DNA from: Betaproteobacteria bacterium
GTDB lineage: Bacteria; Pseudomonadota; Gammaproteobacteria; Burkholderiales; Ga0077523
Direction of reading: 5' to 3'
Length of the DNA stretch: 55,665 nt
NCBI GenBank assembly: GCA_025350245.1
Contig: JANXYG010000150.1
Span: 1 to 55,665, forward strand
This document shows positions 1-55,665 of this stretch, piece after piece. The notes under the pieces were generated by a model. It searched no databases. It saw only the letters and a program-made list of their open reading frames with translations, and was not told where the DNA came from. The position numbers were made by a program, and so were the translations under genes. Position 1 is the stretch's first letter; every line of letters starts with the position of its first letter.

Positions 1-108
1 GGCGGGCCGCTGATCTGGCCGCGAATCTCCGAGACTGAACAGAACGCCATCGACGCTACTTGCAGAAAGCTGCACCGGTTCCTGAACCATTCAACACCGG
101 TGAAATGA
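1..108 (+). CDS. C-terminal fragment of an unidentified protein
   Basis: An open frame enters from the left edge and ends at TGA 106-108, giving 35 residues that begin GGPLIWPRISETEQ and end HSTPVK. I do not recognise the family. The frame has ordinary codon use, and a non-coding stretch with a TGTAC inverted repeat follows it, so it is probably the real end of an upstream gene. It could also be a chance open frame, since the start and most of the protein lie outside the window. Confidence 0.4.
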   Translation, partial: GGPLIWPRISETEQNAIDATCRKLHRFLNHSTPVK

Positions 109-152
109 CTTAAATTCACCCACAGATTCCGCTGACGAACCCCTTTTTTATA

Positions 153-170
153 TGTACGTTTTACTGTACA
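153..170. promoter_or_regulatory. TGTAC/GTACA inverted repeat, candidate BrnA operator
   Basis: TGTAC at 153-157 and GTACA at 166-170 form a short inverted repeat in an AT-rich patch, 3 bases before the first possible ATG (174) of the BrnT-like frame. BrnA-type antitoxins bind palindromes upstream of brnT and repress their own operon. The position fits that role; the site itself is inferred. Confidence 0.4.
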
Positions 171-173
171 TTA

Positions 174-353
174 ATGGCGGTGAGTATGGAAGATGGATGC
201 GGGCGAGCGCATCGGTTCGAGACGCTCAGCATGCTTGCCAGCGTGCCGGTTTCGATCGCTCATATGGAGACCAAAGATGAAATCCGCATCATCTCCTTCC
301 GCAAAGCAACGAAGCGTGAAGCCAAGCTCCGCTACCAACAAATCGAAGACTGA
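174..353 (+). pseudogene. Truncated BrnT-type toxin
   Basis: This frame encodes 59 residues ending DEIRIISFRKATKREAK followed by LRYQQIED. The RIIS-RKAT-RE segment is the characteristic C-terminus of BrnT toxins, RelE-like ribonucleases of about 90 residues that inhibit translation. The usual N-terminal half (an F-W-D-..KA..N..KHGV..F..A segment) is missing. What remains starts with MAVSMEDGCGRAHRFETL or at an internal ATG. The frame overlaps the antitoxin start at 277, as is normal for brnT-brnA. Loss of half the fold suggests a dead toxin with a retained antitoxin, although a shortened but expressed peptide cannot be excluded. Confidence 0.6.
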
Positions 354-591
354 TTGGGGCCGCCTGCTCGATCCGTCGACTGAAAGCGTTCCGACGAAGG
401 AGCATCCTGAAGCCGACATCAAGCACATCGTTGGAGGGATCTCCAGAACGGGCCTGAAACCGGCACCTTCGAAGGCGCTGGTTTCTCTACGTGGCGATCA
501 GGATGTGCTCGAGTGGTTCAAGGCGCAGGGTTCCGGCTACCAGACGCGAATCAATGCGGTGTTGCGCGCGTTCCGCGATGCGTCCGCATGA
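277..591 (+). CDS. brnA: BrnA-type antitoxin
   Basis: This 104-residue protein has a basic, low-complexity N-terminus and a C-terminal ribbon-helix-helix-like segment (about residues 72-104) containing DQDVLEWFKAQGSGYQTRIN followed by AVLRAFRDA. That signature identifies the BrnA antitoxin family, which neutralises BrnT and binds DNA as an autorepressor. ATG 277 lies inside the end of the BrnT-like frame, so the two are translationally coupled as in complete brnTA operons. The end overlaps the next gene by 14 bases. Since the toxin partner is truncated, this antitoxin may survive as a stand-alone repressor or protect against a homologous toxin encoded elsewhere. Confidence 0.8.
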   Translation: MKSASSPSAKQRSVKPSSATNKSKTDWGRLLDPSTESVPTKEHPEADIKHIVGGISRTGLKPAPSKALVSLRGDQDVLEWFKAQGSGYQTRINAVLRAFRDASA

Positions 592-1006
592 CCCTGCTTT
601 CACTGGGAATTCCTACGACCCGGATGTCGCGCCGGTGGCCGCAGACTGGCTCGCGCTCGACGAGCTGGAACGGATACAGCTCGCGGAAACGTATCATCGC
701 CGGACTCGCATCAAGCTTCCGAATGTGAAGGCACACGCCGCATTCCACGCGATAGTCGAGAATCAGATTGCAGAAGGGCGCGAGTCTGTTGTTCGGGCGA
801 TGACACGCCTCACGCGCGAGGGTTTGTCTCGGCATGACGCCATTCACGCCATTGGCTCTGTTCTTGTCGAGCATTTTTCCGAGGCTGTGAGCGAGAACAA
901 CAAAGGTGATGCCAGCACTCTGCAATCGCGATACGACGCGGCGGTCGAGCGGATCACTGCCAAAGAGTGGTACCGACAGTTCGGTCCTTCACGAGATGAT
1001 GGCTGA
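578..1006 (+). CDS. DUF1841 family protein
   Basis: This 142-residue protein begins MRPHDPAFTGNSYDPDVAPV. The core, with WLALDELERIQLAETYHRR, KLPNVKAHAAFHAIVENQIA and the later GLSRHDAIHAIGSVL, matches the DUF1841 family, small mostly helical proteins of unknown function. ATG 578 overlaps the end of brnA by 14 bases, so it is probably translated from the same message. The degenerate copy at 1452-1601 also carries the start of such a gene directly after its brnA tail. That suggests antitoxin and DUF1841 travel as a unit. The function is unknown. Confidence 0.75.
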   Translation: MRPHDPAFTGNSYDPDVAPVAADWLALDELERIQLAETYHRRTRIKLPNVKAHAAFHAIVENQIAEGRESVVRAMTRLTREGLSRHDAIHAIGSVLVEHFSEAVSENNKGDASTLQSRYDAAVERITAKEWYRQFGPSRDDG

Positions 1007-1123
1007 CCGCGCGCATTCGGCGTGCTACTGATCACGCGAGCCCGCACCGCAGCCTGCCCTTGTTGCACGGCATACTGCCGACATCGGCGTCGCGTCGCGA
1101 TGCCACCCAGTCAGGAGTTCAAC

Positions 1124-1429
1124 GTGCCGAAGGGTTACTGGATCGCCCGGGTCGATGTAGCGGACCCGGAAATGTACAAGGCTTACGTTGCCGCCAACGC
1201 CGAGCCGTTCCGCAAGTACGGTGCGGGCTTCGTGGTGAGAGGCGGCCGTTACGAGAACCCGGAAGGGACGAGCCGCGCGCGAAACGTGGTGCTCGAGTTT
1301 CCGTCGTATCAGGCGGCCCTGGATTGCTGGAAGTCGCCTGAATACCAGCGGGCGATGCAGTTGCGGCTGCCGGTGTCCACCGGCGACCTGGTCATCGTCG
1401 AGGGATACGACGCGCCGCCGGCGGGGTGA
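1124..1429 (+). CDS. DUF1330 family protein
   Basis: This 101-residue protein begins VPKGYWIARVDVADPEMYK, the typical opening of DUF1330 proteins (a dimeric alpha-beta barrel, ferredoxin-like fold of unclear enzymology). GTG 1124 is preferred because AGGAG at 1113-1117 precedes it by 6 bases and family members start here. An upstream ATG at 1100 would add eight poorly conserved residues. The motifs AANAEPFRKYGAGFVVRGG and the later VVLEFPSYQAALDCW are characteristic. It is monocistronic and sits between the brnA/DUF1841 locus and its deleted duplicate. Confidence 0.85.
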   Translation: MPKGYWIARVDVADPEMYKAYVAANAEPFRKYGAGFVVRGGRYENPEGTSRARNVVLEFPSYQAALDCWKSPEYQRAMQLRLPVSTGDLVIVEGYDAPPAG

Positions 1430-1451
1430 CGAGTTCGGCTATGCTGAGTGG

Positions 1452-1601
1452 CGGTTCGAGACGCTCGGTATTCTGGCCGGCGTGGCGGTTTCGATCGTTC
1501 TTATGGAGACATCAATGCAGTGTTGCGCGCGTTTTTCGATGCTTCGGCGTAACCCCGCTTTTGCCATGAATCTCTACGATCCTGATGTCGCGGTAGTGGC
1601 T
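1452..1601 (+). pseudogene. Deleted second copy of the brnT-brnA-DUF1841 locus
   Basis: The stretch 1452-1510 is a close match to brnT remnant bases 213-269, with CGGTTCGAGACGCTC identical in both. Bases 1511-1601 then match the end of brnA and the start of the DUF1841 gene (about 550-640). About 280 bases between these blocks are absent, so the toxin end is fused to the antitoxin end. No intact protein can be made. This is a relic of a tandem or inserted duplicate of the first locus. Confidence 0.75.
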
Positions 1602-1638
1602 ACACACAATACCTTCATGACTTCAAGTTGAAATAATC

Positions 1639-2061
1639 ATGCAATCTCGACCACCTGGCGCCGAATCCCTGACACGTCAGTTGAAAGACCGACAGGTGTC
1701 GCAAGTCCTGGTCACCGAAAAGCAACGATTGAGCATCCGATTCTCCGACGGCACGGTGCTCGTCGTCGAAGCAGGGCCGAATGGGCTCCTGGCTCGCGTC
1801 GAACCACACGTATCCGTGGCACCAGACGATTCACCACGTCCAACCAGACGTCAATTCGAATACCTCGCCTTCATTTCCAAGTACATCCAACGCTTTGGCA
1901 GAGCGCCTGCCGAGTCGGACATCGAACGGCATTTTCTGGTCTCCGCACCGAGCGTCAACCAGATGATGCAAATGCTCGAACGCCGCGGCTTCATCGCGAG
2001 GCAACGTGGCGTTGCACGGTCCACGCGACTTTGCATTGACCTCACCGCCCAGAGCGAATAG
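1639..2061 (+). CDS. LexA-type winged-helix DNA-binding protein
   Basis: This is a 140-residue protein. Residues about 68-132 (RRQFEYLAFISKYIQRFGRA, then PAESDIERHF, SAPSVNQMMQMLERRGFI and RQRGVARSTRL) match the LexA DNA-binding domain, a winged helix. There is no LexA autoprotease domain with its Ser-Lys dyad. The N-terminal 60 residues (VTEKQRLSIRFSDGTVLVVE) look like a small beta-rich domain that I do not recognise. A role as a transcription factor is likely, but its targets are unknown. It is preceded by the decayed toxin-antitoxin copy and followed directly by a REP-like element. Confidence 0.7.
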   Translation: MQSRPPGAESLTRQLKDRQVSQVLVTEKQRLSIRFSDGTVLVVEAGPNGLLARVEPHVSVAPDDSPRPTRRQFEYLAFISKYIQRFGRAPAESDIERHFLVSAPSVNQMMQMLERRGFIARQRGVARSTRLCIDLTAQSE

Positions 2062-2064
2062 CCC

Positions 2065-2176
2065 GGGGTCAGATCTCCCGCCAACACATACAATGCCCAG
2101 AGACCATGCGCCCGCCATCGCGCTGCGCCGAAGCCGCTGCGAAGAACGGCTGATGTGGCAGTGCAAGACCTGACCC
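2065..2176. repeat. REP-like inverted repeat element, copy 1 (imperfect)
   Basis: GGGGTCAGATCT at 2065-2076 and the right arm GTGCAAGACCTGACCC at 2161-2176 are inverted versions of each other, imperfectly. The right arm and the TGATGTGG just before it are shared with the element at 3276-3359. Such GGGGTCAG...CTGACCCC ends resemble REP/BIME-type elements scattered by REP-associated tyrosine transposases; that relation is inferred. No transposase gene is present here. Confidence 0.6.
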
Positions 2177-2191
2177 TGACCGGAGACGACG

Positions 2192-3268
2192 ATGATCCTC
2201 AGACTCGCCAGCACGTTGTTGATGATGATGTTTGCGCTTCCGGCATTGGCCGAAGAGCCGCCCCGCTTCCAGGTCGATCCGTCCTGGCCGAAGACGCTGC
2301 CCAACAATTGGATACTCGGGCAGACGGCCGGCGTGTCGGTCGATGCCGAGGACCACATCTGGGTGCTCCAGCGCCCGGGCAGCCTCACCAATGACGAGAA
2401 GGCGGCAACGCTCAATCCGCCCACCAGCAAGTGCTGCGCGGCGGCGCCGCCGGTGCTGGAGTTCGACGTCGACGGTAACCTGCTCCGTGCCTGGGGCGGA
2501 CCGGGCGCGGGCTACGACTGGCCCGCCAACGAGCACGGCATCAGCATCGACCCCAACGGCTTCGTGTGGATCGGCGGCAATGGCGAGAAGGACGGCCAGT
2601 ATCTGAAGTTCACGCGTGACGGCAGGTTCGTGCTGCAGATCGGCCGGCCGGGCGACCAGACCAGCAGCAACGACACCACCCGCCTGGGCCGCGCAGCCGA
2701 CGCCGAGGTGGACGCCATCGCGCACGAGGTCTACATCGCTGATGGCTACTTTGGCCACCGCGTGATCGTGTTCGACGCCGACACCGGCGCCTACAAGCGC
2801 CATTGGGGCGCCTACGGCAATGCGCCTGCCGACGCCAAGCTCGATCCCTACAACCCCACCTCGCCGCAGTTCGGCAATCCGGTGCATTGCGTGAAGATCG
2901 CGAACGACGGCCTGGTCTATGTGTGCGATCGCACCAACAACCGCATCCAGATCTTTCACAAGGACGGCAGCTTCGTGAAAGAACTCGTGATCGAGCCAGC
3001 CTCGCGCGCGCAAGGCTCGGTGTGGGATCTCGATTTCTGGATCGACCCCGCGCAGACCTTCCTGCTCAACGCCGACGGCACCAACAACGAGATTCGCACA
3101 CTGGTGCGCGCGACCGGCGAGATCGTCGGCGCGTTCGGCCGCAACGGCCGCAAGGCCGGCGAGTTCCACTGGATTCACAACCTCGCGCTCGATTCGAAGG
3201 GCAACGTCTACACCACCGAAGTCGACACCGGAAAGCGCGCACAGAAGTTCGTGCATGTGGGGCCGTAG
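2192..3268 (+). CDS. Exported NHL-repeat beta-propeller protein
   Basis: This 358-residue protein begins with a signal peptide (MILRLASTLLMMMFALPALA, cleavage after ALA). The mature part is a series of NHL-like blades: NEHGISIDPNGFVWIGGNG, then YIADGYFGHRVIVFDADTG, VHCVKIANDGLVYVCDRTNN with RIQIF, and HNLALDSKGNVYTTEVDTG. NHL propellers include peptidyl-alpha-hydroxyglycine lyase-like and adhesion proteins, but nothing shows a specific reaction. It probably acts in the periplasm or outside the cell. REP-like elements lie directly on both sides. The next gene downstream encodes a second, cytoplasmic propeller of the SMP-30 type. Confidence 0.8.
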   Translation: MILRLASTLLMMMFALPALAEEPPRFQVDPSWPKTLPNNWILGQTAGVSVDAEDHIWVLQRPGSLTNDEKAATLNPPTSKCCAAAPPVLEFDVDGNLLRAWGGPGAGYDWPANEHGISIDPNGFVWIGGNGEKDGQYLKFTRDGRFVLQIGRPGDQTSSNDTTRLGRAADAEVDAIAHEVYIADGYFGHRVIVFDADTGAYKRHWGAYGNAPADAKLDPYNPTSPQFGNPVHCVKIANDGLVYVCDRTNNRIQIFHKDGSFVKELVIEPASRAQGSVWDLDFWIDPAQTFLLNADGTNNEIRTLVRATGEIVGAFGRNGRKAGEFHWIHNLALDSKGNVYTTEVDTGKRAQKFVHVGP

Positions 3269-3275
3269 AATGATT

Positions 3276-3359
3276 TGGGGTCAGGTCTTGCACGACAACA
3301 TCGGCTACCGTGACTCGTGCATAAACCAACTTGATGTGGTCGTGCAAGACCTGACCCCA
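3276..3359. repeat. REP-like inverted repeat element, copy 2 (perfect 21-bp arms)
   Basis: The left arm TGGGGTCAGGTCTTGCACGA plus C (3276-3296) is the exact reverse complement of 3339-3359. The arms are separated by 42 bases. The element starts 7 bases after the stop of the NHL gene and ends 30 bases before the SMP-30 gene. It could fold into a long hairpin in the message. Its right arm is shared with the element at 2065-2176. Confidence 0.75.
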
Positions 3360-3389
3360 TGATCCCCAGTCCTGATTGACGAGGCCCCC

Positions 3390-4322
<933 letters not shown>

Positions 4323-4412
4323 GCGGTGCCACCGCTCCAGCATGAGGAACACATGAGGCTGACCTCCAGGCCGGTACTGCGTTGTCGCCCCGCATCTGAG
4401 TTTTTCTGGCGC

Positions 4413-4930
4413 TCAAGCGCTGACGCCAACGCGGCGCTGCCGGCGCAGGCGGCCGACCCGGAAGGCGAGGTCTATCCCCTCGGCCAGGAGATCGGCCACG
4501 CGGTCGCTCGACCGGATCTCGATCTTCAGTCGCGGGTGAAGCCCGGCGAATGCGGCGACGACCGGTGCGCCTGGTGCGCGGGAGTCGGCGTCCGCTCGGC
4601 TCGATGCAAACACGGCCGGGCCGTGAGCCTGCTGCTTGAGCGGGTTACCATTGCCCCGGTCTGGCAGACCTTGTCGGCATAGCCACGCCACCCCTTGGCG
4701 AATCTTCGACCGACAATTGCATTCACCTTCGCCGTCTGACCCAACCCCTGGTCTGATCAAACCCGCTGCCGCTGCCGCAGCACCGGGCTGGGTCCCCATC
4801 GTCGGCCCAGCCACCACCACCGAGTTCGCGTGCACGCGTGTCGAGATGAGGGCGCTCGAGACGGTCGTGCAGCTGCGCCGTGAACGGCCGCGTCGCATGC
4901 GTCATAGGATTTCCGGGCACGTATGGTCAC
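4413..4930 (-). pseudogene. Decayed LysR-type regulator
   Basis: On the minus strand 4550-4413 encodes FAGLHPRLKIEIRSSDRVAD followed by LLAEGIDLAFRVG, the start of a LysR effector-binding domain (compare the family pattern F...P.L.IEL..SDR.VDLV.EG.D.A.R.G). The frame then shifts and stops at once. Upstream, minus-strand fragments in other frames (for example VTRSSSRLTARP, and DRLERPHLDTRARELG near 4860) faintly resemble the N-terminal LysR domain but cannot be joined without frameshifts. The rest of 4323-4973 contains no convincing gene. It may once have controlled the neighbouring SMP-30 gene, which is transcribed convergently. Confidence 0.55.
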
Positions 4931-4973
4931 TCGTGACGCCCTACGGGATCGAACCCACGAAGGATGAAACACC

Positions 4974-6773
4974 ATGAATGCGCGTTCGGAGATTTTGCCG
5001 GTTCCCGTGGTCGCGGCGGACGCCACGCCAGCCAAGCCCAGCCTGGGCAACCTCGGTTTTCTGTGGCAATTCGTCGCGCCTCACCGCAACCGGATGGTGG
5101 TTGCCTTGATTGCGCTGATCGTGGCCGCGGCCTGCTTCCTGGTCATCGGCCAGGGGCTCAAGCGCGTGGTCGATCACGGCTTCGCGCAGGGCGACGCATC
5201 GGCGTTGAATAACGCGCTCTTCCTGTTGTTCGGCGTGATCGTGCTGATGGCCGGGGCCACCTGGGTGCGTTTCTACACCGTGTCGTGGCTGGGCGAGCGC
5301 GTGATCGCCGACCTGCGGCGCGCGGTGTTCTCAAAGCTGCTCGATCAGTCACCCGCGTTCTACGAGCAGGCGCGCACCGGCGAACTGGTCTCGCGCCTCA
5401 CCGCCGACACCGCGTTGCTGGAGCAGGTGGTCGGTTCCAGCGCCTCGATGGCGACGCGCAACGCCCTGCTCGGGATCGGCTGTCTGGTCATGCTGGCGCT
5501 CACCAGCCTGAAGCTCACCGGCCTGGTGCTGTTGGTGATTCCGGTGGTGATCGGGCCGATCGTGATGTTCGGCCGTCGCGTGCGCAAGCTGTCGCGCGCC
5601 AGCCAGGACCGCGTGGCCGACCTCGGCACCTACGTCGACGAGGCGCTGCACGAGATTCGCACCGTGCAGGCCTATGGCCACGAGAGCGAGGATCGCCGTG
5701 CTTTCGGCAGCCGCATCGAGGCTACGTTCAACACCGCTCGGCAACGCATCCGGGTGCGGGCGACCTTGGTCTCGGCGGTGATCGTGCTGGTGTTCAGTGC
5801 CATCGGCATCATCCTGTGGATCGGCGGCCACGATGTTCTGGCCGGGCGCTTGAGTGCCGGCGAACTGTCGGCGTTCGTGTTCTATGCCGCCATGGTGGCC
5901 AGCGCGGCGGGGGCCATCAGCGAGGTGATCGGCGACCTGCAGCGTGGCGCCGGCGCGGCCGAGCGGTTGATCGAGATCCTGCGCGCGGAGTCGGCGATCG
6001 TCGCGCCGGTACCGGCGACGCCGCTACCCACGCCCGCGAGCGGCAGGGTCGAGTTCGAAGCGGTGACCTTCTACTATCCGGCGCGCCCCGCCATTCCCGC
6101 GATCGACCGGTTGTCGTTGACGGTCGCACCCGGCGAAACGCTCGCCCTGGTCGGGCCATCGGGTGCCGGCAAGACTACGTTGTTCCAGTTGCTGCTGCGC
6201 TTCTACGATCCGGCGTCGGGTTGCATCCGTCTCGACGGCGTCGATCTGCAACGGGCCGATCCAGCGGCAATCCGGGCACGCATCGCGCTGGTGCCGCAGG
6301 AGCCCGCGCTGTTCGCGGCGAGCGTGCGCGACAACGTCCGTTATGGCCGGCCGGACGCCACCGATGCCGAGATCGCCGCGGCCTGCGAAGCGGCCTTCGC
6401 CACCGAGTTCATCGACCGGCTACCGCAACGCTACGACACCTATCTCGGCGAGCGCGGCATCCGCTTGTCCGGCGGGCAGCGCCAACGGCTCGCGATCGCG
6501 CGGGCGGTGCTGGCTGATCGCCCGGTGCTGCTGCTCGACGAAGCCACCAGTGCGCTCGATGCCGAATCGGAGCGGCTGGTACAGGTCGCCCTGGAGCACC
6601 TGATGCAAGGCCGGACCACGCTGGTGATCGCGCATCGTCTGGCCACGGTGCGCAACGCCGATCGCATCGCGGTGATCGAGGGCGGCACACTGGTGGGCAC
6701 CGGCACCCACGACGAGTTGCTCGCGTCCAACGCCTTGTACGCGCGGCTCGCGGCGCTTCAGTTCGGGCTCTGA
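4974..6773 (+). CDS. MsbA-like ABC exporter, fused permease-ATPase
   Basis: This 599-residue half-transporter has an N-terminal six-helix ABC transmembrane domain (about residues 25-330) and a C-terminal ATPase domain. The Walker A GPSGAGKTT lies near residue 394, the signature LSGGQRQRLAIARA near 498, Walker B VLLLDEATSALD near 518, and the H-loop in IAHRLATVRNAD. The layout matches the MsbA-related subfamily of lipid/drug exporters common in proteobacteria. It would act as a homodimer in the inner membrane. ATG 4974 has AAGGA about 9 bases upstream. It stands alone between a LysR relic and a convergent nucleotidase. The substrate is unknown. Confidence 0.88.
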   Translation: MNARSEILPVPVVAADATPAKPSLGNLGFLWQFVAPHRNRMVVALIALIVAAACFLVIGQGLKRVVDHGFAQGDASALNNALFLLFGVIVLMAGATWVRFYTVSWLGERVIADLRRAVFSKLLDQSPAFYEQARTGELVSRLTADTALLEQVVGSSASMATRNALLGIGCLVMLALTSLKLTGLVLLVIPVVIGPIVMFGRRVRKLSRASQDRVADLGTYVDEALHEIRTVQAYGHESEDRRAFGSRIEATFNTARQRIRVRATLVSAVIVLVFSAIGIILWIGGHDVLAGRLSAGELSAFVFYAAMVASAAGAISEVIGDLQRGAGAAERLIEILRAESAIVAPVPATPLPTPASGRVEFEAVTFYYPARPAIPAIDRLSLTVAPGETLALVGPSGAGKTTLFQLLLRFYDPASGCIRLDGVDLQRADPAAIRARIALVPQEPALFAASVRDNVRYGRPDATDAEIAAACEAAFATEFIDRLPQRYDTYLGERGIRLSGGQRQRLAIARAVLADRPVLLLDEATSALDAESERLVQVALEHLMQGRTTLVIAHRLATVRNADRIAVIEGGTLVGTGTHDELLASNALYARLAALQFGL

Positions 6774-6804
6774 AAAAAAGCCCCGTGCCGACTGGACACG
6801 GGGC
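6773..6804 (-). terminator. Rho-independent terminator of the nucleotidase operon
   Basis: GCCCCGTG (6780-6787) pairs with CACGGGGC (6797-6804). The run of A at 6773-6779 reads as seven U on the minus strand directly after the hairpin. It therefore terminates the minus-strand 5'-nucleotidase transcript, about 120 bases past its stop, and abuts the stop codon of the convergent ABC exporter. Confidence 0.8.
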
Positions 6805-6812
6805 GCGAACGG

Positions 6813-6925
6813 CAACCGAAGCGCCCGCCCGGCCGCCCCGAAGGGCGCTGCCCCCCGACGGGGGGTAGCGAACTCAGTTAGCTTGGAGGGCACCGTAGGT
6901 TGCGGGGGGCAACCGCCCATCAGAA
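6813..6925 (-). repeat. Diverged 3'-UTR GC-rich repeat behind the nucleotidase gene
   Basis: Read on the minus strand this region contains GCTACCCCCCGTCGGGGGGC followed by AGCGCCC, like the distal half of the sense-oriented repeats found after other genes here. It also has a separate small hairpin GGTTGCCCCCCGCAACC next to the stop codon. It lacks the CAGGCTGCGCTGCGC core, so membership of the repeat family is uncertain. Confidence 0.4.
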
Positions 6926-6926
6926 A

Positions 6927-8687
6927 TCAGGGGCAGGTGGTGGTGAGCGTGTCGAGGCGCTTGATGCGGGTGAGCGGCGCGGGCGCGATCGGCGTGCCGC
7001 CGGGCGCCGGCAGCAGCGTCGGCTTCAGGAAGTCGGTCACCGCATCGATGTCCTGCGCGCCGCCGAGCCGGTTGGTGCCTTCCTTCAACACGAAGAACTT
7101 GTCGCCGCCATCGGCCAGGAAGTTGTTGACCGTGACGCGATAGCTGCTCACCGGATCGACCGCGACGCCATTGATCTTGATGCTGGCCGGATCGACCCGG
7201 TTGCAGGTGCCCGGGACGCTGTGGGTCCAGGCGTATTCGAACCCGGCAGAGGGCAGCAGCACGCGGTTGAAGGGCTGTCCGTTCGAGCAACCCACGAACT
7301 GCTGTTCGAGCATGGTCCGAATCTGGTCGCCGGTCAGCGTCAAGGTGACCAGGCTGTTGCCGAACGGTTGCACGGTGAAAGCTTCGCCATAGGTCACGTT
7401 GCCGTCGCCTTCACCCGCGCCGGACGAGGCGAAGCTGAACGCCGCCCGCACGCCGCCCGGATTCATGAAGGCCACCACGGCGCCACCAAAAGCCGGCGCG
7501 GCGGTCGCGGCGAGCTGGGAGTCGGCGATGAGGTCGCCGGCCTTGTGCTCGCAGGCGGCCGTCATGCCGTGGTCGAACGTGCTGGCGATCTTGCCGATCA
7601 CCTTGTTGGCGAGCGGCTTCACGATGGTGTCGTAGTTCGCCACCAGCGTGGCGATCTGCGCGTTCGGCGTGATCGTCGCATCGGTACGATCCACCAGCAC
7701 CTGCGCCGCCGTGATCGAGACCACGTCACGCGTCTCGGTATCGAGCACCACGTCGATGTTGGTCAGCAGGCGCCCGAACGAGGCCGCGCTGGTGACCGGG
7801 ATGCTGCGGCCGGCGACGTTCTGCAACTGGCACACATAGGCCTCATGGGTGTGACCGGAGACGATCAGGTCGACCGAATTGTCGAGCGTGCGCACGATGT
7901 CGACGATCGCACCGGTGAAGCCGTTGCAACCGCCGAACGGCGGGCTCGGACCGGACTGGGCGCCACCTTCGTGCACCACCACCGCGATCGCATTGACACC
8001 CTGGTTGCGCAGGGTGCGGGTCAGCGAGTTTACCGTCTGCGCCTCGTCGTTGAAGGTCAGCCCGGCGACCCCCGATGGTGAGACGATGGTGGGCGTGCCT
8101 TCGAGCGTCATGCCGATGAACGCCATGCGCACGCCGCCGAAGGTCTTGATGACGTAACGCGGAAACAGCGGCTTGCCGGTGGCGTTCTCAATCACGTTCG
8201 CGGCGAGATACTTGAACTTCGCGCCTTCGAACGGCGTCGGGGTGCCGACCGCCGCGCCCTGGCAGCTGTTGGGGTCGGTCGGATGACAGCCACCGCTCTG
8301 GAGTCGCAGCAGTTCGGTCTTGCCGTCGTCGAACTCGTGGTTGCCGACCGAGGCGAGATCGACACCGATGCGGTTCATCACCTCGATGGTCGGTTCGTCG
8401 CGGTACAGCGCCGAGATCAGCGGGCTCGCGCCGACCATGTCACCGGCGTGCACGAGCACGTTGTTGTCGGGATTCTGGGCGCGCAGTCTGGCGACGTAGG
8501 CGGCGAGGTAATCGGCACCACCGGTCTGGAAGGCTGGCTTGCCGCCGAAGCTGCCGCCCGGGGCTTGCAGGTTGCCGTGAAAATCGTTGAAGGCGATGAT
8601 CTTGACGTTGACCGGCGCGGCGATCGCGGTGCCGGCGAACGCCAGCGACAGCGCGCCGGCGGCGATGATGGCGTGGAATGCGCGCAT
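6927..8687 (-). CDS. Exported bifunctional metallophosphatase/5'-nucleotidase
   Basis: This 586-residue protein has a signal peptide (ending ALSLAFAGTAIAA). The N-terminal metallophosphatase domain shows the dinuclear metal motifs FNDFHGN, GDMVGASPL, GNHEFDDG and GHTHEAYVC. The C-terminal 5_nucleotid_C domain follows, with FMNPGGVRA and FGNSLVTLTLTGDQI. The family removes phosphate from extracellular nucleotides or UDP-sugars. The second ATG (8687) is preferred: AAAGGAG lies 7 bases before it, while the ATG at 8693 is only one base from that site and overlaps the stop of the PEP-CTERM gene as ATGA. The two genes are therefore translationally coupled. A terminator follows at 6773-6804. Confidence 0.88.
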   Translation of the reverse strand: MRAFHAIIAAGALSLAFAGTAIAAPVNVKIIAFNDFHGNLQAPGGSFGGKPAFQTGGADYLAAYVARLRAQNPDNNVLVHAGDMVGASPLISALYRDEPTIEVMNRIGVDLASVGNHEFDDGKTELLRLQSGGCHPTDPNSCQGAAVGTPTPFEGAKFKYLAANVIENATGKPLFPRYVIKTFGGVRMAFIGMTLEGTPTIVSPSGVAGLTFNDEAQTVNSLTRTLRNQGVNAIAVVVHEGGAQSGPSPPFGGCNGFTGAIVDIVRTLDNSVDLIVSGHTHEAYVCQLQNVAGRSIPVTSAASFGRLLTNIDVVLDTETRDVVSITAAQVLVDRTDATITPNAQIATLVANYDTIVKPLANKVIGKIASTFDHGMTAACEHKAGDLIADSQLAATAAPAFGGAVVAFMNPGGVRAAFSFASSGAGEGDGNVTYGEAFTVQPFGNSLVTLTLTGDQIRTMLEQQFVGCSNGQPFNRVLLPSAGFEYAWTHSVPGTCNRVDPASIKINGVAVDPVSSYRVTVNNFLADGGDKFFVLKEGTNRLGGAQDIDAVTDFLKPTLLPAPGGTPIAPAPLTRIKRLDTLTTTCP

Positions 8688-8689
8688 GC

Positions 8690-9223
8690 TCATTCTCCTT
8701 TGAAGGTGTGGGTACGACGACGGGCGCTCAGGCCGAACGCGGCGAGTCCTGCGCCCAGCAGCAGCCAGGTCGAAGGCTCGGGCACCACTTCGATGCCATC
8801 GGTGCCGGCAAGCACGCCGGGCGCGAAGCCGATGGCGCGACCGGTGATGGTGAAGGTGCCGGTGCCGAGCGCGAACACGCCCTGGCTCCAGCGGCTGTCG
8901 GCGAAGGCGGCATCGAAGTCGAGGTCCTGGTCGGCGTTGCCGGCGTCGACCGGCGCACTGGTGGTGCCGAGCGAAACACCGTTGGCGAAGACCTCGAAGC
9001 GATCACCCGAGAAGCCGACGTCCACCACCTTGAGGTAGGCGGGCGCGGTCAGCGACACGTCGAAGCTGATAAGGTCGAGATTGCCGTCGACCCAGGCGGC
9101 GTTGTCGATATCGTCGTAGAAGTCGAACGACTGCCAGGTGCCGGCGGCGAGCGGCGCGGCCACGACCTGGGTCGCGCCGAGCAGCAGGCCGGCGGCGGCC
9201 AACATGCGGTGTGATGTCTTCAT
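8690..9223 (-). CDS. PEP-CTERM sorting-signal protein
   Basis: This 177-residue protein has an N-terminal signal peptide (MKTSHRMLAAAGLLLGATQV, then VAAP). Its C-terminus is VVPEPSTWLLLGAGLAAFGL followed by SARRR: the PEP box, a hydrophobic helix and a basic tail recognised by exosortase (EpsH/XrtA). The region between is an acidic, beta-rich domain with no clear enzymatic motif. Such proteins are cut and delivered to the envelope or exopolysaccharide matrix. ATG 9223 follows AGGAGA. Its stop overlaps the next gene's first ATG, which links it to an exported nucleotidase. No exosortase is in the window. Confidence 0.85.
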   Translation of the reverse strand: MKTSHRMLAAAGLLLGATQVVAAPLAAGTWQSFDFYDDIDNAAWVDGNLDLISFDVSLTAPAYLKVVDVGFSGDRFEVFANGVSLGTTSAPVDAGNADQDLDFDAAFADSRWSQGVFALGTGTFTITGRAIGFAPGVLAGTDGIEVVPEPSTWLLLGAGLAAFGLSARRRTHTFKGE

Positions 9224-9404
9224 GAATGCTCTCTCCTGTCGGGTGCCGGCCACCGGACCCCGGACCCCCGTCCGGTATTGCCGACCGATCCCCACCATAA
9301 AGAGCGCCGATGACAGCGCTACCGTCGCACGGGCCGTGGTCGTGAGCCTGACGCGCTACGGCTGTTTGAATATTCCGTGAAACCCGGTGTGCCGGGCGTG
9401 GACG

Positions 9405-9482
9405 GGGCGGGCCGCTCCCAAGGGCACTGGCCCCCTTGAGGGGGAAGCCGAAGCGCAGCGCAGGCTGGGGGTGGGCGTCACC
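9405..9482 (-). repeat. Sense-oriented 3'-UTR repeat after the threonine dehydratase gene
   Basis: Read on the minus strand this is ACGCCCACCCCCAGCCTGCG, then CTGCGCTTCGGCTTCCCCCT and a CCCCCTCAAGGGGG hairpin. It begins 2 bases past the dehydratase stop codon. The core is shared with copies at 19139, 25253, 26500 and 41924. Confidence 0.75.
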
Positions 9483-9484
9483 TC

Positions 9485-10456
9485 TCAGTCGTGCCCGGCC
9501 AGCACTCGCGCGAACACGGCGCGATCGACGTTGCCGCCGCACAGCACGGTCGCCACGCGGCGCCCGACCACGCGGCCGCGATCGTGCAGCATCGCCGCCA
9601 CGCCGGCCGCGCCCGCGCCCTCGGCCACGTTGTGGGTGGCGCTGAACACCAGCCGCATCGCATCCGCGATCTCGTCTTCATGCACCTCGACCACACGGCT
9701 GACGTGTTCGAGAATCAGGTCGAGGGCGCCCGGTTCCGGCACGCTGCAGGCAAGGCCATCGGCGAGCCCGGGTGCAACCGGCGCCTCGACCACGGCGCGA
9801 GCGGCGAACGAGCGCGCATAGGCTGGCGCCGCCGCGGATACGACGCCGACGATCTCGCAGTGCTGCCCGAGCGCCTGGCGGGCCGCGATGGTGCCGCAGA
9901 TGCCCGAGCCCAGGCCGATCGGCACGTAGATCGTGTCGAGATCGGGTACGGCGCGCATGAGTTCCAGAGCGTAGGTGGCGACACCGCGCACCAGCGCCGG
10001 CGCGAACGACGGCACCATCAGCAACCGGCGGTGATCGGCCAGCATCTGCGCGTGCAGGCGCGCCGCCTGGAAGTCGTCGCCGTGCTCCACGAGTTCGGCG
10101 CCGAGCGCTTTCATCGCCGCGTTCTTCTCGTGGCTGTTGCCGTGTGGCACGACGATGGTGACCGGGATGCCGTGACTTCGGGCGGCCAGCGCAACCGACT
10201 GCCCGTGGTTGCCGCGGGTCGCGCTGATGACGCCGGCGGGCCGTTTGCCGCCGTGCGCGAGTTCGTCGAAGTACACCAGGCCGCCCCGCAGCTTGAACGC
10301 GCCGATCGGCGTGTGATTCTCGTGCTTGATCCAGACCTGCGCGCCGAGCGCCGCGTCGAGCAGCGGCCAGCGATATTGCGGCGTCGGCGCCATGCCGCGA
10401 TAGATCAGGGCGGCGGCGTTCTCGATCTGGTCCAGGCTCGGCAGTTGGCTGTTCAT
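9485..10456 (-). CDS. Threonine/serine dehydratase family protein
   Basis: This 323-residue PLP enzyme is of fold type II. The PLP lysine lies in PIGAFKLRGG, the substrate loop in SATRGNHGQSVA, and the phosphate-binding glycine loop in IGLGSGICG. The family deaminates threonine or serine to 2-ketobutyrate or pyruvate. It lacks the C-terminal ACT-like regulatory domain of biosynthetic IlvA, so it resembles catabolic or threo-hydroxyaspartate-type members. The start at 10456 has AAAGGGTG upstream. It is 28 bases downstream of a methyltransferase gene on the same strand and probably shares its transcript. A dispersed 3' repeat follows. Confidence 0.82.
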   Translation of the reverse strand: MNSQLPSLDQIENAAALIYRGMAPTPQYRWPLLDAALGAQVWIKHENHTPIGAFKLRGGLVYFDELAHGGKRPAGVISATRGNHGQSVALAARSHGIPVTIVVPHGNSHEKNAAMKALGAELVEHGDDFQAARLHAQMLADHRRLLMVPSFAPALVRGVATYALELMRAVPDLDTIYVPIGLGSGICGTIAARQALGQHCEIVGVVSAAAPAYARSFAARAVVEAPVAPGLADGLACSVPEPGALDLILEHVSRVVEVHEDEIADAMRLVFSATHNVAEGAGAAGVAAMLHDRGRVVGRRVATVLCGGNVDRAVFARVLAGHD

Positions 10457-10484
10457 GGCGGGCACCCTTTCGTTGGCATGGCGG

Positions 10485-11105
10485 CTACTGCGGGCGTGCG
10501 GCGCCGATGTAGTGATAACCGGCAAACCGCGGGGCGCCACGCAGGTATGCCTGCTCGAGGCGCGTCACCCGGAACCCGCCGGCGGACAGTTCGGCGGGAA
10601 TGTCGCGATCGAGATGGCAGCCACCGAAGCATCGGCCCCACCATGGTCCGAGCCGCGCCTGCCAGCGCACCACATTGGCGTCGGGGGCCCGCCCGTGCTC
10701 GCAGAACAGCAGTTGTCCGTCGGGCTTGAGCACGCGATGCATGTCGGCCAGCGCGGTCGACAACCCCGGAATCGAGCACAGGGTGTAGGTCACGACGACG
10801 GTATCGAAACTGGAGGCCGGCAGCGGCATCGATTCACCGCCCGATACCAGGAGTTCGAGCGGTACCGCCGATCGGGCCGCGCGCCGCCGGGCAATGTCCA
10901 GTGATGGCGCTGCCGGATCGACGCCGACCACGGCGTTCACCTTGGCCGGGTCGTAGTGGGGCAGGTTGTGGCCGCTGCCGATGCCGACCTCAAGCACGCG
11001 GCCGGTGGCGAGCGGGACGATCTTGCGGCGCTGCTGCGTCACCGCGCTGCAGCCGCATCCCCAGTCGAGCAGCCGGGGCAGCACTAGCCGGTCGTAGAAG
11101 CCCAT
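10485..11105 (-). CDS. Class I SAM-dependent methyltransferase
   Basis: This 206-residue protein has SAM-binding motif I as VLEVGIGSGHNLP, an acidic ribose contact in VVGVDPA and post-motif TLCSIPGLSTALADMHRVLK followed by PDGQLLFCEHG. The arrangement resembles the phosphatidylethanolamine N-methyltransferase/METTL7-type group of small methyltransferases. The N-terminus has a cysteine cluster (DWGCGCSA). It is the first gene of a probable two-gene operon with the threonine dehydratase. The substrate is not evident; a lipid or small molecule is likely. Confidence 0.78.
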   Translation of the reverse strand: MGFYDRLVLPRLLDWGCGCSAVTQQRRKIVPLATGRVLEVGIGSGHNLPHYDPAKVNAVVGVDPAAPSLDIARRRAARSAVPLELLVSGGESMPLPASSFDTVVVTYTLCSIPGLSTALADMHRVLKPDGQLLFCEHGRAPDANVVRWQARLGPWWGRCFGGCHLDRDIPAELSAGGFRVTRLEQAYLRGAPRFAGYHYIGAARPQ

Positions 11106-11237
11106 GGCATCAGCAGGCGCGGTCGCGTGCCGGCGGCGAACGCAGCCGCTCGAACGGCACGACGGGTATCGGGGCGATTGTCATGGCGGTACCGGGTTGC
11201 GTTGTCGCGGGCTGCAAACGGGTTCAACATCACCCGC

Positions 11238-12446
11238 ATGATGAGCTGGATTTTGTCACGTGGGGGCGGCATCTGCCGGGCGTTCGGTGTTTTCCTGGCC
11301 GCGACCGTCACGGCCGGGTGCTCGTCCGCCAGCGCCAATTTCTCGCAGTATCCCGGGTTCGTGGACTATTTCGCCGGGCATCCGCGATCGTCGGTGCTGC
11401 CCACGGGTGACGAGCAGGATCTGTTGCGACGCCATCGCCCGCGTTGGATGCTACCGCCCGGGCACGCCGGTGCCGTCGACTTCTACCGCGACTACATCGC
11501 CAACGGTGTGCTGGTGGATGGCAAAGGGGCGATGGTGTCGTCGCCGGTCACGCCGGCGATGCTCAATGCGCATCGCAACGATCCCGGCGCGGTCTTTACG
11601 CATCGCGCGGTGCGCGGCTCGCCACCGGTGGCGCCGGTGGTGTTCGCCCGCATCGACCGCGAGCGCTTCGAGGCGACCGGCCATTCGCCACGCTGCCTGA
11701 CTCTGCTCACCTACAACATCGTGTTCCGCACGTCCGGCCTGCCGGCTGGTCTCGGCACCTGGACCGCTGGCGCGCTGGGCGTGATCGCCGATCTCGGCGA
11801 CTGGCACCAGCTCGATCACTACACCGCAGCCATGCTGGTGCTTGACGAGAGCGAAGCGCCGGTGATGTTGCGCCTCCAGCAGCACCATCATCAGCGCGTC
11901 TGGGTGTTCGGCGCCGATCTGCCTTCGCCATCCGACGGGCGGCCGGTCATCGATGTCGCCATCCGGTCGAACGAGTTGTACCCACATGCCGATGGCCGCA
12001 CGCGGCATCGGTCGATCCCGATGCCGACCCCCGACCGCATGCGTTACCTGCTCGGCTTCGGACCGGCACCGATGTGGTCCGCGGATGACATCACCGACGG
12101 TCGCGATGAAGCCGACCCTGCGCTCGCGTTCCTGCCGCACGACGATGCGTTCTACGGTTTCCAGGGGTGGCTGGGCGAGCGGCGCCGGCTGCCGGGGCGC
12201 GACGGGCCGCCGGGGGCGGACTACAACACCTTGCCGGCGCTTGCGCCGGCGTCATTGCAACTCGCGGCCGGCTACTGGCGCGAGGGCAATCGCGAGGATC
12301 TCGCCGCGGTCGAGGCCGGTTTCGCGCATGCGGCGGCGCTCGCCGCCTTCGCGACCGCGCGCCGTGCCGTGCTCGCCGGCGTGCTCGAACAGGTGAGCGC
12401 GCCGCCCGCCGCTACAACAGATTGCGGCTCGACAGCTCGTCCTTGA
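11238..12446 (+). CDS. Lipoprotein of unknown function
   Basis: This protein of about 402 residues starts MMSWILSRGG and has a lipoprotein signal peptide ending VTAGC|SS, so it should be acylated on that cysteine. The mature part has conserved-looking patches DWHQLDHYTAAMLVLDE, LQQHHHQRVWVFGADLP and DVAIRSNELYPH, rich in His and aromatic residues, but I do not recognise the family. A metal- or ligand-binding periplasmic protein is possible. It is divergent from the methyltransferase gene, and its 3' end overlaps the convergent transporter gene by 35 bases. The start could be either of two adjacent ATGs (11238 or 11241). Confidence 0.6.
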   Translation: MMSWILSRGGGICRAFGVFLAATVTAGCSSASANFSQYPGFVDYFAGHPRSSVLPTGDEQDLLRRHRPRWMLPPGHAGAVDFYRDYIANGVLVDGKGAMVSSPVTPAMLNAHRNDPGAVFTHRAVRGSPPVAPVVFARIDRERFEATGHSPRCLTLLTYNIVFRTSGLPAGLGTWTAGALGVIADLGDWHQLDHYTAAMLVLDESEAPVMLRLQQHHHQRVWVFGADLPSPSDGRPVIDVAIRSNELYPHADGRTRHRSIPMPTPDRMRYLLGFGPAPMWSADDITDGRDEADPALAFLPHDDAFYGFQGWLGERRRLPGRDGPPGADYNTLPALAPASLQLAAGYWREGNREDLAAVEAGFAHAAALAAFATARRAVLAGVLEQVSAPPAATTDCGSTARP

Positions 12447-13428
12447 GATAGGCGTAGAAGATCGGCGCGGCGATGACACCGGCGATGCCGAATGCCGCTT
12501 CCATCACCACCATCGCCATCAGCAGTTCCCACGCGGCGGCTCGAATCTGGCTGCCGACGATGCGTGCGTTCACAAAGTATTCGAGCTTGTGGATGATCAC
12601 CAGGAACGCGAGTGACCCGACCGCTGCGCCGAGGGAATAGCTCAGGCTGACCACCACGATGATCGCGTTCGAGATCAGGTTGCCGATCACCGGCATCAGC
12701 CCGACCAGGAAGGTGATCGCGATCATGGTCTTGGCGAACGGCAGGTGGATGCCGAGAACCGGCAGCACCACCCCGAGGTAGATGCCGGTCAGGGTGGTGT
12801 TGAGCGCGGAGATGCGGATCTGCGCGAAGACGATGCGGCGGAAGGCGGCGCCGACCCGGTGGGCGCGTTCGACCATCGCCCGTGCCAGCGGGCCGAGCGT
12901 CTCGGACGGCAGCGCTTCCCGCAGCGATATCAGGGCGCCGATGACCATGCCGACCAGGATGTGCACCAGGGCCATGCCCACGCCCTTGCCGACCATCTGC
13001 AGCTCGGTGGCGTGTTCGCGCAGCAGTTGGCTGACCGTGTGGCGCAGCGCTTCGGCATTCTCGGGCAGGCCGTCCGCCATCGAGGCCGGCAGCTTGCCGC
13101 GTGCGCCGTCGAGGATGTCCGCCATGCGCGCGAGCAGCGCCGAAATGCTCCCGGCGTCGCTGCGGAAGAACGTGATCGCGCCGATCACTGCCAGGGTCAG
13201 CACCGATACCACCAGCGTGGCGAGAATGGCCACGGCCACCAGTTTGCCGCGGGTGCGGTGGATGCGGATCAGCGCCAGACGCGGCGCCAGCAGGTGGACC
13301 AGTTGATGCACCAGCAGCCCCGCCAGCAGCGCCGACAGCAGATGCAGCTTGAGGATCAGGAACAACAGGCCGGCGGCGACGCACCAGGCGGCGATCTCAT
13401 AGCGGGTCGGTGGCGAGACGGTGGTCAT
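12412..13428 (-). CDS. AI-2E family transporter (PerM/YdiK-like)
   Basis: This 338-residue inner-membrane protein has about eight hydrophobic segments: a pair at the N-terminus, one near residue 70, a soluble middle portion, and a dense C-terminal membrane block. It includes the family pattern FAQIRISALNTTLTGIYLGV and LVGLMPVIGNLISN. The AI-2E/PerM family exports small molecules or ions; members include TqsA and Na+/H+ antiporters, so substrate assignment is open. The start at 13428 was chosen because the transmembrane region begins just after it; upstream codons are composition-biased and not family-like. It is monocistronic. Confidence 0.75.
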   Translation of the reverse strand: MTTVSPPTRYEIAAWCVAAGLLFLILKLHLLSALLAGLLVHQLVHLLAPRLALIRIHRTRGKLVAVAILATLVVSVLTLAVIGAITFFRSDAGSISALLARMADILDGARGKLPASMADGLPENAEALRHTVSQLLREHATELQMVGKGVGMALVHILVGMVIGALISLREALPSETLGPLARAMVERAHRVGAAFRRIVFAQIRISALNTTLTGIYLGVVLPVLGIHLPFAKTMIAITFLVGLMPVIGNLISNAIIVVVSLSYSLGAAVGSLAFLVIIHKLEYFVNARIVGSQIRAAAWELLMAMVVMEAAFGIAGVIAAPIFYAYLKDELSSRNLL

Positions 13429-13501
13429 GGACAAAGGGAGGGGTGCGGCAATTCGTGGCCCGGATTCTCGCACGCGAGGCGGCGCGCGCCCGGGGTCATC
13501 G

Positions 13502-14695
13502 TCATGCGGCCCTTGCGGCCGATGCTGTCCGCAGTCCCGGCGCGAGGCGTTCCAGACCCTGCTCCAGACGCGGGATGTCGCTCGCGAAACACCAGCGCAC
13601 GAAGCCCTCGCCCTCGGGGCCGAAGGCACTGCCTGGCGCCAAGCCCAGGCCGAACTCGCGCACCAGGCGCTTGCACAGCGCAAGGCTGTCGGTGACGCCG
13701 CGCACCTTGAAGAAGAGGTACATGGCGCCGCTCGGCAGTGCCGCCTCGATGCCGTCGATCTCGTTCAGGCGTCGATGCAGGAAATCGCGCGCCACCCGGA
13801 AGCGCTCGCGCGTGCGCTCGATCACCGGCTCGCCATGCAGCACGGCCGCCAGGCCCGCGCGCTGCACGAAGCCGGGGGCGCACGAGGTGTTGTATTCCAC
13901 CAGCGTGCCCAGCGCCGGCATGAGCGATGGCGGCGCCACGATCCAGCCCAGGCGCCAGCCGGTCATGAGCCACGATTTCGAGAACGTGTTGGTGCTGATC
14001 ACGCGCTCGTCCGGGTCGGCCAGATCCAGAAACGACGGGGCGACCGTGTCGCCCGGCGGGCCGTAGTAAAGCCGTTCGTAGGCGTCGTCGGCCAGCACCC
14101 AGATGCCGTGCCGGCGGCAGTGCGCCAGGATGGTTTTCTGCGTCTCGCGGTCTATGGTCCAGCCGGTCGGGTTGCCGGGCGAGTTGAGGTACAGCATGCG
14201 CGTGTCGGGCGTGAGCACCGCCAGCAACCGATCGAGGTCGAGGGTCCAGCGCCGGTCGACGATCGATAGCGGGAACGTCACGGCCTCGGCGCCGAGGATC
14301 TTCGGGATCTCGACCAGGTTGGGCCACACCGGCGTGACGATCACCGCGCGGTCGCCCGGTCCGACGATGGCCTGGGTCGCGAGCATGAGCGCCGACATGC
14401 CCGAATTGGTGACCACGATGGTGTCGTCCGCGGTCGGGCGATGCAGCCGCGACACGTAGTCGGCGAGCGCTGCGCGCAGCGGCGGGATGCCGAAGTTCTG
14501 GGTGTAGAACGTGTCGCCCGCTTCGAGCGCCTCGATGCCCGCGCGGCGGATGAATTCGGGCGTCACTTCGTCGGGCTCGCCGAACCAGAACTGCAGGATG
14601 TCGCTGCGGCCCATGCCGGCGTTGGCAACCTCGCGAATCTGCGATGCGCGCAGGGAGCGGACGGCGGGGCGGGCGACGGCAGGCATGGCGTTCAT
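13502..14695 (-). CDS. Class I/II PLP-dependent aminotransferase
   Basis: This 397-residue fold-type I aminotransferase contains NSPGNPTGW, the PLP-phosphate and pyridine contacts DDAYERLYY, the Schiff-base lysine in NTFSKSWLMTGWRLGW, and the C-terminal substrate arginine in FVRWCFA. It resembles aspartate/aromatic aminotransferase-like proteins. The amino donor and acceptor cannot be told. It is divergent from the semialdehyde dehydrogenase gene with about 108 bases between them, which must hold both promoters. Confidence 0.85.
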   Translation of the reverse strand: MNAMPAVARPAVRSLRASQIREVANAGMGRSDILQFWFGEPDEVTPEFIRRAGIEALEAGDTFYTQNFGIPPLRAALADYVSRLHRPTADDTIVVTNSGMSALMLATQAIVGPGDRAVIVTPVWPNLVEIPKILGAEAVTFPLSIVDRRWTLDLDRLLAVLTPDTRMLYLNSPGNPTGWTIDRETQKTILAHCRRHGIWVLADDAYERLYYGPPGDTVAPSFLDLADPDERVISTNTFSKSWLMTGWRLGWIVAPPSLMPALGTLVEYNTSCAPGFVQRAGLAAVLHGEPVIERTRERFRVARDFLHRRLNEIDGIEAALPSGAMYLFFKVRGVTDSLALCKRLVREFGLGLAPGSAFGPEGEGFVRWCFASDIPRLEQGLERLAPGLRTASAARAA

Positions 14696-14803
14696 GGCGG
14701 GGTCCGGGGTGGCAAGGGCGCGATTCTGTCACGCATGAGGTACCTGGCGCGGGCCATCGTGCGCTATGGGGTAGCATCGCGGATCGAACAGGGAGGAAAC
14801 AAA

Positions 14804-16243
14804 ATGTCCACGCTGCACAGCAACTACATTGCCGGTGAATGGGTCGCCGGGGCCAACGTCACCCGCGACATCAACCCTTCCGACACGTCCGACGTGGTCG
14901 GCGAATTCGCCCAGGCCGATGCCGCGCAGGCCACGACGGCGATCGATGCGGCGCGCGCCGCGTTCCCGGCGTGGGCGGCATTCAACATCCAGGCGCGCGC
15001 CGACCTGCTCGAGAAGGTCGGCCTGGAAATCATTGCCCGCAAGGATGAGTTGGGCAAGCTGCTGTCGCGCGAGGAAGGCAAGACCCTGCCCGAAGGCATG
15101 GGCGAGGTGGTGCGGGCGGGCAACATCTTCAAGTTCTTCGCCGGCGAGGTGCTGCGGCGCGCGGGCGAACTGCTGCCGTCGGTGCGACCCGGTATCGAGG
15201 TCGAGATCACCCGCGAACCGCTGGGGGTGGTGGGCATCATCGCGCCCTGGAATTTCCCGTCGGCGATTCCGGCCTGGAAGATCGCGCCGGCGCTGGCGCA
15301 CGGCAACTGCGTGGTGATGAAGCCGGCGGATCTGGTGCCCGGATCGTCGTGGGCGATCGCCGAGATCATCCATCGAGCCGGTTTTCCAGCCGGGGTGTTC
15401 AATCTGGTGATGGGGCGCGGCAGCGTGGTGGGCGAGGCGATGCTGGAGGATCCGCGGGTCGATGCCATCACCTTCACCGGGTCGGTCGACACCGGCCGCA
15501 AGGTCGCGGCCAAGGCGCTCGCCGGCATGAAGAAGTTCCAGCTCGAGATGGGTGGCAAGAATCCGCTGGTGGTGCTCGACGACGCCGATCTGAAAGTGGC
15601 GGTCGAGAGTGCGGTCAACGGCGCGTTCTTCTCCACCGGCCAGCGCTGCACCGCGTCGTCGCGGCTGATCGTGACCAAGGGTATCCACGACCGGTTCGTG
15701 GCGGCGCTGGTCGAGCGGCTGAAAGGGCTGGTGATCGGCAACGCGCTCGAGCCCGGCGTGCATATCGGGCCGGTGGTGGATCAGTCGCAACTCGAACAGG
15801 ATCTGTTCTACATCGGCGAGGCGAAGAAAGAAGGTGCGACTCTCGCGTTCGGGGGCAACCGGCTGAAGCGCAAAACCGAGGGCTTCTATCTCGAGCCCGC
15901 GCTGTTCACCGGCACCGTGGCGAGCATGCGCATCAACCGCGAGGAAGTGTTCGGGCCGGTGGCGAGCGTGCTCGTCGCCGCAGATTACGACGAAGCGCTC
16001 GCGCTCGCCAACGACACCCCATTCGGCCTGTGCGGCGGCATCTGCACCACGTCGCTCAAGTATGCGACGCACTTCCGCCGCCATGCGCAGGTGGGCATGG
16101 CAATGGTCAACCTGCCCACCGCGGGCGTCGACTATCACGTGCCGTTCGGCGGCCGCAAGGGATCGAGCTACGGGCCACGCGAACAGGGTCGTTACGCGCA
16201 GGAGTTCTTCACGACGGTGAAGACTTCCTACGTGGCGTCGTAA
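14804..16243 (+). CDS. Aldehyde dehydrogenase, alpha-ketoglutaric semialdehyde dehydrogenase-like
   Basis: This 479-residue NAD(P)-dependent aldehyde dehydrogenase has IAPWNFPSAIPAWKIAPALA, the catalytic Glu in LEMGGKNP and the catalytic Cys in FFSTGQRCTASSRL. It looks closest to the 2,5-dioxovalerate dehydrogenase group (GucD-type), which ends sugar-acid and hydroxyproline degradation by making 2-oxoglutarate. That subfamily assignment rests on recalled similarity in EGKTLPEG and VRAGNIFKFFAGE. ATG 14804 follows GGGAGGA. The gene is directly upstream of an exported SurE-like gene, 2 bases apart. Confidence 0.83.
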   Translation: MSTLHSNYIAGEWVAGANVTRDINPSDTSDVVGEFAQADAAQATTAIDAARAAFPAWAAFNIQARADLLEKVGLEIIARKDELGKLLSREEGKTLPEGMGEVVRAGNIFKFFAGEVLRRAGELLPSVRPGIEVEITREPLGVVGIIAPWNFPSAIPAWKIAPALAHGNCVVMKPADLVPGSSWAIAEIIHRAGFPAGVFNLVMGRGSVVGEAMLEDPRVDAITFTGSVDTGRKVAAKALAGMKKFQLEMGGKNPLVVLDDADLKVAVESAVNGAFFSTGQRCTASSRLIVTKGIHDRFVAALVERLKGLVIGNALEPGVHIGPVVDQSQLEQDLFYIGEAKKEGATLAFGGNRLKRKTEGFYLEPALFTGTVASMRINREEVFGPVASVLVAADYDEALALANDTPFGLCGGICTTSLKYATHFRRHAQVGMAMVNLPTAGVDYHVPFGGRKGSSYGPREQGRYAQEFFTTVKTSYVAS

Positions 16244-16245
16244 CC

Positions 16246-17232
16246 GTGCGGATCGTCCTTTTGGTACTGCTGGCACTCGCCAGCAGTACCTCGCATGCCC
16301 TCGACATTCTGCTGACCAACGACGACGGCTTCGAGACGGCCAACCTGCGTGCGATGCAAGCCGCGCTCAAGGCGGCCGGGCACGATGTCCTGATCGCGGC
16401 ACCGACGCAGAACAACAGCGGCGTTGGCGGTTCGCTCGCCTTCTTCCGCCCGCTTGGGCCAATGGCGAAAGACAGTCGCTATGGCGCGGTGAAGGCGGGC
16501 GCGCCGGGCGTGGGTCAGGACCCCACCGACCCCGACATCCACTACGTCGACAGCACGCCGGTGGCGGCGACGCTCTACGGGCTCGACGTGGTAGCCCGCA
16601 AGCGCTGGGGCAAGCCGCCCGACCTGGTCATCTCCGGTCCGAACGAAGGCAACAACCTGGGCATGATCGTCAATAGTTCGGGCACAGTCGCGAACGCGCT
16701 GTACGCGATCAACCGCGGCATCCCGGCGATCGCCGTCAGCCACCAGGACTACCAGTCGAAGCCGTGGACGACGCTGGTGCCGGCATCGGTCGAGCACGAG
16801 ACCGGCGCCATCATCGTGAGACTGCTGGCGGCGCTGGAGGCAAGCCGCGATGGTGGCGACCTGCTGCCGCGCGGCACCGGACTCAACGTCAACATCCCGA
16901 CGTTCAAGCCCGGTGCGGGCAAGGATCTCGTCTATGTCTTCACGCGGCTGGGCGTCGCCACGACCTTCCAGCCGGTGTTCTACGAGCGGCTCGCCGACAG
17001 TCCGGTGGCGCAGGGGTTCAAGGCCGGTGCGCCGCTGCCCGGCGTGTCGTTCGTGATGCCCGGCACGCCCGTTCCCGATGGCGTGACGCTGCCCGTGGAC
17101 GACAGCACCGACGCCGAAGCCAACGTGCTGCGCGACGGCGTGGTGACCGTGAGCGTGATCGAGGGGGTGCCGGAGGCGCGGGCCACATCGAAGGCGAAGG
17201 TGCGTTCGCGACTGGACCGGCTGGTGCAGTAG
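16246..17232 (+). CDS. Exported SurE-like 5'/3'-nucleotidase
   Basis: A GTG start directly after the dehydrogenase stop gives 328 residues. The N-terminus VRIVLLVLLALASSTSHALD is a signal peptide, which cytoplasmic SurE lacks. The mature part opens with DILLTNDDGFETANLRAM, whose Asp-Asp pair binds the metal, followed by the family segments APTQNNSGVGG and LVISGPNEGNNLG. SurE dephosphorylates nucleoside monophosphates. At 328 residues it is longer than cytoplasmic SurE (about 250). The close spacing suggests co-transcription with the aldehyde dehydrogenase, although a metabolic link is not obvious. Confidence 0.8.
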   Translation: MRIVLLVLLALASSTSHALDILLTNDDGFETANLRAMQAALKAAGHDVLIAAPTQNNSGVGGSLAFFRPLGPMAKDSRYGAVKAGAPGVGQDPTDPDIHYVDSTPVAATLYGLDVVARKRWGKPPDLVISGPNEGNNLGMIVNSSGTVANALYAINRGIPAIAVSHQDYQSKPWTTLVPASVEHETGAIIVRLLAALEASRDGGDLLPRGTGLNVNIPTFKPGAGKDLVYVFTRLGVATTFQPVFYERLADSPVAQGFKAGAPLPGVSFVMPGTPVPDGVTLPVDDSTDAEANVLRDGVVTVSVIEGVPEARATSKAKVRSRLDRLVQ

Positions 17233-17296
17233 CCCGCTTGCCCCCGTCCGGCGAATCCGGTAGAACCGGAGCGAATGTGTCGGAGCGGAGTCGGGC

Positions 17297-17701
17297 ATGC
17301 GAATGGTGATGGTCGCGGCGGCGGTGGCCGGCTCGATCGGTTCGGGAGTCGGTTGGGCGTTCGATGCCGAAGGTTTCGCGAGTGGCATCAAGGTCACGGC
17401 GTTTCTGAAGGCGGTCAACGAGCGCTACCGCAGCGTGGTGAACGAGCATGAGTTCTTCATCGCCACCGAGCCGCTGGCGCGCGACGATCCCGAGTCGATG
17501 TAATTCTGGTTCTGCCGCAACCGGCTGTTCATGGTGACGGCCCGATCCGGCGTCGACCTGTCAGTGCGCAATCTGCTCGCGCCGGCCGATGACCAGATCA
17601 AGGCCCGCGGCCAGCCGATGCGCGTGGAAACTTGGGCCAGCCTGCTCGGTGGCATCGGCGAGGGGCGGTTCGCCGCTCTCGACGCTTTAACGAGGAACTG
17701 A
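17297..17701 (+). pseudogene. Small exported protein gene with one in-frame TAA
   Basis: ATG 17297 opens a signal-peptide-like protein (MRMVMVAAAVAGSIGSGVGW). The frame reads 68 codons to TAA 17501-17503 and then continues in the same frame for 65 more codons (FWFCRNRLFMVTARSGVDLS and on) to TGA 17699-17701. That TGA touches the ATG of ilvE at 17702. Continued frame and normal codon use on both sides imply a 134-codon gene broken by a single nonsense codon. I do not recognise the family. A sequencing error or a recent mutation are the simple explanations. Confidence 0.6.
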
Positions 17702-18802
17702 ATGGATATCCGCATCGATCCCGTTGCCGGCAACGGTCCCGTCCGGCTGCCGGCCCCGCTCGGCTTCGGCCGCCACTTCACCCGCCGCATGTTCACTCAG
17801 CGCTACGACGCCGGGCGCGGCTGGCACGATGCCGCTATCGGCCCGTACCGGCCGATTTCGCTCGACCCCGGCGCGCAGGTGCTACATTCGGGGCAGGCGA
17901 TCTTCGAGGGCACCAAAGCCTATTCCCGGCCCGACGGGCACCTGAATCTTTTTCGGCCCGATGCCAACGCGGCCCGCTTCAATGCATCGGCGCAGCGCAT
18001 GGCGATGCCGGCGTTGCCCCCCGAGCGTTTCGTCGATGCCATCGAGGCGCTGGTGCAGCTCGAACACGAATGGGCCCCGCGAGCGGAGGGCTCGTCGCTG
18101 TACATCCGCCCGGTGATGATCGCGACCGAGCCCACATTCGAAGTGCGTGCAGCGAGCGAGTTCCTGCACTACATCGTGCTGAGTCCCGCCGGGCCCTATT
18201 TCGCGTCGGGCTTCCAGCCGGTCGGCGTGCTGGTGTCGGAAGATCACATTCGCGCCGCGCGTGGTGGCACCGGCGCGGCCAAGACCCCGGGTAACTACGC
18301 GGGCAGTCTCGCCGGCATCGAGGGCGCGCGCGCCCTCGGTTATCAGCAGGTGTTGTGGCTCGATGCGGTCGAGCGCCGCTACATCGAGGAGGCGGGGGCG
18401 ATGAACGTCGCCTTCGTCTACGGCGGGTGCCGCATCCGCACACCGCAACTGAGCGGCAGCATCCTGCCCGGCATCACGCGCGATTCGTTGCTACGGCTCG
18501 CGCTCGATCTGGGCTTCGAGGTCGAGCAGGATCGTCTCGACATCGCGGAAATCATCGCGGACGTGCGCTCAGGCCGGATCACCGAAGGGTTCTGCATGGG
18601 TACCGCGGCGGTGGTGGTGCCGATCGGCCGCATCGGCTATCACGGCGCCGACGTGCCCGTGGGCGATGGCGGGAACACGCCTGTCGCCCGGCAGTTGTAC
18701 AAGACTCTGACCGACATCCAGTACGGCCGTGCGGCCGATCCGTATGGCTGGACACGGCGTGTCGAAGCAGCGGCGCCGTTGCGGACGGCCGCAGTGGCGT
18801 GA
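17702..18802 (+). CDS. ilvE: Branched-chain amino acid aminotransferase
   Basis: This 366-residue fold-type IV aminotransferase is of the longer (type II, eukaryotic-like) class. It shows the family motifs LHSGQAIFEGTKAYS, the PLP lysine in GGTGAAKTPGNYAGSL, WLDAVERRYIEEAGAMN and GSILPGITRDSLL. It interconverts valine, leucine and isoleucine with their 2-oxo acids. ATG 17702 directly follows the TGA of the interrupted small gene, with GAGGA at 17692-17696, so translation is coupled to that upstream frame. No attenuator or leader peptide is seen. Confidence 0.9.
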   Translation: MDIRIDPVAGNGPVRLPAPLGFGRHFTRRMFTQRYDAGRGWHDAAIGPYRPISLDPGAQVLHSGQAIFEGTKAYSRPDGHLNLFRPDANAARFNASAQRMAMPALPPERFVDAIEALVQLEHEWAPRAEGSSLYIRPVMIATEPTFEVRAASEFLHYIVLSPAGPYFASGFQPVGVLVSEDHIRAARGGTGAAKTPGNYAGSLAGIEGARALGYQQVLWLDAVERRYIEEAGAMNVAFVYGGCRIRTPQLSGSILPGITRDSLLRLALDLGFEVEQDRLDIAEIIADVRSGRITEGFCMGTAAVVVPIGRIGYHGADVPVGDGGNTPVARQLYKTLTDIQYGRAADPYGWTRRVEAAAPLRTAAVA

Positions 18803-18821
18803 CCTGGTAAAGGAGTGGCGA

Positions 18822-19164
18822 ATGGCGGCCGCGGCACGATTTTCGTTGGGCGCAGGGGCGATCGCTTTCGGCATCACGGCATTGCTGGTCGCGGCGGAAA
18901 CGCCCCCGGTCGATGACCTCGTACCGGGATCTCGAGTTCGGCCACAAGGCTAGCCAGCCGACGCTGCGGCAGCAGATCGCGGCGGCGTTCTCGGGCGACA
19001 TCGGGGTCAGCAGCGATTACTTTCCGGAGCAGAACTGCCCGGGGCCGCAGCAGGCATGTCGCGAACTGATGGCGGCGGGCAAGCCCGAACTCGGCCACGT
19101 GCGCTGGTCAAGTTTTTTCGTCACTATAAGGATGCCGAACGAAGGCGAAGCGCAGCGATGGTGA
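18822..19164 (+). pseudogene. Possible frameshifted small exported protein
   Basis: ATG 18822 follows AGGAG by 6 bases and opens MAAAARFSLGAGAIAFGITA followed by LLVAAETPPVDD, a signal-peptide-like start. That frame stops at 18951-18953. A second frame from 18913 continues with YRDLEFGHKASQPTLRQQIA, then SDYFPEQNCPGPQQACRELM, and runs into the repeat at 19139. The two parts join naturally if one base is gained or lost near the C run at 18902-18906. No family is recognised. It may instead be two unrelated chance frames. Confidence 0.35.
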
Positions 19165-19271
19165 ACGAAGGGTGCCTCTGGAGCAAAGGGCTCCCGTCCG
19201 CAGGGTCCCCCGAGGAACGGGGCGCCCCCTCGGGGGGGAAGGCGAAGCGCAGCGCAGCCTGGGGGGGTAGT
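19139..19271 (-). repeat. Sense-oriented 3'-UTR repeat after the LprI-like gene
   Basis: Read on the minus strand: ACCCCCCCAGGCTGCGCTGC, then GCTTCGCCTTCCCCCCCGAG, GGGGCGCCCCGTTCCTCGGG and on. A second GCTGCGCTTCGCCTTCG stretch lies at the far end (19140-19156). It starts 2 bases past the stop codon at 19274. It is one of the longest copies in the window. Confidence 0.75.
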
Positions 19272-19273
19272 CC

Positions 19274-20020
19274 TTAACAGTCCGCGTCGCTGATCCAGCC
19301 GGCGGGCCTGCCGTTGACGTCGAGCACCTGGGTTGCCGCGCGGCAGGCCGGCGGGCGCTTGGCATCGAGGTGATAGACCGGCCCGGCGTTCGGCAATGAC
19401 GCTTCCGGATCGCGCACCCGGAAATCGAACACCTTGTGGCCGTCGGCATGCGCCATGCAGACCCATTCCTTCTGTTGCCAGTCGACCAGGCGCATGCCGA
19501 TGGTGCCGTCGTCGCCGGCGCGCCATACCACCAGTGCCTTGCTGATCGGATTGGGCGCCTCTTCGCGACAGGCGCGGATGGCGCGCTGGTACTTCGAAAG
19601 CTCGCGGGTCCAGCCGCGGCCCGCTTCGGCGATCGAATCGGGCGGTAGTTCTTCCACGATCTGGCGGCGCTCGCCCGGATAGGCGGGTCGCGATTCCAGT
19701 GCGGCGATCTGGTGCTGGTAGCGATCCTCCAGGCAGGCCGCCGGTTCCGATGCTTCGCGGCATTCGTTGCGGCTGGCCGACCAGGCGCGCTGTTCGTCTT
19801 GGAGCGAGCGCCGCGCGGTGCCGCTGGTCACCCTGAGCATGCGCGCGTAGGCGACGGCGAGTTGCAGGTCGAGGTCGGACAGGCGCTCGGACCCGCAGAT
19901 GGTGGTCTGCATCCACCCCTTTGCCTTGGTGCACAGGAAGCTCGGCGTTGCTGCGTTCGCCGCGCCGCCGGTGGCAAGCATCGCGGCCGCGACCGCCACG
20001 AGCAAGGAATTAGTTTTCAT
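19274..20020 (-). CDS. Exported LprI-like (DUF1311) protein
   Basis: This 248-residue protein has a signal peptide (MKTNSLLVAVAAAMLATGGA, then ANA). The N-terminal domain carries the DUF1311/LprI cysteine pattern: FLCTKAKGWMQTTICGSERL with LSDLDLQLAVAYARML, LQDEQRAWSASRNEC, and CLEDRYQHQIAAL. LprI-type proteins inhibit host lysozyme. The C-terminal half (from about residue 135) is a separate beta-rich region that I do not recognise. The start codon lies inside the end of the M23-like gene (11-base overlap), so the two are co-translated. Confidence 0.7.
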   Translation of the reverse strand: MKTNSLLVAVAAAMLATGGAANAATPSFLCTKAKGWMQTTICGSERLSDLDLQLAVAYARMLRVTSGTARRSLQDEQRAWSASRNECREASEPAACLEDRYQHQIAALESRPAYPGERRQIVEELPPDSIAEAGRGWTRELSKYQRAIRACREEAPNPISKALVVWRAGDDGTIGMRLVDWQQKEWVCMAHADGHKVFDFRVRDPEASLPNAGPVYHLDAKRPPACRAATQVLDVNGRPAGWISDADC

Positions 20021-20942
20021 GGTGCTGGTTACGCGTGAGGTAACGGCCGTCGAAGCGCATCGGCATGGCGTCGCCACCGAGCAGCAGCGCGGTGCCGCGG
20101 CGTTTGGCGGTGACGGCGAGATGCGGCTCGCGGCTGTCGCCGGCGTTGCCGACAGCCGCGAGCATCGCGCCGGTGTCGATGCGCTGGCCCTGGCGTACCG
20201 CGAGCGAGCCCTGCCGCAGATGCGCCAGCGTGACGATGATGCCGCTGCAGTCGAGCACGACGTGGTTGCCGAGCGTGTGATGCGGGTCCGACGCGGGTGC
20301 AGCAAGATCGGGCAGGCTGCCTTCGGCATTGGTCACGACGCCTGCGCACGGCGCGATCACCGGCGCGCCGAAGATCGCGTAGCGCGCCGGGTCGGCGGGA
20401 AACAGGCCGCTCGCGCGCATGCCGATCGCGTTGAGGCGAACGAAGTCGGTGCGGTATTCGGGGTGGGCGATGAAGCGCGGGTCGGCCGAGGTGGCGGTAT
20501 GCAAGTCGAGCAGCGCATTGGCACCGCCGCTCGCCACAGCGAACGTGCCGCCGCGCAGAGGGAAGGCGAGGTCTGCCGCGGGCACGTCGGGGAGCTGGCG
20601 ACCTTCGGCGCCGAGCCAGGCAACCCAGAGGCAGCCACCGGTTGCGACTGCGCCCAGGGTGAGCAGCACCACCGCTCGGGTTCCTTGCGGCCAGGCAGGT
20701 GCCAAGGGCCAGCGGGTACGCCAGTGCCACAGCATCGGGATCGGCAGCGCTGCCAGCGCATAGGGTAGCCACCAGGGCAGGACAGTCCAGTCGCCGAGCG
20801 CGGTGATCGCCAGCAGGAATCCCGCCCAGAGTGTCGCCAGCACCAGCAGTCCGGCCCGGCTGCGCGGGGGGCGGATGATCATCGCACCGAGCAGTACCAA
20901 TGGCGCGGCGATCTGCAGCAACAGGATGGCGACGAGAAGCAT
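20010..20942 (-). CDS. Membrane-anchored M23-like protein with degenerate active site
   Basis: This is a 310-residue protein. Residues 1-115 contain three or four transmembrane helices. The C-terminal part has an M23/LytM-like fold signature: GAPVIAPCAGVVTNAEG, GNHVVLDCSGIIVTLAHLRQ and IDTGAMLAAVGNAGDSREPH followed by LAV. In active enzymes the last motif is H-x-H; here the second His is Ala (HLA). No clear upstream H-xxx-D ligand pair is visible. It may bind rather than cut peptidoglycan, like EnvC/NlpD activators. It overlaps the LprI-like gene, which suggests a joint envelope role. Confidence 0.65.
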   Translation of the reverse strand: MLLVAILLLQIAAPLVLLGAMIIRPPRSRAGLLVLATLWAGFLLAITALGDWTVLPWWLPYALAALPIPMLWHWRTRWPLAPAWPQGTRAVVLLTLGAVATGGCLWVAWLGAEGRQLPDVPAADLAFPLRGGTFAVASGGANALLDLHTATSADPRFIAHPEYRTDFVRLNAIGMRASGLFPADPARYAIFGAPVIAPCAGVVTNAEGSLPDLAAPASDPHHTLGNHVVLDCSGIIVTLAHLRQGSLAVRQGQRIDTGAMLAAVGNAGDSREPHLAVTAKRRGTALLLGGDAMPMRFDGRYLTRNQHHEN

Positions 20943-21043
20943 GGAGCAGCGGGGAGGATGGCGACGCGACCGGTATTATCCGGCTCATGGCCGTCCGCTA
21001 CGGAAAAGATCGTTCGTCTTCTGCCTTACCCGCCGCGGGCGGC

Positions 21044-21766
21044 ATGACGTCGGTGGTCGGCCTGGATGGCTGTCGCGCGGGCTGGGTCGCGGCGTTCGCC
21101 GAGTTCGCCGACGGCCAGCCGCAGGTGGTGCGGCTCGATCTGCGTCTGGTCGAGCGCTTCGAGGAGTTGCTTGCGCTGGCGGTGCCACCGGTCGTGATGG
21201 CGGTCGACATGCCGATCGGCTTGCCGTCCCGTTACCTGCCGGGTGGGCGGCGCTGCGACCAGGAAGCCCGGCAACTGCTGGGCGCCGGGTGGACGTCGAG
21301 CGTGTTCAGCCCGCCCGCACGCTCGGCGCTGGAAGCATCGGACCACCAGCATGCCATGGTCTTGCAGGGCGGCGGATTGTCGATCCAGTCGTTCAACATC
21401 GTGCCGCGGATTCGCGAGATCGACGCCGTGATTGCGCCGGCGCATCAGGCCTGGATACGAGAGGCTCATCCCGAACTGGCGTTTCGCGGCCTCAACGACG
21501 GGCGCCAGTTGCGGCACCGCAAGCGCACCACTGCCGGACAACGAGAGCGTACTGCCCTGTTGCGAAAGGTGTTCGGCGCGGCCCTGCCCGATCCGGCGGG
21601 CGTGCGGCTTCGGCTGGGTCCGCGCGGGTTGGCCATCGATGACGTGATCGATGCGCTCATGCTGGCGGATGTCGCCCGGCGGATCCATCGACACGAGGCG
21701 CATCGGGTGCCGGTCGGCGCCCCCCCGCTCGACGCCCACGGCCTCCGCATGGAGATCTGGTTCTGA
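21044..21766 (+). CDS. DUF429 family protein
   Basis: This 240-residue protein opens MTSVVGLDGCRAGWVAAFAE, with VVMAVDMPIGLP and a late AIDDVIDALMLADVARRI. These are the conserved acidic patches of DUF429, an RNase H-like-fold family of predicted nucleases with no settled role. ATG 21044 puts the conserved GLDGCRAGW near the N-terminus as is usual; an upstream ATG at 20987 is possible. It is divergent from the M23-like gene and followed by the dispersed 3' repeat. Confidence 0.75.
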   Translation: MTSVVGLDGCRAGWVAAFAEFADGQPQVVRLDLRLVERFEELLALAVPPVVMAVDMPIGLPSRYLPGGRRCDQEARQLLGAGWTSSVFSPPARSALEASDHQHAMVLQGGGLSIQSFNIVPRIREIDAVIAPAHQAWIREAHPELAFRGLNDGRQLRHRKRTTAGQRERTALLRKVFGAALPDPAGVRLRLGPRGLAIDDVIDALMLADVARRIHRHEAHRVPVGAPPLDAHGLRMEIWF

Positions 21767-21870
21767 GGTGACAACGCCCCCCAGGCTTCCTTCGGTCGCC
21801 CCCCCACTGGGGGGCGCAGCGTCCTCGGGGGACCCTGTGGGCGCTGCCCCTCCGCTTCCCATACTCCCCG
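21767..21870 (+). repeat. Sense-oriented 3'-UTR repeat after the DUF429 gene
   Basis: This starts right after the stop codon: GCCCCCCAGGCTTCCTTCGG, CCCCCCCACTGGGGGGCGC, then TCCTCGGGGGACCCTGTGGG and GCGCTGCCCCTCCGCTT. The distal half is nearly the same as in the copy after panC (49743-49850). The proximal core is diverged. Confidence 0.7.
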
Positions 21871-21877
21871 TTTCGCT

Positions 21878-22372
21878 TCAGTTGTCGAGGTACGGTCCGA
21901 GCAGTTCGCGCATGCGCGACGTGGTTTTGGGACCGGTGGTCTTGGAGCGGACGATGCCGTCGCGGTCGATGAGGTAGGCGGTCGGGGTCGGATAGCGGCG
22001 CTCGAACCCGGTCTCGTCGAGTTCGTCGGCCATCGCGCCTTGCAGGTTGTAGATGCCCAGCATGCGCGCCACCCGGCCTTTGTCTTCGAGGGCGTCGACG
22101 CCGATGACGATGACTTCGAAGCCCCGGTCTTTCAGGTCGTCGTGGAAGGTTTCGAGCGTGCCGATCTCGAGTGCACAGAAGCGGCAATAGCTCGAGTAGA
22201 AGTTCACCAGCACGACCTTGCCGCGATAGTCGGCGAGGTTGAACTTGTCGCCGGAGACCAGGGTGCCGCGCAACGGGGGAGCCGGCTGGTCGATTTCGAC
22301 AACGGCGACGGCCAGCGTGGCGCCCAGCAGGAGCGACAGGCCCAGAAGCAGGCGTGCGAGGATTTGGATCAT
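21878..22372 (-). CDS. TlpA-like thiol-disulfide oxidoreductase
   Basis: This 164-residue protein has an N-terminal signal or anchor helix (MIQILARLLLGLSLLLGATL). A thioredoxin fold follows, with active site SSYCRFC, the LSG-like VNFYSSY strand before it and the cis-proline loop in RYPTPTAYLID. It would act in the periplasm on protein thiols, for example in cytochrome maturation or stress repair. The CRFC dipeptide is not the WCPPC of classic TlpA. It lies downstream of a decayed rhodanese gene on the same strand. Confidence 0.82.
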   Translation of the reverse strand: MIQILARLLLGLSLLLGATLAVAVVEIDQPAPPLRGTLVSGDKFNLADYRGKVVLVNFYSSYCRFCALEIGTLETFHDDLKDRGFEVIVIGVDALEDKGRVARMLGIYNLQGAMADELDETGFERRYPTPTAYLIDRDGIVRSKTTGPKTTSRMRELLGPYLDN

Positions 22373-22434
22373 GGTGGTGGACCGGTCTGGTTTCGATACC
22401 AAAGGGAAAAGCCGAAGAGGGGCAGAGAACGCGA

Positions 22435-22950
22435 TCAGTTGCCGGTTGCCATCGCCAGCGATGGGTCGGTGCCCATTCGGATAACGAGGCATCGTACAGC
22501 CGTACCTCGGGATGCCCGAGCCTGGTGAGCACCAGCGTCGTGCTCGACGCAGCTGATGCCACCGCCGCAATAGGTGATGACCTTGGGCGTCGCCAGGGGT
22601 CCGGCCAGCCGATGGCGCAGCTCGTCCGGCGACTTGAACGTGTTGTCCGCGTTGACCAGGTCGGCCGCGGCGACGTTGGTGCTGCCGGGGATATGGCCGA
22701 GGCGACCATAGCGCGTGCTGCCCTCGCCCCGGTGCTGCTCCGGGCGCAAGGTTTCGGCGAACCGGGCGCCCCGAAATATGGTCTTGATCGAAGTCCGCCT
22801 GGCCCGACACCACATCGTAAGGCCGGTCGGGGCTGGGCAGGAGATGGGTGGTGGCGTCGAGGGTGACGACAGCGGGATCGGCCAGATTGGCGGCCAGCCA
22901 GGCGGTTTCGACCTGGAATCCGGGGTAGGGCTCGGACGTCGGCAGGGTGT
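22435..22950 (-). pseudogene. Decayed thiosulfate/3-mercaptopyruvate sulfurtransferase (SseA-like)
   Basis: Minus-strand fragments in three frames add up to a rhodanese. One frame reads GFQVETAWLAANLADPAVVT, LDATTHLLPSP and FDQDHI. A second frame reads GARFAETLRP, then RYGRLGHIPGSTNVAAADLV and KVITYCGGGISC. A third reads LTRLGHPEVRLYDASLSEWA, before the second frame returns with DPSLAMATGN. At least three frameshifts and a large deletion between GARFAE and GHIPGS (the end of the first rhodanese domain and the linker) make it non-functional. The active-site cysteine motif YCGGGISC is still visible. Confidence 0.8.
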
Positions 22951-22993
22951 CGGCTCGCGAACAGGGCGTGAGATTGTGCTTGGCCGTCCGGGT

Positions 22994-23022
22994 GGCGGCA
23001 ACGCGGCGTTGCCGCCGTTTTT
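22994..23022 (+). terminator. Strong hairpin plus T-run, orphan terminator
   Basis: GGCGGCAACG (22994-23003) pairs perfectly with CGTTGCCGCC (23007-23016) across a CGG loop, followed by G and TTTTT. This is a textbook Rho-independent terminator on the plus strand. No plus-strand gene ends just upstream; the nearest, DUF429, ends 1.2 kb away. It lies just before the start of the minus-strand rhodanese relic. Confidence 0.75.
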
Positions 23023-23220
23023 GGGGTCGATCGAGGCCGGAAAGGGTTGGACCGGCAATTGCGCCGAACGACAACGCCCGGTTTTTTCAGGATTTTTCAA
23101 CGCCGTAGTGGACAGCGGCCGGCTTGATTGGGTTCAATAACGCCTTTTCGCGTCCGACGCGCCCCTTCAGGCGTCGGGTTGCGGCTCGAGCAGCTCATAA
23201 AAAACCAGGGGATCACGGCA

Positions 23221-24069
23221 ATGGACGATCACGGCGCGATTTTCGAGAGGCGCTACAACAATCGGGCGGCGGTGCCCGATTTTGCGCAGTATTTCGACCG
23301 CTGGAACAAGCAGTCCAGGCAGGCCCGTGAGGAACTGGATTGCGACCTCGACATCGCCTACGGCGACCACCCGATGGAGAAGATGGACATCTTCCGGGCC
23401 GAGGGGCGCAGTCGGGCATTGCTCCTGTTCATCCACGGTGGCTACTGGCGCTCGCTGGACAAGCGCGACAACTCGTTCCTGGCGACCGAGCTGGTGCGCC
23501 ACGGCGTGACCGTGGCGATGCCCAACTACGCGCTGTGCCCGTCGGTGAGTATCGACGAGATCGTGCGGCAGATGCTCAAGGCCACGGCATGGCTTTACCG
23601 CACGGCCAGCCGTTATGGCGCGCCGGGCAACTCGCTGTATGTTGCCGGTCACTCGGCCGGCGGGCACCTGGCGACCATGATGCTGGCCGCGCAATGGCCG
23701 CGCTACATGGCGGATCTGCCCGAGCGCGTCATCGAAGGCGGCCTCACCATCAGCGGCGTGTATGACCTCACCGAGATCCAGCGGGTGCCGTCGCTCAACG
23801 GCGACCTGATGCTCGACGCCGAATCGGCGCTCAGGATGAGCCCGGCCTTCATGGTGCCTCCCACCAATGCGCCGCTGCACACCGCGGTCGGCAGCGCGGA
23901 GATCGACGGCTTCCGATACCAGCACAAGCTGCTGCGCGAGCGCTGGCGGTCGGTCATCGGTGCCGACATCGTTTGCCCCGGCGATAATCACTTCAGCATC
24001 CTCGAGACCTTCGCCGACCCGACCTCGGCGTTGTTTCGCAAGACGCTTTCGATGATGGAACTCGGGTAA
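23221..24069 (+). CDS. Alpha/beta hydrolase, arylformamidase-like
   Basis: This 282-residue serine hydrolase has the oxyanion motif IHGGYWRSLD, the nucleophile elbow GHSAGGH and a late DNHFSILE that supplies the catalytic His. HGG-YW and GHSAGGH together are typical of the kynurenine formamidase-like/BD-FAE group. Its substrate here is not shown, and no tryptophan-degradation genes are near. ATG 23221 has a weak GGGGA upstream. It stands alone between the terminator at 23022 and a radical SAM gene. Confidence 0.8.
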   Translation: MDDHGAIFERRYNNRAAVPDFAQYFDRWNKQSRQAREELDCDLDIAYGDHPMEKMDIFRAEGRSRALLLFIHGGYWRSLDKRDNSFLATELVRHGVTVAMPNYALCPSVSIDEIVRQMLKATAWLYRTASRYGAPGNSLYVAGHSAGGHLATMMLAAQWPRYMADLPERVIEGGLTISGVYDLTEIQRVPSLNGDLMLDAESALRMSPAFMVPPTNAPLHTAVGSAEIDGFRYQHKLLRERWRSVIGADIVCPGDNHFSILETFADPTSALFRKTLSMMELG

Positions 24070-24148
24070 CCGGGTTTTGGCATCCGGTTTTTCAGGGGCG
24101 GTGTCGGCTGCCCTTGCATCGAAGCCGAACACTGGTTATAAAGCCAGT

Positions 24149-25252
24149 ATGTCGATGCGCACCCACAACGGCGATGCAGCGCGGTCATTCAAGGGCCGCG
24201 GTGCCGGTATCAATCCGGAAGGCCGCTTCGAGCAGTCCCGCACCGATGCCGTCGACGACGGGTGGGGCACGCCGTCCGACTCCGACGGGGTCGCCGCGGC
24301 GTCCCGGATCACGACCCAGGTCACGAGCGAGCACGCCAAAAGCATCCTGTCGCGCAACGAGTCGCCCGACATCCCGTTCACCCTGTCGATCAACCCCTAC
24401 CGTGGCTGCGAACACGGCTGCATCTACTGCTACGCCCGGCCGAGTCATGCCTACCTCGGTTTGTCGCCGGGCCTGGATTTCGAGACCCGGCTGTTCGCCA
24501 AGGTCAACGCCGCCGAACTGCTGCGCGACGAACTCGCGCGGCCGGGCTATCGGTGCCAGACCATCGTGCTCGGCGCCAACACCGACCCCTACCAGCCGGT
24601 GGAACGCGAGTATCGCATCACGCGCGCTCTGCTCGACGTCATGTCGGCTTGTGGCCAGCCGGTCGGCATCGTCACCAAGAACGCCCTGGTGCTGCGCGAC
24701 CTCGACCTGCTGGCACCGATGGCGGCGCGCGGCCTGGTGCGGGTGTACATCAGCGTCACCACTCTCGACCACGAGATCGCGCGCCATCTCGAGCCCCGCG
24801 CCAGCAGCCCCGCCCGTCGCATCGAGGCCATCGGCGAACTGTCGGCCGCGGGCGTTCCGACCGGCGTGATGGTGGCGCCGGTGATTCCTTTCCTCACCGA
24901 TGACGCCATGGAGAAGGTTCTCGAGGCCGCGGCGGCGGCGGGTGCCGGCCGCGCGGGGTATGTGTTGCTGCGCCTGCCCTACGAGATCAAGGATCTGTTC
25001 AATGACTGGCTGCAGCGGCACTATCCGCTGAAGGTTGCCCACGTGATGAGCCGGCTGCGGCAGATGCGTGACGGCCGCGAGAACGACTCTGAGTTCGGGT
25101 CGCGGATGAAAGGGCAGGGACTGTTCGCCGACCTGCTTGCGCGGCGCTTCGAGGCGGCATGCGCGCGTCTGGCACTCGACCGTGGCCGAGGCGAACTCGA
25201 CACGGCGCAGTTCCGGCGTCCTTCAAAGGGAGGCCAGCTTCCGCTGTTCTGA
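24149..25252 (+). CDS. Radical SAM protein, PA0069/SplB-like family
   Basis: This 367-residue protein has the iron-sulfur motif C87-x3-C91-x2-C94 in RGCEHGCIYCYARPSHAYLG, a radical SAM core (GANTDPYQPVE, VGIVTKNALVLRDLDLL, YISVTTLDHEIARHLEPR) and a C-terminal tail. The pattern matches the PA0069 family, distantly related to spore photoproduct lyase, whose reaction is not established. ATG 24149 is preferred over the more upstream possibility at 24077, whose added residues are atypical. It is followed directly by a dispersed repeat. Confidence 0.85.
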   Translation: MSMRTHNGDAARSFKGRGAGINPEGRFEQSRTDAVDDGWGTPSDSDGVAAASRITTQVTSEHAKSILSRNESPDIPFTLSINPYRGCEHGCIYCYARPSHAYLGLSPGLDFETRLFAKVNAAELLRDELARPGYRCQTIVLGANTDPYQPVEREYRITRALLDVMSACGQPVGIVTKNALVLRDLDLLAPMAARGLVRVYISVTTLDHEIARHLEPRASSPARRIEAIGELSAAGVPTGVMVAPVIPFLTDDAMEKVLEAAAAAGAGRAGYVLLRLPYEIKDLFNDWLQRHYPLKVAHVMSRLRQMRDGRENDSEFGSRMKGQGLFADLLARRFEAACARLALDRGRGELDTAQFRRPSKGGQLPLF

Positions 25253-25400
25253 CATGAAACGTCCACCCCCAGGCTGCGCTGCGCTTCGCCAACCCCCTTG
25301 GGGGCCAGTTCGCTCGGGAGCGGCCCGGCGCTCACTGAAATGAGATCCCCCCAAGGCTTGCTTGGGTCGTCGAAGTGCCCCCCGCTCCCGGATTCGAAAC
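25253..25400 (+). repeat. Sense-oriented 3'-UTR repeat after the radical SAM gene
   Basis: It begins 7 bases past the stop: TCCACCCCCAGGCTGCGCTG, then CGCTTCGCCAACCCCCTTGG and GGGCCAGTTCGCTCGGGAGC, then GGCCCGGC. A second, related block (CCCCCCAAGGCTTGCTTGGG...) follows at 25347. The first block is closest to the copy at 9405-9482. Confidence 0.75.
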
Positions 25401-25434
25401 CCGTGGGCGCCGTGCAATCCCGATCGTTGGTCTG

Positions 25435-25740
25435 GTGATCCGCTGCTACACGGCCGGCTCGCTGCCCGAGGCCCACCTGATGCTGCACCGGCTGCAAGAT
25501 GCCGGTATCGAAGCGCATGTGTTCAACCAGAATGCGCAAAGCGGCGTCGGCGAGATTCCGTTCACCCATGCCTGGCCCGAAATCTGGCTTGCCGATCCGG
25601 CTGATCTGTCGCGTGCACGTGCCATCGTCGAAGCGGTCGAGCATCCCCCGGCGCCCTGGGCCGACTGGATCTGCCACGCCTGCGCGGAGGCCAATCCGGG
25701 CCAGTTCGAGCTGTGCTGGTCTTGCGGCACGGCGCCGTAG
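25435..25740 (+). CDS. DUF2007 protein with C-terminal zinc ribbon
   Basis: This 101-residue protein starts at GTG 25435 ([20 protein letters not shown]). The first 65 residues match the DUF2007 signal-transducing-like domain ([40 protein letters not shown]). The last 25 residues carry a four-cysteine ribbon: [20 protein letters not shown] followed by GTAP (CxxC...CxxC), like RanBP2-type fingers. The role is unknown; a small protein-binding adaptor is plausible. An upstream in-frame ATG at 25375 lies in repeat-derived sequence and is unlikely. Confidence 0.72.
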
Positions 25741-25915
25741 GCCCCGCCCGGAAACAGTCCGAGGAGTGACGCCGACATTCCCTCACGGCGGGCGCGTCGG
25801 TGCGGGTGCCGGCTCGAGATCGTTCACGCCTACATCACCCGCTGCGCTGACCGGGCCGTCTTCGATACAATCCGGATTCGCTTTCCGTATCCCGTCATCC
25901 TTCCAGGAGATCCCG

Positions 25916-26497
25916 ATGGAACACACCCTGCCCGCACTACCTTACGCGATGGATGCCCTCGCCCCGCATCTGTCGAAAGAGACCTTCGAATTCCACTACG
26001 GCAAGCACCATCAGGCCTACGTGACCAATCTTAATAATCTGGTCAAGGGTACCGAGTTCGAGAACCTCGGCCTTGAAGACATCATCCGCAAGTCGTCCGG
26101 TGGCGTGTTCAACAATTCGGCCCAGATCTGGAACCACACGTTCTTCTGGAACAGCATGAAGCCGAAGGGCGGCGGCGAGCCGTCGGGCGCGCTGGCGACG
26201 GCGATCGCCGCCAAGTGGGCTACTTACGCCGCGTTCAAGGAAGCCTTCACCAAGAGCGCGGTCGGTAACTTCGGCTCGGGCTGGACCTGGCTGGTGCGCA
26301 AGGCCGACGGTTCGGTTGACATCGTCAACACCTCGAACGCGGGCTGTCCGCTCACGGGCGCCGACAAGGCCCTGATTACCATCGACGTGTGGGAACACGC
26401 GTACTACATCGATTTCCGCAACGCCCGTCCGAAGTTCGTGGAGACCTACCTCAACAGTCTTGTGAACTGGGACTTCGCGGCGAAAAACTTCGGGTAG
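25916..26497 (+). CDS. sodB: Iron superoxide dismutase
   Basis: This 193-residue cytoplasmic enzyme converts superoxide to oxygen and hydrogen peroxide. The metal ligands are H27 (FEFHYGKHH), H74 (IWNHTFFW), D157 and H161 ([12 protein letters not shown]). Gln70 in NNSAQIWNH sits where iron-type SODs place their outer-sphere glutamine, while Mn enzymes use a Gln from another position. ATG 25916 follows AGGAGA. It is monocistronic, with a dispersed repeat after it and a convergent DUF192 gene. Confidence 0.95.
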
Positions 26498-26499
26498 GA

Positions 26500-26640
26500 G
26501 TAACTCCCACCCCCAGGCTGCGCGGCGCTTCGCCTTCCCCCTCCAGGGGGCGCCCCGCCCTCGGGGGGGCCTGTGGGCGGGGCCCCCCGCTTCCGAAGTC
26601 CCTTCGTTCAGCCGCTCCTTCGTTCGGTAGCACTCCGTGC
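26500..26640 (+). repeat. Sense-oriented 3'-UTR repeat after sodB
   Basis: TCCCACCCCCAGGCTGCGCG, then GCGCTTCGCCTTCCCCCTCC, AGGGGGCGCCCCGCCCTCGG, then GGGGGCCTGTGGGCGGGGCC and CCCCGCTTCC. Several nested GC stems could form. It begins within 10 bases of the sodB stop and reaches close to the stop of the convergent DUF192 gene. Confidence 0.75.
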
Positions 26641-26645
26641 TAGGA

Positions 26646-27134
26646 TCAGGGCTTGGTCGGGATCGACCCCAGGCCTTCCACCTTGTCGCCCTTGCCCACG
26701 CCGTGCTTCGCGAACCACCCCTGGTTCATCTCGAGCGACCACCACGCTTCGCCATCCGACGAATGGGCATCGAGTGTCTGCGGCAGCATGTCCTCGATGT
26801 TCAGGATGCGACCGTCGCGGCCGATGAACGCCACCGACAGCGGCATCAACGTGTTCTTCATCCACATGCTCTGGACTCCCGGATGCTCGTAGGTGAATAC
26901 CATGCCGCTTTCTTCGGGCATCGAACGTCGGAACATCAGACCGGTCCTGCGGCTTGCTTCGGTGTTGGCTACCTCGGTCCTGACGGCATGACCCCGTATT
27001 CGCAGGGGGTAGGTGAGCAAGGGGTCGGCGTGTGCCGGTGCCATGGCAACCAGACAAAGAAAGATCGCGAGCCAGGCGCCCGGATTGCGCAGGGGGGCAA
27101 GCGAGACGATGAGCAATGTGGCAAGACGGTTCAT
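26646..27134 (-). CDS. Exported DUF192 protein
   Basis: This 162-residue protein has a hydrophobic N-terminus (GAWLAIFLCLVAMAPAHA) that looks like a signal peptide. The DUF192 domain follows, with VANTEASRRTGLMFRRSMPE, MWMKNTLMPLSVAFI, ILNIEDMLPQT and WWSLEMNQGWFAKHGVGKGD. The family has a small beta-barrel fold of unknown function. The start at 27134 was chosen for the signal peptide. It is divergent from the PQQ dehydrogenase gene, with 378 bases of intergenic DNA between them. Confidence 0.8.
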   Translation of the reverse strand: MNRLATLLIVSLAPLRNPGAWLAIFLCLVAMAPAHADPLLTYPLRIRGHAVRTEVANTEASRRTGLMFRRSMPEESGMVFTYEHPGVQSMWMKNTLMPLSVAFIGRDGRILNIEDMLPQTLDAHSSDGEAWWSLEMNQGWFAKHGVGKGDKVEGLGSIPTKP

Positions 27135-27512
27135 GCGAGGAAGACTCCGATGGCTTGACGGGACGATGATCGCATCACGCCTGCCGAGCCGCACAGGTTG
27201 GCGATCATGGTTGGCGAGACGAAGCACAAGCATCGCCGTCGATGGATGTCGAAGGCCTGTTTCAGCGGGCCGAAGTTGGACACTTTTTTTGTCGATACCA
27301 CTTGGTGCAGCGCAATATCCGGCGCGGGTTTCCGGGCGGTTGTCCCTCCGGCAAATTTGTTGACAACGCCATATCGTTACCTTAGTGTCCGCCACGCGCC
27401 GCAAGGTAGAAATTGCGCGCTTTCAGAGTGAAAACATGTGGGTCGTAGTGTCACTCAAAAACCACTGCCCAGCGGTCACATAATCGCCGGCAGATTATCG
27501 GGAGGTACTTCA
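27135..27512. promoter_or_regulatory. Intergenic control region of the PQQ dehydrogenase
   Basis: This is a 378-base gap without a gene. TTGACA (27360-27365) followed 17 bases later by TAGTGT (27383-27388) is a plausible sigma-70-type promoter with a poor -10 element. GAGTGA (27426-27431) can pair with TCACTC (27451-27456). ATAATC (27480-27485) can pair with GATTAT (27493-27498), directly before the ribosome site GGGAGG (27500-27505). The region is distinctly less GC-rich than its surroundings, as expected for a regulated promoter. Confidence 0.45.
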
Positions 27513-29246
27513 ATGGTGAAGCTGCATCTTCAACGCGCAGCAGTCGTCGCCGCCTTCGCCGTCGCTTCCAGCGGCGCGTGGGCACAAGGTCTGGATGAGG
27601 CAGGTTCCAAGCTTTATCCGAACTACGTCACCGACGACATGCTGCTCAACGCCGACAAAGAGTCGGGCAACTGGCTGCTGTATGGTCGCGATTACGCGAC
27701 CACCCGCTACAGCCCGCTGACCCAGATCAACCAGTCCAACATCAAGGGCATGAAGGCCTCGTGGAGCCTGTCGTTCGGGGTTCTCGATGGCCAAGACAGC
27801 CAGGCTGTCGTGGTCAACGGCACGATCTACGTCACCAGCTCCTACAACAAGGTGTTTTCGGTCGACGGCGCCACCGGCAAGGTCAACTGGAAGTACGAGC
27901 GCGAACTGCCCGGCGACGTGTTCCCGAAGCTGTGCTGCGACGTCGTGAACCGTGGCGTTGCCGTGTACAAGAACAAGGTCTATCTCGCCACGCTCGACGC
28001 GCACATCGTTGCGCTCGACAACCAGACGGGTAAGGTTGTCTGGGACAAGAAGATGGGTGATTACACCTACGCCGAGACCTTCACCATCATGCCGATGGCG
28101 CTGTCGGGCAAGATCATCTTCGGTACGGCCGGCGCCGAGTACGGCGTTCGTGGCTGGATCGCGGCGATCGATGCCGACACCGGCGCTCCGGTGTGGAAGA
28201 CCTACACCATTCCCGGACCTGGCGAAGCGGGTAACGACACCTGGGCTGGCGAATCCTGGAAGTACGGCGGCGGTTCGGCCTGGATCACGGGTTCCTACGA
28301 CAGAGACACCAACACCCTTTACTGGCCCGTTGGCAACCCCGGCCCTGACTTCGACCGTCACGTGCGCCTTGGTGACAATCTGTTCACCAACAGCACGCTG
28401 GTCCTGGATCCGGATACCGGCAAGATCAAGAGCTACTTCAACTACACGCCCAACGATCCGTACGATTACGACGGCGTGAACGAAGTGATCCTGGTCGACC
28501 TCGGCGGCAAGAAGATGTGGCTGCACGGCTCGCGCAACGGCCATGTGTACGGCATCGACCGGGTCAACACGGTCAAGACCAAGTACGGCAACGAGCACAA
28601 GTGCGTGTGGGTCACCGCTCTCCAGCGCGTGAATTGGACCAAGCCGATCACCCCGTCCAACAATTGCAAGCCGGTCTACAACTACCCGGAAAAGGACGTG
28701 GTCTACGACAAGGTCACGACCGATATCGCTCCGTCCCTCGACGGTGGCAAGGAGTGGCACCCGATGTCGTACAGCCAGCGCACGAAGATGGTCTACGTGC
28801 CGGTGTATGACTTCGCGATGGACCTCCAGGCCAAGAAGATGGAATGGAAGCGTGGCGAGTGGTATCTCGGCGCCAAGGTCCTGAACTTCAACGCCGGTGC
28901 CGGCCATGTGAAGGCGTTCGACGCCGCCACTGGCAAGCTGGTGTGGGACAAGACGCAGAGCTACCCGTCCACCGGCGGCATTCTGTCCACCGGCGGCGGT
29001 CTGGTGTTCTACGGCGACCCGGAAGGCTACTTCAACGCTGTCAATGACGAAACCGGCGAGTCCCTGTGGCGTTATCAGCTCGGTTCGGGCGTCTACGGTA
29101 ACCCCACCTCCTACACGGCCGGCGGTAAGCAGTACGTCGCGATCGTCTGGGGTGCGGGTGGCGGTGGTATCTGGCCCCTCTACTTCTCCGAGTTCTACAA
29201 GAAGCAGTCGAAGGGTGGCGGTCTGACGGTCTTCGAAGTTCAGTAA
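27513..29246 (+). CDS. PQQ-dependent alcohol dehydrogenase, lanthanide-type active site
   Basis: This 577-residue periplasmic quinoprotein has a signal peptide cut after AWA (24). The eight-bladed propeller shows adjacent cysteines C141-C142 that form the disulfide near PQQ, metal ligands E209 (GAEYGVRG) and N275 (VGNPGP), catalytic D318 and R341 (GSRNGHVYG). D320 in DYD is the extra Asp that marks rare-earth-dependent XoxF/ExaF enzymes; calcium MxaF has Ala there. It oxidises methanol, ethanol or similar alcohols and passes electrons to a c-type cytochrome. The sequence is not a close match to classic XoxF as I recall it, so substrate and clade are open. GGGAGG precedes ATG 27513. Confidence 0.85.
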   Translation: MVKLHLQRAAVVAAFAVASSGAWAQGLDEAGSKLYPNYVTDDMLLNADKESGNWLLYGRDYATTRYSPLTQINQSNIKGMKASWSLSFGVLDGQDSQAVVVNGTIYVTSSYNKVFSVDGATGKVNWKYERELPGDVFPKLCCDVVNRGVAVYKNKVYLATLDAHIVALDNQTGKVVWDKKMGDYTYAETFTIMPMALSGKIIFGTAGAEYGVRGWIAAIDADTGAPVWKTYTIPGPGEAGNDTWAGESWKYGGGSAWITGSYDRDTNTLYWPVGNPGPDFDRHVRLGDNLFTNSTLVLDPDTGKIKSYFNYTPNDPYDYDGVNEVILVDLGGKKMWLHGSRNGHVYGIDRVNTVKTKYGNEHKCVWVTALQRVNWTKPITPSNNCKPVYNYPEKDVVYDKVTTDIAPSLDGGKEWHPMSYSQRTKMVYVPVYDFAMDLQAKKMEWKRGEWYLGAKVLNFNAGAGHVKAFDAATGKLVWDKTQSYPSTGGILSTGGGLVFYGDPEGYFNAVNDETGESLWRYQLGSGVYGNPTSYTAGGKQYVAIVWGAGGGGIWPLYFSEFYKKQSKGGGLTVFEVQ

Positions 29247-29300
29247 TCCGACCTGAAGCCTCGCGTCACCCTGCAAACGGGTGGCGTCGCCAGGCACAAA

Positions 29301-29333
29301 GGGAGGGCGAGAAATGCGCCCTCCCTTTTTTTT
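29301..29333 (+). terminator. Rho-independent terminator after the PQQ dehydrogenase
   Basis: GGGAGGGCG (29301-29309) pairs with CGCCCTCCC (29317-29325), followed by TTTTTTTT (29326-29333). It sits 55 bases after the dehydrogenase stop. It should separate its abundant message from the XoxJ-like gene, or set their ratio if it leaks. Confidence 0.9.
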
Positions 29334-29464
29334 CGTCTGGTCGGCAGAACGAAACTTTTGACGTGGTATGACGTTCTTCCACAGGTGGAGCAGGGCACAG
29401 GCGCCGGATTTTCCGGTTGTCGCCGATGCTCACACGAGTTCGATGAACGGTCAGGAGGATTCAA

Positions 29465-30316
29465 GTGTTCGACAAGTATATGAAGTGGTTGCGCCCAGGC
29501 ATGTGTGCCCTGGCGCTGGTGTCCCTCACGGCGCTCGCCGCCGAAGGTGACGACCCCGATGAAAACAAGGATTCGCTCGGGCGGGCACGTGATCGCGGTT
29601 TCCTCAACGTGTGTGCCGATCCTTACCAGTATCCTCAGTCGGAGCAGAGCGCGGATCCGCCCGGATTCGATGTCGAGATCGTGCGTGCCATCGCGAAGGC
29701 GGCGGGCCTGCGGCTCAACATGGTGTGGACCAACACCGCCACACGTGGCGGTACGGCGCGAGCGTTTCGCCAATCCATCCTCGCCAACAAGTGCGACGTG
29801 TTTCTCGGCATGTCGGACAACGGTGACGACGACATGCTGATGGGCAAGCTCGTCTTCACCAAACCTTTCCTCGGCATCGGGTACGTGCTCGTCACCCAAG
29901 GCAAGGCAGCCGACATGACCACTCTGGAGCAACTCAAGCAGGCGAAAGTCAAGATCGGTGTGTCGATGTCGACGCCGATGGACGACTATCTTTTCACCCG
30001 GGAGATACCGCGCGAGCTCTATATGGGGTCGCGTCGCATGATGGACGGCATGGTCAAGGGTGAAGTCGATGCCGGCATGATGTTCTCGACCACGCTTGGC
30101 ACCATCCGGACCGATTTCCCCAAGGCGGCCTTCAAGATGGCGCCGGGATTCATGCCGATGGAGGGTCTGCGGTTCAACAGTGCCTGGGTGGTCCGGAAGG
30201 GTGACAAGGCGATGCTGGAGTTCATCAACCAAGGCATCACGGGTCTGCTCGCGAGCGGGCGGATCAAGGAAATCGTCGAGAGCTACGGCGTGCCGTTCTA
30301 CGCGCCGTTTTCTTGA
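29465..30316 (+). CDS. XoxJ/MxaJ-like periplasmic substrate-binding-fold protein
   Basis: This 283-residue protein starts at GTG 29465, with GGAGG just upstream. A signal peptide (ALALVSLTALAAE) precedes a family 3 solute-binding fold: GFLNVCADPYQYPQSE, GFDVEIVRAIAKAAGL, CDVFLGMSDNGDDD, YVLVTQGKAADMTTL and VDAGMMFSTTLG. MxaJ/XoxJ proteins keep this fold and are thought to help activate the PQQ dehydrogenase rather than feed a transporter. There is no permease gene nearby, which supports that role. It is separated from the dehydrogenase by 218 bases and a terminator. Confidence 0.78.
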   Translation: MFDKYMKWLRPGMCALALVSLTALAAEGDDPDENKDSLGRARDRGFLNVCADPYQYPQSEQSADPPGFDVEIVRAIAKAAGLRLNMVWTNTATRGGTARAFRQSILANKCDVFLGMSDNGDDDMLMGKLVFTKPFLGIGYVLVTQGKAADMTTLEQLKQAKVKIGVSMSTPMDDYLFTREIPRELYMGSRRMMDGMVKGEVDAGMMFSTTLGTIRTDFPKAAFKMAPGFMPMEGLRFNSAWVVRKGDKAMLEFINQGITGLLASGRIKEIVESYGVPFYAPFS

Positions 30317-30328
30317 ATCTGTAATGGA

Positions 30329-30381
30329 GGCAGATGTTCTTGCTGTGGTCCATCCCAAGCGTGGATCACAGCGCATCTGCC
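30329..30381 (+). other. Long two-part stem-loop upstream of the cytochrome gene
   Basis: GGCAGATG (30329-30336) pairs with CATCTGCC (30374-30381). Inside it GCTGTGGTCCA (30342-30352) pairs with TGGATCACAGC (30362-30372) with one G-U pair. A short bulge lies between the stems and the loop is 9 bases. There is no T-run, so it is not an ordinary terminator. It lies in the likely leader of the cytochrome gene, 69 bases before its start, or between two cistrons. Confidence 0.6.
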
Positions 30382-30449
30382 TGGGTGAGATGGGGTAGGC
30401 AATTTCTGACGGAATCAACCGTCGTCGATCGAGAAAGGGAGCGTGGGAA

Positions 30450-30932
30450 ATGTTCATGAGCAAAGCTGGCCATGCAGTCATCGGATTCATGGCAGTCATC
30501 GGAACCGTCGCATTGTTGGTGATCGGTCTTACCAGCGCGACACCCCTGGCCTATGCGGGCGGTGCTGCGGCGCTCGAGAACGACCTGCCCATTCCTGAAG
30601 ACGACGCGAACGCAGTGGCGGCGGGCAAGGCGAAGTTCGGCCAACGTTGCGGGCTCTGTCACGGTGGTGGAGGACGTGGCGGGAAGGGCCCGTGTCTTAC
30701 CTGCGGGCACTTCAAGCACGGCGGCAAGAGTTCGAACATCTACGCGAACATCGCGGCGGGTGTGCCGGGCACCCCGATGGGTGCGTTCGGTACCACTGTC
30801 ACCCAGGAAGAGATCTTCGACATCATCGCGTTCCTGCGTTCCGACACGAAGCGTCGCGCACGGGAAGGCGAGATCGCGGATCCCTATGCGCCAGAGGAAG
30901 AAGTACCGGTGTTCCCTGGCGAGAAGAAGTAG
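30450..30932 (+). CDS. c-type cytochrome, probable electron acceptor of the PQQ dehydrogenase
   Basis: This 160-residue protein has a long N-terminal hydrophobic segment (residues 9-35, signal or anchor). One heme site CGLCH lies at 67-71, and the likely axial Met is M110 in GTPMGAFG. Just after the heme site is a second pair, CLTCGH (82-87), which differs from a heme motif by one inserted Gly. A glycine-rich stretch (HGGGGRGGKGP) lies between. The tail is acidic. Position after the dehydrogenase and the XoxJ-like gene points to XoxG/MxaG function. A strong terminator follows. Confidence 0.85.
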   Translation: MFMSKAGHAVIGFMAVIGTVALLVIGLTSATPLAYAGGAAALENDLPIPEDDANAVAAGKAKFGQRCGLCHGGGGRGGKGPCLTCGHFKHGGKSSNIYANIAAGVPGTPMGAFGTTVTQEEIFDIIAFLRSDTKRRAREGEIADPYAPEEEVPVFPGEKK

Positions 30933-30982
30933 TTTTCTCGGTCCGGCGCATGCGGTTGCCGCTGATGCGGCAACCGGAAAGC

Positions 30983-31017
30983 ACAACGGCCACGCGATTC
31001 GCGTGGCCGTTGTTTTT
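30983..31017 (+). terminator. Rho-independent terminator after the cytochrome gene
   Basis: ACAACGGCCACGCG (30983-30996) pairs perfectly over 14 bases with CGCGTGGCCGTTGT (31000-31013) across an ATT loop, followed by TTTT. It ends the PQQ dehydrogenase cluster and separates it from the convergent dut gene. Confidence 0.88.
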
Positions 31018-31055
31018 GGCGGGCTGCAACGTGCATGGCACCCTGGCGCGTTGGT

Positions 31056-31508
31056 TTACCCGGTACCGGTGCTGCCGAAGCCCCCGGCGCCGCGCGACGA
31101 CGACGTGAAGTCGGTCACTACCCGGAAGGACGCCTGCACGATCGGCACGATGACCAGTTGGGCGATACGCTCCATCGGGGCCAGGACAAACTCACGGTCG
31201 GAACGGTTCCATACCGAGATCATCAACTGCCCCTGGTAGTCCGAGTCGATCAGGCCGACGAGGTTGCCGAGCACGATGCCGTGCTTGTGCCCGAGGCCAC
31301 TCCGCGGCAGCACGACGGCGGCCAGTGCGGGGTCTCCAACATGGATTGCGAGCCCCGACGGCACCAGTGCCGTCTGGCCCGGTGCAAGCGTGAGCGCGGC
31401 ATCGAGGCACGCGCGCAGGTCCAGGCCCGCCGAGCCCGGCGTGGCGTACGCAGGCAGGCAGTCACGCATGCGTTCGTCGAGGATCTTCAGGTCGATGATA
31501 CTGGTCAT
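31056..31508 (-). CDS. dut: dUTP diphosphatase
   Basis: This 150-residue trimeric dUTPase converts dUTP to dUMP and pyrophosphate, keeping uracil out of DNA. All five family motifs are present: [38 protein letters not shown] and the C-terminal [10 protein letters not shown] arm. The start at 31508 is the usual position. It lies downstream of coaBC on the same strand, a common pairing, with a 15-bp tandem duplication in the gap. Confidence 0.95.
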
Positions 31509-31522
31509 GCCGGTTCCGTTTC

Positions 31523-31552
31523 GGTTGATGGTGTGATGGTTGATGGTGTGAT
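31523..31552. repeat. 15-bp tandem duplication in the coaBC-dut gap
   Basis: GGTTGATGGTGTGAT occurs twice head-to-tail without mismatch. It fills most of the 46 bases between the coaBC stop and the dut start. On the minus strand it reads ATCACACCATCAACC twice, directly upstream of the dut ribosome site. Confidence 0.85.
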
Positions 31553-31554
31553 AT

Positions 31555-32769
31555 TTACGTTCGGGCCCGCTCGGCCAGCAATCGCGCAAGGTGAGCGATG
31601 AGGTGCCTGGCCTGCGTGATCTTCGGCGCCTGCGGCAACCGGTACTGGCCGTTGTCGTCGAGCAGCAGGAGTTCGCTGCTTTCGGCGCCAATGGTGGTCT
31701 GGGCGAGGTTCGCTGCCAGCAGCGGAACGCCTTTGCGGCGGCGCTTGGCCTCGGCGAATGCCTCGAGGTTCTCGCTCTCGGCGGCGAATCCGACGCAGAA
31801 CGGTGCGTTCGGGCGGCTGGCGACGTGGGCTAGAATGTCCCGGGTGGGCACCAGTTCGATCGTCATCGCGGCGTCCGATTTTTTGATCTTCTGCTCGTGT
31901 GGTGCGCGCGGCGTGTAGTCGGCAACCGCCGCCACCGCGATGAAGATGTCGCAAGCCGGGAGGGCGGCCTCGACTGCCTCGAACATTTCCTGGGCACTGA
32001 CAACCTGCACCAGGTCGGCGATGCCCGGTGGAATCGGCAGCGACACCGGTCCCGAGACCAGCGTGACCCGGGCGCCGGCCTCCGCCGCCGCCGCCGCGAC
32101 CGAGTACCCCATCCTGCCCGAACTCGAATTGGTGATCCCGCGCACCGCATCGATGCGCTCGAAGGTCGGACCTGCCGTGACCAGCACCCGTTGGCCGGCC
32201 AACAGCTTCGGCGCCAGTGCCGCCACGATCGATTGTGCGATCGCATCCGCTTCCAGCATGCGGCCCATCCCGGTTTCGCCGCAGGCCTGCGCGCCGGCAT
32301 CCGGCCCGATGACCTGCACCCCGTCGCTTCGCAGGCGCTCGACATTGCGCTGGGTCGCGGGGTGTTCCCACATCTGGCGATTCATCGCCGGCGCGACCAG
32401 CAGCGGGCAGTCGCGCGCCAGGCAGAGCGTGGACAACAGGTCATCCGCGAGACCGAGCGCGAGCCTGGCCAGAAAGTCGGCGCTGGCGGGAGCAACCGCG
32501 ATCAATCGGGCGGTGCGCGACAGATCGATGTGGGCCATGCCGTTGCCGATGCGGTCATCCCAGAGGTCGGTGAATACCGGCTGTCCGGATAGCGCCTGCA
32601 GGGTCACGGGCGAGATGAAGCGGGTGGCCGCCTGGGTCATCACGACCTGAACCCCGATATCGGCGCTGGTGAGCCTACGAATCAGTTCCGCGGATTTATA
32701 GGCAGCGATGCCGCCGGTCAAGCCGAGGACGATGGCTGGGTGTGGGCCATCTCGGTTGCCATCTGTCAT
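31555..32769 (-). CDS. coaBC: Phosphopantothenoylcysteine decarboxylase/synthetase
   Basis: This 404-residue bifunctional flavoprotein joins cysteine to 4'-phosphopantothenate (CoaB) and decarboxylates the product (CoaC) in coenzyme A synthesis. The N-terminal flavin-binding part has [10 protein letters not shown], the catalytic His region [28 protein letters not shown] and the cysteine loop [10 protein letters not shown]. The C-terminal synthetase half has [20 protein letters not shown] with GRMG, and AAVADYTP. Together with panB and panC in this window it covers part of the same pathway. It is divergent from radC across 80 bases. Confidence 0.94.
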
Positions 32770-32849
32770 GAGGGAATGTACGGGTGAAAACGTGAACCCG
32801 AAGTGTAAGCTCGGTGCATCGGGGGTTGAAACCGTCAGGCGGCGTGACC

Positions 32850-33524
32850 ATGGCGATCAAGGACTGGCCGGCGGCTGAGCGGCCGCGGGAAAAACTGCTG
32901 GCACAGGGCGCGGCTGCTCTGAGCGATGGGGAGTTGCTGGCGATCTTCGTGCGCACCGGCATGGTGGGGCGCGATGCGCTCGAGATCGCGCGCGACCTGC
33001 TGGGGCGCTTCGGCAGCTTGTCGGCGTTGTTCGAAGCGAGCCTCGACGACGTGGTCGAGACCCCCGGGGTGGGCCCGGCCAAGTATGTGCAGTTGTCGGC
33101 CGTGATGGAAATGGCGCGGCGGGCGCTCCTGGAGCAATTGCAGCATCGTGATGCGCTCACGTCGCCCGATCTGGTGAAGTCGTATCTGCGGCTGCAATTG
33201 CAGGGCAGGGACCGCGAGGTGTTCGTGGTGATCTACCTGGATGCCCAGAACCGTGTGCTGCGCATCCATGAGCTGTTTGCAGGGACTCTCACGCAGACCA
33301 GCGTTTATCCGCGTGAGGTCGTCAAGGGTGCCTTGGCAAGCAACGCCGCGGCCGTTATCTTTGCCCACAACCACCCGTCGGGCATCGCCGAGCCGAGCCA
33401 CGCCGACGAGGCTCTGACGCAGGCGCTCAAGCAGGCCCTGGCGCTGGTGGACATCCGGGTCCTGGATCATCTGGTGATCGGCCGGGGCGCCGCGATGTCG
33501 TTCGCGGAGCGCGGCATTCTGTAG
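32850..33524 (+). CDS. radC: RadC family JAMM-domain protein
   Basis: This 224-residue protein has helix-hairpin-helix-like N-terminal repeats ([20 protein letters not shown]) and a C-terminal JAB1/MPN metalloprotease-like domain. The zinc ligands are in HNHPSG (H173, H175) and D186 of [10 protein letters not shown]. RadC has no proven enzymatic role in DNA repair despite its name. ATG 32850 gives the normal MAIKDWP start. The gene lies upstream of rpmB, as is frequent in this group. Confidence 0.9.
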
Positions 33525-33632
33525 TTTTCGGAGACTGTCGGCCCGGTGGTGTGCTTGCGAGAGGGGGGTTGAGTGAACCTCGTCCCCGTGCTATAAAGTT
33601 AGGTTACATCCCTTACCTTGTGGAGCAGCCCA

Positions 33633-33869
33633 GTGGCACGCGTTTGCATCGTTACCGGCAAGAAGCCGATGGTGGGTAACAACGTTTCCCACGCCAACAA
33701 CAAGACCAAGCGTCGTTTCCTGCCCAATCTGCAGTACCGGCGATTCTGGGTCGAGAGCGAAAACCGCTGGGTCAGCATGCGACTTAGCAATGCCGGCCTG
33801 CGCACCATCGACAAGAAGGGCATCGACGTGGTTCTCGGAGATCTCCGGGCCGCGGGCGAGAACATCTGA
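33633..33869 (+). CDS. rpmB: Ribosomal protein bL28
   Basis: This 78-residue large-subunit protein starts [20 protein letters not shown] and shows the family core [17 protein letters not shown] and [16 protein letters not shown]. It starts at GTG 33633, with GGAG at 33622-33625. The usual family length supports this start over the in-frame TTG at 33618. It forms a two-gene operon with rpmG. Confidence 0.95.
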
Positions 33870-33885
33870 GCCAGGAGCCTCGAAC

Positions 33886-34041
33886 ATGCGTGAAAAGATA
33901 AAGCTCGAATCCACGGCTGGTACCGGCCACTTCTACACCACCACCAAGAACAAGAAGACCAAGCCCGAAAAAATAGAGATCAAGAAATTCGATCCCAAGG
34001 CGCGCAAGCATGTGCTCTACAAGGAAACCAAGCTCAAGTAG
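33886..34041 (+). CDS. rpmG: Ribosomal protein bL33
   Basis: This 51-residue basic protein starts [20 protein letters not shown] and ends [14 protein letters not shown], the standard bL33 form. It lacks the CxxC pairs of the zinc-binding paralogue, so it is the zinc-independent type. AGGAG precedes it. It is 16 bases after rpmB and followed by a bidirectional terminator. Confidence 0.95.
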
Positions 34042-34095
34042 GCATCTGCTCGCCGCTGGCGGGCCCAAAAAGCCGGCCAGCCAATCCGGTAAACG

Positions 34096-34128
34096 AAAAA
34101 AAAGCCCACCTGATCAGGTGGGCTTTTT
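34096..34128. terminator. Bidirectional terminator between rpmG and the desaturase gene
   Basis: GCCCACCTGATCAGGTGGGC (34104-34123) is a perfect palindrome with an A-run before it and a T-run after it. It can therefore stop transcripts from both sides: rpmG on plus and the convergent desaturase gene on minus. Confidence 0.93.
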
Positions 34129-34151
34129 GTTGTCGCCGACCGAAAGACCGG

Positions 34152-35321
34152 TCAGGCGTAGCAGCGAAGTTCGCGGGAGAACTGCTGCAGCGGTGCAATG
34201 CCGCTCGATTCCGCCCGGTGGCACCAGTCGTCGAGCTGTTTCACCAGTTGCTCCTTGGTGGCCGCCGAGCGTTGCCAGACTTGCGACAGTTCCTCACGCA
34301 TCGAATACACCGTTGCCAGCACCTTGCTGCGCGACAGGAAGTCGTTGAGATGCGCGCGTTCGTCTGCTGGCAGCGGTACGCCCCCGCCATGCAGCCAGCG
34401 ACCGAATGCCGAGGCATCCAGGCCGGTCAGGTGCTTCGCCCTGAGCTTGCCGAGCTCTTCCATCCATGTGGTCTTGAGCGAGCGGCCGAAACGCGCCAGA
34501 ACGTCGTAGCGGTGCGTAATCACGGCGTGCAGCGTGTCGGCATCGACGGCGGACTTGGCGGCGCCCAGGCGCACTCGCGGCGCCTGCTTCTTGACCTTGG
34601 CGAGACCGAAGGTCTCGAGGACACGGATATAGAGCCAGCCGATATCGAACTCGTACCATTTGTTCGACAGCTTCGCCGACGTGACGTAGGCGTGATGATT
34701 GTTGTGCAGCTCTTCGCCGCCGATCAGGATGCCCCAGGGGACGATGTTGCGGCTGGCATCTTCGGACACGAAACTCCGGTAGCCCCAATAGTGGCCGATG
34801 CCGTTGATCACGCCTGCCGCGAAGATCGGAATCCAGATCATCTGGACCGCCCAGATGGTCAAGCCCATGGGCCCGAACAGAAGCAGGTCGATGATCATCA
34901 TCAGGGCGACCCCCAGTACCGAATGGGAGGTGTAGAGGTTGCGCTCGATCCAGTCGTCGGGTGTGCCGTGACCGTATCGCGACAAGGTCTCGTCGACCTT
35001 GCTCTCGGCACGGTACAGCTCCGACCCTTCCCAGAAGACCTTGTTGATCCCGAATATCTGCGGGCTGTGGGGATCATCGACGGTTTCGCACTTCGCGTGG
35101 TGCTTGCGATGGATGGCGGCCCATTCCTTGGTGACCATGCCGGTGGTCAGCCAGAGCCAGAAACGGAAGAAATGGCTGGGAATGGGATGCAGATCCAGTG
35201 CGCGATGCGCCTGATGACGATGCAGGTAGATGGTGACGCCGGCGATGGTGATGTGGGTGAACACCAGGGCGACAACCACGTAACCCCACCAGGGCAGATC
35301 GACCAAACCATTGAAAATCAT
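34152..35321 (-). CDS. Membrane acyl-CoA (delta-9 type) fatty acid desaturase
   Basis: This 389-residue di-iron membrane desaturase has the three histidine boxes HRHQAH (34-39), HRKHH (71-75) and HNNHH (near 207), with hydrophobic pairs between them. It introduces a double bond in acyl chains. A C-terminal extension of roughly 150 residues with KEQLVKQLDDWCHRAESSGI follows the core and ends in a helical region. It is longer than minimal desaturases of this type. ATG 35321 follows GGAGAA. Confidence 0.9.
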   Translation of the reverse strand: MIFNGLVDLPWWGYVVVALVFTHITIAGVTIYLHRHQAHRALDLHPIPSHFFRFWLWLTTGMVTKEWAAIHRKHHAKCETVDDPHSPQIFGINKVFWEGSELYRAESKVDETLSRYGHGTPDDWIERNLYTSHSVLGVALMMIIDLLLFGPMGLTIWAVQMIWIPIFAAGVINGIGHYWGYRSFVSEDASRNIVPWGILIGGEELHNNHHAYVTSAKLSNKWYEFDIGWLYIRVLETFGLAKVKKQAPRVRLGAAKSAVDADTLHAVITHRYDVLARFGRSLKTTWMEELGKLRAKHLTGLDASAFGRWLHGGGVPLPADERAHLNDFLSRSKVLATVYSMREELSQVWQRSAATKEQLVKQLDDWCHRAESSGIAPLQQFSRELRCYA

Positions 35322-35447
35322 AAGTTCTCCGAGTATTTTGCAACCCCGCAATGATACAGGAGTCAGCGAACGGCGATTTCACCGTCGCCGAGCGGCGACT
35401 CCGGTGCAATCAATTTGGGGTCCGACGGGCGGACTGGCAAGGCCGGT

Positions 35448-36767
35448 TCAGCCGATATTCGTGTCGGGAGATCTCGGCGGCGCGGAATCGAGCACCCTGA
35501 CCTCGCGCTGCGGGTACGGAATCTCGATGCCTTGTTCACGGAACGCGGCGATAATCGCCAGCCCCAGATCCGATCGCAGCATGGCGCGGCCGCGCTCCGG
35601 GTCGCCGATCCACACGATGAGTTCGAGGTCCACGCCGCTCTCGCCGAAATTCTTCAGGACGGCGACCGGAGCCGGTTCCTTCAGCACGCGGTCGTTGTTG
35701 TCCGCCGCGGCGCGCAGCGTTTCCAGCGCGACCGGAAGATCGCTGGCATAAGCGACCTGCACGGGGATGACGATCTGGGCCAGCGTGTCCGAGTAGGAGT
35801 GATTGATGACCGTCGACGTGATCACCGATTCGTTGGGGATGATCGCCTCGGTCCCGTCGAATCCTCTCACCACCACATAGCGCGCCATCAGGCGGGTGAC
35901 TTCTCCGTAACGGCCATCGATGGTCACCAGGTCGCCGAGCTTGATCGAACGATCCAGCAGGATCGCGAAGCCGCTGATGTAATTGGCGGCGATCTTCTGC
36001 AATCCGAAGCCCAGGCCCACCCCGACCGCACCACCGAACACCGACAGCACCGTGACGTCGATTCCGACCAGCGGTAACGCGATGAGCACCGCCAGCACCA
36101 GGAAGATCATCTTCAGCAGCTTCGACAACACCACCCGCATGTTGGCGTCCAGGCCGCGCAGGTCCATGACCCGGCGCTCAAGCAGGCGTCCGATCCACAG
36201 CGCGACCAGAATGGTGATGCCGACCGACAGCGTGCCCTCGATGACGTTGAGCAGCGTGATGTCGTGCTTGCCGAGGGGCAGGCGCATGTCGTTCAGCCAC
36301 CCGCGCAGTTCGGGCAGCAGGCCGGTGATGTGGAGCATGGCCCCGATCCATATGACCCACGCGATCGCGCGCTCCGATCCGCGAAGCCACGCACTGGGGG
36401 GCAGCGCATGCCGCAGCACGTACACCGCGATGCGGATGATCACGAGCGATGACGCCAGCGCGATCACGACCTTCATCAAATGGACCGGATGGTGGAAGTG
36501 AAGCACCCAGCGCGCGATCAGTAGCAGCACCCACGCCGCCAGCGGATACAGGACGAGGCTCATGCCGCCGTATCCCATCCGCCGTGCGCCGTCGTCCGCG
36601 CCCGCACTGGCCTGCGCCGCGGTCAGATACGGCTTGACCAGGCGCAGCACCAGCCACGCGCCGGCCAGGCAGGCCGCGATCGCCGCGAGTTGCCAGGTGA
36701 TCGCCACCGTCTCCATACCGGAGATCAGGTCGCTCAGCAGGTTCTCAGGCGTCGCAAGCGCAGCCAT
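35448..36767 (-). CDS. MscS-type mechanosensitive channel
   Basis: This 439-residue protein has a long N-terminal membrane part (about six helices, residues 22-210). The MscS core follows: pore helix FGGAVGVGLGFGLQKIAANY, the beta domain KLGDLVTIDGRYGEVTRLMA with RYVVVRGFDGTEAIIPNE, and a C-terminal alpha-beta domain. It would release osmolytes during osmotic downshock. It is the last gene of a minus-strand series purM-purN-DUF3108-rsmB-mscS, 38 bases after rsmB. Confidence 0.88.
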   Translation of the reverse strand: MAALATPENLLSDLISGMETVAITWQLAAIAACLAGAWLVLRLVKPYLTAAQASAGADDGARRMGYGGMSLVLYPLAAWVLLLIARWVLHFHHPVHLMKVVIALASSLVIIRIAVYVLRHALPPSAWLRGSERAIAWVIWIGAMLHITGLLPELRGWLNDMRLPLGKHDITLLNVIEGTLSVGITILVALWIGRLLERRVMDLRGLDANMRVVLSKLLKMIFLVLAVLIALPLVGIDVTVLSVFGGAVGVGLGFGLQKIAANYISGFAILLDRSIKLGDLVTIDGRYGEVTRLMARYVVVRGFDGTEAIIPNESVITSTVINHSYSDTLAQIVIPVQVAYASDLPVALETLRAAADNNDRVLKEPAPVAVLKNFGESGVDLELIVWIGDPERGRAMLRSDLGLAIIAAFREQGIEIPYPQREVRVLDSAPPRSPDTNIG

Positions 36768-36805
36768 TCGTCAGGCGGCTTCTGGCCGTGAGAAGGCTTG
36801 GAGGA

Positions 36806-38080
36806 TCATGCCGGGTTACGTTCCAGCACGGCGGCGAAGAAGCCGTCGGTGGCGTGCAGGTGCGGCATCAGCCTCAGGTACGGACCGGTATCGGGGAACG
36901 GGATGTCGCTTGCTCGCAGCAGGGCAGGCGCGTCGAGCAACCGCCAGCCCGGACGCGCTTCCATGAAGGCATCGACAACGGCCTCGTTTTCTTCGGGCAG
37001 CAGGCTGCAGGTCGCGTAGACGAGTCGGCCGCCGGGTTTCACCAGTCGCCCGGCTGCCAGCAGTATCGAGCGCTGCTTGAGGGTGAGTTCCGCCACCGCG
37101 GCGGGTGACATGCGCCATTTGAGGTCGGGATTGCGCCGCAAGGTGCCGATGCCGCTGCAAGGCGCATCCACCAGGACACGGTCGAGCTTTGCGTCGAGCC
37201 GCTTCACGCGGATGTCGTGTTCCGAATCGATCAATTGCGGATGGACATTCGATAGCCCCGAGCGCTTCAGCCGTGGCTTGAAGTTGGTGAGCCGCCGGTC
37301 GGAGGTATCGAAAGCGTACAGCCTGCCTTCGGAGCGCATCATCGCGCCGAGCGCGAGCGTCTTGCCGCCGGCGCCGGCGCAGAAATCAGCCACCATCTCG
37401 CCGCGCTTCGGGTCGACCAGGAACGCGATCAACTGGCTGCCCTCATCCTGTACCTCGACGTGCCCGCCGGTGATCAGCGCGTGGCGTTCGAGCGCCGGTT
37501 TGTCGCGCAGACGGATGCCGAGCGGTGAATACGGCGTCGCCGTGGCTTCGATGCCGCTCGCGTGGAGCGTAGCCAGCACCTCCTCGCGGCGGGTGAGCAG
37601 CGCATTCGTGCGCAGGTCCATGGGTGCCGAAGCCAGCAGCGAACGGCCGAGATCGGCCAGGGCATCGGCCGGCATGAGTGCGGCGAGGCGCTGGTAGAGC
37701 CAGTCGGGCAGCGACAACTGGACCGCTTCGTCGGGCTGGTCGGTTCGCATCTTGAGTTCGCCAAGCCACTCCGCCTCGCCCGGGGCCAGCGCGGATTCGA
37801 GCGTGCGGATGTTGAAGCCGGCGATGCGGGTGAGGGCCGCCAGCACCAGTCGTCGTGGTTGGCGCCCGTCGATCAGGGTTTCGAGCCGGCGCAGATGGCG
37901 CAGCACCGCGAACACCGTGTCGGCCACGAATGCCCGCTCGCGCGGTCCGAGTTCCGGATTGGCACGGAACCAGGCGCGGATCGCGACGTCTGCTGGTCGG
38001 CCCAGCGGCAATACCTCGGACAAGGCCTCGGCGGCGGCGCGAATCTGGAACGGCTTGGCGATGATGGAGCCATCGCGCAT
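36806..38080 (-). CDS. RsmB/NOP family RNA cytosine-C5 methyltransferase
   Basis: This 424-residue protein has an N-terminal helical domain of the NusB/RsmB kind and a SAM-dependent C-terminal domain. Motif I is DFCAGAGGKTLALGA. The two cysteines are in DAPCSGIGTLRRNPDLKW and YATCSLLPEENE. RsmB modifies C967 of 16S rRNA; close paralogues modify other sites, so the exact target is inferred. The start at 38080 begins MRDGSIIAKPFQ, 16 bases after the DUF3108 stop. It is co-oriented with purMN. Confidence 0.85.
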   Translation of the reverse strand: MRDGSIIAKPFQIRAAAEALSEVLPLGRPADVAIRAWFRANPELGPRERAFVADTVFAVLRHLRRLETLIDGRQPRRLVLAALTRIAGFNIRTLESALAPGEAEWLGELKMRTDQPDEAVQLSLPDWLYQRLAALMPADALADLGRSLLASAPMDLRTNALLTRREEVLATLHASGIEATATPYSPLGIRLRDKPALERHALITGGHVEVQDEGSQLIAFLVDPKRGEMVADFCAGAGGKTLALGAMMRSEGRLYAFDTSDRRLTNFKPRLKRSGLSNVHPQLIDSEHDIRVKRLDAKLDRVLVDAPCSGIGTLRRNPDLKWRMSPAAVAELTLKQRSILLAAGRLVKPGGRLVYATCSLLPEENEAVVDAFMEARPGWRLLDAPALLRASDIPFPDTGPYLRLMPHLHATDGFFAAVLERNPA

Positions 38081-38096
38081 GCCATCGGCGCGGCGG

Positions 38097-38810
38097 CTAG
38101 CGTCCGGGGTAGCTGATTTTCGTGACGTTCGAATCGAAGGCGGTACCATCTTTTTCCACGATGCGGATACGGATCGGCAAACGGAAATGTTCCAGCGATA
38201 GCCAGAACTCGAATCCGCGTTTGTCGTCGGGCGGCTGCACCTTGCGGAAGTGCAGCGTGTCCAGGGTGCCCAATGGGGTTTCCAGCTTCTCGCGTGCCAC
38301 CAGGACGACATCGTATTCGGACAGCTTGCGGCCGTCGGTCACGTTGACGTGCAGGGTGCCGCCGCGCGGCGGTTCGACAAAGACGAAGGCGTAGGCAAGG
38401 CTGGTCTGGTCGAAGGTGTTCGGCACCAGTGCGACTTTCTCGATCTGGCCGCCCTCGTCCATCGTGAGTTCCTTGCGCTCCCAGTCGAAGCTGGCCTTGT
38501 TCGGTGCCTTGCCGGTGCGCTGTTGCTGGAACGATTGCGGGCGCAACCCGGCGTCGGTAATGGCGCCGCGGCTCTCGCGCTTTTCCTCGACGTTCTTGAA
38601 CAGCCGGGCGATACCGACCGTGCGCGCGGTGGTGCTGACCGAGTAGTGCTTGCCGTCGTGCTCGAAGATGTCGCGGCCTTCGCCGACGGTGATCCCCCTG
38701 GCTTCGACCGACACGTTCATCTCGACCCGGTTGGGCACCGTGGCGGCGCCCACGCTGGCCGTGGACAGCGTCAGCAACGCGAGCAGCAACGCGCTGCGCC
38801 TGCCACTCAT
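38097..38810 (-). CDS. Exported DUF3108 protein
   Basis: This 237-residue protein has a signal peptide (SALLLALLTLSTASVGAAT). The body matches DUF3108: ARGITVGEGRDIFEHDGKHY, LRPQSFQQQRTGKAPNKASF, RKLSEYDVVLVAREKLETPL, and FRLPIRIRIVEKDGTAFDS. The fold and role are uncharacterised; it is probably periplasmic. Its ATG overlaps the purN stop as ATGA, so it is translationally coupled to purine synthesis genes, an arrangement common in betaproteobacteria. Confidence 0.83.
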   Translation of the reverse strand: MSGRRSALLLALLTLSTASVGAATVPNRVEMNVSVEARGITVGEGRDIFEHDGKHYSVSTTARTVGIARLFKNVEEKRESRGAITDAGLRPQSFQQQRTGKAPNKASFDWERKELTMDEGGQIEKVALVPNTFDQTSLAYAFVFVEPPRGGTLHVNVTDGRKLSEYDVVLVAREKLETPLGTLDTLHFRKVQPPDDKRGFEFWLSLEHFRLPIRIRIVEKDGTAFDSNVTKISYPGR

Positions 38811-39436
38811 GCCGGGGTCGGCGCCAGCAGCGCGCACGCCGGACTCGCTTGCGGGTCGATGCGCACGTGCCGGCCGTCGAGATGCATGCGGCTATCGACG
38901 AACCAGCGCACCGCGGTGGGCAGTAGCTGGTGTTCCTGTTCGAGCACGCGGGCCGCGAGGGTCGGTTCGTCGTCGTCGGGTAGCACCGGCACTGCTGCCT
39001 GCGCGATGATCGGTCCGTGATCCAGTTCGGCGGTGACGAAATGCACCGTGCAACCGTGGATGCGCACGCCCGCGTCCAGTGCACGCCGGTGCGTGTTCAG
39101 CCCGGTGAATGCCGGCAGCAGCGAGGGATGAATGTTGATCATGCGCCCCGCGTAGTGCGCCACGAACGCGTTGCCGAGGATGCGCATGAATCCCGCGAGC
39201 ACCAGCAGGTCGGGGCGATGCCGGTCGATCGCCGCAGCGAGTGCGTCGTCGAAAGCCGCGCGGTCCGGAAATGTCCGGTGGTCGACCACACCGGTATCGA
39301 CACCGTGACGCCTGGCGATGTCGAGGCCGCCTGCTTCCGGCACGTTGCTGACGACCGCGATCACCGGAATCGCTGCCTCGAGCAGCGCGCCGAGATTGCT
39401 GCCGCGGCCGGAGATCAGGACGACGACGCGCTTCAT
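38807..39436 (-). CDS. purN: Phosphoribosylglycinamide formyltransferase
   Basis: This 209-residue enzyme transfers a formyl group from 10-formyl-tetrahydrofolate to GAR in purine synthesis. It contains [23 protein letters not shown], the catalytic Asn/His loop [33 protein letters not shown] with the catalytic Asp, and a complete C-terminus. Its start overlaps the purM stop by four bases (ATGA), and its stop overlaps the DUF3108 start. Confidence 0.94.
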
Positions 39437-40479
39437 GACATCACGGTGGCGGCTTCGCCGGCCAAGCGCGGCGCGATCTCGCCGACGATCCATGCGTGTT
39501 CGCCCGCCGCGTCCAACGTGCGGATGATGGCCGCCGCCGCCCCCTGCGCGGCAACCAGAACCATGCCGATGCCGCAATTGAACACACGATGAAGTTCGGC
39601 ATCGGCCACACCACCTTCGCGCTGCAACCACTGGAACACGGCCGGCAGCTGCCATGAGTCGCGCCGGATGATCGCCTTGACCGCCGATGGCAGCACGCGC
39701 GGCACGTTCTCGACGATGCCGCCGCCGGTGATGTGGGCGATGCCCTTGATGTCATGCGATCGGATCGCGTCGAGCACGGGTTTGACGTAGATGCGCGTGG
39801 GTGCCAGCAATGCCTCTCCCAACGTGCTGCCATCGAATGGTGCCGACAGATCGGCGCCGGCGACATCAAGAATGCGGCGAATCAGTGAATAGCCATTGCT
39901 GTGCGGTCCGCTGGAGGCGAGCGCGATGATGGCGTCGCCGGGCGCGATGCTGCTGCCGTCGATGATCCGGCTCTTCTCGACGACACCGACGGCGAAACCG
40001 GCGAGGTCGTATTCGCCCTCCGGATACATGTCCGGCATCTCGGCGGTCTCGCCGCCGATGAGCGCGCAGCCCGCCTGCAAGCAACCGGAAGCGATGCCGC
40101 CGATCACCGCGCTTGCGGTGTCGACGTGCAGCTTGCCGCAGGCGAAGTAGTCGAGGAAGAACAGCGGTTCCGCGCCCTGCACGAGAATGTCGTTGCCGCT
40201 CCTGGCGACCAGGTCGATGCCGACCGTGTCGTGGCGACCGAGGCGGAACGCGAGCCTGAGCTTGGTTCCCACGCCGTCGGTGCCCGACACCAGCACCGGT
40301 TCGCGGAAGCGTTTGGGGACTTCGAACAGGGCGCCGAAACCGCCGATGCCCGCCAGCACGCCGTCGCGCAGGGTGGCGCGGGCGAGCGGTTTGATGCGTT
40401 CGACCAGGGCATCGCCGGCATCGATGTCGACACCGGCGTCGCGGTAGGAAAGTGAGGTGGGCAGAGCGTTGGAGGTCAC
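39433..40479 (-). CDS. purM: Phosphoribosylformylglycinamidine cyclo-ligase
   Basis: This 348-residue AIR synthetase closes the imidazole ring in purine synthesis. It has [60 protein letters not shown] and the C-terminal [13 protein letters not shown]. The usual [17 protein letters not shown] segment reads [17 protein letters not shown] here. It heads the purM-purN-DUF3108-rsmB series and is divergent from hda across 92 bases. Confidence 0.93.
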
Positions 40480-40558
40480 GATGGCGTCGCTCGCGAAGGG
40501 GGCACAGGCCAGTATCGGGGCGAGACGCGGAGTTTACCCGACGCTGAAGCCCGGTTTG

Positions 40559-40564
40559 TATAAT
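40559..40564 (+). promoter_or_regulatory. Candidate -10 element of hda
   Basis: TATAAT at 40559-40564 is a perfect -10 hexamer 7 bases before the hda ATG (40572). Initiation from it would fall at or next to the start codon and give a leaderless or nearly leaderless message. No good -35 hexamer lies at the standard distance; TTTACC at 40533-40538 is 20 bases away. Confidence 0.5.
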
Positions 40565-40571
40565 CGGTTCG

Positions 40572-41267
40572 ATGAAGCAGATGGCACTCGCCCTGGTCCG
40601 CCCGCCGGTTCCCGATTTCGACAGCTTCGTCCCCGGCCGCAATGCCGAGGCGTTGGCCCTGCTGCGCGCGATCGGCGCCGTGCCCGCGGCTGAACGCATG
40701 CTCTATCTCTGGGGTGAGTCCGGCAGCGGCAAGACCCATCTGCTGCATGCCGCCGCGCACGCGGCGGCCCGTGGCGTGGCGTGGTTTCCGGTGCAGCCGG
40801 GCGAAATCGGCGACACGCTCGTGCTGGTCGACGACGTGCATCGGCTCGATGCCGGTGCGCAAAGGGTGCTGTTCAACGTCTACAACGATGTGCGCGACGG
40901 CAGCGCCTGCCTGCTCGTTGCCGGCGACACGCCACCCTCCGGGCTGGCGCTGCGCGAGGATCTCGTCACCCGCCTGTCGTGGGGCTTGGTGCTCCAGGTG
41001 CATGCGCTGACCGACGACGAGAAGGTCGCGGCACTGGAGCAGCATGCGCGCGGGCGCGGTCTCAGGCTTCCGGTGGAGGTATCTTCATACCTGCTGCGGC
41101 ACGGCCAGCGTGACCTGCCGTCCCTGATCGGCGTGCTCGATGCGCTCGACCGGCATTGCCTGGAGACCCGGCGACCGGTGACGCTGCCCTTGCTGCGCGA
41201 AGTGTTGCAGACCCGGTTGTCGCTCGAAGATGGTCCCGATTCACAACCCACCCGTGGCTCTCGATGA
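40572..41267 (+). CDS. hda: DnaA regulatory inactivator Hda
   Basis: This 231-residue AAA+ protein stimulates ATP hydrolysis by DnaA bound to the sliding clamp and so limits replication initiation. The N-terminal QMALAL is the clamp-binding motif. Walker A-like YLWGESGSGKTHLLHAA and Walker B-like TLVLVDDVHRLD follow, then the DnaA-like LREDLVTRLSWGLV and C-terminal PSLIGVLDALDRHCLE. There is no DNA-binding domain. ATG 40572 is only 7 bases past a TATAAT. Its stop overlaps the next start as ATGA. Confidence 0.9.
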   Translation: MKQMALALVRPPVPDFDSFVPGRNAEALALLRAIGAVPAAERMLYLWGESGSGKTHLLHAAAHAAARGVAWFPVQPGEIGDTLVLVDDVHRLDAGAQRVLFNVYNDVRDGSACLLVAGDTPPSGLALREDLVTRLSWGLVLQVHALTDDEKVAALEQHARGRGLRLPVEVSSYLLRHGQRDLPSLIGVLDALDRHCLETRRPVTLPLLREVLQTRLSLEDGPDSQPTRGSR

Positions 41268-41923
41268 AGCTTGCATTGTTCGACCTCGACAACACCCTGC
41301 TGCATGGCGACAGCGATTTCGAGTGGGCGCAGTACCTCGTTGCCCAGGGCGTGCTCGATCGCGAGGTCTACGAGGCGCGCAACGTCGAGTTCTACCAGCA
41401 GTACCAGGCCGGCACTCTCGATATCCACCAGTTTCTCGACTTCCAGCTCAGGCCGCTGGCGCGCCATCCGCGTGCGCAGCTCGATCGATGGCATCTGGAT
41501 TTCATGAAGACGCGGGTGATGCCGATGATCACCCGCAAGGCGCGCGACCTCGTCGCCAGTCACGAGGGCAACGCACGCTGCGTCGTGACCGCGACCAACA
41601 GCTTCGTGACCTGGCCGATCGCTCGCGAACTTGGCATCGACAATCTGATCGCCACCGAGCCCGAGGTCGGAGCCGACGGCGAATTCACCGGGAGCGTGAG
41701 CGGCGTGCCCTCGTTCCGCGAGGGCAAGGTCGTGCGGGTCGAGGCCTGGTTGCGCGAACTCGGCCTTGAGTGGTCGTCCTTCACCGAAACCTGGTTCTAC
41801 AGCGATTCGCTCAACGATCTGCCGTTGTTATCGAAAGTCAGCCATCCGGTGGCGGTCGACCCCGATGCAACCCTCGAAGCGCACGCGCTGGCCCGTCGCT
41901 GGCCCATCCTCAGCCTCCGCTGA
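41264..41923 (+). CDS. HAD-superfamily IB phosphatase (SerB-like)
   Basis: This 219-residue HAD hydrolase has the nucleophile motif LFDLDNTLLHGDSDFEW, motif II VVTATNSFVT and motif III/IV in FYSDSLNDLPLL. The capping domain is the small helical kind of the HAD-IB group. It dephosphorylates an unknown small metabolite. The group includes phosphoserine phosphatase, but a histidinol-phosphate role has also been described for similar proteins. It is coupled to hda through an ATGA overlap and followed by a dispersed repeat. Confidence 0.83.
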   Translation: MKLALFDLDNTLLHGDSDFEWAQYLVAQGVLDREVYEARNVEFYQQYQAGTLDIHQFLDFQLRPLARHPRAQLDRWHLDFMKTRVMPMITRKARDLVASHEGNARCVVTATNSFVTWPIARELGIDNLIATEPEVGADGEFTGSVSGVPSFREGKVVRVEAWLRELGLEWSSFTETWFYSDSLNDLPLLSKVSHPVAVDPDATLEAHALARRWPILSLR

Positions 41924-41977
41924 ATTGACGCCCACGCCCACCCCCAGCCTGCGCTGCGCTGCGGCTTCCCCCTTCGT
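41924..41977 (+). repeat. Sense-oriented 3'-UTR repeat after the HAD gene
   Basis: ACGCCCACCCCCAGCCTGCG then CTGCGCTGCGGCTTCCCCCT. It begins within 10 bases of the stop codon and is a short copy lacking the distal GC stems. The pcnB promoter follows immediately. Confidence 0.7.
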
Positions 41978-42003
41978 TTTCCGTGAGATCAAAAGTCGCT
42001 GTG

Positions 42004-42009
42004 TATAAT
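42004..42009 (+). promoter_or_regulatory. Candidate -10 element of the pcnB-folK operon
   Basis: TATAAT at 42004-42009 in a short AT-richer patch, 48 bases before the pcnB start codon. A clear -35 hexamer is not seen at 17 bases upstream (CCGTGA). It lies just beyond the repeat that ends the HAD gene, as expected if transcription restarts here. Confidence 0.5.
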
Positions 42010-42056
42010 TCGCTGCTTCCGCCTGCCCCGGTCCGAAGCTTCGCAAGTCCTTGTCC

Positions 42057-43487
42057 ATGATCGTAAATCTAATCAAGAAAGTATTCGGACGCGGCGCTGG
42101 GGCCGGTCCTGCCACGGCGTCCGGGCGCGTTGCCGGTCCGGTGACGGTTGGTGTCGCCAGCCACGGCATCCACCGGGAGCGCATCAGTTCGTGCGCGCGC
42201 CGCACCACCGAGGGGTTGCAGGCCAATGGTTACAAGGCCTATGTCGTCGGCGGCGCCGTGCGTGACCTGCTGCTCGGCCTCGAACCCAAGGATTACGACA
42301 TCGCCACCGATGCCACCCCTGAACAGGTGCATGCCGTGTTCCGCCGGTCGCGGATCATCGGGCGGCGCTTCCAGATCGTGCACGTGATGTTCGGTGGTGA
42401 TCTGTGCGAAGTGTCGACCTTTCGCGCCTTGAACGGCGGTGCCGACGACGGCAACCAGATCAAGGACGAGCACGGCCGCCTGTTGCGCGACAACGTATTC
42501 GGCAACCAGGAAGAAGACGCGCTGCGGCGCGACTTCACCGTCAATGCGCTCTACTACGACCCCGCGACCGAAGAACTGATCGACTACGCCGACGGCGTGC
42601 GCGACCTCGAACGGCGGGTGCTGCGCATGATCGGCGACCCGGCCACGCGCTACCGCGAAGACCCGGTGCGCATGCTGCGCGCCGTGCGCCTGTCGGCGAA
42701 GCTCGGACTCGAGATCGACGCCGCCACCCAGGCGCCGATCGCCGAGATGTCCACGTTGCTGCAGAACGTGCCGGCGGCGCGCCTGTTCGAGGAAATGCTC
42801 AAGCTGCTGCTGTCGGGCGAGGCCGGGGCGTGCATCCGCCGCCTGCGCGAGCAGGGCCTGCATCACGGCATGCTGCCCATGCTCGATGTCATCCTCGAAC
42901 AACCGCAGGGCGAGCGCTTCGTCATGCTCGCGCTCGACCGCACCGACGAGCGCATCCGCGCCGGCAAGACCGTGTCGCCGGGTTTCCTGTTCGCCACGCT
43001 GCTGTGGCACGAGGTGCTCGCCGCGTGGACGGCGGCGCGCGAGCGCGAGGTGCCTGCGATCCCCGCGTTGCACGAAGCCATGGATCAGGTGTTGTCGGTG
43101 CAGGCCGAGAAGATCTCGATCCCGCGCCGGTTCGGCGGCGACATGAAGGAGATCTGGCTGCTGCAGTACCGGTTCTCCCAACGAACCGGCAAGCGCCCCT
43201 ACCGGCTTCTGGAAGTCGAGAAATTCCGCGCCGCCTACGATTTTCTGCTGCTTCGTTGCGAAAGCGGCGAGATTGATCCCGAGATCGGTGAATGGTGGAC
43301 CCGCTTCCAGCACGCGTCCGACACCGAACGCGAAAACATGCTGCTCCCGCCCGAGACCGAAGACGGTGCCCGCAAGCGCCGCCGCCGCCGTCGTGGTGGC
43401 AGGCGCGACTCGCCAGATGAATCGCCACAGGTCGATGGAGACGCACCGGCGATCGCCGGCGTCGTGCCGGCCGCCGCCGATTCCTGA
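42057..43487 (+). CDS. pcnB: Polynucleotide adenylyltransferase (poly(A) polymerase I)
   Basis: This 476-residue class II nucleotidyltransferase adds poly(A) tails to RNA and promotes decay. The catalytic region is YVVGGAVRDLLLGLEPKDYD with D79 and D81, then RRDFTVNALYYDP and the RNA-binding helices (YREDPVRMLRAVRLSAKLGL). The C-terminus is a low-complexity basic patch (RKRRRRRRGGRR) typical of PcnB. ATG 42057 is chosen over an in-frame TTG at 42051. folK follows 2 bases later. Confidence 0.9.
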   Translation: MIVNLIKKVFGRGAGAGPATASGRVAGPVTVGVASHGIHRERISSCARRTTEGLQANGYKAYVVGGAVRDLLLGLEPKDYDIATDATPEQVHAVFRRSRIIGRRFQIVHVMFGGDLCEVSTFRALNGGADDGNQIKDEHGRLLRDNVFGNQEEDALRRDFTVNALYYDPATEELIDYADGVRDLERRVLRMIGDPATRYREDPVRMLRAVRLSAKLGLEIDAATQAPIAEMSTLLQNVPAARLFEEMLKLLLSGEAGACIRRLREQGLHHGMLPMLDVILEQPQGERFVMLALDRTDERIRAGKTVSPGFLFATLLWHEVLAAWTAAREREVPAIPALHEAMDQVLSVQAEKISIPRRFGGDMKEIWLLQYRFSQRTGKRPYRLLEVEKFRAAYDFLLLRCESGEIDPEIGEWWTRFQHASDTERENMLLPPETEDGARKRRRRRRGGRRDSPDESPQVDGDAPAIAGVVPAAADS

Positions 43488-43489
43488 CC

Positions 43490-44008
43490 ATGATCCGATC
43501 GTCCGACGCGACTGTCTGGGCCTTCGTCGGCCTGGGGTCGAACCTCGACGTGCCGCGCCGCCACCTCGAAGACGCGCTCGATGCGTTCGATGCCTTGCCG
43601 GACACGCGCATGCTGCGATGTTCGTCGTTCTACCGCACCGCGCCGGTGGGCTTCGCCGAACAACCCGACTTCATCAATGCGGTCGCGATGGTCGAAACGC
43701 GATTGACGCCGCGCGAATTGCTCGATGCCCTGCTCACCATCGAGCACGAACACGGGCGTGTCAGGCGCGAGCCCAACGGCCCGCGCACGCTCGACCTCGA
43801 TCTGCTGCTTTACGGGTCGATCGTTCATCATGAAGAAGGTCTCACCGTGCCGCATCCGCGGATGCACGAGCGGGCGTTCGTGATGGTGCCGTTGGCCGAG
43901 ATCGCGCCCGGGGCCGAGATTCCGGGCCACGGCGCTGCCATCATGGTCGCGCGCGAGCTCGGGCATGACCAACGGGTGGAGGCCCTGGCATTCGATGCGG
44001 TTGCCTGA
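43490..44008 (+). CDS. folK: 2-amino-4-hydroxy-6-hydroxymethyldihydropteridine diphosphokinase
   Basis: This 172-residue enzyme pyrophosphorylates the pterin precursor of folate using ATP. It has AFVGLGSNLDVPRRHLEDAL, FYRTAPVGFAEQPDFINAV, the signature GRVRREPNGPRTLDLDLLLY and VPHPRMHERAFVMVPLAEIA. It starts 2 bases after the pcnB stop and overlaps the kinase gene by 14 bases. The neighbouring panB needs a folate cofactor. Confidence 0.94.
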   Translation: MIRSSDATVWAFVGLGSNLDVPRRHLEDALDAFDALPDTRMLRCSSFYRTAPVGFAEQPDFINAVAMVETRLTPRELLDALLTIEHEHGRVRREPNGPRTLDLDLLLYGSIVHHEEGLTVPHPRMHERAFVMVPLAEIAPGAEIPGHGAAIMVARELGHDQRVEALAFDAVA

Positions 44009-44639
44009 CTGCTTCCGGCATGTCGCTGTCGAAGGCCCGATCGGCGCTGGCAAGACCAGCCTGACGAAACGCCTCGCCGAAGCCACCGGCGCCACTGCCT
44101 TGCTCGAGGATCCCGGCGCGAACCCGTTTCTCCCAGCGTTCTATCGCGATCCGGACCGGCACGCCCTGGCGACCCAGCTCTTTTTCCTGTTCCAGCGGGT
44201 CGACCAGTTGGGCGAGCTCTGCCAGCCCGATTTTTTCACGGCGGCCACGGTGTCCGACTTTTTCTTCGACAAGGACCGCCTGTTCGCCCGGCTCACGCTG
44301 TCTGATCACGAGTTCGATCTGTATCGCAAGATTTTCGAGCACCTCGCACCGCAGGCCGCGGCGCCGGATCTCGTCATCTACCTCCAGGCGAGTCCGCGTG
44401 TGCTGGCCGAGCGCGTGCGGCGCCGCGGCATCGGCTACGAAAGCAGCCTGACCCAGGCCTACCTCGCCCGTGTCGCCGATGCCTACAGCCGCTTCTTTCT
44501 CGACTACGCCGCCGCGCCGGTGCTGGTGGTGAACAGCGAGCGCCTCAACTTCATTGAAAAGCCCGAAGACTTTGCGCTACTGTTGCGCCGCATCGCAGAC
44601 ATGCGGGGCAATCGCGAATACTTCAACGCGGGCGTCTGA
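43995..44639 (+). CDS. Deoxynucleoside kinase-like protein
   Basis: This 214-residue P-loop kinase has Walker A VEGPIGAGKTSL (residues 12-23), ALATQLFFLFQRVDQL, the DRLFARLTLSDHEFDLYRKI region (ERS-like motif region), and lid VRRRGIGYE. It resembles deoxyadenosine/deoxyguanosine kinases that salvage deoxynucleosides. The same gene is conserved between folK and panB in many betaproteobacteria. ATG 43995 lies within the end of folK. Confidence 0.83.
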   Translation: MRLPDCFRHVAVEGPIGAGKTSLTKRLAEATGATALLEDPGANPFLPAFYRDPDRHALATQLFFLFQRVDQLGELCQPDFFTAATVSDFFFDKDRLFARLTLSDHEFDLYRKIFEHLAPQAAAPDLVIYLQASPRVLAERVRRRGIGYESSLTQAYLARVADAYSRFFLDYAAAPVLVVNSERLNFIEKPEDFALLLRRIADMRGNREYFNAGV

Positions 44640-44704
44640 CGACGCCTTTCTTCGACCATGTCGGGCGCGCATCGTGCGACGCCCGAGCACCCAGCGAGGC
44701 AACC

Positions 44705-45496
44705 ATGCGCATCACACTCACCAAGCTCCTGCAGATGGCGCGCGACCGGCAACGGATCGCGATGATTTCCTGCTACGACGCGATCTCCGCCCGGCTGGTG
44801 GAAATGGCGGGAGTCGACATCATCCTGGTCGGCGATTCGCTCGGCATGCTGGTCCAGGGGCACGACTCGACCCTGCCGGTGTCGATGGAGGAACAGCTCT
44901 ACCACACGCGCTGCGTGGTGCGCGGCTGCGCCACCCCGTTCATCCTCGGCGACATGCCGTTCGGCAGCTATCAGGGCGGCCCGCAGGAGGCATTCGCCAA
45001 TGCTGCACGGTTGATGGCGGCCGGATCGCAGATGGTCAAGCTGGAGGGCGGCGCGGTGATGGCCACGACCGTCGCGTTCCTGGTGGAACGCGGCATCCCG
45101 GTCTGCGGCCACGTCGGCCTCACGCCGCAGTCGGTCAATGCGCTCGGCGGCTTTCGCGTCCAGGGCAAGACCGACGATTCGGCCGCGCGCCTGCTCGATG
45201 ACGTGAAGCGGCTCGAGGACGCCGGCATGTCGATGATCGTGGTCGAAGCGGTGCCGGCGGCCCTGGGCGCGCAGATCACCCGCGCAGTGTCGATGCCCAC
45301 CATCGGCATCGGCGCTGGCGTCGATTGCGCTGGGCAGATCCTGCTGCTGCACGATCTCATCGACATGGTGCCGGGCAAGAAGGCGCGCTTCGTGAAGAAT
45401 TTCATGGTCGGCTCGAGTTCGATCCTGCAGGCGGTCGAAGGCTTCGTGCGCGAGGTCAAGGACGGCAGTTTTCCGGGTCGGGAGCACAGCTACTGA
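44705..45496 (+). CDS. panB: 3-methyl-2-oxobutanoate hydroxymethyltransferase
   Basis: This 263-residue enzyme moves a hydroxymethyl group from 5,10-methylene-tetrahydrofolate to 2-oxoisovalerate, the first step of pantothenate synthesis. It shows MISCYDAISARLVEMAGVDI, the metal site VGDSLGMLVQGHDSTLPV, LEGGAVMATTV, HVGLTPQSVNALGG and a C-terminal IGAGVDCAGQILLLHD. In many relatives panC follows directly. Here two other genes intervene (45543-48871). Confidence 0.95.
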   Translation: MRITLTKLLQMARDRQRIAMISCYDAISARLVEMAGVDIILVGDSLGMLVQGHDSTLPVSMEEQLYHTRCVVRGCATPFILGDMPFGSYQGGPQEAFANAARLMAAGSQMVKLEGGAVMATTVAFLVERGIPVCGHVGLTPQSVNALGGFRVQGKTDDSAARLLDDVKRLEDAGMSMIVVEAVPAALGAQITRAVSMPTIGIGAGVDCAGQILLLHDLIDMVPGKKARFVKNFMVGSSSILQAVEGFVREVKDGSFPGREHSY

Positions 45497-45542
45497 CCGC
45501 GCCCGCGACCCGATCGCGAGCACGGACCATCGAGACGGCATC

Positions 45543-46427
45543 GTGCCGGAAACACCCGGTCAGGCGGTCGCCGCGATTGCGCTGCTGCCCTGCTGGCGCG
45601 GTCGCGTCGATCCGGTGCCTCTGCCCGGTGGCATCACCAATCGCAACTTCCTGGTCGACGATGGTGGCGAACGTTTCGTGGTGCGCCTGGGCGCCGACAT
45701 TCCGGTCCACGGCATCCTGCGTTTCAACGAGCTGGCGGCGAGCCGCGCAGCCTTCGCGGCCGGCATCTCGCCCGAGGTGGTGTTCGCCACCGGCGGCGCC
45801 CTGGTTCTTCGCTTCATCGAGGGAGTCACGCTCACGCCGGCCCTGGTGCGCGATGAGCGCATCCTGCCGATGGCGGTCGACCTGCTGCGTCGTTGCCACG
45901 AGCGCGTCGGGCGCCATCTGCGCGGCCCCGCGCTCATGTTCTGGGTGTTCCAGATCCTGCGCGGCTATGCGCTCGAATTGCACGAGCATGGCAGCGCGCG
46001 GCGCCTGCTCATGCCGGACCTTCTCGCGCGTGCCGAACGGCTCGAACAGGTGGTTGGTCCGATCGACGTGGTGTTCGGGCACAACGATCTCCTCGCGGCC
46101 AACTTCATCGACGATGGTGCCCGGCTCTGGCTCATCGACTGGGACTACGCCGGCTTCAACAGCCCGCTGTTCGACCTCGGCGGGCTGGTGTCGAACAACC
46201 AGCTATCGAAATCGCAGACCGGGTTCGTGCTGGATCGCTACTTCGGCACGGTCGATGCCGCGCTGCGCCGCCGTCTTGCCGCCATGATCTGCGCATCGCT
46301 GTTGCGCGAGGCGGTGTGGAGCATGGTCTCCGAGATCCACTCGACCATCGCATTCGACTACGTCGCCTACACCGATGATTACCTTGCGCGCTTCGAACTT
46401 GCCTGGGACGACTTCGAGGCAATGTGA
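45543..46427 (+). CDS. APH/choline-kinase-like phosphotransferase
   Basis: This 294-residue protein has a GTG start. The kinase fold is recognised by the N-lobe GGITNRNFLVDDGGERFVVR, Brenner motif VFGHNDLLAANF (catalytic D182) and the metal motif LIDWDYAGFNSPLFDLGG. The group covers aminoglycoside, choline and other small-molecule kinases; GHNDLLAANF/IDWDYAG is the choline/ethanolamine-kinase style. The TGA stop shares one base with the ATG of the next gene (TGATG), so they are co-translated. The substrate is unknown; given the partner, a methylated amine or amino alcohol is worth testing. Confidence 0.8.
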   Translation: MPETPGQAVAAIALLPCWRGRVDPVPLPGGITNRNFLVDDGGERFVVRLGADIPVHGILRFNELAASRAAFAAGISPEVVFATGGALVLRFIEGVTLTPALVRDERILPMAVDLLRRCHERVGRHLRGPALMFWVFQILRGYALELHEHGSARRLLMPDLLARAERLEQVVGPIDVVFGHNDLLAANFIDDGARLWLIDWDYAGFNSPLFDLGGLVSNNQLSKSQTGFVLDRYFGTVDAALRRRLAAMICASLLREAVWSMVSEIHSTIAFDYVAYTDDYLARFELAWDDFEAM

Positions 46428-48871
46428 TGTCCGCACTTCCAACCCAGGCGCAGATCGTCGTGATCGGCGGTGGTATCGTCGGCTGCAGCGTCGCCTACCA
46501 CCTCGCCGGGCTCGGTTGCCGCGACGTGGTCGTGATCGAACGAGCCAAGCTCACCAGCGGGTCCACGTGGCACGCCGCTGGTCTCGTGGGCCAGTTGCGC
46601 ACGTCCGCCAACGTCACCCAGTTGCTCAAGTACAGCGTCGAGCTGTACGAGCGCCTGGAGCGCGAGACCGGGCAGGCCACGGGATGGAAGCGCAACGGCG
46701 GCCTGCGCCTGGCGTGCAACGCCGAGCGCATGACCGAGATCCGTCGTCAGGCGACCACGGCGCACAGCTTCGGCCTCGAGATGTACCTGCTCTCGCCGAC
46801 CGAAGCCCGCGACCTCTGGCCGGTGATGGATGGGTCCGATCTGGTCGGCGCCGCGTTCCTCCCGACCGACGGCCAGGCCAATCCGTCCGACATCGCCCAG
46901 GCGCTTGCCAGGGGCGCTCGCGCCAAGGGCGTTCGTTTCGTCGAGGATTGCATCGTCGAGGCGGTCCGCGTGGAGCGCGGCCGGGTCGCCAGCCTGACCA
47001 CATCGCTCGGCCCCATCGGCTGCGAGAAGGTGGTCAACTGTGGCGGCCAGTGGGCGCGTCACATCGGCAGCCTGGCCGGCGTCAACGTCCCGCTGGTGTC
47101 GGTGCAGCACCAGTACATCATCACCGAGCCGATCGTCGGCGTTTCGCGCGACCTGCCGACCCTGCGTGACCCCGACCGCCTCATCTACTTCAAGGAGGAA
47201 GTGGGTGGACTGGTCATGGGCGGCTATGAACCCAACCCCCTGCCTTGGGCGGAGAGCGGCATACCGGACGGGTTCGAGTTCCAGCTTCTGCCGGAAAACT
47301 GGGACCACTTCGAGCCGATGATGGTGCAGGCCATGGCCCGCGTGCCGGCACTCGAGACCGCCGGCATCAAGCAGCTCGTGAACGGGCCGGAGTCGTTCAC
47401 GCCGGATGGCAACTTCATCCTGGGGGAAGCCCCGGAAGTCGCCGGTTTCTTCGTCGGAGCAGGGTTCAACGCGTTCGGCATCGCCTCGGCCGGTGGCGCC
47501 GGTCGCGCGCTGGCCGAATGGGTTGCCGCGGGTGAACCGCCGATGGATCTGTGGCCGGTCGACATCCGGCGCTTCGGCGCGCCGCATCGGTCCACCGACT
47601 GGGTCCGCAAACGTACGCTCGAAGCGTATTCGAAGCATTACACGATGGCTTGGCCGTTCGAGGAGTACCGCAGTGGCCGGCCGCTGCGGACCTCGCCGCT
47701 ATACCCGACGCTCATGGAACAGGGAGCCTGCTTCGGCGAGAAGATGGGCTGGGAGCGGCCCAACTGGTTCGCGCCACCCGGCGTCGAACCCGAAGATCAT
47801 TACAGCTACGGACGCCAGAACTGGTTCGTCCACACCGCGCGCGAGCATCGCGCCTGTCGCGAGAACGTCGCGCTGTTCGACGAGAGCTCGTTCGCGAAGT
47901 TCGAGATCGTCGGACCGGGGGCGGAGCGGGCCCTGCAGTGGATCTGCGCCAACGACATCTCCAGGCCGGTCGGGAGCCTCACCTACACGCAGATGCTGAA
48001 CGCCCGCGGTGGCATCGAGTGCGATCTGACCGTGGCGCGCATCGCGCCCGACGCGTTCTATCTCGTCACCGGAACCGGCTTCGTCGCTCATGATTTCGAC
48101 TGGATCCGGCGCAACGTGCCCGCCGATTGCGATGTTCACCTCGCCGATGTCACATCGACTTGGGCGGTGCTGGCGCTGATGGGGCCGCGTGCCCGCGACG
48201 TGCTCGCGGCGGTCACCCGCACCGATGTCTCGCACGCCGCGTTCCCGTTCGCGACCTGGCAGCCGGTCGACATCGACGGCACTGAGGTTCGCGCGCTGCG
48301 CGTCACCTACGTCGGCGAGCTCGGCTGGGAGCTGCATGTCCCCGTCGACCGCGCGCTCGACATCTACCAACACCTCATGGCGGCCGGCGCCGCGCACGGC
48401 ATCGTCAATGCCGGCTACCGGGCGATCGAAACGCTCCGGCTCGAGAAGGGCTATCGCGCGTGGGGCAGCGACATCGGTCCGGACCATTCGCCGCTGGAGG
48501 CCGGGCTGGCGTGGGCCGTGAAGCTGCGCGGCGACCTGCCGTTCCTCGGGCGCGAGGCGCTGATGTGCCAGCGCGAGTCGTTGCCGAAGAAGGTGCTTTG
48601 CTGCTTTTCGGTTGCCGACCGATCGGTGGTGCTGCTCGGGCGCGAGACGATCTACCGCGACGACAGGCGCGTGGGCTGGCTCACCAGCGGCGGATTCGGG
48701 CATACCGTTGGCATGAATATCGGCTACGGATACGTGCGGGCTGTCGATGGCGTGAGCGATGCCATGCTCGATCGCGGCCGCTACGAACTGGAAGTCGCGG
48801 CTGCGCGCATGCCGTGTACCCTGCACCGGCAACCGCTGTACGACCCGACATCGCAACGGGTCCGGTGCTGA
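46427..48871 (+). CDS. Dimethylglycine/sarcosine dehydrogenase-like FAD protein with GcvT domain
   Basis: This is an 814-residue protein. Residues 1-390 are an FAD-dependent amine oxidase: the dinucleotide motif IGGGIVGCSVAYHLAG, and H49 in STWHAAGL, the site of covalent FAD in this family. A linker domain follows, then a GcvT-type folate-binding domain (about 450-715) with MLNARGGIECDLTVARI and a C-terminal barrel (725-805) with KGYRAWGSDIGPDHSPLEAG. Such enzymes demethylate N-methylated glycines and hand the one-carbon unit to tetrahydrofolate as 5,10-methylene-THF. The substrate is not proven. It lies between panB and panC, and PanB uses that cofactor. Confidence 0.83.
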   Translation: MSALPTQAQIVVIGGGIVGCSVAYHLAGLGCRDVVVIERAKLTSGSTWHAAGLVGQLRTSANVTQLLKYSVELYERLERETGQATGWKRNGGLRLACNAERMTEIRRQATTAHSFGLEMYLLSPTEARDLWPVMDGSDLVGAAFLPTDGQANPSDIAQALARGARAKGVRFVEDCIVEAVRVERGRVASLTTSLGPIGCEKVVNCGGQWARHIGSLAGVNVPLVSVQHQYIITEPIVGVSRDLPTLRDPDRLIYFKEEVGGLVMGGYEPNPLPWAESGIPDGFEFQLLPENWDHFEPMMVQAMARVPALETAGIKQLVNGPESFTPDGNFILGEAPEVAGFFVGAGFNAFGIASAGGAGRALAEWVAAGEPPMDLWPVDIRRFGAPHRSTDWVRKRTLEAYSKHYTMAWPFEEYRSGRPLRTSPLYPTLMEQGACFGEKMGWERPNWFAPPGVEPEDHYSYGRQNWFVHTAREHRACRENVALFDESSFAKFEIVGPGAERALQWICANDISRPVGSLTYTQMLNARGGIECDLTVARIAPDAFYLVTGTGFVAHDFDWIRRNVPADCDVHLADVTSTWAVLALMGPRARDVLAAVTRTDVSHAAFPFATWQPVDIDGTEVRALRVTYVGELGWELHVPVDRALDIYQHLMAAGAAHGIVNAGYRAIETLRLEKGYRAWGSDIGPDHSPLEAGLAWAVKLRGDLPFLGREALMCQRESLPKKVLCCFSVADRSVVLLGRETIYRDDRRVGWLTSGGFGHTVGMNIGYGYVRAVDGVSDAMLDRGRYELEVAAARMPCTLHRQPLYDPTSQRVRC

Positions 48872-48908
48872 CCCTTTCATTCCTTCTCGATCACCATCAC
48901 CGAAATTC

Positions 48909-49742
48909 ATGGAAGTCATCCGCACCATTTCCGATCTCCGCGCCCGTCTCAGCGGCGAGCCCCGCGTCGCCCTGGTTCCGACCATGGGTAACATCCATGA
49001 AGGGCACCTCAGTCTCGTGCACATCGGCCACGCGCAGGCGCCGCTGGTGGTGACCAGCATCTTCGTCAACCGCTTGCAGTTCGGCCAGGGCGAGGATTTC
49101 GATCACTATCCGCGCACCTTCGCCGACGATTGCGAAAAGCTCGCCGCCGCCGGCAACCACATCGTGTTCCACCCCGACGAAACCCAGTTGTACCCCGAGC
49201 CCCAGGTGTTCGTGGTCGAGCCGCCACCCATTGCCAACAAGCTCGAAGGCCGGTTTCGGCCGGGTCACTTCCGCGGCATGGCCACGGTCGTGCTCAAGCT
49301 GTTCAATGCGGTGCAGCCGCAGATCGCGGTGTTCGGCAAGAAGGACTACCAGCAGATCTCGATCGTGCGGCACATGGTCGATCAGTTCGCGCTGCCGCTG
49401 TCGATCGTGCGCGCCGAGACCGTGCGGGCGCCAGACGGCCTGGCGCTCAGCTCACGCAACCGCTTCCTGTGCGAGGTCGAGCGCGCCGAAGCGCCGCGCC
49501 TGCATCGCGCGCTCGCGCGGGTGAAAGAGCAGGTCGAAGCCGGTGACCTCAATTTCGAGGCGATCGAGTTCGGCGCCGACACCGAACTCGCCCGGCATGG
49601 CTGGCACATCGATTACGTGGTGGTGCGCAGCCGTCGCACGCTGATGCAACCCGAGGATGACGAGAAGGAACTGGTCGTGCTCGGCGCGGCCAAGCTCGGT
49701 GCCACGCGTCTCATCGACAATCTGGAGATTCTGGCGCCCTGA
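48909..49742 (+). CDS. panC: Pantothenate synthetase
   Basis: This 277-residue enzyme joins pantoate and beta-alanine using ATP. It has [15 protein letters not shown] with the HxGH motif (H30, H33), [48 protein letters not shown] and [10 protein letters not shown]. The canonical NP/SQF loop is NRLQF here. ATG 48909 gives the normal MEVIRTI start. It is 37 bases after the dehydrogenase-like gene and followed by a dispersed repeat. Confidence 0.93.
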
Positions 49743-49850
49743 AGTATTACGCCCACCAGGCCGCGCTGCGCCTTCCCTCACCGGGGGGGCGCAGCGGCCT
49801 CGGGCCGCTGGCACCCGGTGGGCGCTGCCCCTCCGCTTTGCAGACTTCCC
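49743..49850 (+). repeat. Sense-oriented 3'-UTR repeat after panC
   Basis: TACGCCCACCAGGCCGCGCT, then GCGCCTTCCCTCACCGGGGG, GGCGCAGCGGCCTCGGGCCG, and GGTGGGCGCTGCCCCTCCGC then TTTGC. The proximal part is diverged, but the distal GGGCGCTGCCCCTCCGCTT equals that of the copy after the DUF429 gene. It runs up to the convergent DUF4124 gene. Confidence 0.7.
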
Positions 49851-49857
49851 GCTCCGG

Positions 49858-50133
49858 TCAGTCGCGATCCGGCGACGGCTTCGGTTTCACGCTACCGGCC
49901 GGCACCGGCAAGGGCGCCAGCTCGCCGGGCTTCGGCGGTGGCGGTTCCTTGGCGTGTACGTCGGTGCCCTTCAGGTCCGCCTTCGACAGCTCCTTGACCT
50001 TGGTCGCCCCGACCTTGTCGCAGGGCTGCTCCGAGTAGATCACGGCGCCGTTCTTGTCCTTGCACTTGTTGACGGCGGCATGCGCGAAGCTGGCGAGGCA
50101 CAGCATCAGGGCGAGCAGGAGCATTGGGGGCAT
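49858..50133 (-). CDS. Exported DUF4124 protein
   Basis: This 91-residue protein has a signal peptide ([20 protein letters not shown]) followed by the DUF4124 motif [20 protein letters not shown] (a W/C-K-D..G...Y-S-..P-C element of small periplasmic proteins). The tail is a Pro-Lys-rich, disordered linker ending PKPSPDRD. The two cysteines probably form a disulfide. The role is unknown. GGAGA precedes the start. It is 38 bases after the acyl-CoA synthetase stop on the same strand. Confidence 0.75.
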
Positions 50134-50171
50134 GCGGGATCTCCGGGAGGGTTCGATGAACGAATGCGCTC

Positions 50172-51794
50172 TCATGCCGTCGGCAACCTGTGGTTGCGGA
50201 AGTCTTCGCGCAGCCGGGTCTTGAGCAGTTTGCCGGTGGCGGTGTGCGGCAGCGAATCGACGAACGCGACATCGTCCGGAATCCACCATTTCGCCACTCT
50301 GCCCTCGAAGAATTGCAGCAGTTCCTCGCGGGTCACGTCGGCGCCCGGCTTCTTCATGACGATCAGCAGCGGGCGCTCGTCCCACTTGGGATGGGCCACG
50401 CCGATGACCGCGGCCTCGGCCACGGCTGGATGGGCCACGGCGGTGTTCTCGAGATCGATGGAGCTGATCCATTCGCCGCCCGACTTGATGACGTCCTTCG
50501 AGCGGTCGGTGATCTGCATGAAACCGTCCTGGTCGAGGGTGGCCACATCGCCGGTCGGAAACCAGCCGTCGACCAGCGGGTTGCCGCCTTCGCCCTTGAA
50601 GTATTCGCTGCAGATCCAGGGGCCGCGTACCAGCAGGTCGCCGTAGGCCTTGCCGTCGCGCGGCAGCTCGCGGCCATCGTCGTCGACGATCTTCAGGTCG
50701 ACGCCGTAGATCACGCGGCCCTGCTTGTTCTGCAAGGCGTCGCGCTCGGCCTTGGTCTGCGCGAGGTGGCGGTTCTTGAAGGTGTTCACGGTGCCGAGCG
50801 GACTCATCTCGGTCATGCCCCAGGCGTGCAGCACCTGCACGCCGAAGTCGTCTTCGAAGCTCCGGATCATCGCCGGCGGGCAGGCTGAACCGCCGATGAC
50901 GGTGCGCTTCAGGCTGCCGAAGCGCAGGCCGCCGGCCTTCAGGTGATTGAGCAGGCCGAGCCAGATGGTGGGAACCCCGGCCGAGCAGGTCACGCCCTCA
51001 GCCTCGAACAGCTCGTGCAGGCTGGCGCCGTCGAGCTGGGCGCCTGGGAACACGAGCTTCGCGCCACACAGTGGCGCGCTGTAGGGCAGGCCCCACGCGT
51101 TGACATGGAACATCGGCACCACCGGCAGCACCACGTCGCGTGCCGACAGGTTGAGCGCGTCCGGCAGCGCCGAGCCATAGGCGTGGAGGATGGTCGACCG
51201 GTGGCTGTACAGAACGCCCTTGGGATTGCCGGTGGTGCCCGAGGTGTAGCACAGCGACGAGGCGAGATTTTCGTCGAGTGCCGGCCAGTCGAAATCGTCC
51301 GAATGGGCGTTGACCAGCTCTTCGAAGCACAACAAGTCGATATTCGCGGCCGGCATGTGCGCGCGGTCGGTCATCGCGATCCAGCCGCGCACCCCCGGAC
51401 ACAGCGGCGCCAGCTGCTCCACCAGCGGCAGGAAGGTGAGGTCGAAGTGGATGAAGCGGTCATCCGCGTGATCGATGATGTAGGCGATCTGCTCCGGAAA
51501 CAGGCGCGGGTTGATGGTGTGGCAGATCGCCCCCATGCCGGCGGCGGCGAAATAGATCTCGAAGTGCCGGAAGCCATTCCAGGCCAGCGTGCCGATGCGA
51601 TCGGCGGTTTGGACGCCGAGCGCGCGAAACGCATTGGCGAGCTGGCGCGAACGCCGATGCGCATCGGTGTACGTGTAGCGATGGATGCCACCTTCCACCA
51701 GGCGCGAGACGATCTCGGTATCGCCGTGATAGCGGTCGGCGTGCCGGATCAGTGAGGCGATCGAAAGCGGCGAATTCATCATCAGGCCGTACAT
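50172..51794 (-). CDS. Acyl-CoA synthetase (AMP-forming, medium/long chain)
   Basis: This 540-residue ANL-superfamily ligase activates a carboxylate as acyl-AMP and transfers it to CoA. The motifs are [20 protein letters not shown] (P-loop), [38 protein letters not shown] (A5), [16 protein letters not shown] and the C-terminal lysine in [17 protein letters not shown]. It resembles the fatty-acyl-CoA synthetase group found next to branched-chain ABC transporters. GGAGGA sits 9 bases before 51794; a closer in-frame ATG at 51803 leaves almost no spacing. It is divergent from livK. Confidence 0.88.
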
Positions 51795-52162
51795 GAAAGG
51801 CATTCCTCCCAGGTGACACGCGGTGCTTCGGACGGCGTCGGCACGGCTGCCACCGCCGCTGCCCCTCAATTGTAGCAGCGGGCATTTTCGCTGCACTGCA
51901 ATACAGCGCGATGCGATGCGACCGCGTTTACAAGGGGGTATCGTTCCGGCAGAATCCGCGCGGCTTTACGGGAAGGGTTCGACTTCGGAGCCGGTTCGGC
52001 TGGTCCTGGCGCGGTGTCGCCGGAACGCCGGTCCGGCGCCCGGTTGCGCCCCGGGGGGGCGTCGATGCCGTGTCATAGGGGCATGCAGCAGGGCGTTCAA
52101 CCAGGACGGCTGCTCATCAGACCTTTCCGCAGTCCGCAACGAATTGACGGAGAAGAAACAAC
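51795..52162. promoter_or_regulatory. Intergenic region between the acyl-CoA synthetase and livK
   Basis: This is a 368-base divergent control region with no convincing gene. GCAGCG (51875-51880) and CGCTGC near 51889-51894 form a small inverted repeat in the AT-richer part (ATTGTAGCAGCG...CGCTGCACTGCAAT), close to the synthetase start. It is a candidate regulator site. The half toward livK contains GC-rich sequence with short inverted repeats (CCGGAACGCCGGTCCGG). GGAGAAG precedes livK. Confidence 0.4.
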
Positions 52163-53413
52163 ATGGTCAAACAAGTCCTGCGCAGCGCCGCCCTGGCGGC
52201 CGCCCTGCTGATTGCCGCCTCGGCATCGGCTGAGGGCGCTCTCAAGATCGCCTACCTCGAAGGCCTGTCCGGTCCGTTCGCCAATGTCGGCGAAGTCGGT
52301 CTGCGTCATCTCCAGTTCGCCGCCGACCGCGTCAATGCCAAGGGCGGCGTGCTCGGCCAGAAGATCGAGGTGGTGCCGTTCGACACCAAGACCAGCCCGC
52401 AGGAAGCCCAGCTCGTGTTCAAGCAGCTCGTCGACCAGGGCATCCACTACATGATGCAGGGCAACGGCTCCGCGGTGGCGCTCGCGCTGTCCGAGGCGTT
52501 GGGCAAACACAACGCCCGCAACCCCGAGCAGACCGTGCTGTACATGAACTACGGCGCCGTCGATCCCGCGCTGACCAACGACAAGTGCAACTACTTCCAC
52601 TTCCGCTTCGATGCCGACGTGGACATGAAGATGCAGGCGCTGACCAACTACATCGCCGCGCAGAAGGACATCAAGAAGGTCTACCTGATCAACCAGGATT
52701 ACTCGTTCGGCCAAGCGGTCGCCAAGGCCGCCCGGGCGATGCTCAACAAGAAGCGGCCGGACATCGAGATCGTCGGCGACGACCTCCACCCGCTCGGCAA
52801 GGTGAAGGACTTCGCGCCCTACGTGGCGAAGATCAAGGCTGCCGGCGCCGATGCCATCGTGACCGGCAACTGGGGCAACGACGTGGCGCTCCTGATCAAG
52901 GCCGCGAAAGACGCCGGCCTGAAAGCCGACTTCTACACCTACTACGCCGGCGGGCTCGGCACGCCGCCGGTGATCGGTGAAGCGGGCATCGGCCACCTCA
53001 AGCAGGTCACCCATTTCCACTCCAACATCGGCGGGTCGCGCACGGCGGCCAGCGTCGAGGCCTACCGCAAGCGCTTCCCGGATGCCAAGGACGACTACTA
53101 CTGGGTCAGCATCATGACCGCCATCGACATGCTCACGCGGTCGATGGAGCAGGCCAAGTCGACCGATCCGGTGAAGGTCGCGGCCGTACTCGAGACCATG
53201 AAAGGCGACCAGGAAAGCGGTGACGTCTACATGCGTCCCGAGAATCACCAGTTGATCCAGCCGCTGTTCGTGTCGACCTTCTCCAGAGCCAACGGCAAGG
53301 ACGTCAAGTTCGATGTCGAACGCACCGGTTTCGGCTTCAAGACCGATGCCCGGGTCGAGGCGAAAGACACCGTGCTGCCCACTACCTGCAAGTTCCAGAA
53401 GCCCAAGGGCTAG
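52163..53413 (+). CDS. Branched-chain amino acid-type ABC transporter substrate-binding protein
   Basis: This 416-residue periplasmic protein has a signal peptide (LRSAALAAALLIAASASA). The fold is the type 1 periplasmic-binding (LivJ-like) family: LKIAYLEGLSGPFANVGEVG, KGGVLGQKIEVVPFDTKTSP, DFAPYVAKIKAAGADAIVTG, and VRKDHQ-like EDVYMRPENHQ. It feeds the permeases that follow. The ligand could be a branched-chain amino acid, but such proteins in this group also carry aromatic acids or amides. The neighbouring acyl-CoA synthetase hints at a carboxylic acid. Confidence 0.88.
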   Translation: MVKQVLRSAALAAALLIAASASAEGALKIAYLEGLSGPFANVGEVGLRHLQFAADRVNAKGGVLGQKIEVVPFDTKTSPQEAQLVFKQLVDQGIHYMMQGNGSAVALALSEALGKHNARNPEQTVLYMNYGAVDPALTNDKCNYFHFRFDADVDMKMQALTNYIAAQKDIKKVYLINQDYSFGQAVAKAARAMLNKKRPDIEIVGDDLHPLGKVKDFAPYVAKIKAAGADAIVTGNWGNDVALLIKAAKDAGLKADFYTYYAGGLGTPPVIGEAGIGHLKQVTHFHSNIGGSRTAASVEAYRKRFPDAKDDYYWVSIMTAIDMLTRSMEQAKSTDPVKVAAVLETMKGDQESGDVYMRPENHQLIQPLFVSTFSRANGKDVKFDVERTGFGFKTDARVEAKDTVLPTTCKFQKPKG

Positions 53414-53491
53414 GATTGGTCTGATTCAGCCGCGGGGCGCTCCGGTCGGAGGCCTCGCGGCGTTTGCGGTTCCTGGTCGGGAGGTCGTCGC

Positions 53492-54439
53492 TTGGAGTTC
53501 TTTCTCGTCACAATGTTGAACAGCCTGTCCTACGGACTGCTGCTGTTCATGCTGTCGAGCGGGCTGACCCTGATCTTCAGCATGATGGGCGTGCTCAACT
53601 TCGCCCATGCCAGCTTCTACATGCTGGGCGCGTACTTCGCGTACCAGACCAGTGTCTACCTCGGCTTCTGGCCCGGGCTCGTGATCGGCCCGGCCCTGGT
53701 GGCGGTGTTCGGCGCACTCACCGAGCGCTTCGGGCTGCGCACCGTGCACAAGTACGGCCACGTGGCCGAACTTCTGTTCACCTTCGGTCTGGCGTACATC
53801 ATCGAGGAAGTGGTCCATCTCATCTGGGGCCGTGCCCCGGTGCCGTATCACATCCCCGACATCCTCGACTTCTCCGCGTTCTCGATCTTCAGCACGCAAT
53901 ACCCGGCTTATCGCGTGTTCATGATGCTGATCTCGGTCGGCATGCTGATCGCGCTGTATCTGGTCCTCACCCGCACCCGCATCGGTCTCATCATCCAGGC
54001 CTCGCTGTCCCACCCCGACATGGTCGAGGCGCTCGGCCACAATGTGCCCACCGTGTTCATGATGGTGTTTGCCGGCGGCTGCGCGCTGGCCGGTCTGGCG
54101 GGCGTGATCGGTGGCAACGCCTTCGTCACCGAACCGGGTATGGCGGTGTCGGTCGGCACCATCGTGTTCGTGGTCGTGGTGTTCGGGGGCATGGGGTCGC
54201 TCGCGGGCGCCTTCATCGCCTCGCTCATCATCGGCGCGGTGCAGACCTTCTCGGTCGCCTTCGATTATTCGTTTCTGGATCTCTTCGCGAAGTTCGGCTT
54301 CCAGATCGCCGTCGACTCCGGCTGGCGCGAACTGTGGAAGGTCACCATTGCCCAGTCGGCACCGGTGCTGCCCTATCTGCTCATGGTCCTCATGCTCGTC
54401 ATCCGCCCCAAAGGCTTGATGGGCACCCGCGAAGGGTAA
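53492..54439 (+). CDS. livH: LivH-type ABC transporter permease
   Basis: This 315-residue permease has eight membrane spans. The family motifs are SYGLLLFMLSSGLTLIFSMM, GVLNFAHASFYMLGAY, the EAA-like loop RTRIGLIIQASLSHPDMVEA, and GMAVSVGTIVFVVVVFGGMG followed by SLAGAF. The start is TTG 53492, with GGGAGG 8 bases before it, since no ATG lies near the conserved beginning. The frame at 53513 (MLNSLSYG) is an alternative. It lies downstream of livK with a 78-base gap. Confidence 0.88.
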   Translation: MEFFLVTMLNSLSYGLLLFMLSSGLTLIFSMMGVLNFAHASFYMLGAYFAYQTSVYLGFWPGLVIGPALVAVFGALTERFGLRTVHKYGHVAELLFTFGLAYIIEEVVHLIWGRAPVPYHIPDILDFSAFSIFSTQYPAYRVFMMLISVGMLIALYLVLTRTRIGLIIQASLSHPDMVEALGHNVPTVFMMVFAGGCALAGLAGVIGGNAFVTEPGMAVSVGTIVFVVVVFGGMGSLAGAFIASLIIGAVQTFSVAFDYSFLDLFAKFGFQIAVDSGWRELWKVTIAQSAPVLPYLLMVLMLVIRPKGLMGTREG

Positions 54440-54443
54440 GCCG

Positions 54444-54488
54444 ATGACCTTTCTCCTTGCCCCGGCAACCACCCGGCTACCCAAATGA
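54444..54488 (+). CDS. Short upstream ORF overlapping the livM start
   Basis: A 14-codon frame (MTFLLAPATTRLPK) starts at ATG 54444, 4 bases after the livH stop and behind AAGGG (54432-54436). Its TGA (54486-54488) overlaps the livM ATG (54485) as ATGA. livM itself has no visible ribosome site. It may be a real leader peptide that delivers ribosomes to livM, or simply a chance frame. Confidence 0.45.
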   Translation: MTFLLAPATTRLPK

Positions 54489-55665
54489 AAACCTCGCGTC
54501 TGTTGCTGTGGGGAAGCGGGGCGGCCGTCATGATCGTCCTGCCGCTGATCTTCAAGCAAAGCTTCGCGATCTCGATGATGTCGCAGATGGGCATCGCCAT
54601 CATCTTCGCGCTGTCGTACAACATGCTGCTCGGCCAGACCGGCATGCTGTCGTTCGGCCATGCGGTCTATTTCGGCATGGGCGCCTTCTTCGCGGCGCAC
54701 GCGCTCAACCGCATCGGCGCCGGCTCGCTCGGCATCCCGATCACCATGCTGCCGTTGGTCGGCGGATTCGCCGGTCTGGCATTCGGCGTGATCTTCGGCT
54801 ATGTCACCACCAAGCATTCGGGCACGCCGTTTGCCATGATCTCGCTCGGCATCGCCGAGATGGTGGCGGCGTGCTCGCTCATGTTCCCCAGCTTCTTCGG
54901 CGGCGAGGGCGGCATCTCCACCAACCGGGTGGTCGGCGAGCCCTGGATGGGCATCAGCTACGGTCCGTCGATACAGGTGTACTACCTGATCGCCGGCTGG
55001 TGCTTCGCGTGCATCATCGCGATGTTCGCGCTCACCCAGACCCCGCTCGGGCGCATCGCCAACGCCGTGCGCGACAACCCCGAGCGCGCCCGCTTCGTGG
55101 GTTACAACCCCATGCAGGTGCGTTACCTGATGCTGATCCTGGCGAGTTTCTTCGCCGGCATCGCCGGTTCGCTCGAGGTCATCAACTTCGAACTCATCAC
55201 CGCCGAACGGCTCGGCACGGTCGCCTCGGGCAACGTGCTGCTCATGGCGTTCATTGGTGGGGTCGGCCATTTCTACGGCCCGATCATCGGTGCGGTGCTG
55301 GTGACGTTCCTGCAGTCGGCGCTCTCCAACTACACGCAGGCCTGGCTGCTGTACTTCGGCCTGTTCTTTCTGATGATGATCCTGTTCGCGCCCGGCGGTA
55401 TCGCGTCGCTGGTCACGGTGCACAAGCCCGCGTGGCAGGCGAACGCAACGCGCAAGCTGGTGCCTTCGTATGTCGCTGCCGCCGCGGCATCGGTGATCCT
55501 TTTGCTGGGTCTGGTTGCGCTGATCGAGATGATCTATCACATCGAAACCCAGCAGTCGCAAGTTGGCAGCACCATGAAGCTGTTCGGTCAGCAGGCCGAC
55601 GTCGCCGGGGCAACCGCATGGGTCGTCGCGGGCGCGCTGCTGCTCGTGGGGGCGGCACTGCTGCG
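54485..55665 (+). CDS. livM: LivM-type ABC transporter permease, truncated by the window edge
   Basis: ATG 54485 opens MKTSRLLLWGSGAAVMIVLP and continues without a stop to the right edge, 393 codons. It has about ten membrane spans and the LivM motifs YNMLLGQTGMLSFGHAVYFG, the EAA loop TPLGRIANAVRDNPERARFV with GYNP, and GNVLLMAFIGGVGHFYGPII. Beyond the usual end there is an added pair of helices (IEMIYHIETQQSQVG, ATAWVVAGALLLVGAALL), a form seen in betaproteobacterial LivM. The ATPase genes livG and livF are expected just beyond the window. Confidence 0.88.
   Translation, partial: MKTSRLLLWGSGAAVMIVLPLIFKQSFAISMMSQMGIAIIFALSYNMLLGQTGMLSFGHAVYFGMGAFFAAHALNRIGAGSLGIPITMLPLVGGFAGLAFGVIFGYVTTKHSGTPFAMISLGIAEMVAACSLMFPSFFGGEGGISTNRVVGEPWMGISYGPSIQVYYLIAGWCFACIIAMFALTQTPLGRIANAVRDNPERARFVGYNPMQVRYLMLILASFFAGIAGSLEVINFELITAERLGTVASGNVLLMAFIGGVGHFYGPIIGAVLVTFLQSALSNYTQAWLLYFGLFFLMMILFAPGGIASLVTVHKPAWQANATRKLVPSYVAAAAASVILLLGLVALIEMIYHIETQQSQVGSTMKLFGQQADVAGATAWVVAGALLLVGAALL

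Follow-up and report, generated by a model that had tools for sequence, protein, structure and literature searches.

Among the described repeats of the beta-proteobacteria is BRE, an element of 75–91 bp and about 69% GC that occurs in tandem, usually in intergenic positions, in Comamonadaceae and Bordetella and in at most 29 copies (Hot et al. 2011, PMC3110155). The accessible part of that description gives no analysis of stop codons, gene orientation or structure, and by our own reading its Table 3 lists no divergent context (PMC3110155). In Escherichia coli, as far as the accessible excerpts go, malE is stabilised by a structure without a U-tract that lies between operon genes (PMC5927463, a study that includes E. 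coli Term-seq), and stalling of ribosomes is reported for REPs no more than 15 nt from a stop codon (PMC12306157).

The element described here resembles what is available of the BRE description in that it is a unit of 85 positions whose matches have a GC content of 0.60–0.88, occurs in tandem and is found in several families of its order. On this likeness of description, rather than of sequence, it probably belongs to the same superfamily. REP/BIME elements, as characterized in the excerpts, are likewise repeated hairpins that occupy 3′ UTRs and the gaps between genes of an operon, some of them no more than 15 nt from a stop, and they stabilise the upstream mRNA; the present element differs in being mostly sense and three-part, with arrays that are mostly head-to-tail rather than alternating BIME clusters. 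It also shares with the malE-malF decay barrier a structure without a U-tract between operon genes, seen in relatives, where the mean fold z is −2.9 as compared with −1.1 in the genome studied here. Like a terminator it places hairpins in the 3′ UTR in sense; unlike one, it has no U-tract that our insensitive search could find, and it also lies inside operons. In the literature outside subscription journals, we found no paper that treats either the structure of such a betaproteobacterial repeat or its position next to stop codons.

Results

Seven copies lie directly behind stop codons in the window

The window is the whole stretch of 55,665 nucleotides that was analysed. The core of the repeat, CCACCCCCAGSCTGCGCTGCGCTTCG, was found at five places in it with up to three mismatches, whereas none was expected from 100 shuffles. 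A covariance model of the unit (R1) matched at exactly seven places (E 2e-12 to 0.034), the same seven that had been listed by the initial annotation, and at no further place at E ≤0.1.

9409..9480, minus strand: copy 1, behind the PALP-fold gene (stop 9485–9487, minus); type II third hairpin; R1 E 3.5e-7
19189..19274, minus strand: copy 2, behind the LprI-like gene (stop at 19274, minus); R1 E 5e-11
21769..21849, plus strand: copy 3, diverged, behind the DUF429 gene (ends 21766); R1 E 4e-8
25257..25340, plus strand: copy 4, behind the radical SAM gene (ends 25252); type II third hairpin; R1 E 9e-5
26501..26585, plus strand: copy 5, a complete unit and a row of alignment A2, behind sodB (ends 26497); R1 E 2e-12
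26515..26535, plus strand: P1 hairpin of copy 5 (AGGC/GCCT), A2 columns 15–35
26537..26550, plus strand: P2 hairpin of copy 5 (CCCCC/GGGGG), A2 columns 37–52
26552..26583, plus strand: P3 hairpin of copy 5, A2 columns 55–87; four pairs changed on both sides
41932..42018, plus strand: copy 6, behind the HAD gene (ends 41923); core with one mismatch; R1 E 0.034
49744..49830, plus strand: copy 7, diverged, behind panC (ends 49742); R1 E 5e-4; fold z −2.6

The R1 match started no more than 8 nt behind the stop at all seven places, the copy at 19189 overlapping its stop, and in the five core-bearing copies 6 to 15 nt separated the core from the stop. All seven read in sense with the host gene, five on the plus strand (stops at 21766, 25252, 26497, 41923 and 49742) and two on the minus strand (9485 and 19274), so that the close spacing and common orientation previously noted are borne out. 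The host genes were also as named before, with Pfam assignments of PALP, LprI, DUF429, radical SAM, Fe-SOD, HAD and PanC; the ‘dehydratase’ is a PALP-fold enzyme. Copy 6 is truncated within P2, retaining P1 and half of P2 without the G-run and P3, and five of the seven copies had a fold z above −1. No Rfam family matched above its gathering score in the window or in 20 element-bearing loci. A doubtful eighth copy, suggested at 6813, had neither core nor R1 match and was rejected.

Other repeats are present in the window. A different inverted repeat, GGGGTCAGGTCTTGCA, which we take to be of the kind found beside Y1 transposases, lies at 3276–3359 and 2149–2176, and a near match to it occurs in the locus of one Y1 gene of the same genome (L312). 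Segments at 213–646 and 1452–1607 are duplicated with 75–86% identity.

The placement holds across the source genome

The source genome of the window (G000; 3,988,757 bases in 156 contigs) contained 261 copies at up to three mismatches, 128 and 133 by strand, against 0 and 0 for a reversed-pattern control. Placement was assessed in a sample made up of the window and forty 20-kb stretches (855,665 bases, 0.86 Mb), in which R1 gave 111 matches at E ≤0.1. One hundred copies with up to five mismatches collapsed into 74 arrays, 71 of them evaluable. A coding sense stop lay within 20 nt of the 5′ side at 57/71 loci and in the mirrored position on the 3′ side at 4/71; a simpler coding score gave 58 and 5. 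Random spacer positions (spacers ≥100 nt) gave a mean of 5.1/71 and a maximum of 9 in 21 draws. An antisense share of about 50%, or many copies away from gene ends, which the initial annotation had named as evidence to the contrary, did not arise; yet 14/71 loci had no clear sense stop within 20 nt, and some of these face oppositely oriented genes according to our own gene calls.

The distance from stop to core had a mode of 9–11 nt, and that from stop to P1 stem a median of 16 nt (range 6–23; 58 loci). In the sample, about 7.5% of gene ends are followed by the element, a density that is not unbiased, since the stretches come from contigs in which copies had already been found. Tandem arrays had a spacing of about 81–105 nt and were mostly head-to-tail, with one inverted pair (L039, +1150 and its mate). 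Contigs C15, C45, C76, C82, C94 and C146 have copies no farther than about 300 bases from their ends; tandem arrays therefore probably broke the assembly, and the true number of copies may be higher.

Pairing within the unit is kept through compensatory changes

The unit consists of a linker (often GTGACGCC), CACCCCC and the hairpins P1, P2 and P3, followed in G000 by a C/T-rich tail. P1 has the form AGSC/GSCT with a 13-nt loop and P2 the form CCCCC-TCNA-GGGGG, while P3 is composed of an outer stem, an inner stem and a small loop; a second type of P3 occurs in 11/93 extracted units. An SD-like GGTGA ahead of the core was present at only 14/58 loci. Alignment A2 comprises 53 of the 93 units, all of type I, with units truncated in arrays left out. 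P2 and P3 are palindromic in it, and 97.2% of its cells are paired, as compared with 91.3% in shuffled alignments.

Compensatory change was evident in the number of double-change cells: A2 had 61, whereas shuffles gave 15.3 ± 3.0 and slid controls never more than 15. Pairs with a double change were barely more numerous than in the shuffles (6 against 4.5; 26/500), and further pair types showed no excess (16 against 15.6; 261/500). Pair 17–33 of P1 is GC in 40 and CG in 8 of the 53 rows, and the outer pairs of P3 exchange A-U, C-G and G-C. Because shuffles ignore relatedness, the slid control and the data from other genomes weigh more. Alignment A3 holds 25 elements, namely the 24 pattern-selected elements described below minus L203, which has another inner stem, plus two rows from genome G107. 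Double changes affected 12/22 of its pairs, 95.4% of its cells were paired, and it contained 49 double-change cells against 10.0 ± 2.5 in shuffles and at most 10 in slid controls.

The apical triloop of P3 read NRA on the sense strand in 46/53 G000 units and in 25/25 and 93/93 elements, against 43/830 background GGC-NNN-GCC sites; the register is our own reading and, for G000, lies one position off the structure used in the A2 pair count. Folding energies were less distinctive. The fold z against shuffles averaged −1.1 for the 53 G000 units, with 19% below −2, and −2.9 for 25 elements from other genomes, and no folding advantage of the sense strand was found, the sense strand being stabler than the antisense in only 11/53 and 7/25 rows. 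On A2, RNAalifold preferred an alternative fold in which the first C-run pairs with the G-run. This would allow a possible switch in which the first C-run and P2 compete for the G-run; C-run lengths in G107 are correlated (rho 0.90), but only 9/105 rows depart from 5-5-5.

Relatives carry elements of the same shape in other sequence

Genome scans with the models scored 150, 2 or 13 candidates per genome, and the copy numbers from them are lower bounds. In the 11 congeners of the source organism the core was not found with up to three mismatches, and R1 at E 0.01 had no match among the 150 candidates scored per genome; the family-level genome set consisted of the same twelve genomes as the genus-level set. 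Orthologs of the radical SAM gene in 10 congeners had no element behind the stop. The highest identity of the radical SAM protein among named relatives was 72%, to the MAG Betaproteobacteria bacterium Ga0077523, which has exactly the same sequence as congener G001 behind the stop. The exact core had no match in a collection of 84,980 species, from which the source genome itself may have been left out, and a G000 copy used as query found no match among plasmids.

Outside the genus, the pattern CACCCCCN{8,30}CCCCCTCNAGGGGG occurred in 17/399 genomes of the order, with none in any genome for the reversed control. A P1 architecture with other stem sequences was present in 12 of these 17: G000, three genomes of family f4 and eight of family f49, or by hand count 3/12 f4 and 8/11 f49 genomes. 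The remaining five were left out, as they have a different motif without P1 at the places listed. A broad regular expression for the architecture was dropped, its matches being not directional. Model R2, built from P2 and P3 of 25 elements of ten other genomes, matched 12/399 genomes of the order at E 1e-4 (13 candidates scored per genome) and missed G000 at that threshold. On four G000 sources it recovered known copies from E 0.0009 upwards, though no G000 sequence is in the model, and it weakly matched copy 3 of the window (E 0.07); on the congener stretches supplied it found nothing.

Eight plasmid records also carry the element, the named carriers being Variovorax, Diaphorobacter, Comamonas, another member of the Comamonadaceae and Methylibium. 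Several copies in G210 (L368, L369, L371) and G377 (L376–L382) have an extra hairpin within the P2 loop, for example CCCCCTTCTCTC...GGGAAGGGGG. G140 and G389 (L215, L216, L226, L227; families f48 and f23) contain another repeat that lacks P1, CACCCCCACCCCGGCCCTCCCCC(C)TCAAGGGGGAGGGA with its variants.

The position behind stops recurs in these relatives. Reading frames were called with a model trained on G000, which agrees with four annotated CDS ends and with trpA. In G107, 106 copies (103 distinct) collapsed to 59 loci, 43 of which had a sense stop within 40 nt ahead of the element, against 1/59 in the mirrored position. For pattern-selected elements of ten further genomes a sense stop lay within 25 nt in 21/24 cases (mirrored, 0/24); of elements selected by structure in four genomes, 34/41 had such a stop within 60 nt of P2 (mirrored, 0/41). 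These two sets share seven loci; from the second, 5/46 matches had been dropped (four further array copies and one weak match on the opposite strand), and 45/46 listed places of the four genomes were covered. In the four annotated plasmid records of the eight, an annotated stop precedes the element by 2 to 8 nt, and in two unannotated V. paradoxus records, apparently of the same locus, it directly follows the stop of a LuxR-like open frame. In relatives, elements lie less than 10 nt behind a stop within evident operons, in one case separating the small and large permease genes of a TRAP transporter, in another arsC from an arsenic transporter gene, and in a third a dioxygenase from an aldolase gene.

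Exceptions occur in each set. A clear sense stop was lacking at 16/59 loci of G107, 3/24 and 7/41. In an unannotated Variovorax record (L339, near 1456–1464) the element lies ahead of an oppositely oriented ORF that we take, from its translation, to be Dcd-like, and in an orthologous pair (L351/L356) it lies ahead of an oppositely oriented ORF that is presumably substrate-binding-protein-like, again judging by translation. The Methylibium element overlaps an annotated transposase CDS on the opposite strand.

One copy is constrained between two species

In G210 and G377, which belong to one genus, an element is situated between trpA and accD (NCBIfam names). The two copies are identical at 102/109 positions, as compared with 38/72 for the rest of the spacer, 87/96 for the end of trpA and 32/38 for the start of accD. 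Two of the seven differences constitute one compensatory pair, G-C to A-T, in P3; the others, by our own reading, affect the linker, hairpin loops and the unpaired base after the outer stem. The trpA-accD copy is thus under constraint between the two species. The pair was picked up because both copies are strong matches, so the comparison bears on constraint of a retained copy, not on the frequency of retention. A second shared locus, L351/L356, is also kept, and the elements differ more there.

Discussion

We propose that the repeat is a REP-like RNA element that shields the 3′ end of the upstream message and is not a terminator, a reading to which we give about an even chance. Sense placement, together with look-alikes of the same shape in other letters in other Burkholderiales, indicates that it probably acts in messenger RNA; judged from sequence, action at the RNA level is well supported. 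Orientation, loop polarity and pairing all fit such action, which fold energies alone do not show. Against it, pairing could also persist by quasi-palindrome correction or serve single-stranded DNA.

The element would be transcribed in sense with its gene and fold, directly behind the stop, into up to three hairpins, with the C-rich linker holding the first stem at the median distance of about 16 nt. Such a distance is near the expected edge of a terminating ribosome. The stems would most likely block 3′–5′ exonucleases, so that the coding region ahead of the element would persist longer than the transcript beyond it, as with the REP at malE-malF; a barrier of this kind would not end transcription and could occur within operons as well as at message ends. 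The role in decay we infer, and transcription of the element, the exonuclease block and an effect on protein level are likewise presumed. The decay barrier is put first because the operon copies without U-tract resemble malE and because the first stem has its median at 16 nt, against a stalling limit of 15 nt.

The initial annotation had suggested a shared 3′ processing, stability or termination element. The shared sense 3′ element stands, given 57/71 against 4/71 loci, the other genomes with other sequences and the covariation, and a stability or processing role would fit the sequence data. Termination fits badly. An intrinsic terminator without U-tract, or a Rho-dependent one in which the C-rich stretch loads Rho and the hairpins trap the trimmed 3′ end, would suit the 3′ UTR position, the sense orientation and the C content of the 60 nt behind stops (0.447 with and 0.343 without the element). 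A perfect stem with T-tail, however, was found at 0/58 loci in a crude search, an insensitive one given that only 5/300 element-free ends matched. The next gene is co-directional at 39 and convergent at 19 loci, as compared with 549 and 166 for element-free ends, no significant convergent excess (Fisher p 0.11); against co-directional gaps of at least 20 nt, p for gene-end orientation was 1.0. Copies moreover lie, in relatives, between subunits of one transporter and within an ars operon, and we regard a terminator as improbable. Scarcely different in likelihood, if slightly lower, is a translational element whose hairpin near the stop slows termination or recycling. It would account for the tight spacing from the stop, with a mode of 9–11 nt for the 5′ end and a median of 16 nt (range 6–23) for P1, and the accessible part of the REP study offers a precedent within 15 nt of the stop (PMC12306157); in most copies, however, the linker puts the first stem at or beyond the reported 15-nt stalling limit, and A2 columns place the start of P3 at about 50 nt from the stop. 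A role for the hairpins as a protein-binding site, contacted at the NRA loop, or as a source of 3′-UTR-derived sRNAs is very unlikely, though the loop is conserved and the accessible part of the BRE description places a BRE copy in the bprJ1/bprJ2 small-transcript region of B. pertussis (PMC3110155).

A selfish mobile repeat of the REP/MITE kind, whose insertion or survival favours the spot behind stops with no benefit to the host, we consider unlikely, although less so than the terminator. Its 261 copies in one species and none found in 11 congeners, the tandem arrays at about 81–105 nt, the ten congener radical SAM orthologs without an element and the minority of copies away from stops all point towards mobility, and as a high-copy extragenic palindrome, with P2 and P3 palindromic, the element is like those of REP/RAYT systems. 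Structural constraint on one orthologous copy and conservation of the triloop and stems between families speak against it. No cognate Y1 transposase gene flanked by copies was found in G000, which has two PF01797 genes, neither with a copy in its locus of about 3.2 kb, and five of eight carrier genomes (G107, G146, G242, G268 and G178) had no PF01797 match, the other three having four genes between them. As none was found in G107, with its 106 copies, a Y1 transposase seems unneeded for spread. Mobility and function are compatible with each other. A broader form of the RNA reading, which we hold only tentatively, is that of a portable 3′ UTR: an order-wide, stop-adjacent family defined by shape (C-run, variable P1, C5/G5 P2 and NRA-loop P3), re-amplified in each species in new sequence, may serve as the standard 3′ end for a sizeable share of genes and be placed by a mechanism that reads stops or translation.

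With many copies about 10 nt behind stops and mostly in one orientation, ordinary insertion is hard put to explain the distribution. Whether the element is a selfish repeat or a shared 3′ UTR is directly testable in culturable Variovorax or Comamonas, and the covariance model is ready for genome annotation. If the element acts in mRNA, one species would have put a common control element on about one gene end in thirteen, as estimated from the sample, while its relatives keep the shape and change the letters.
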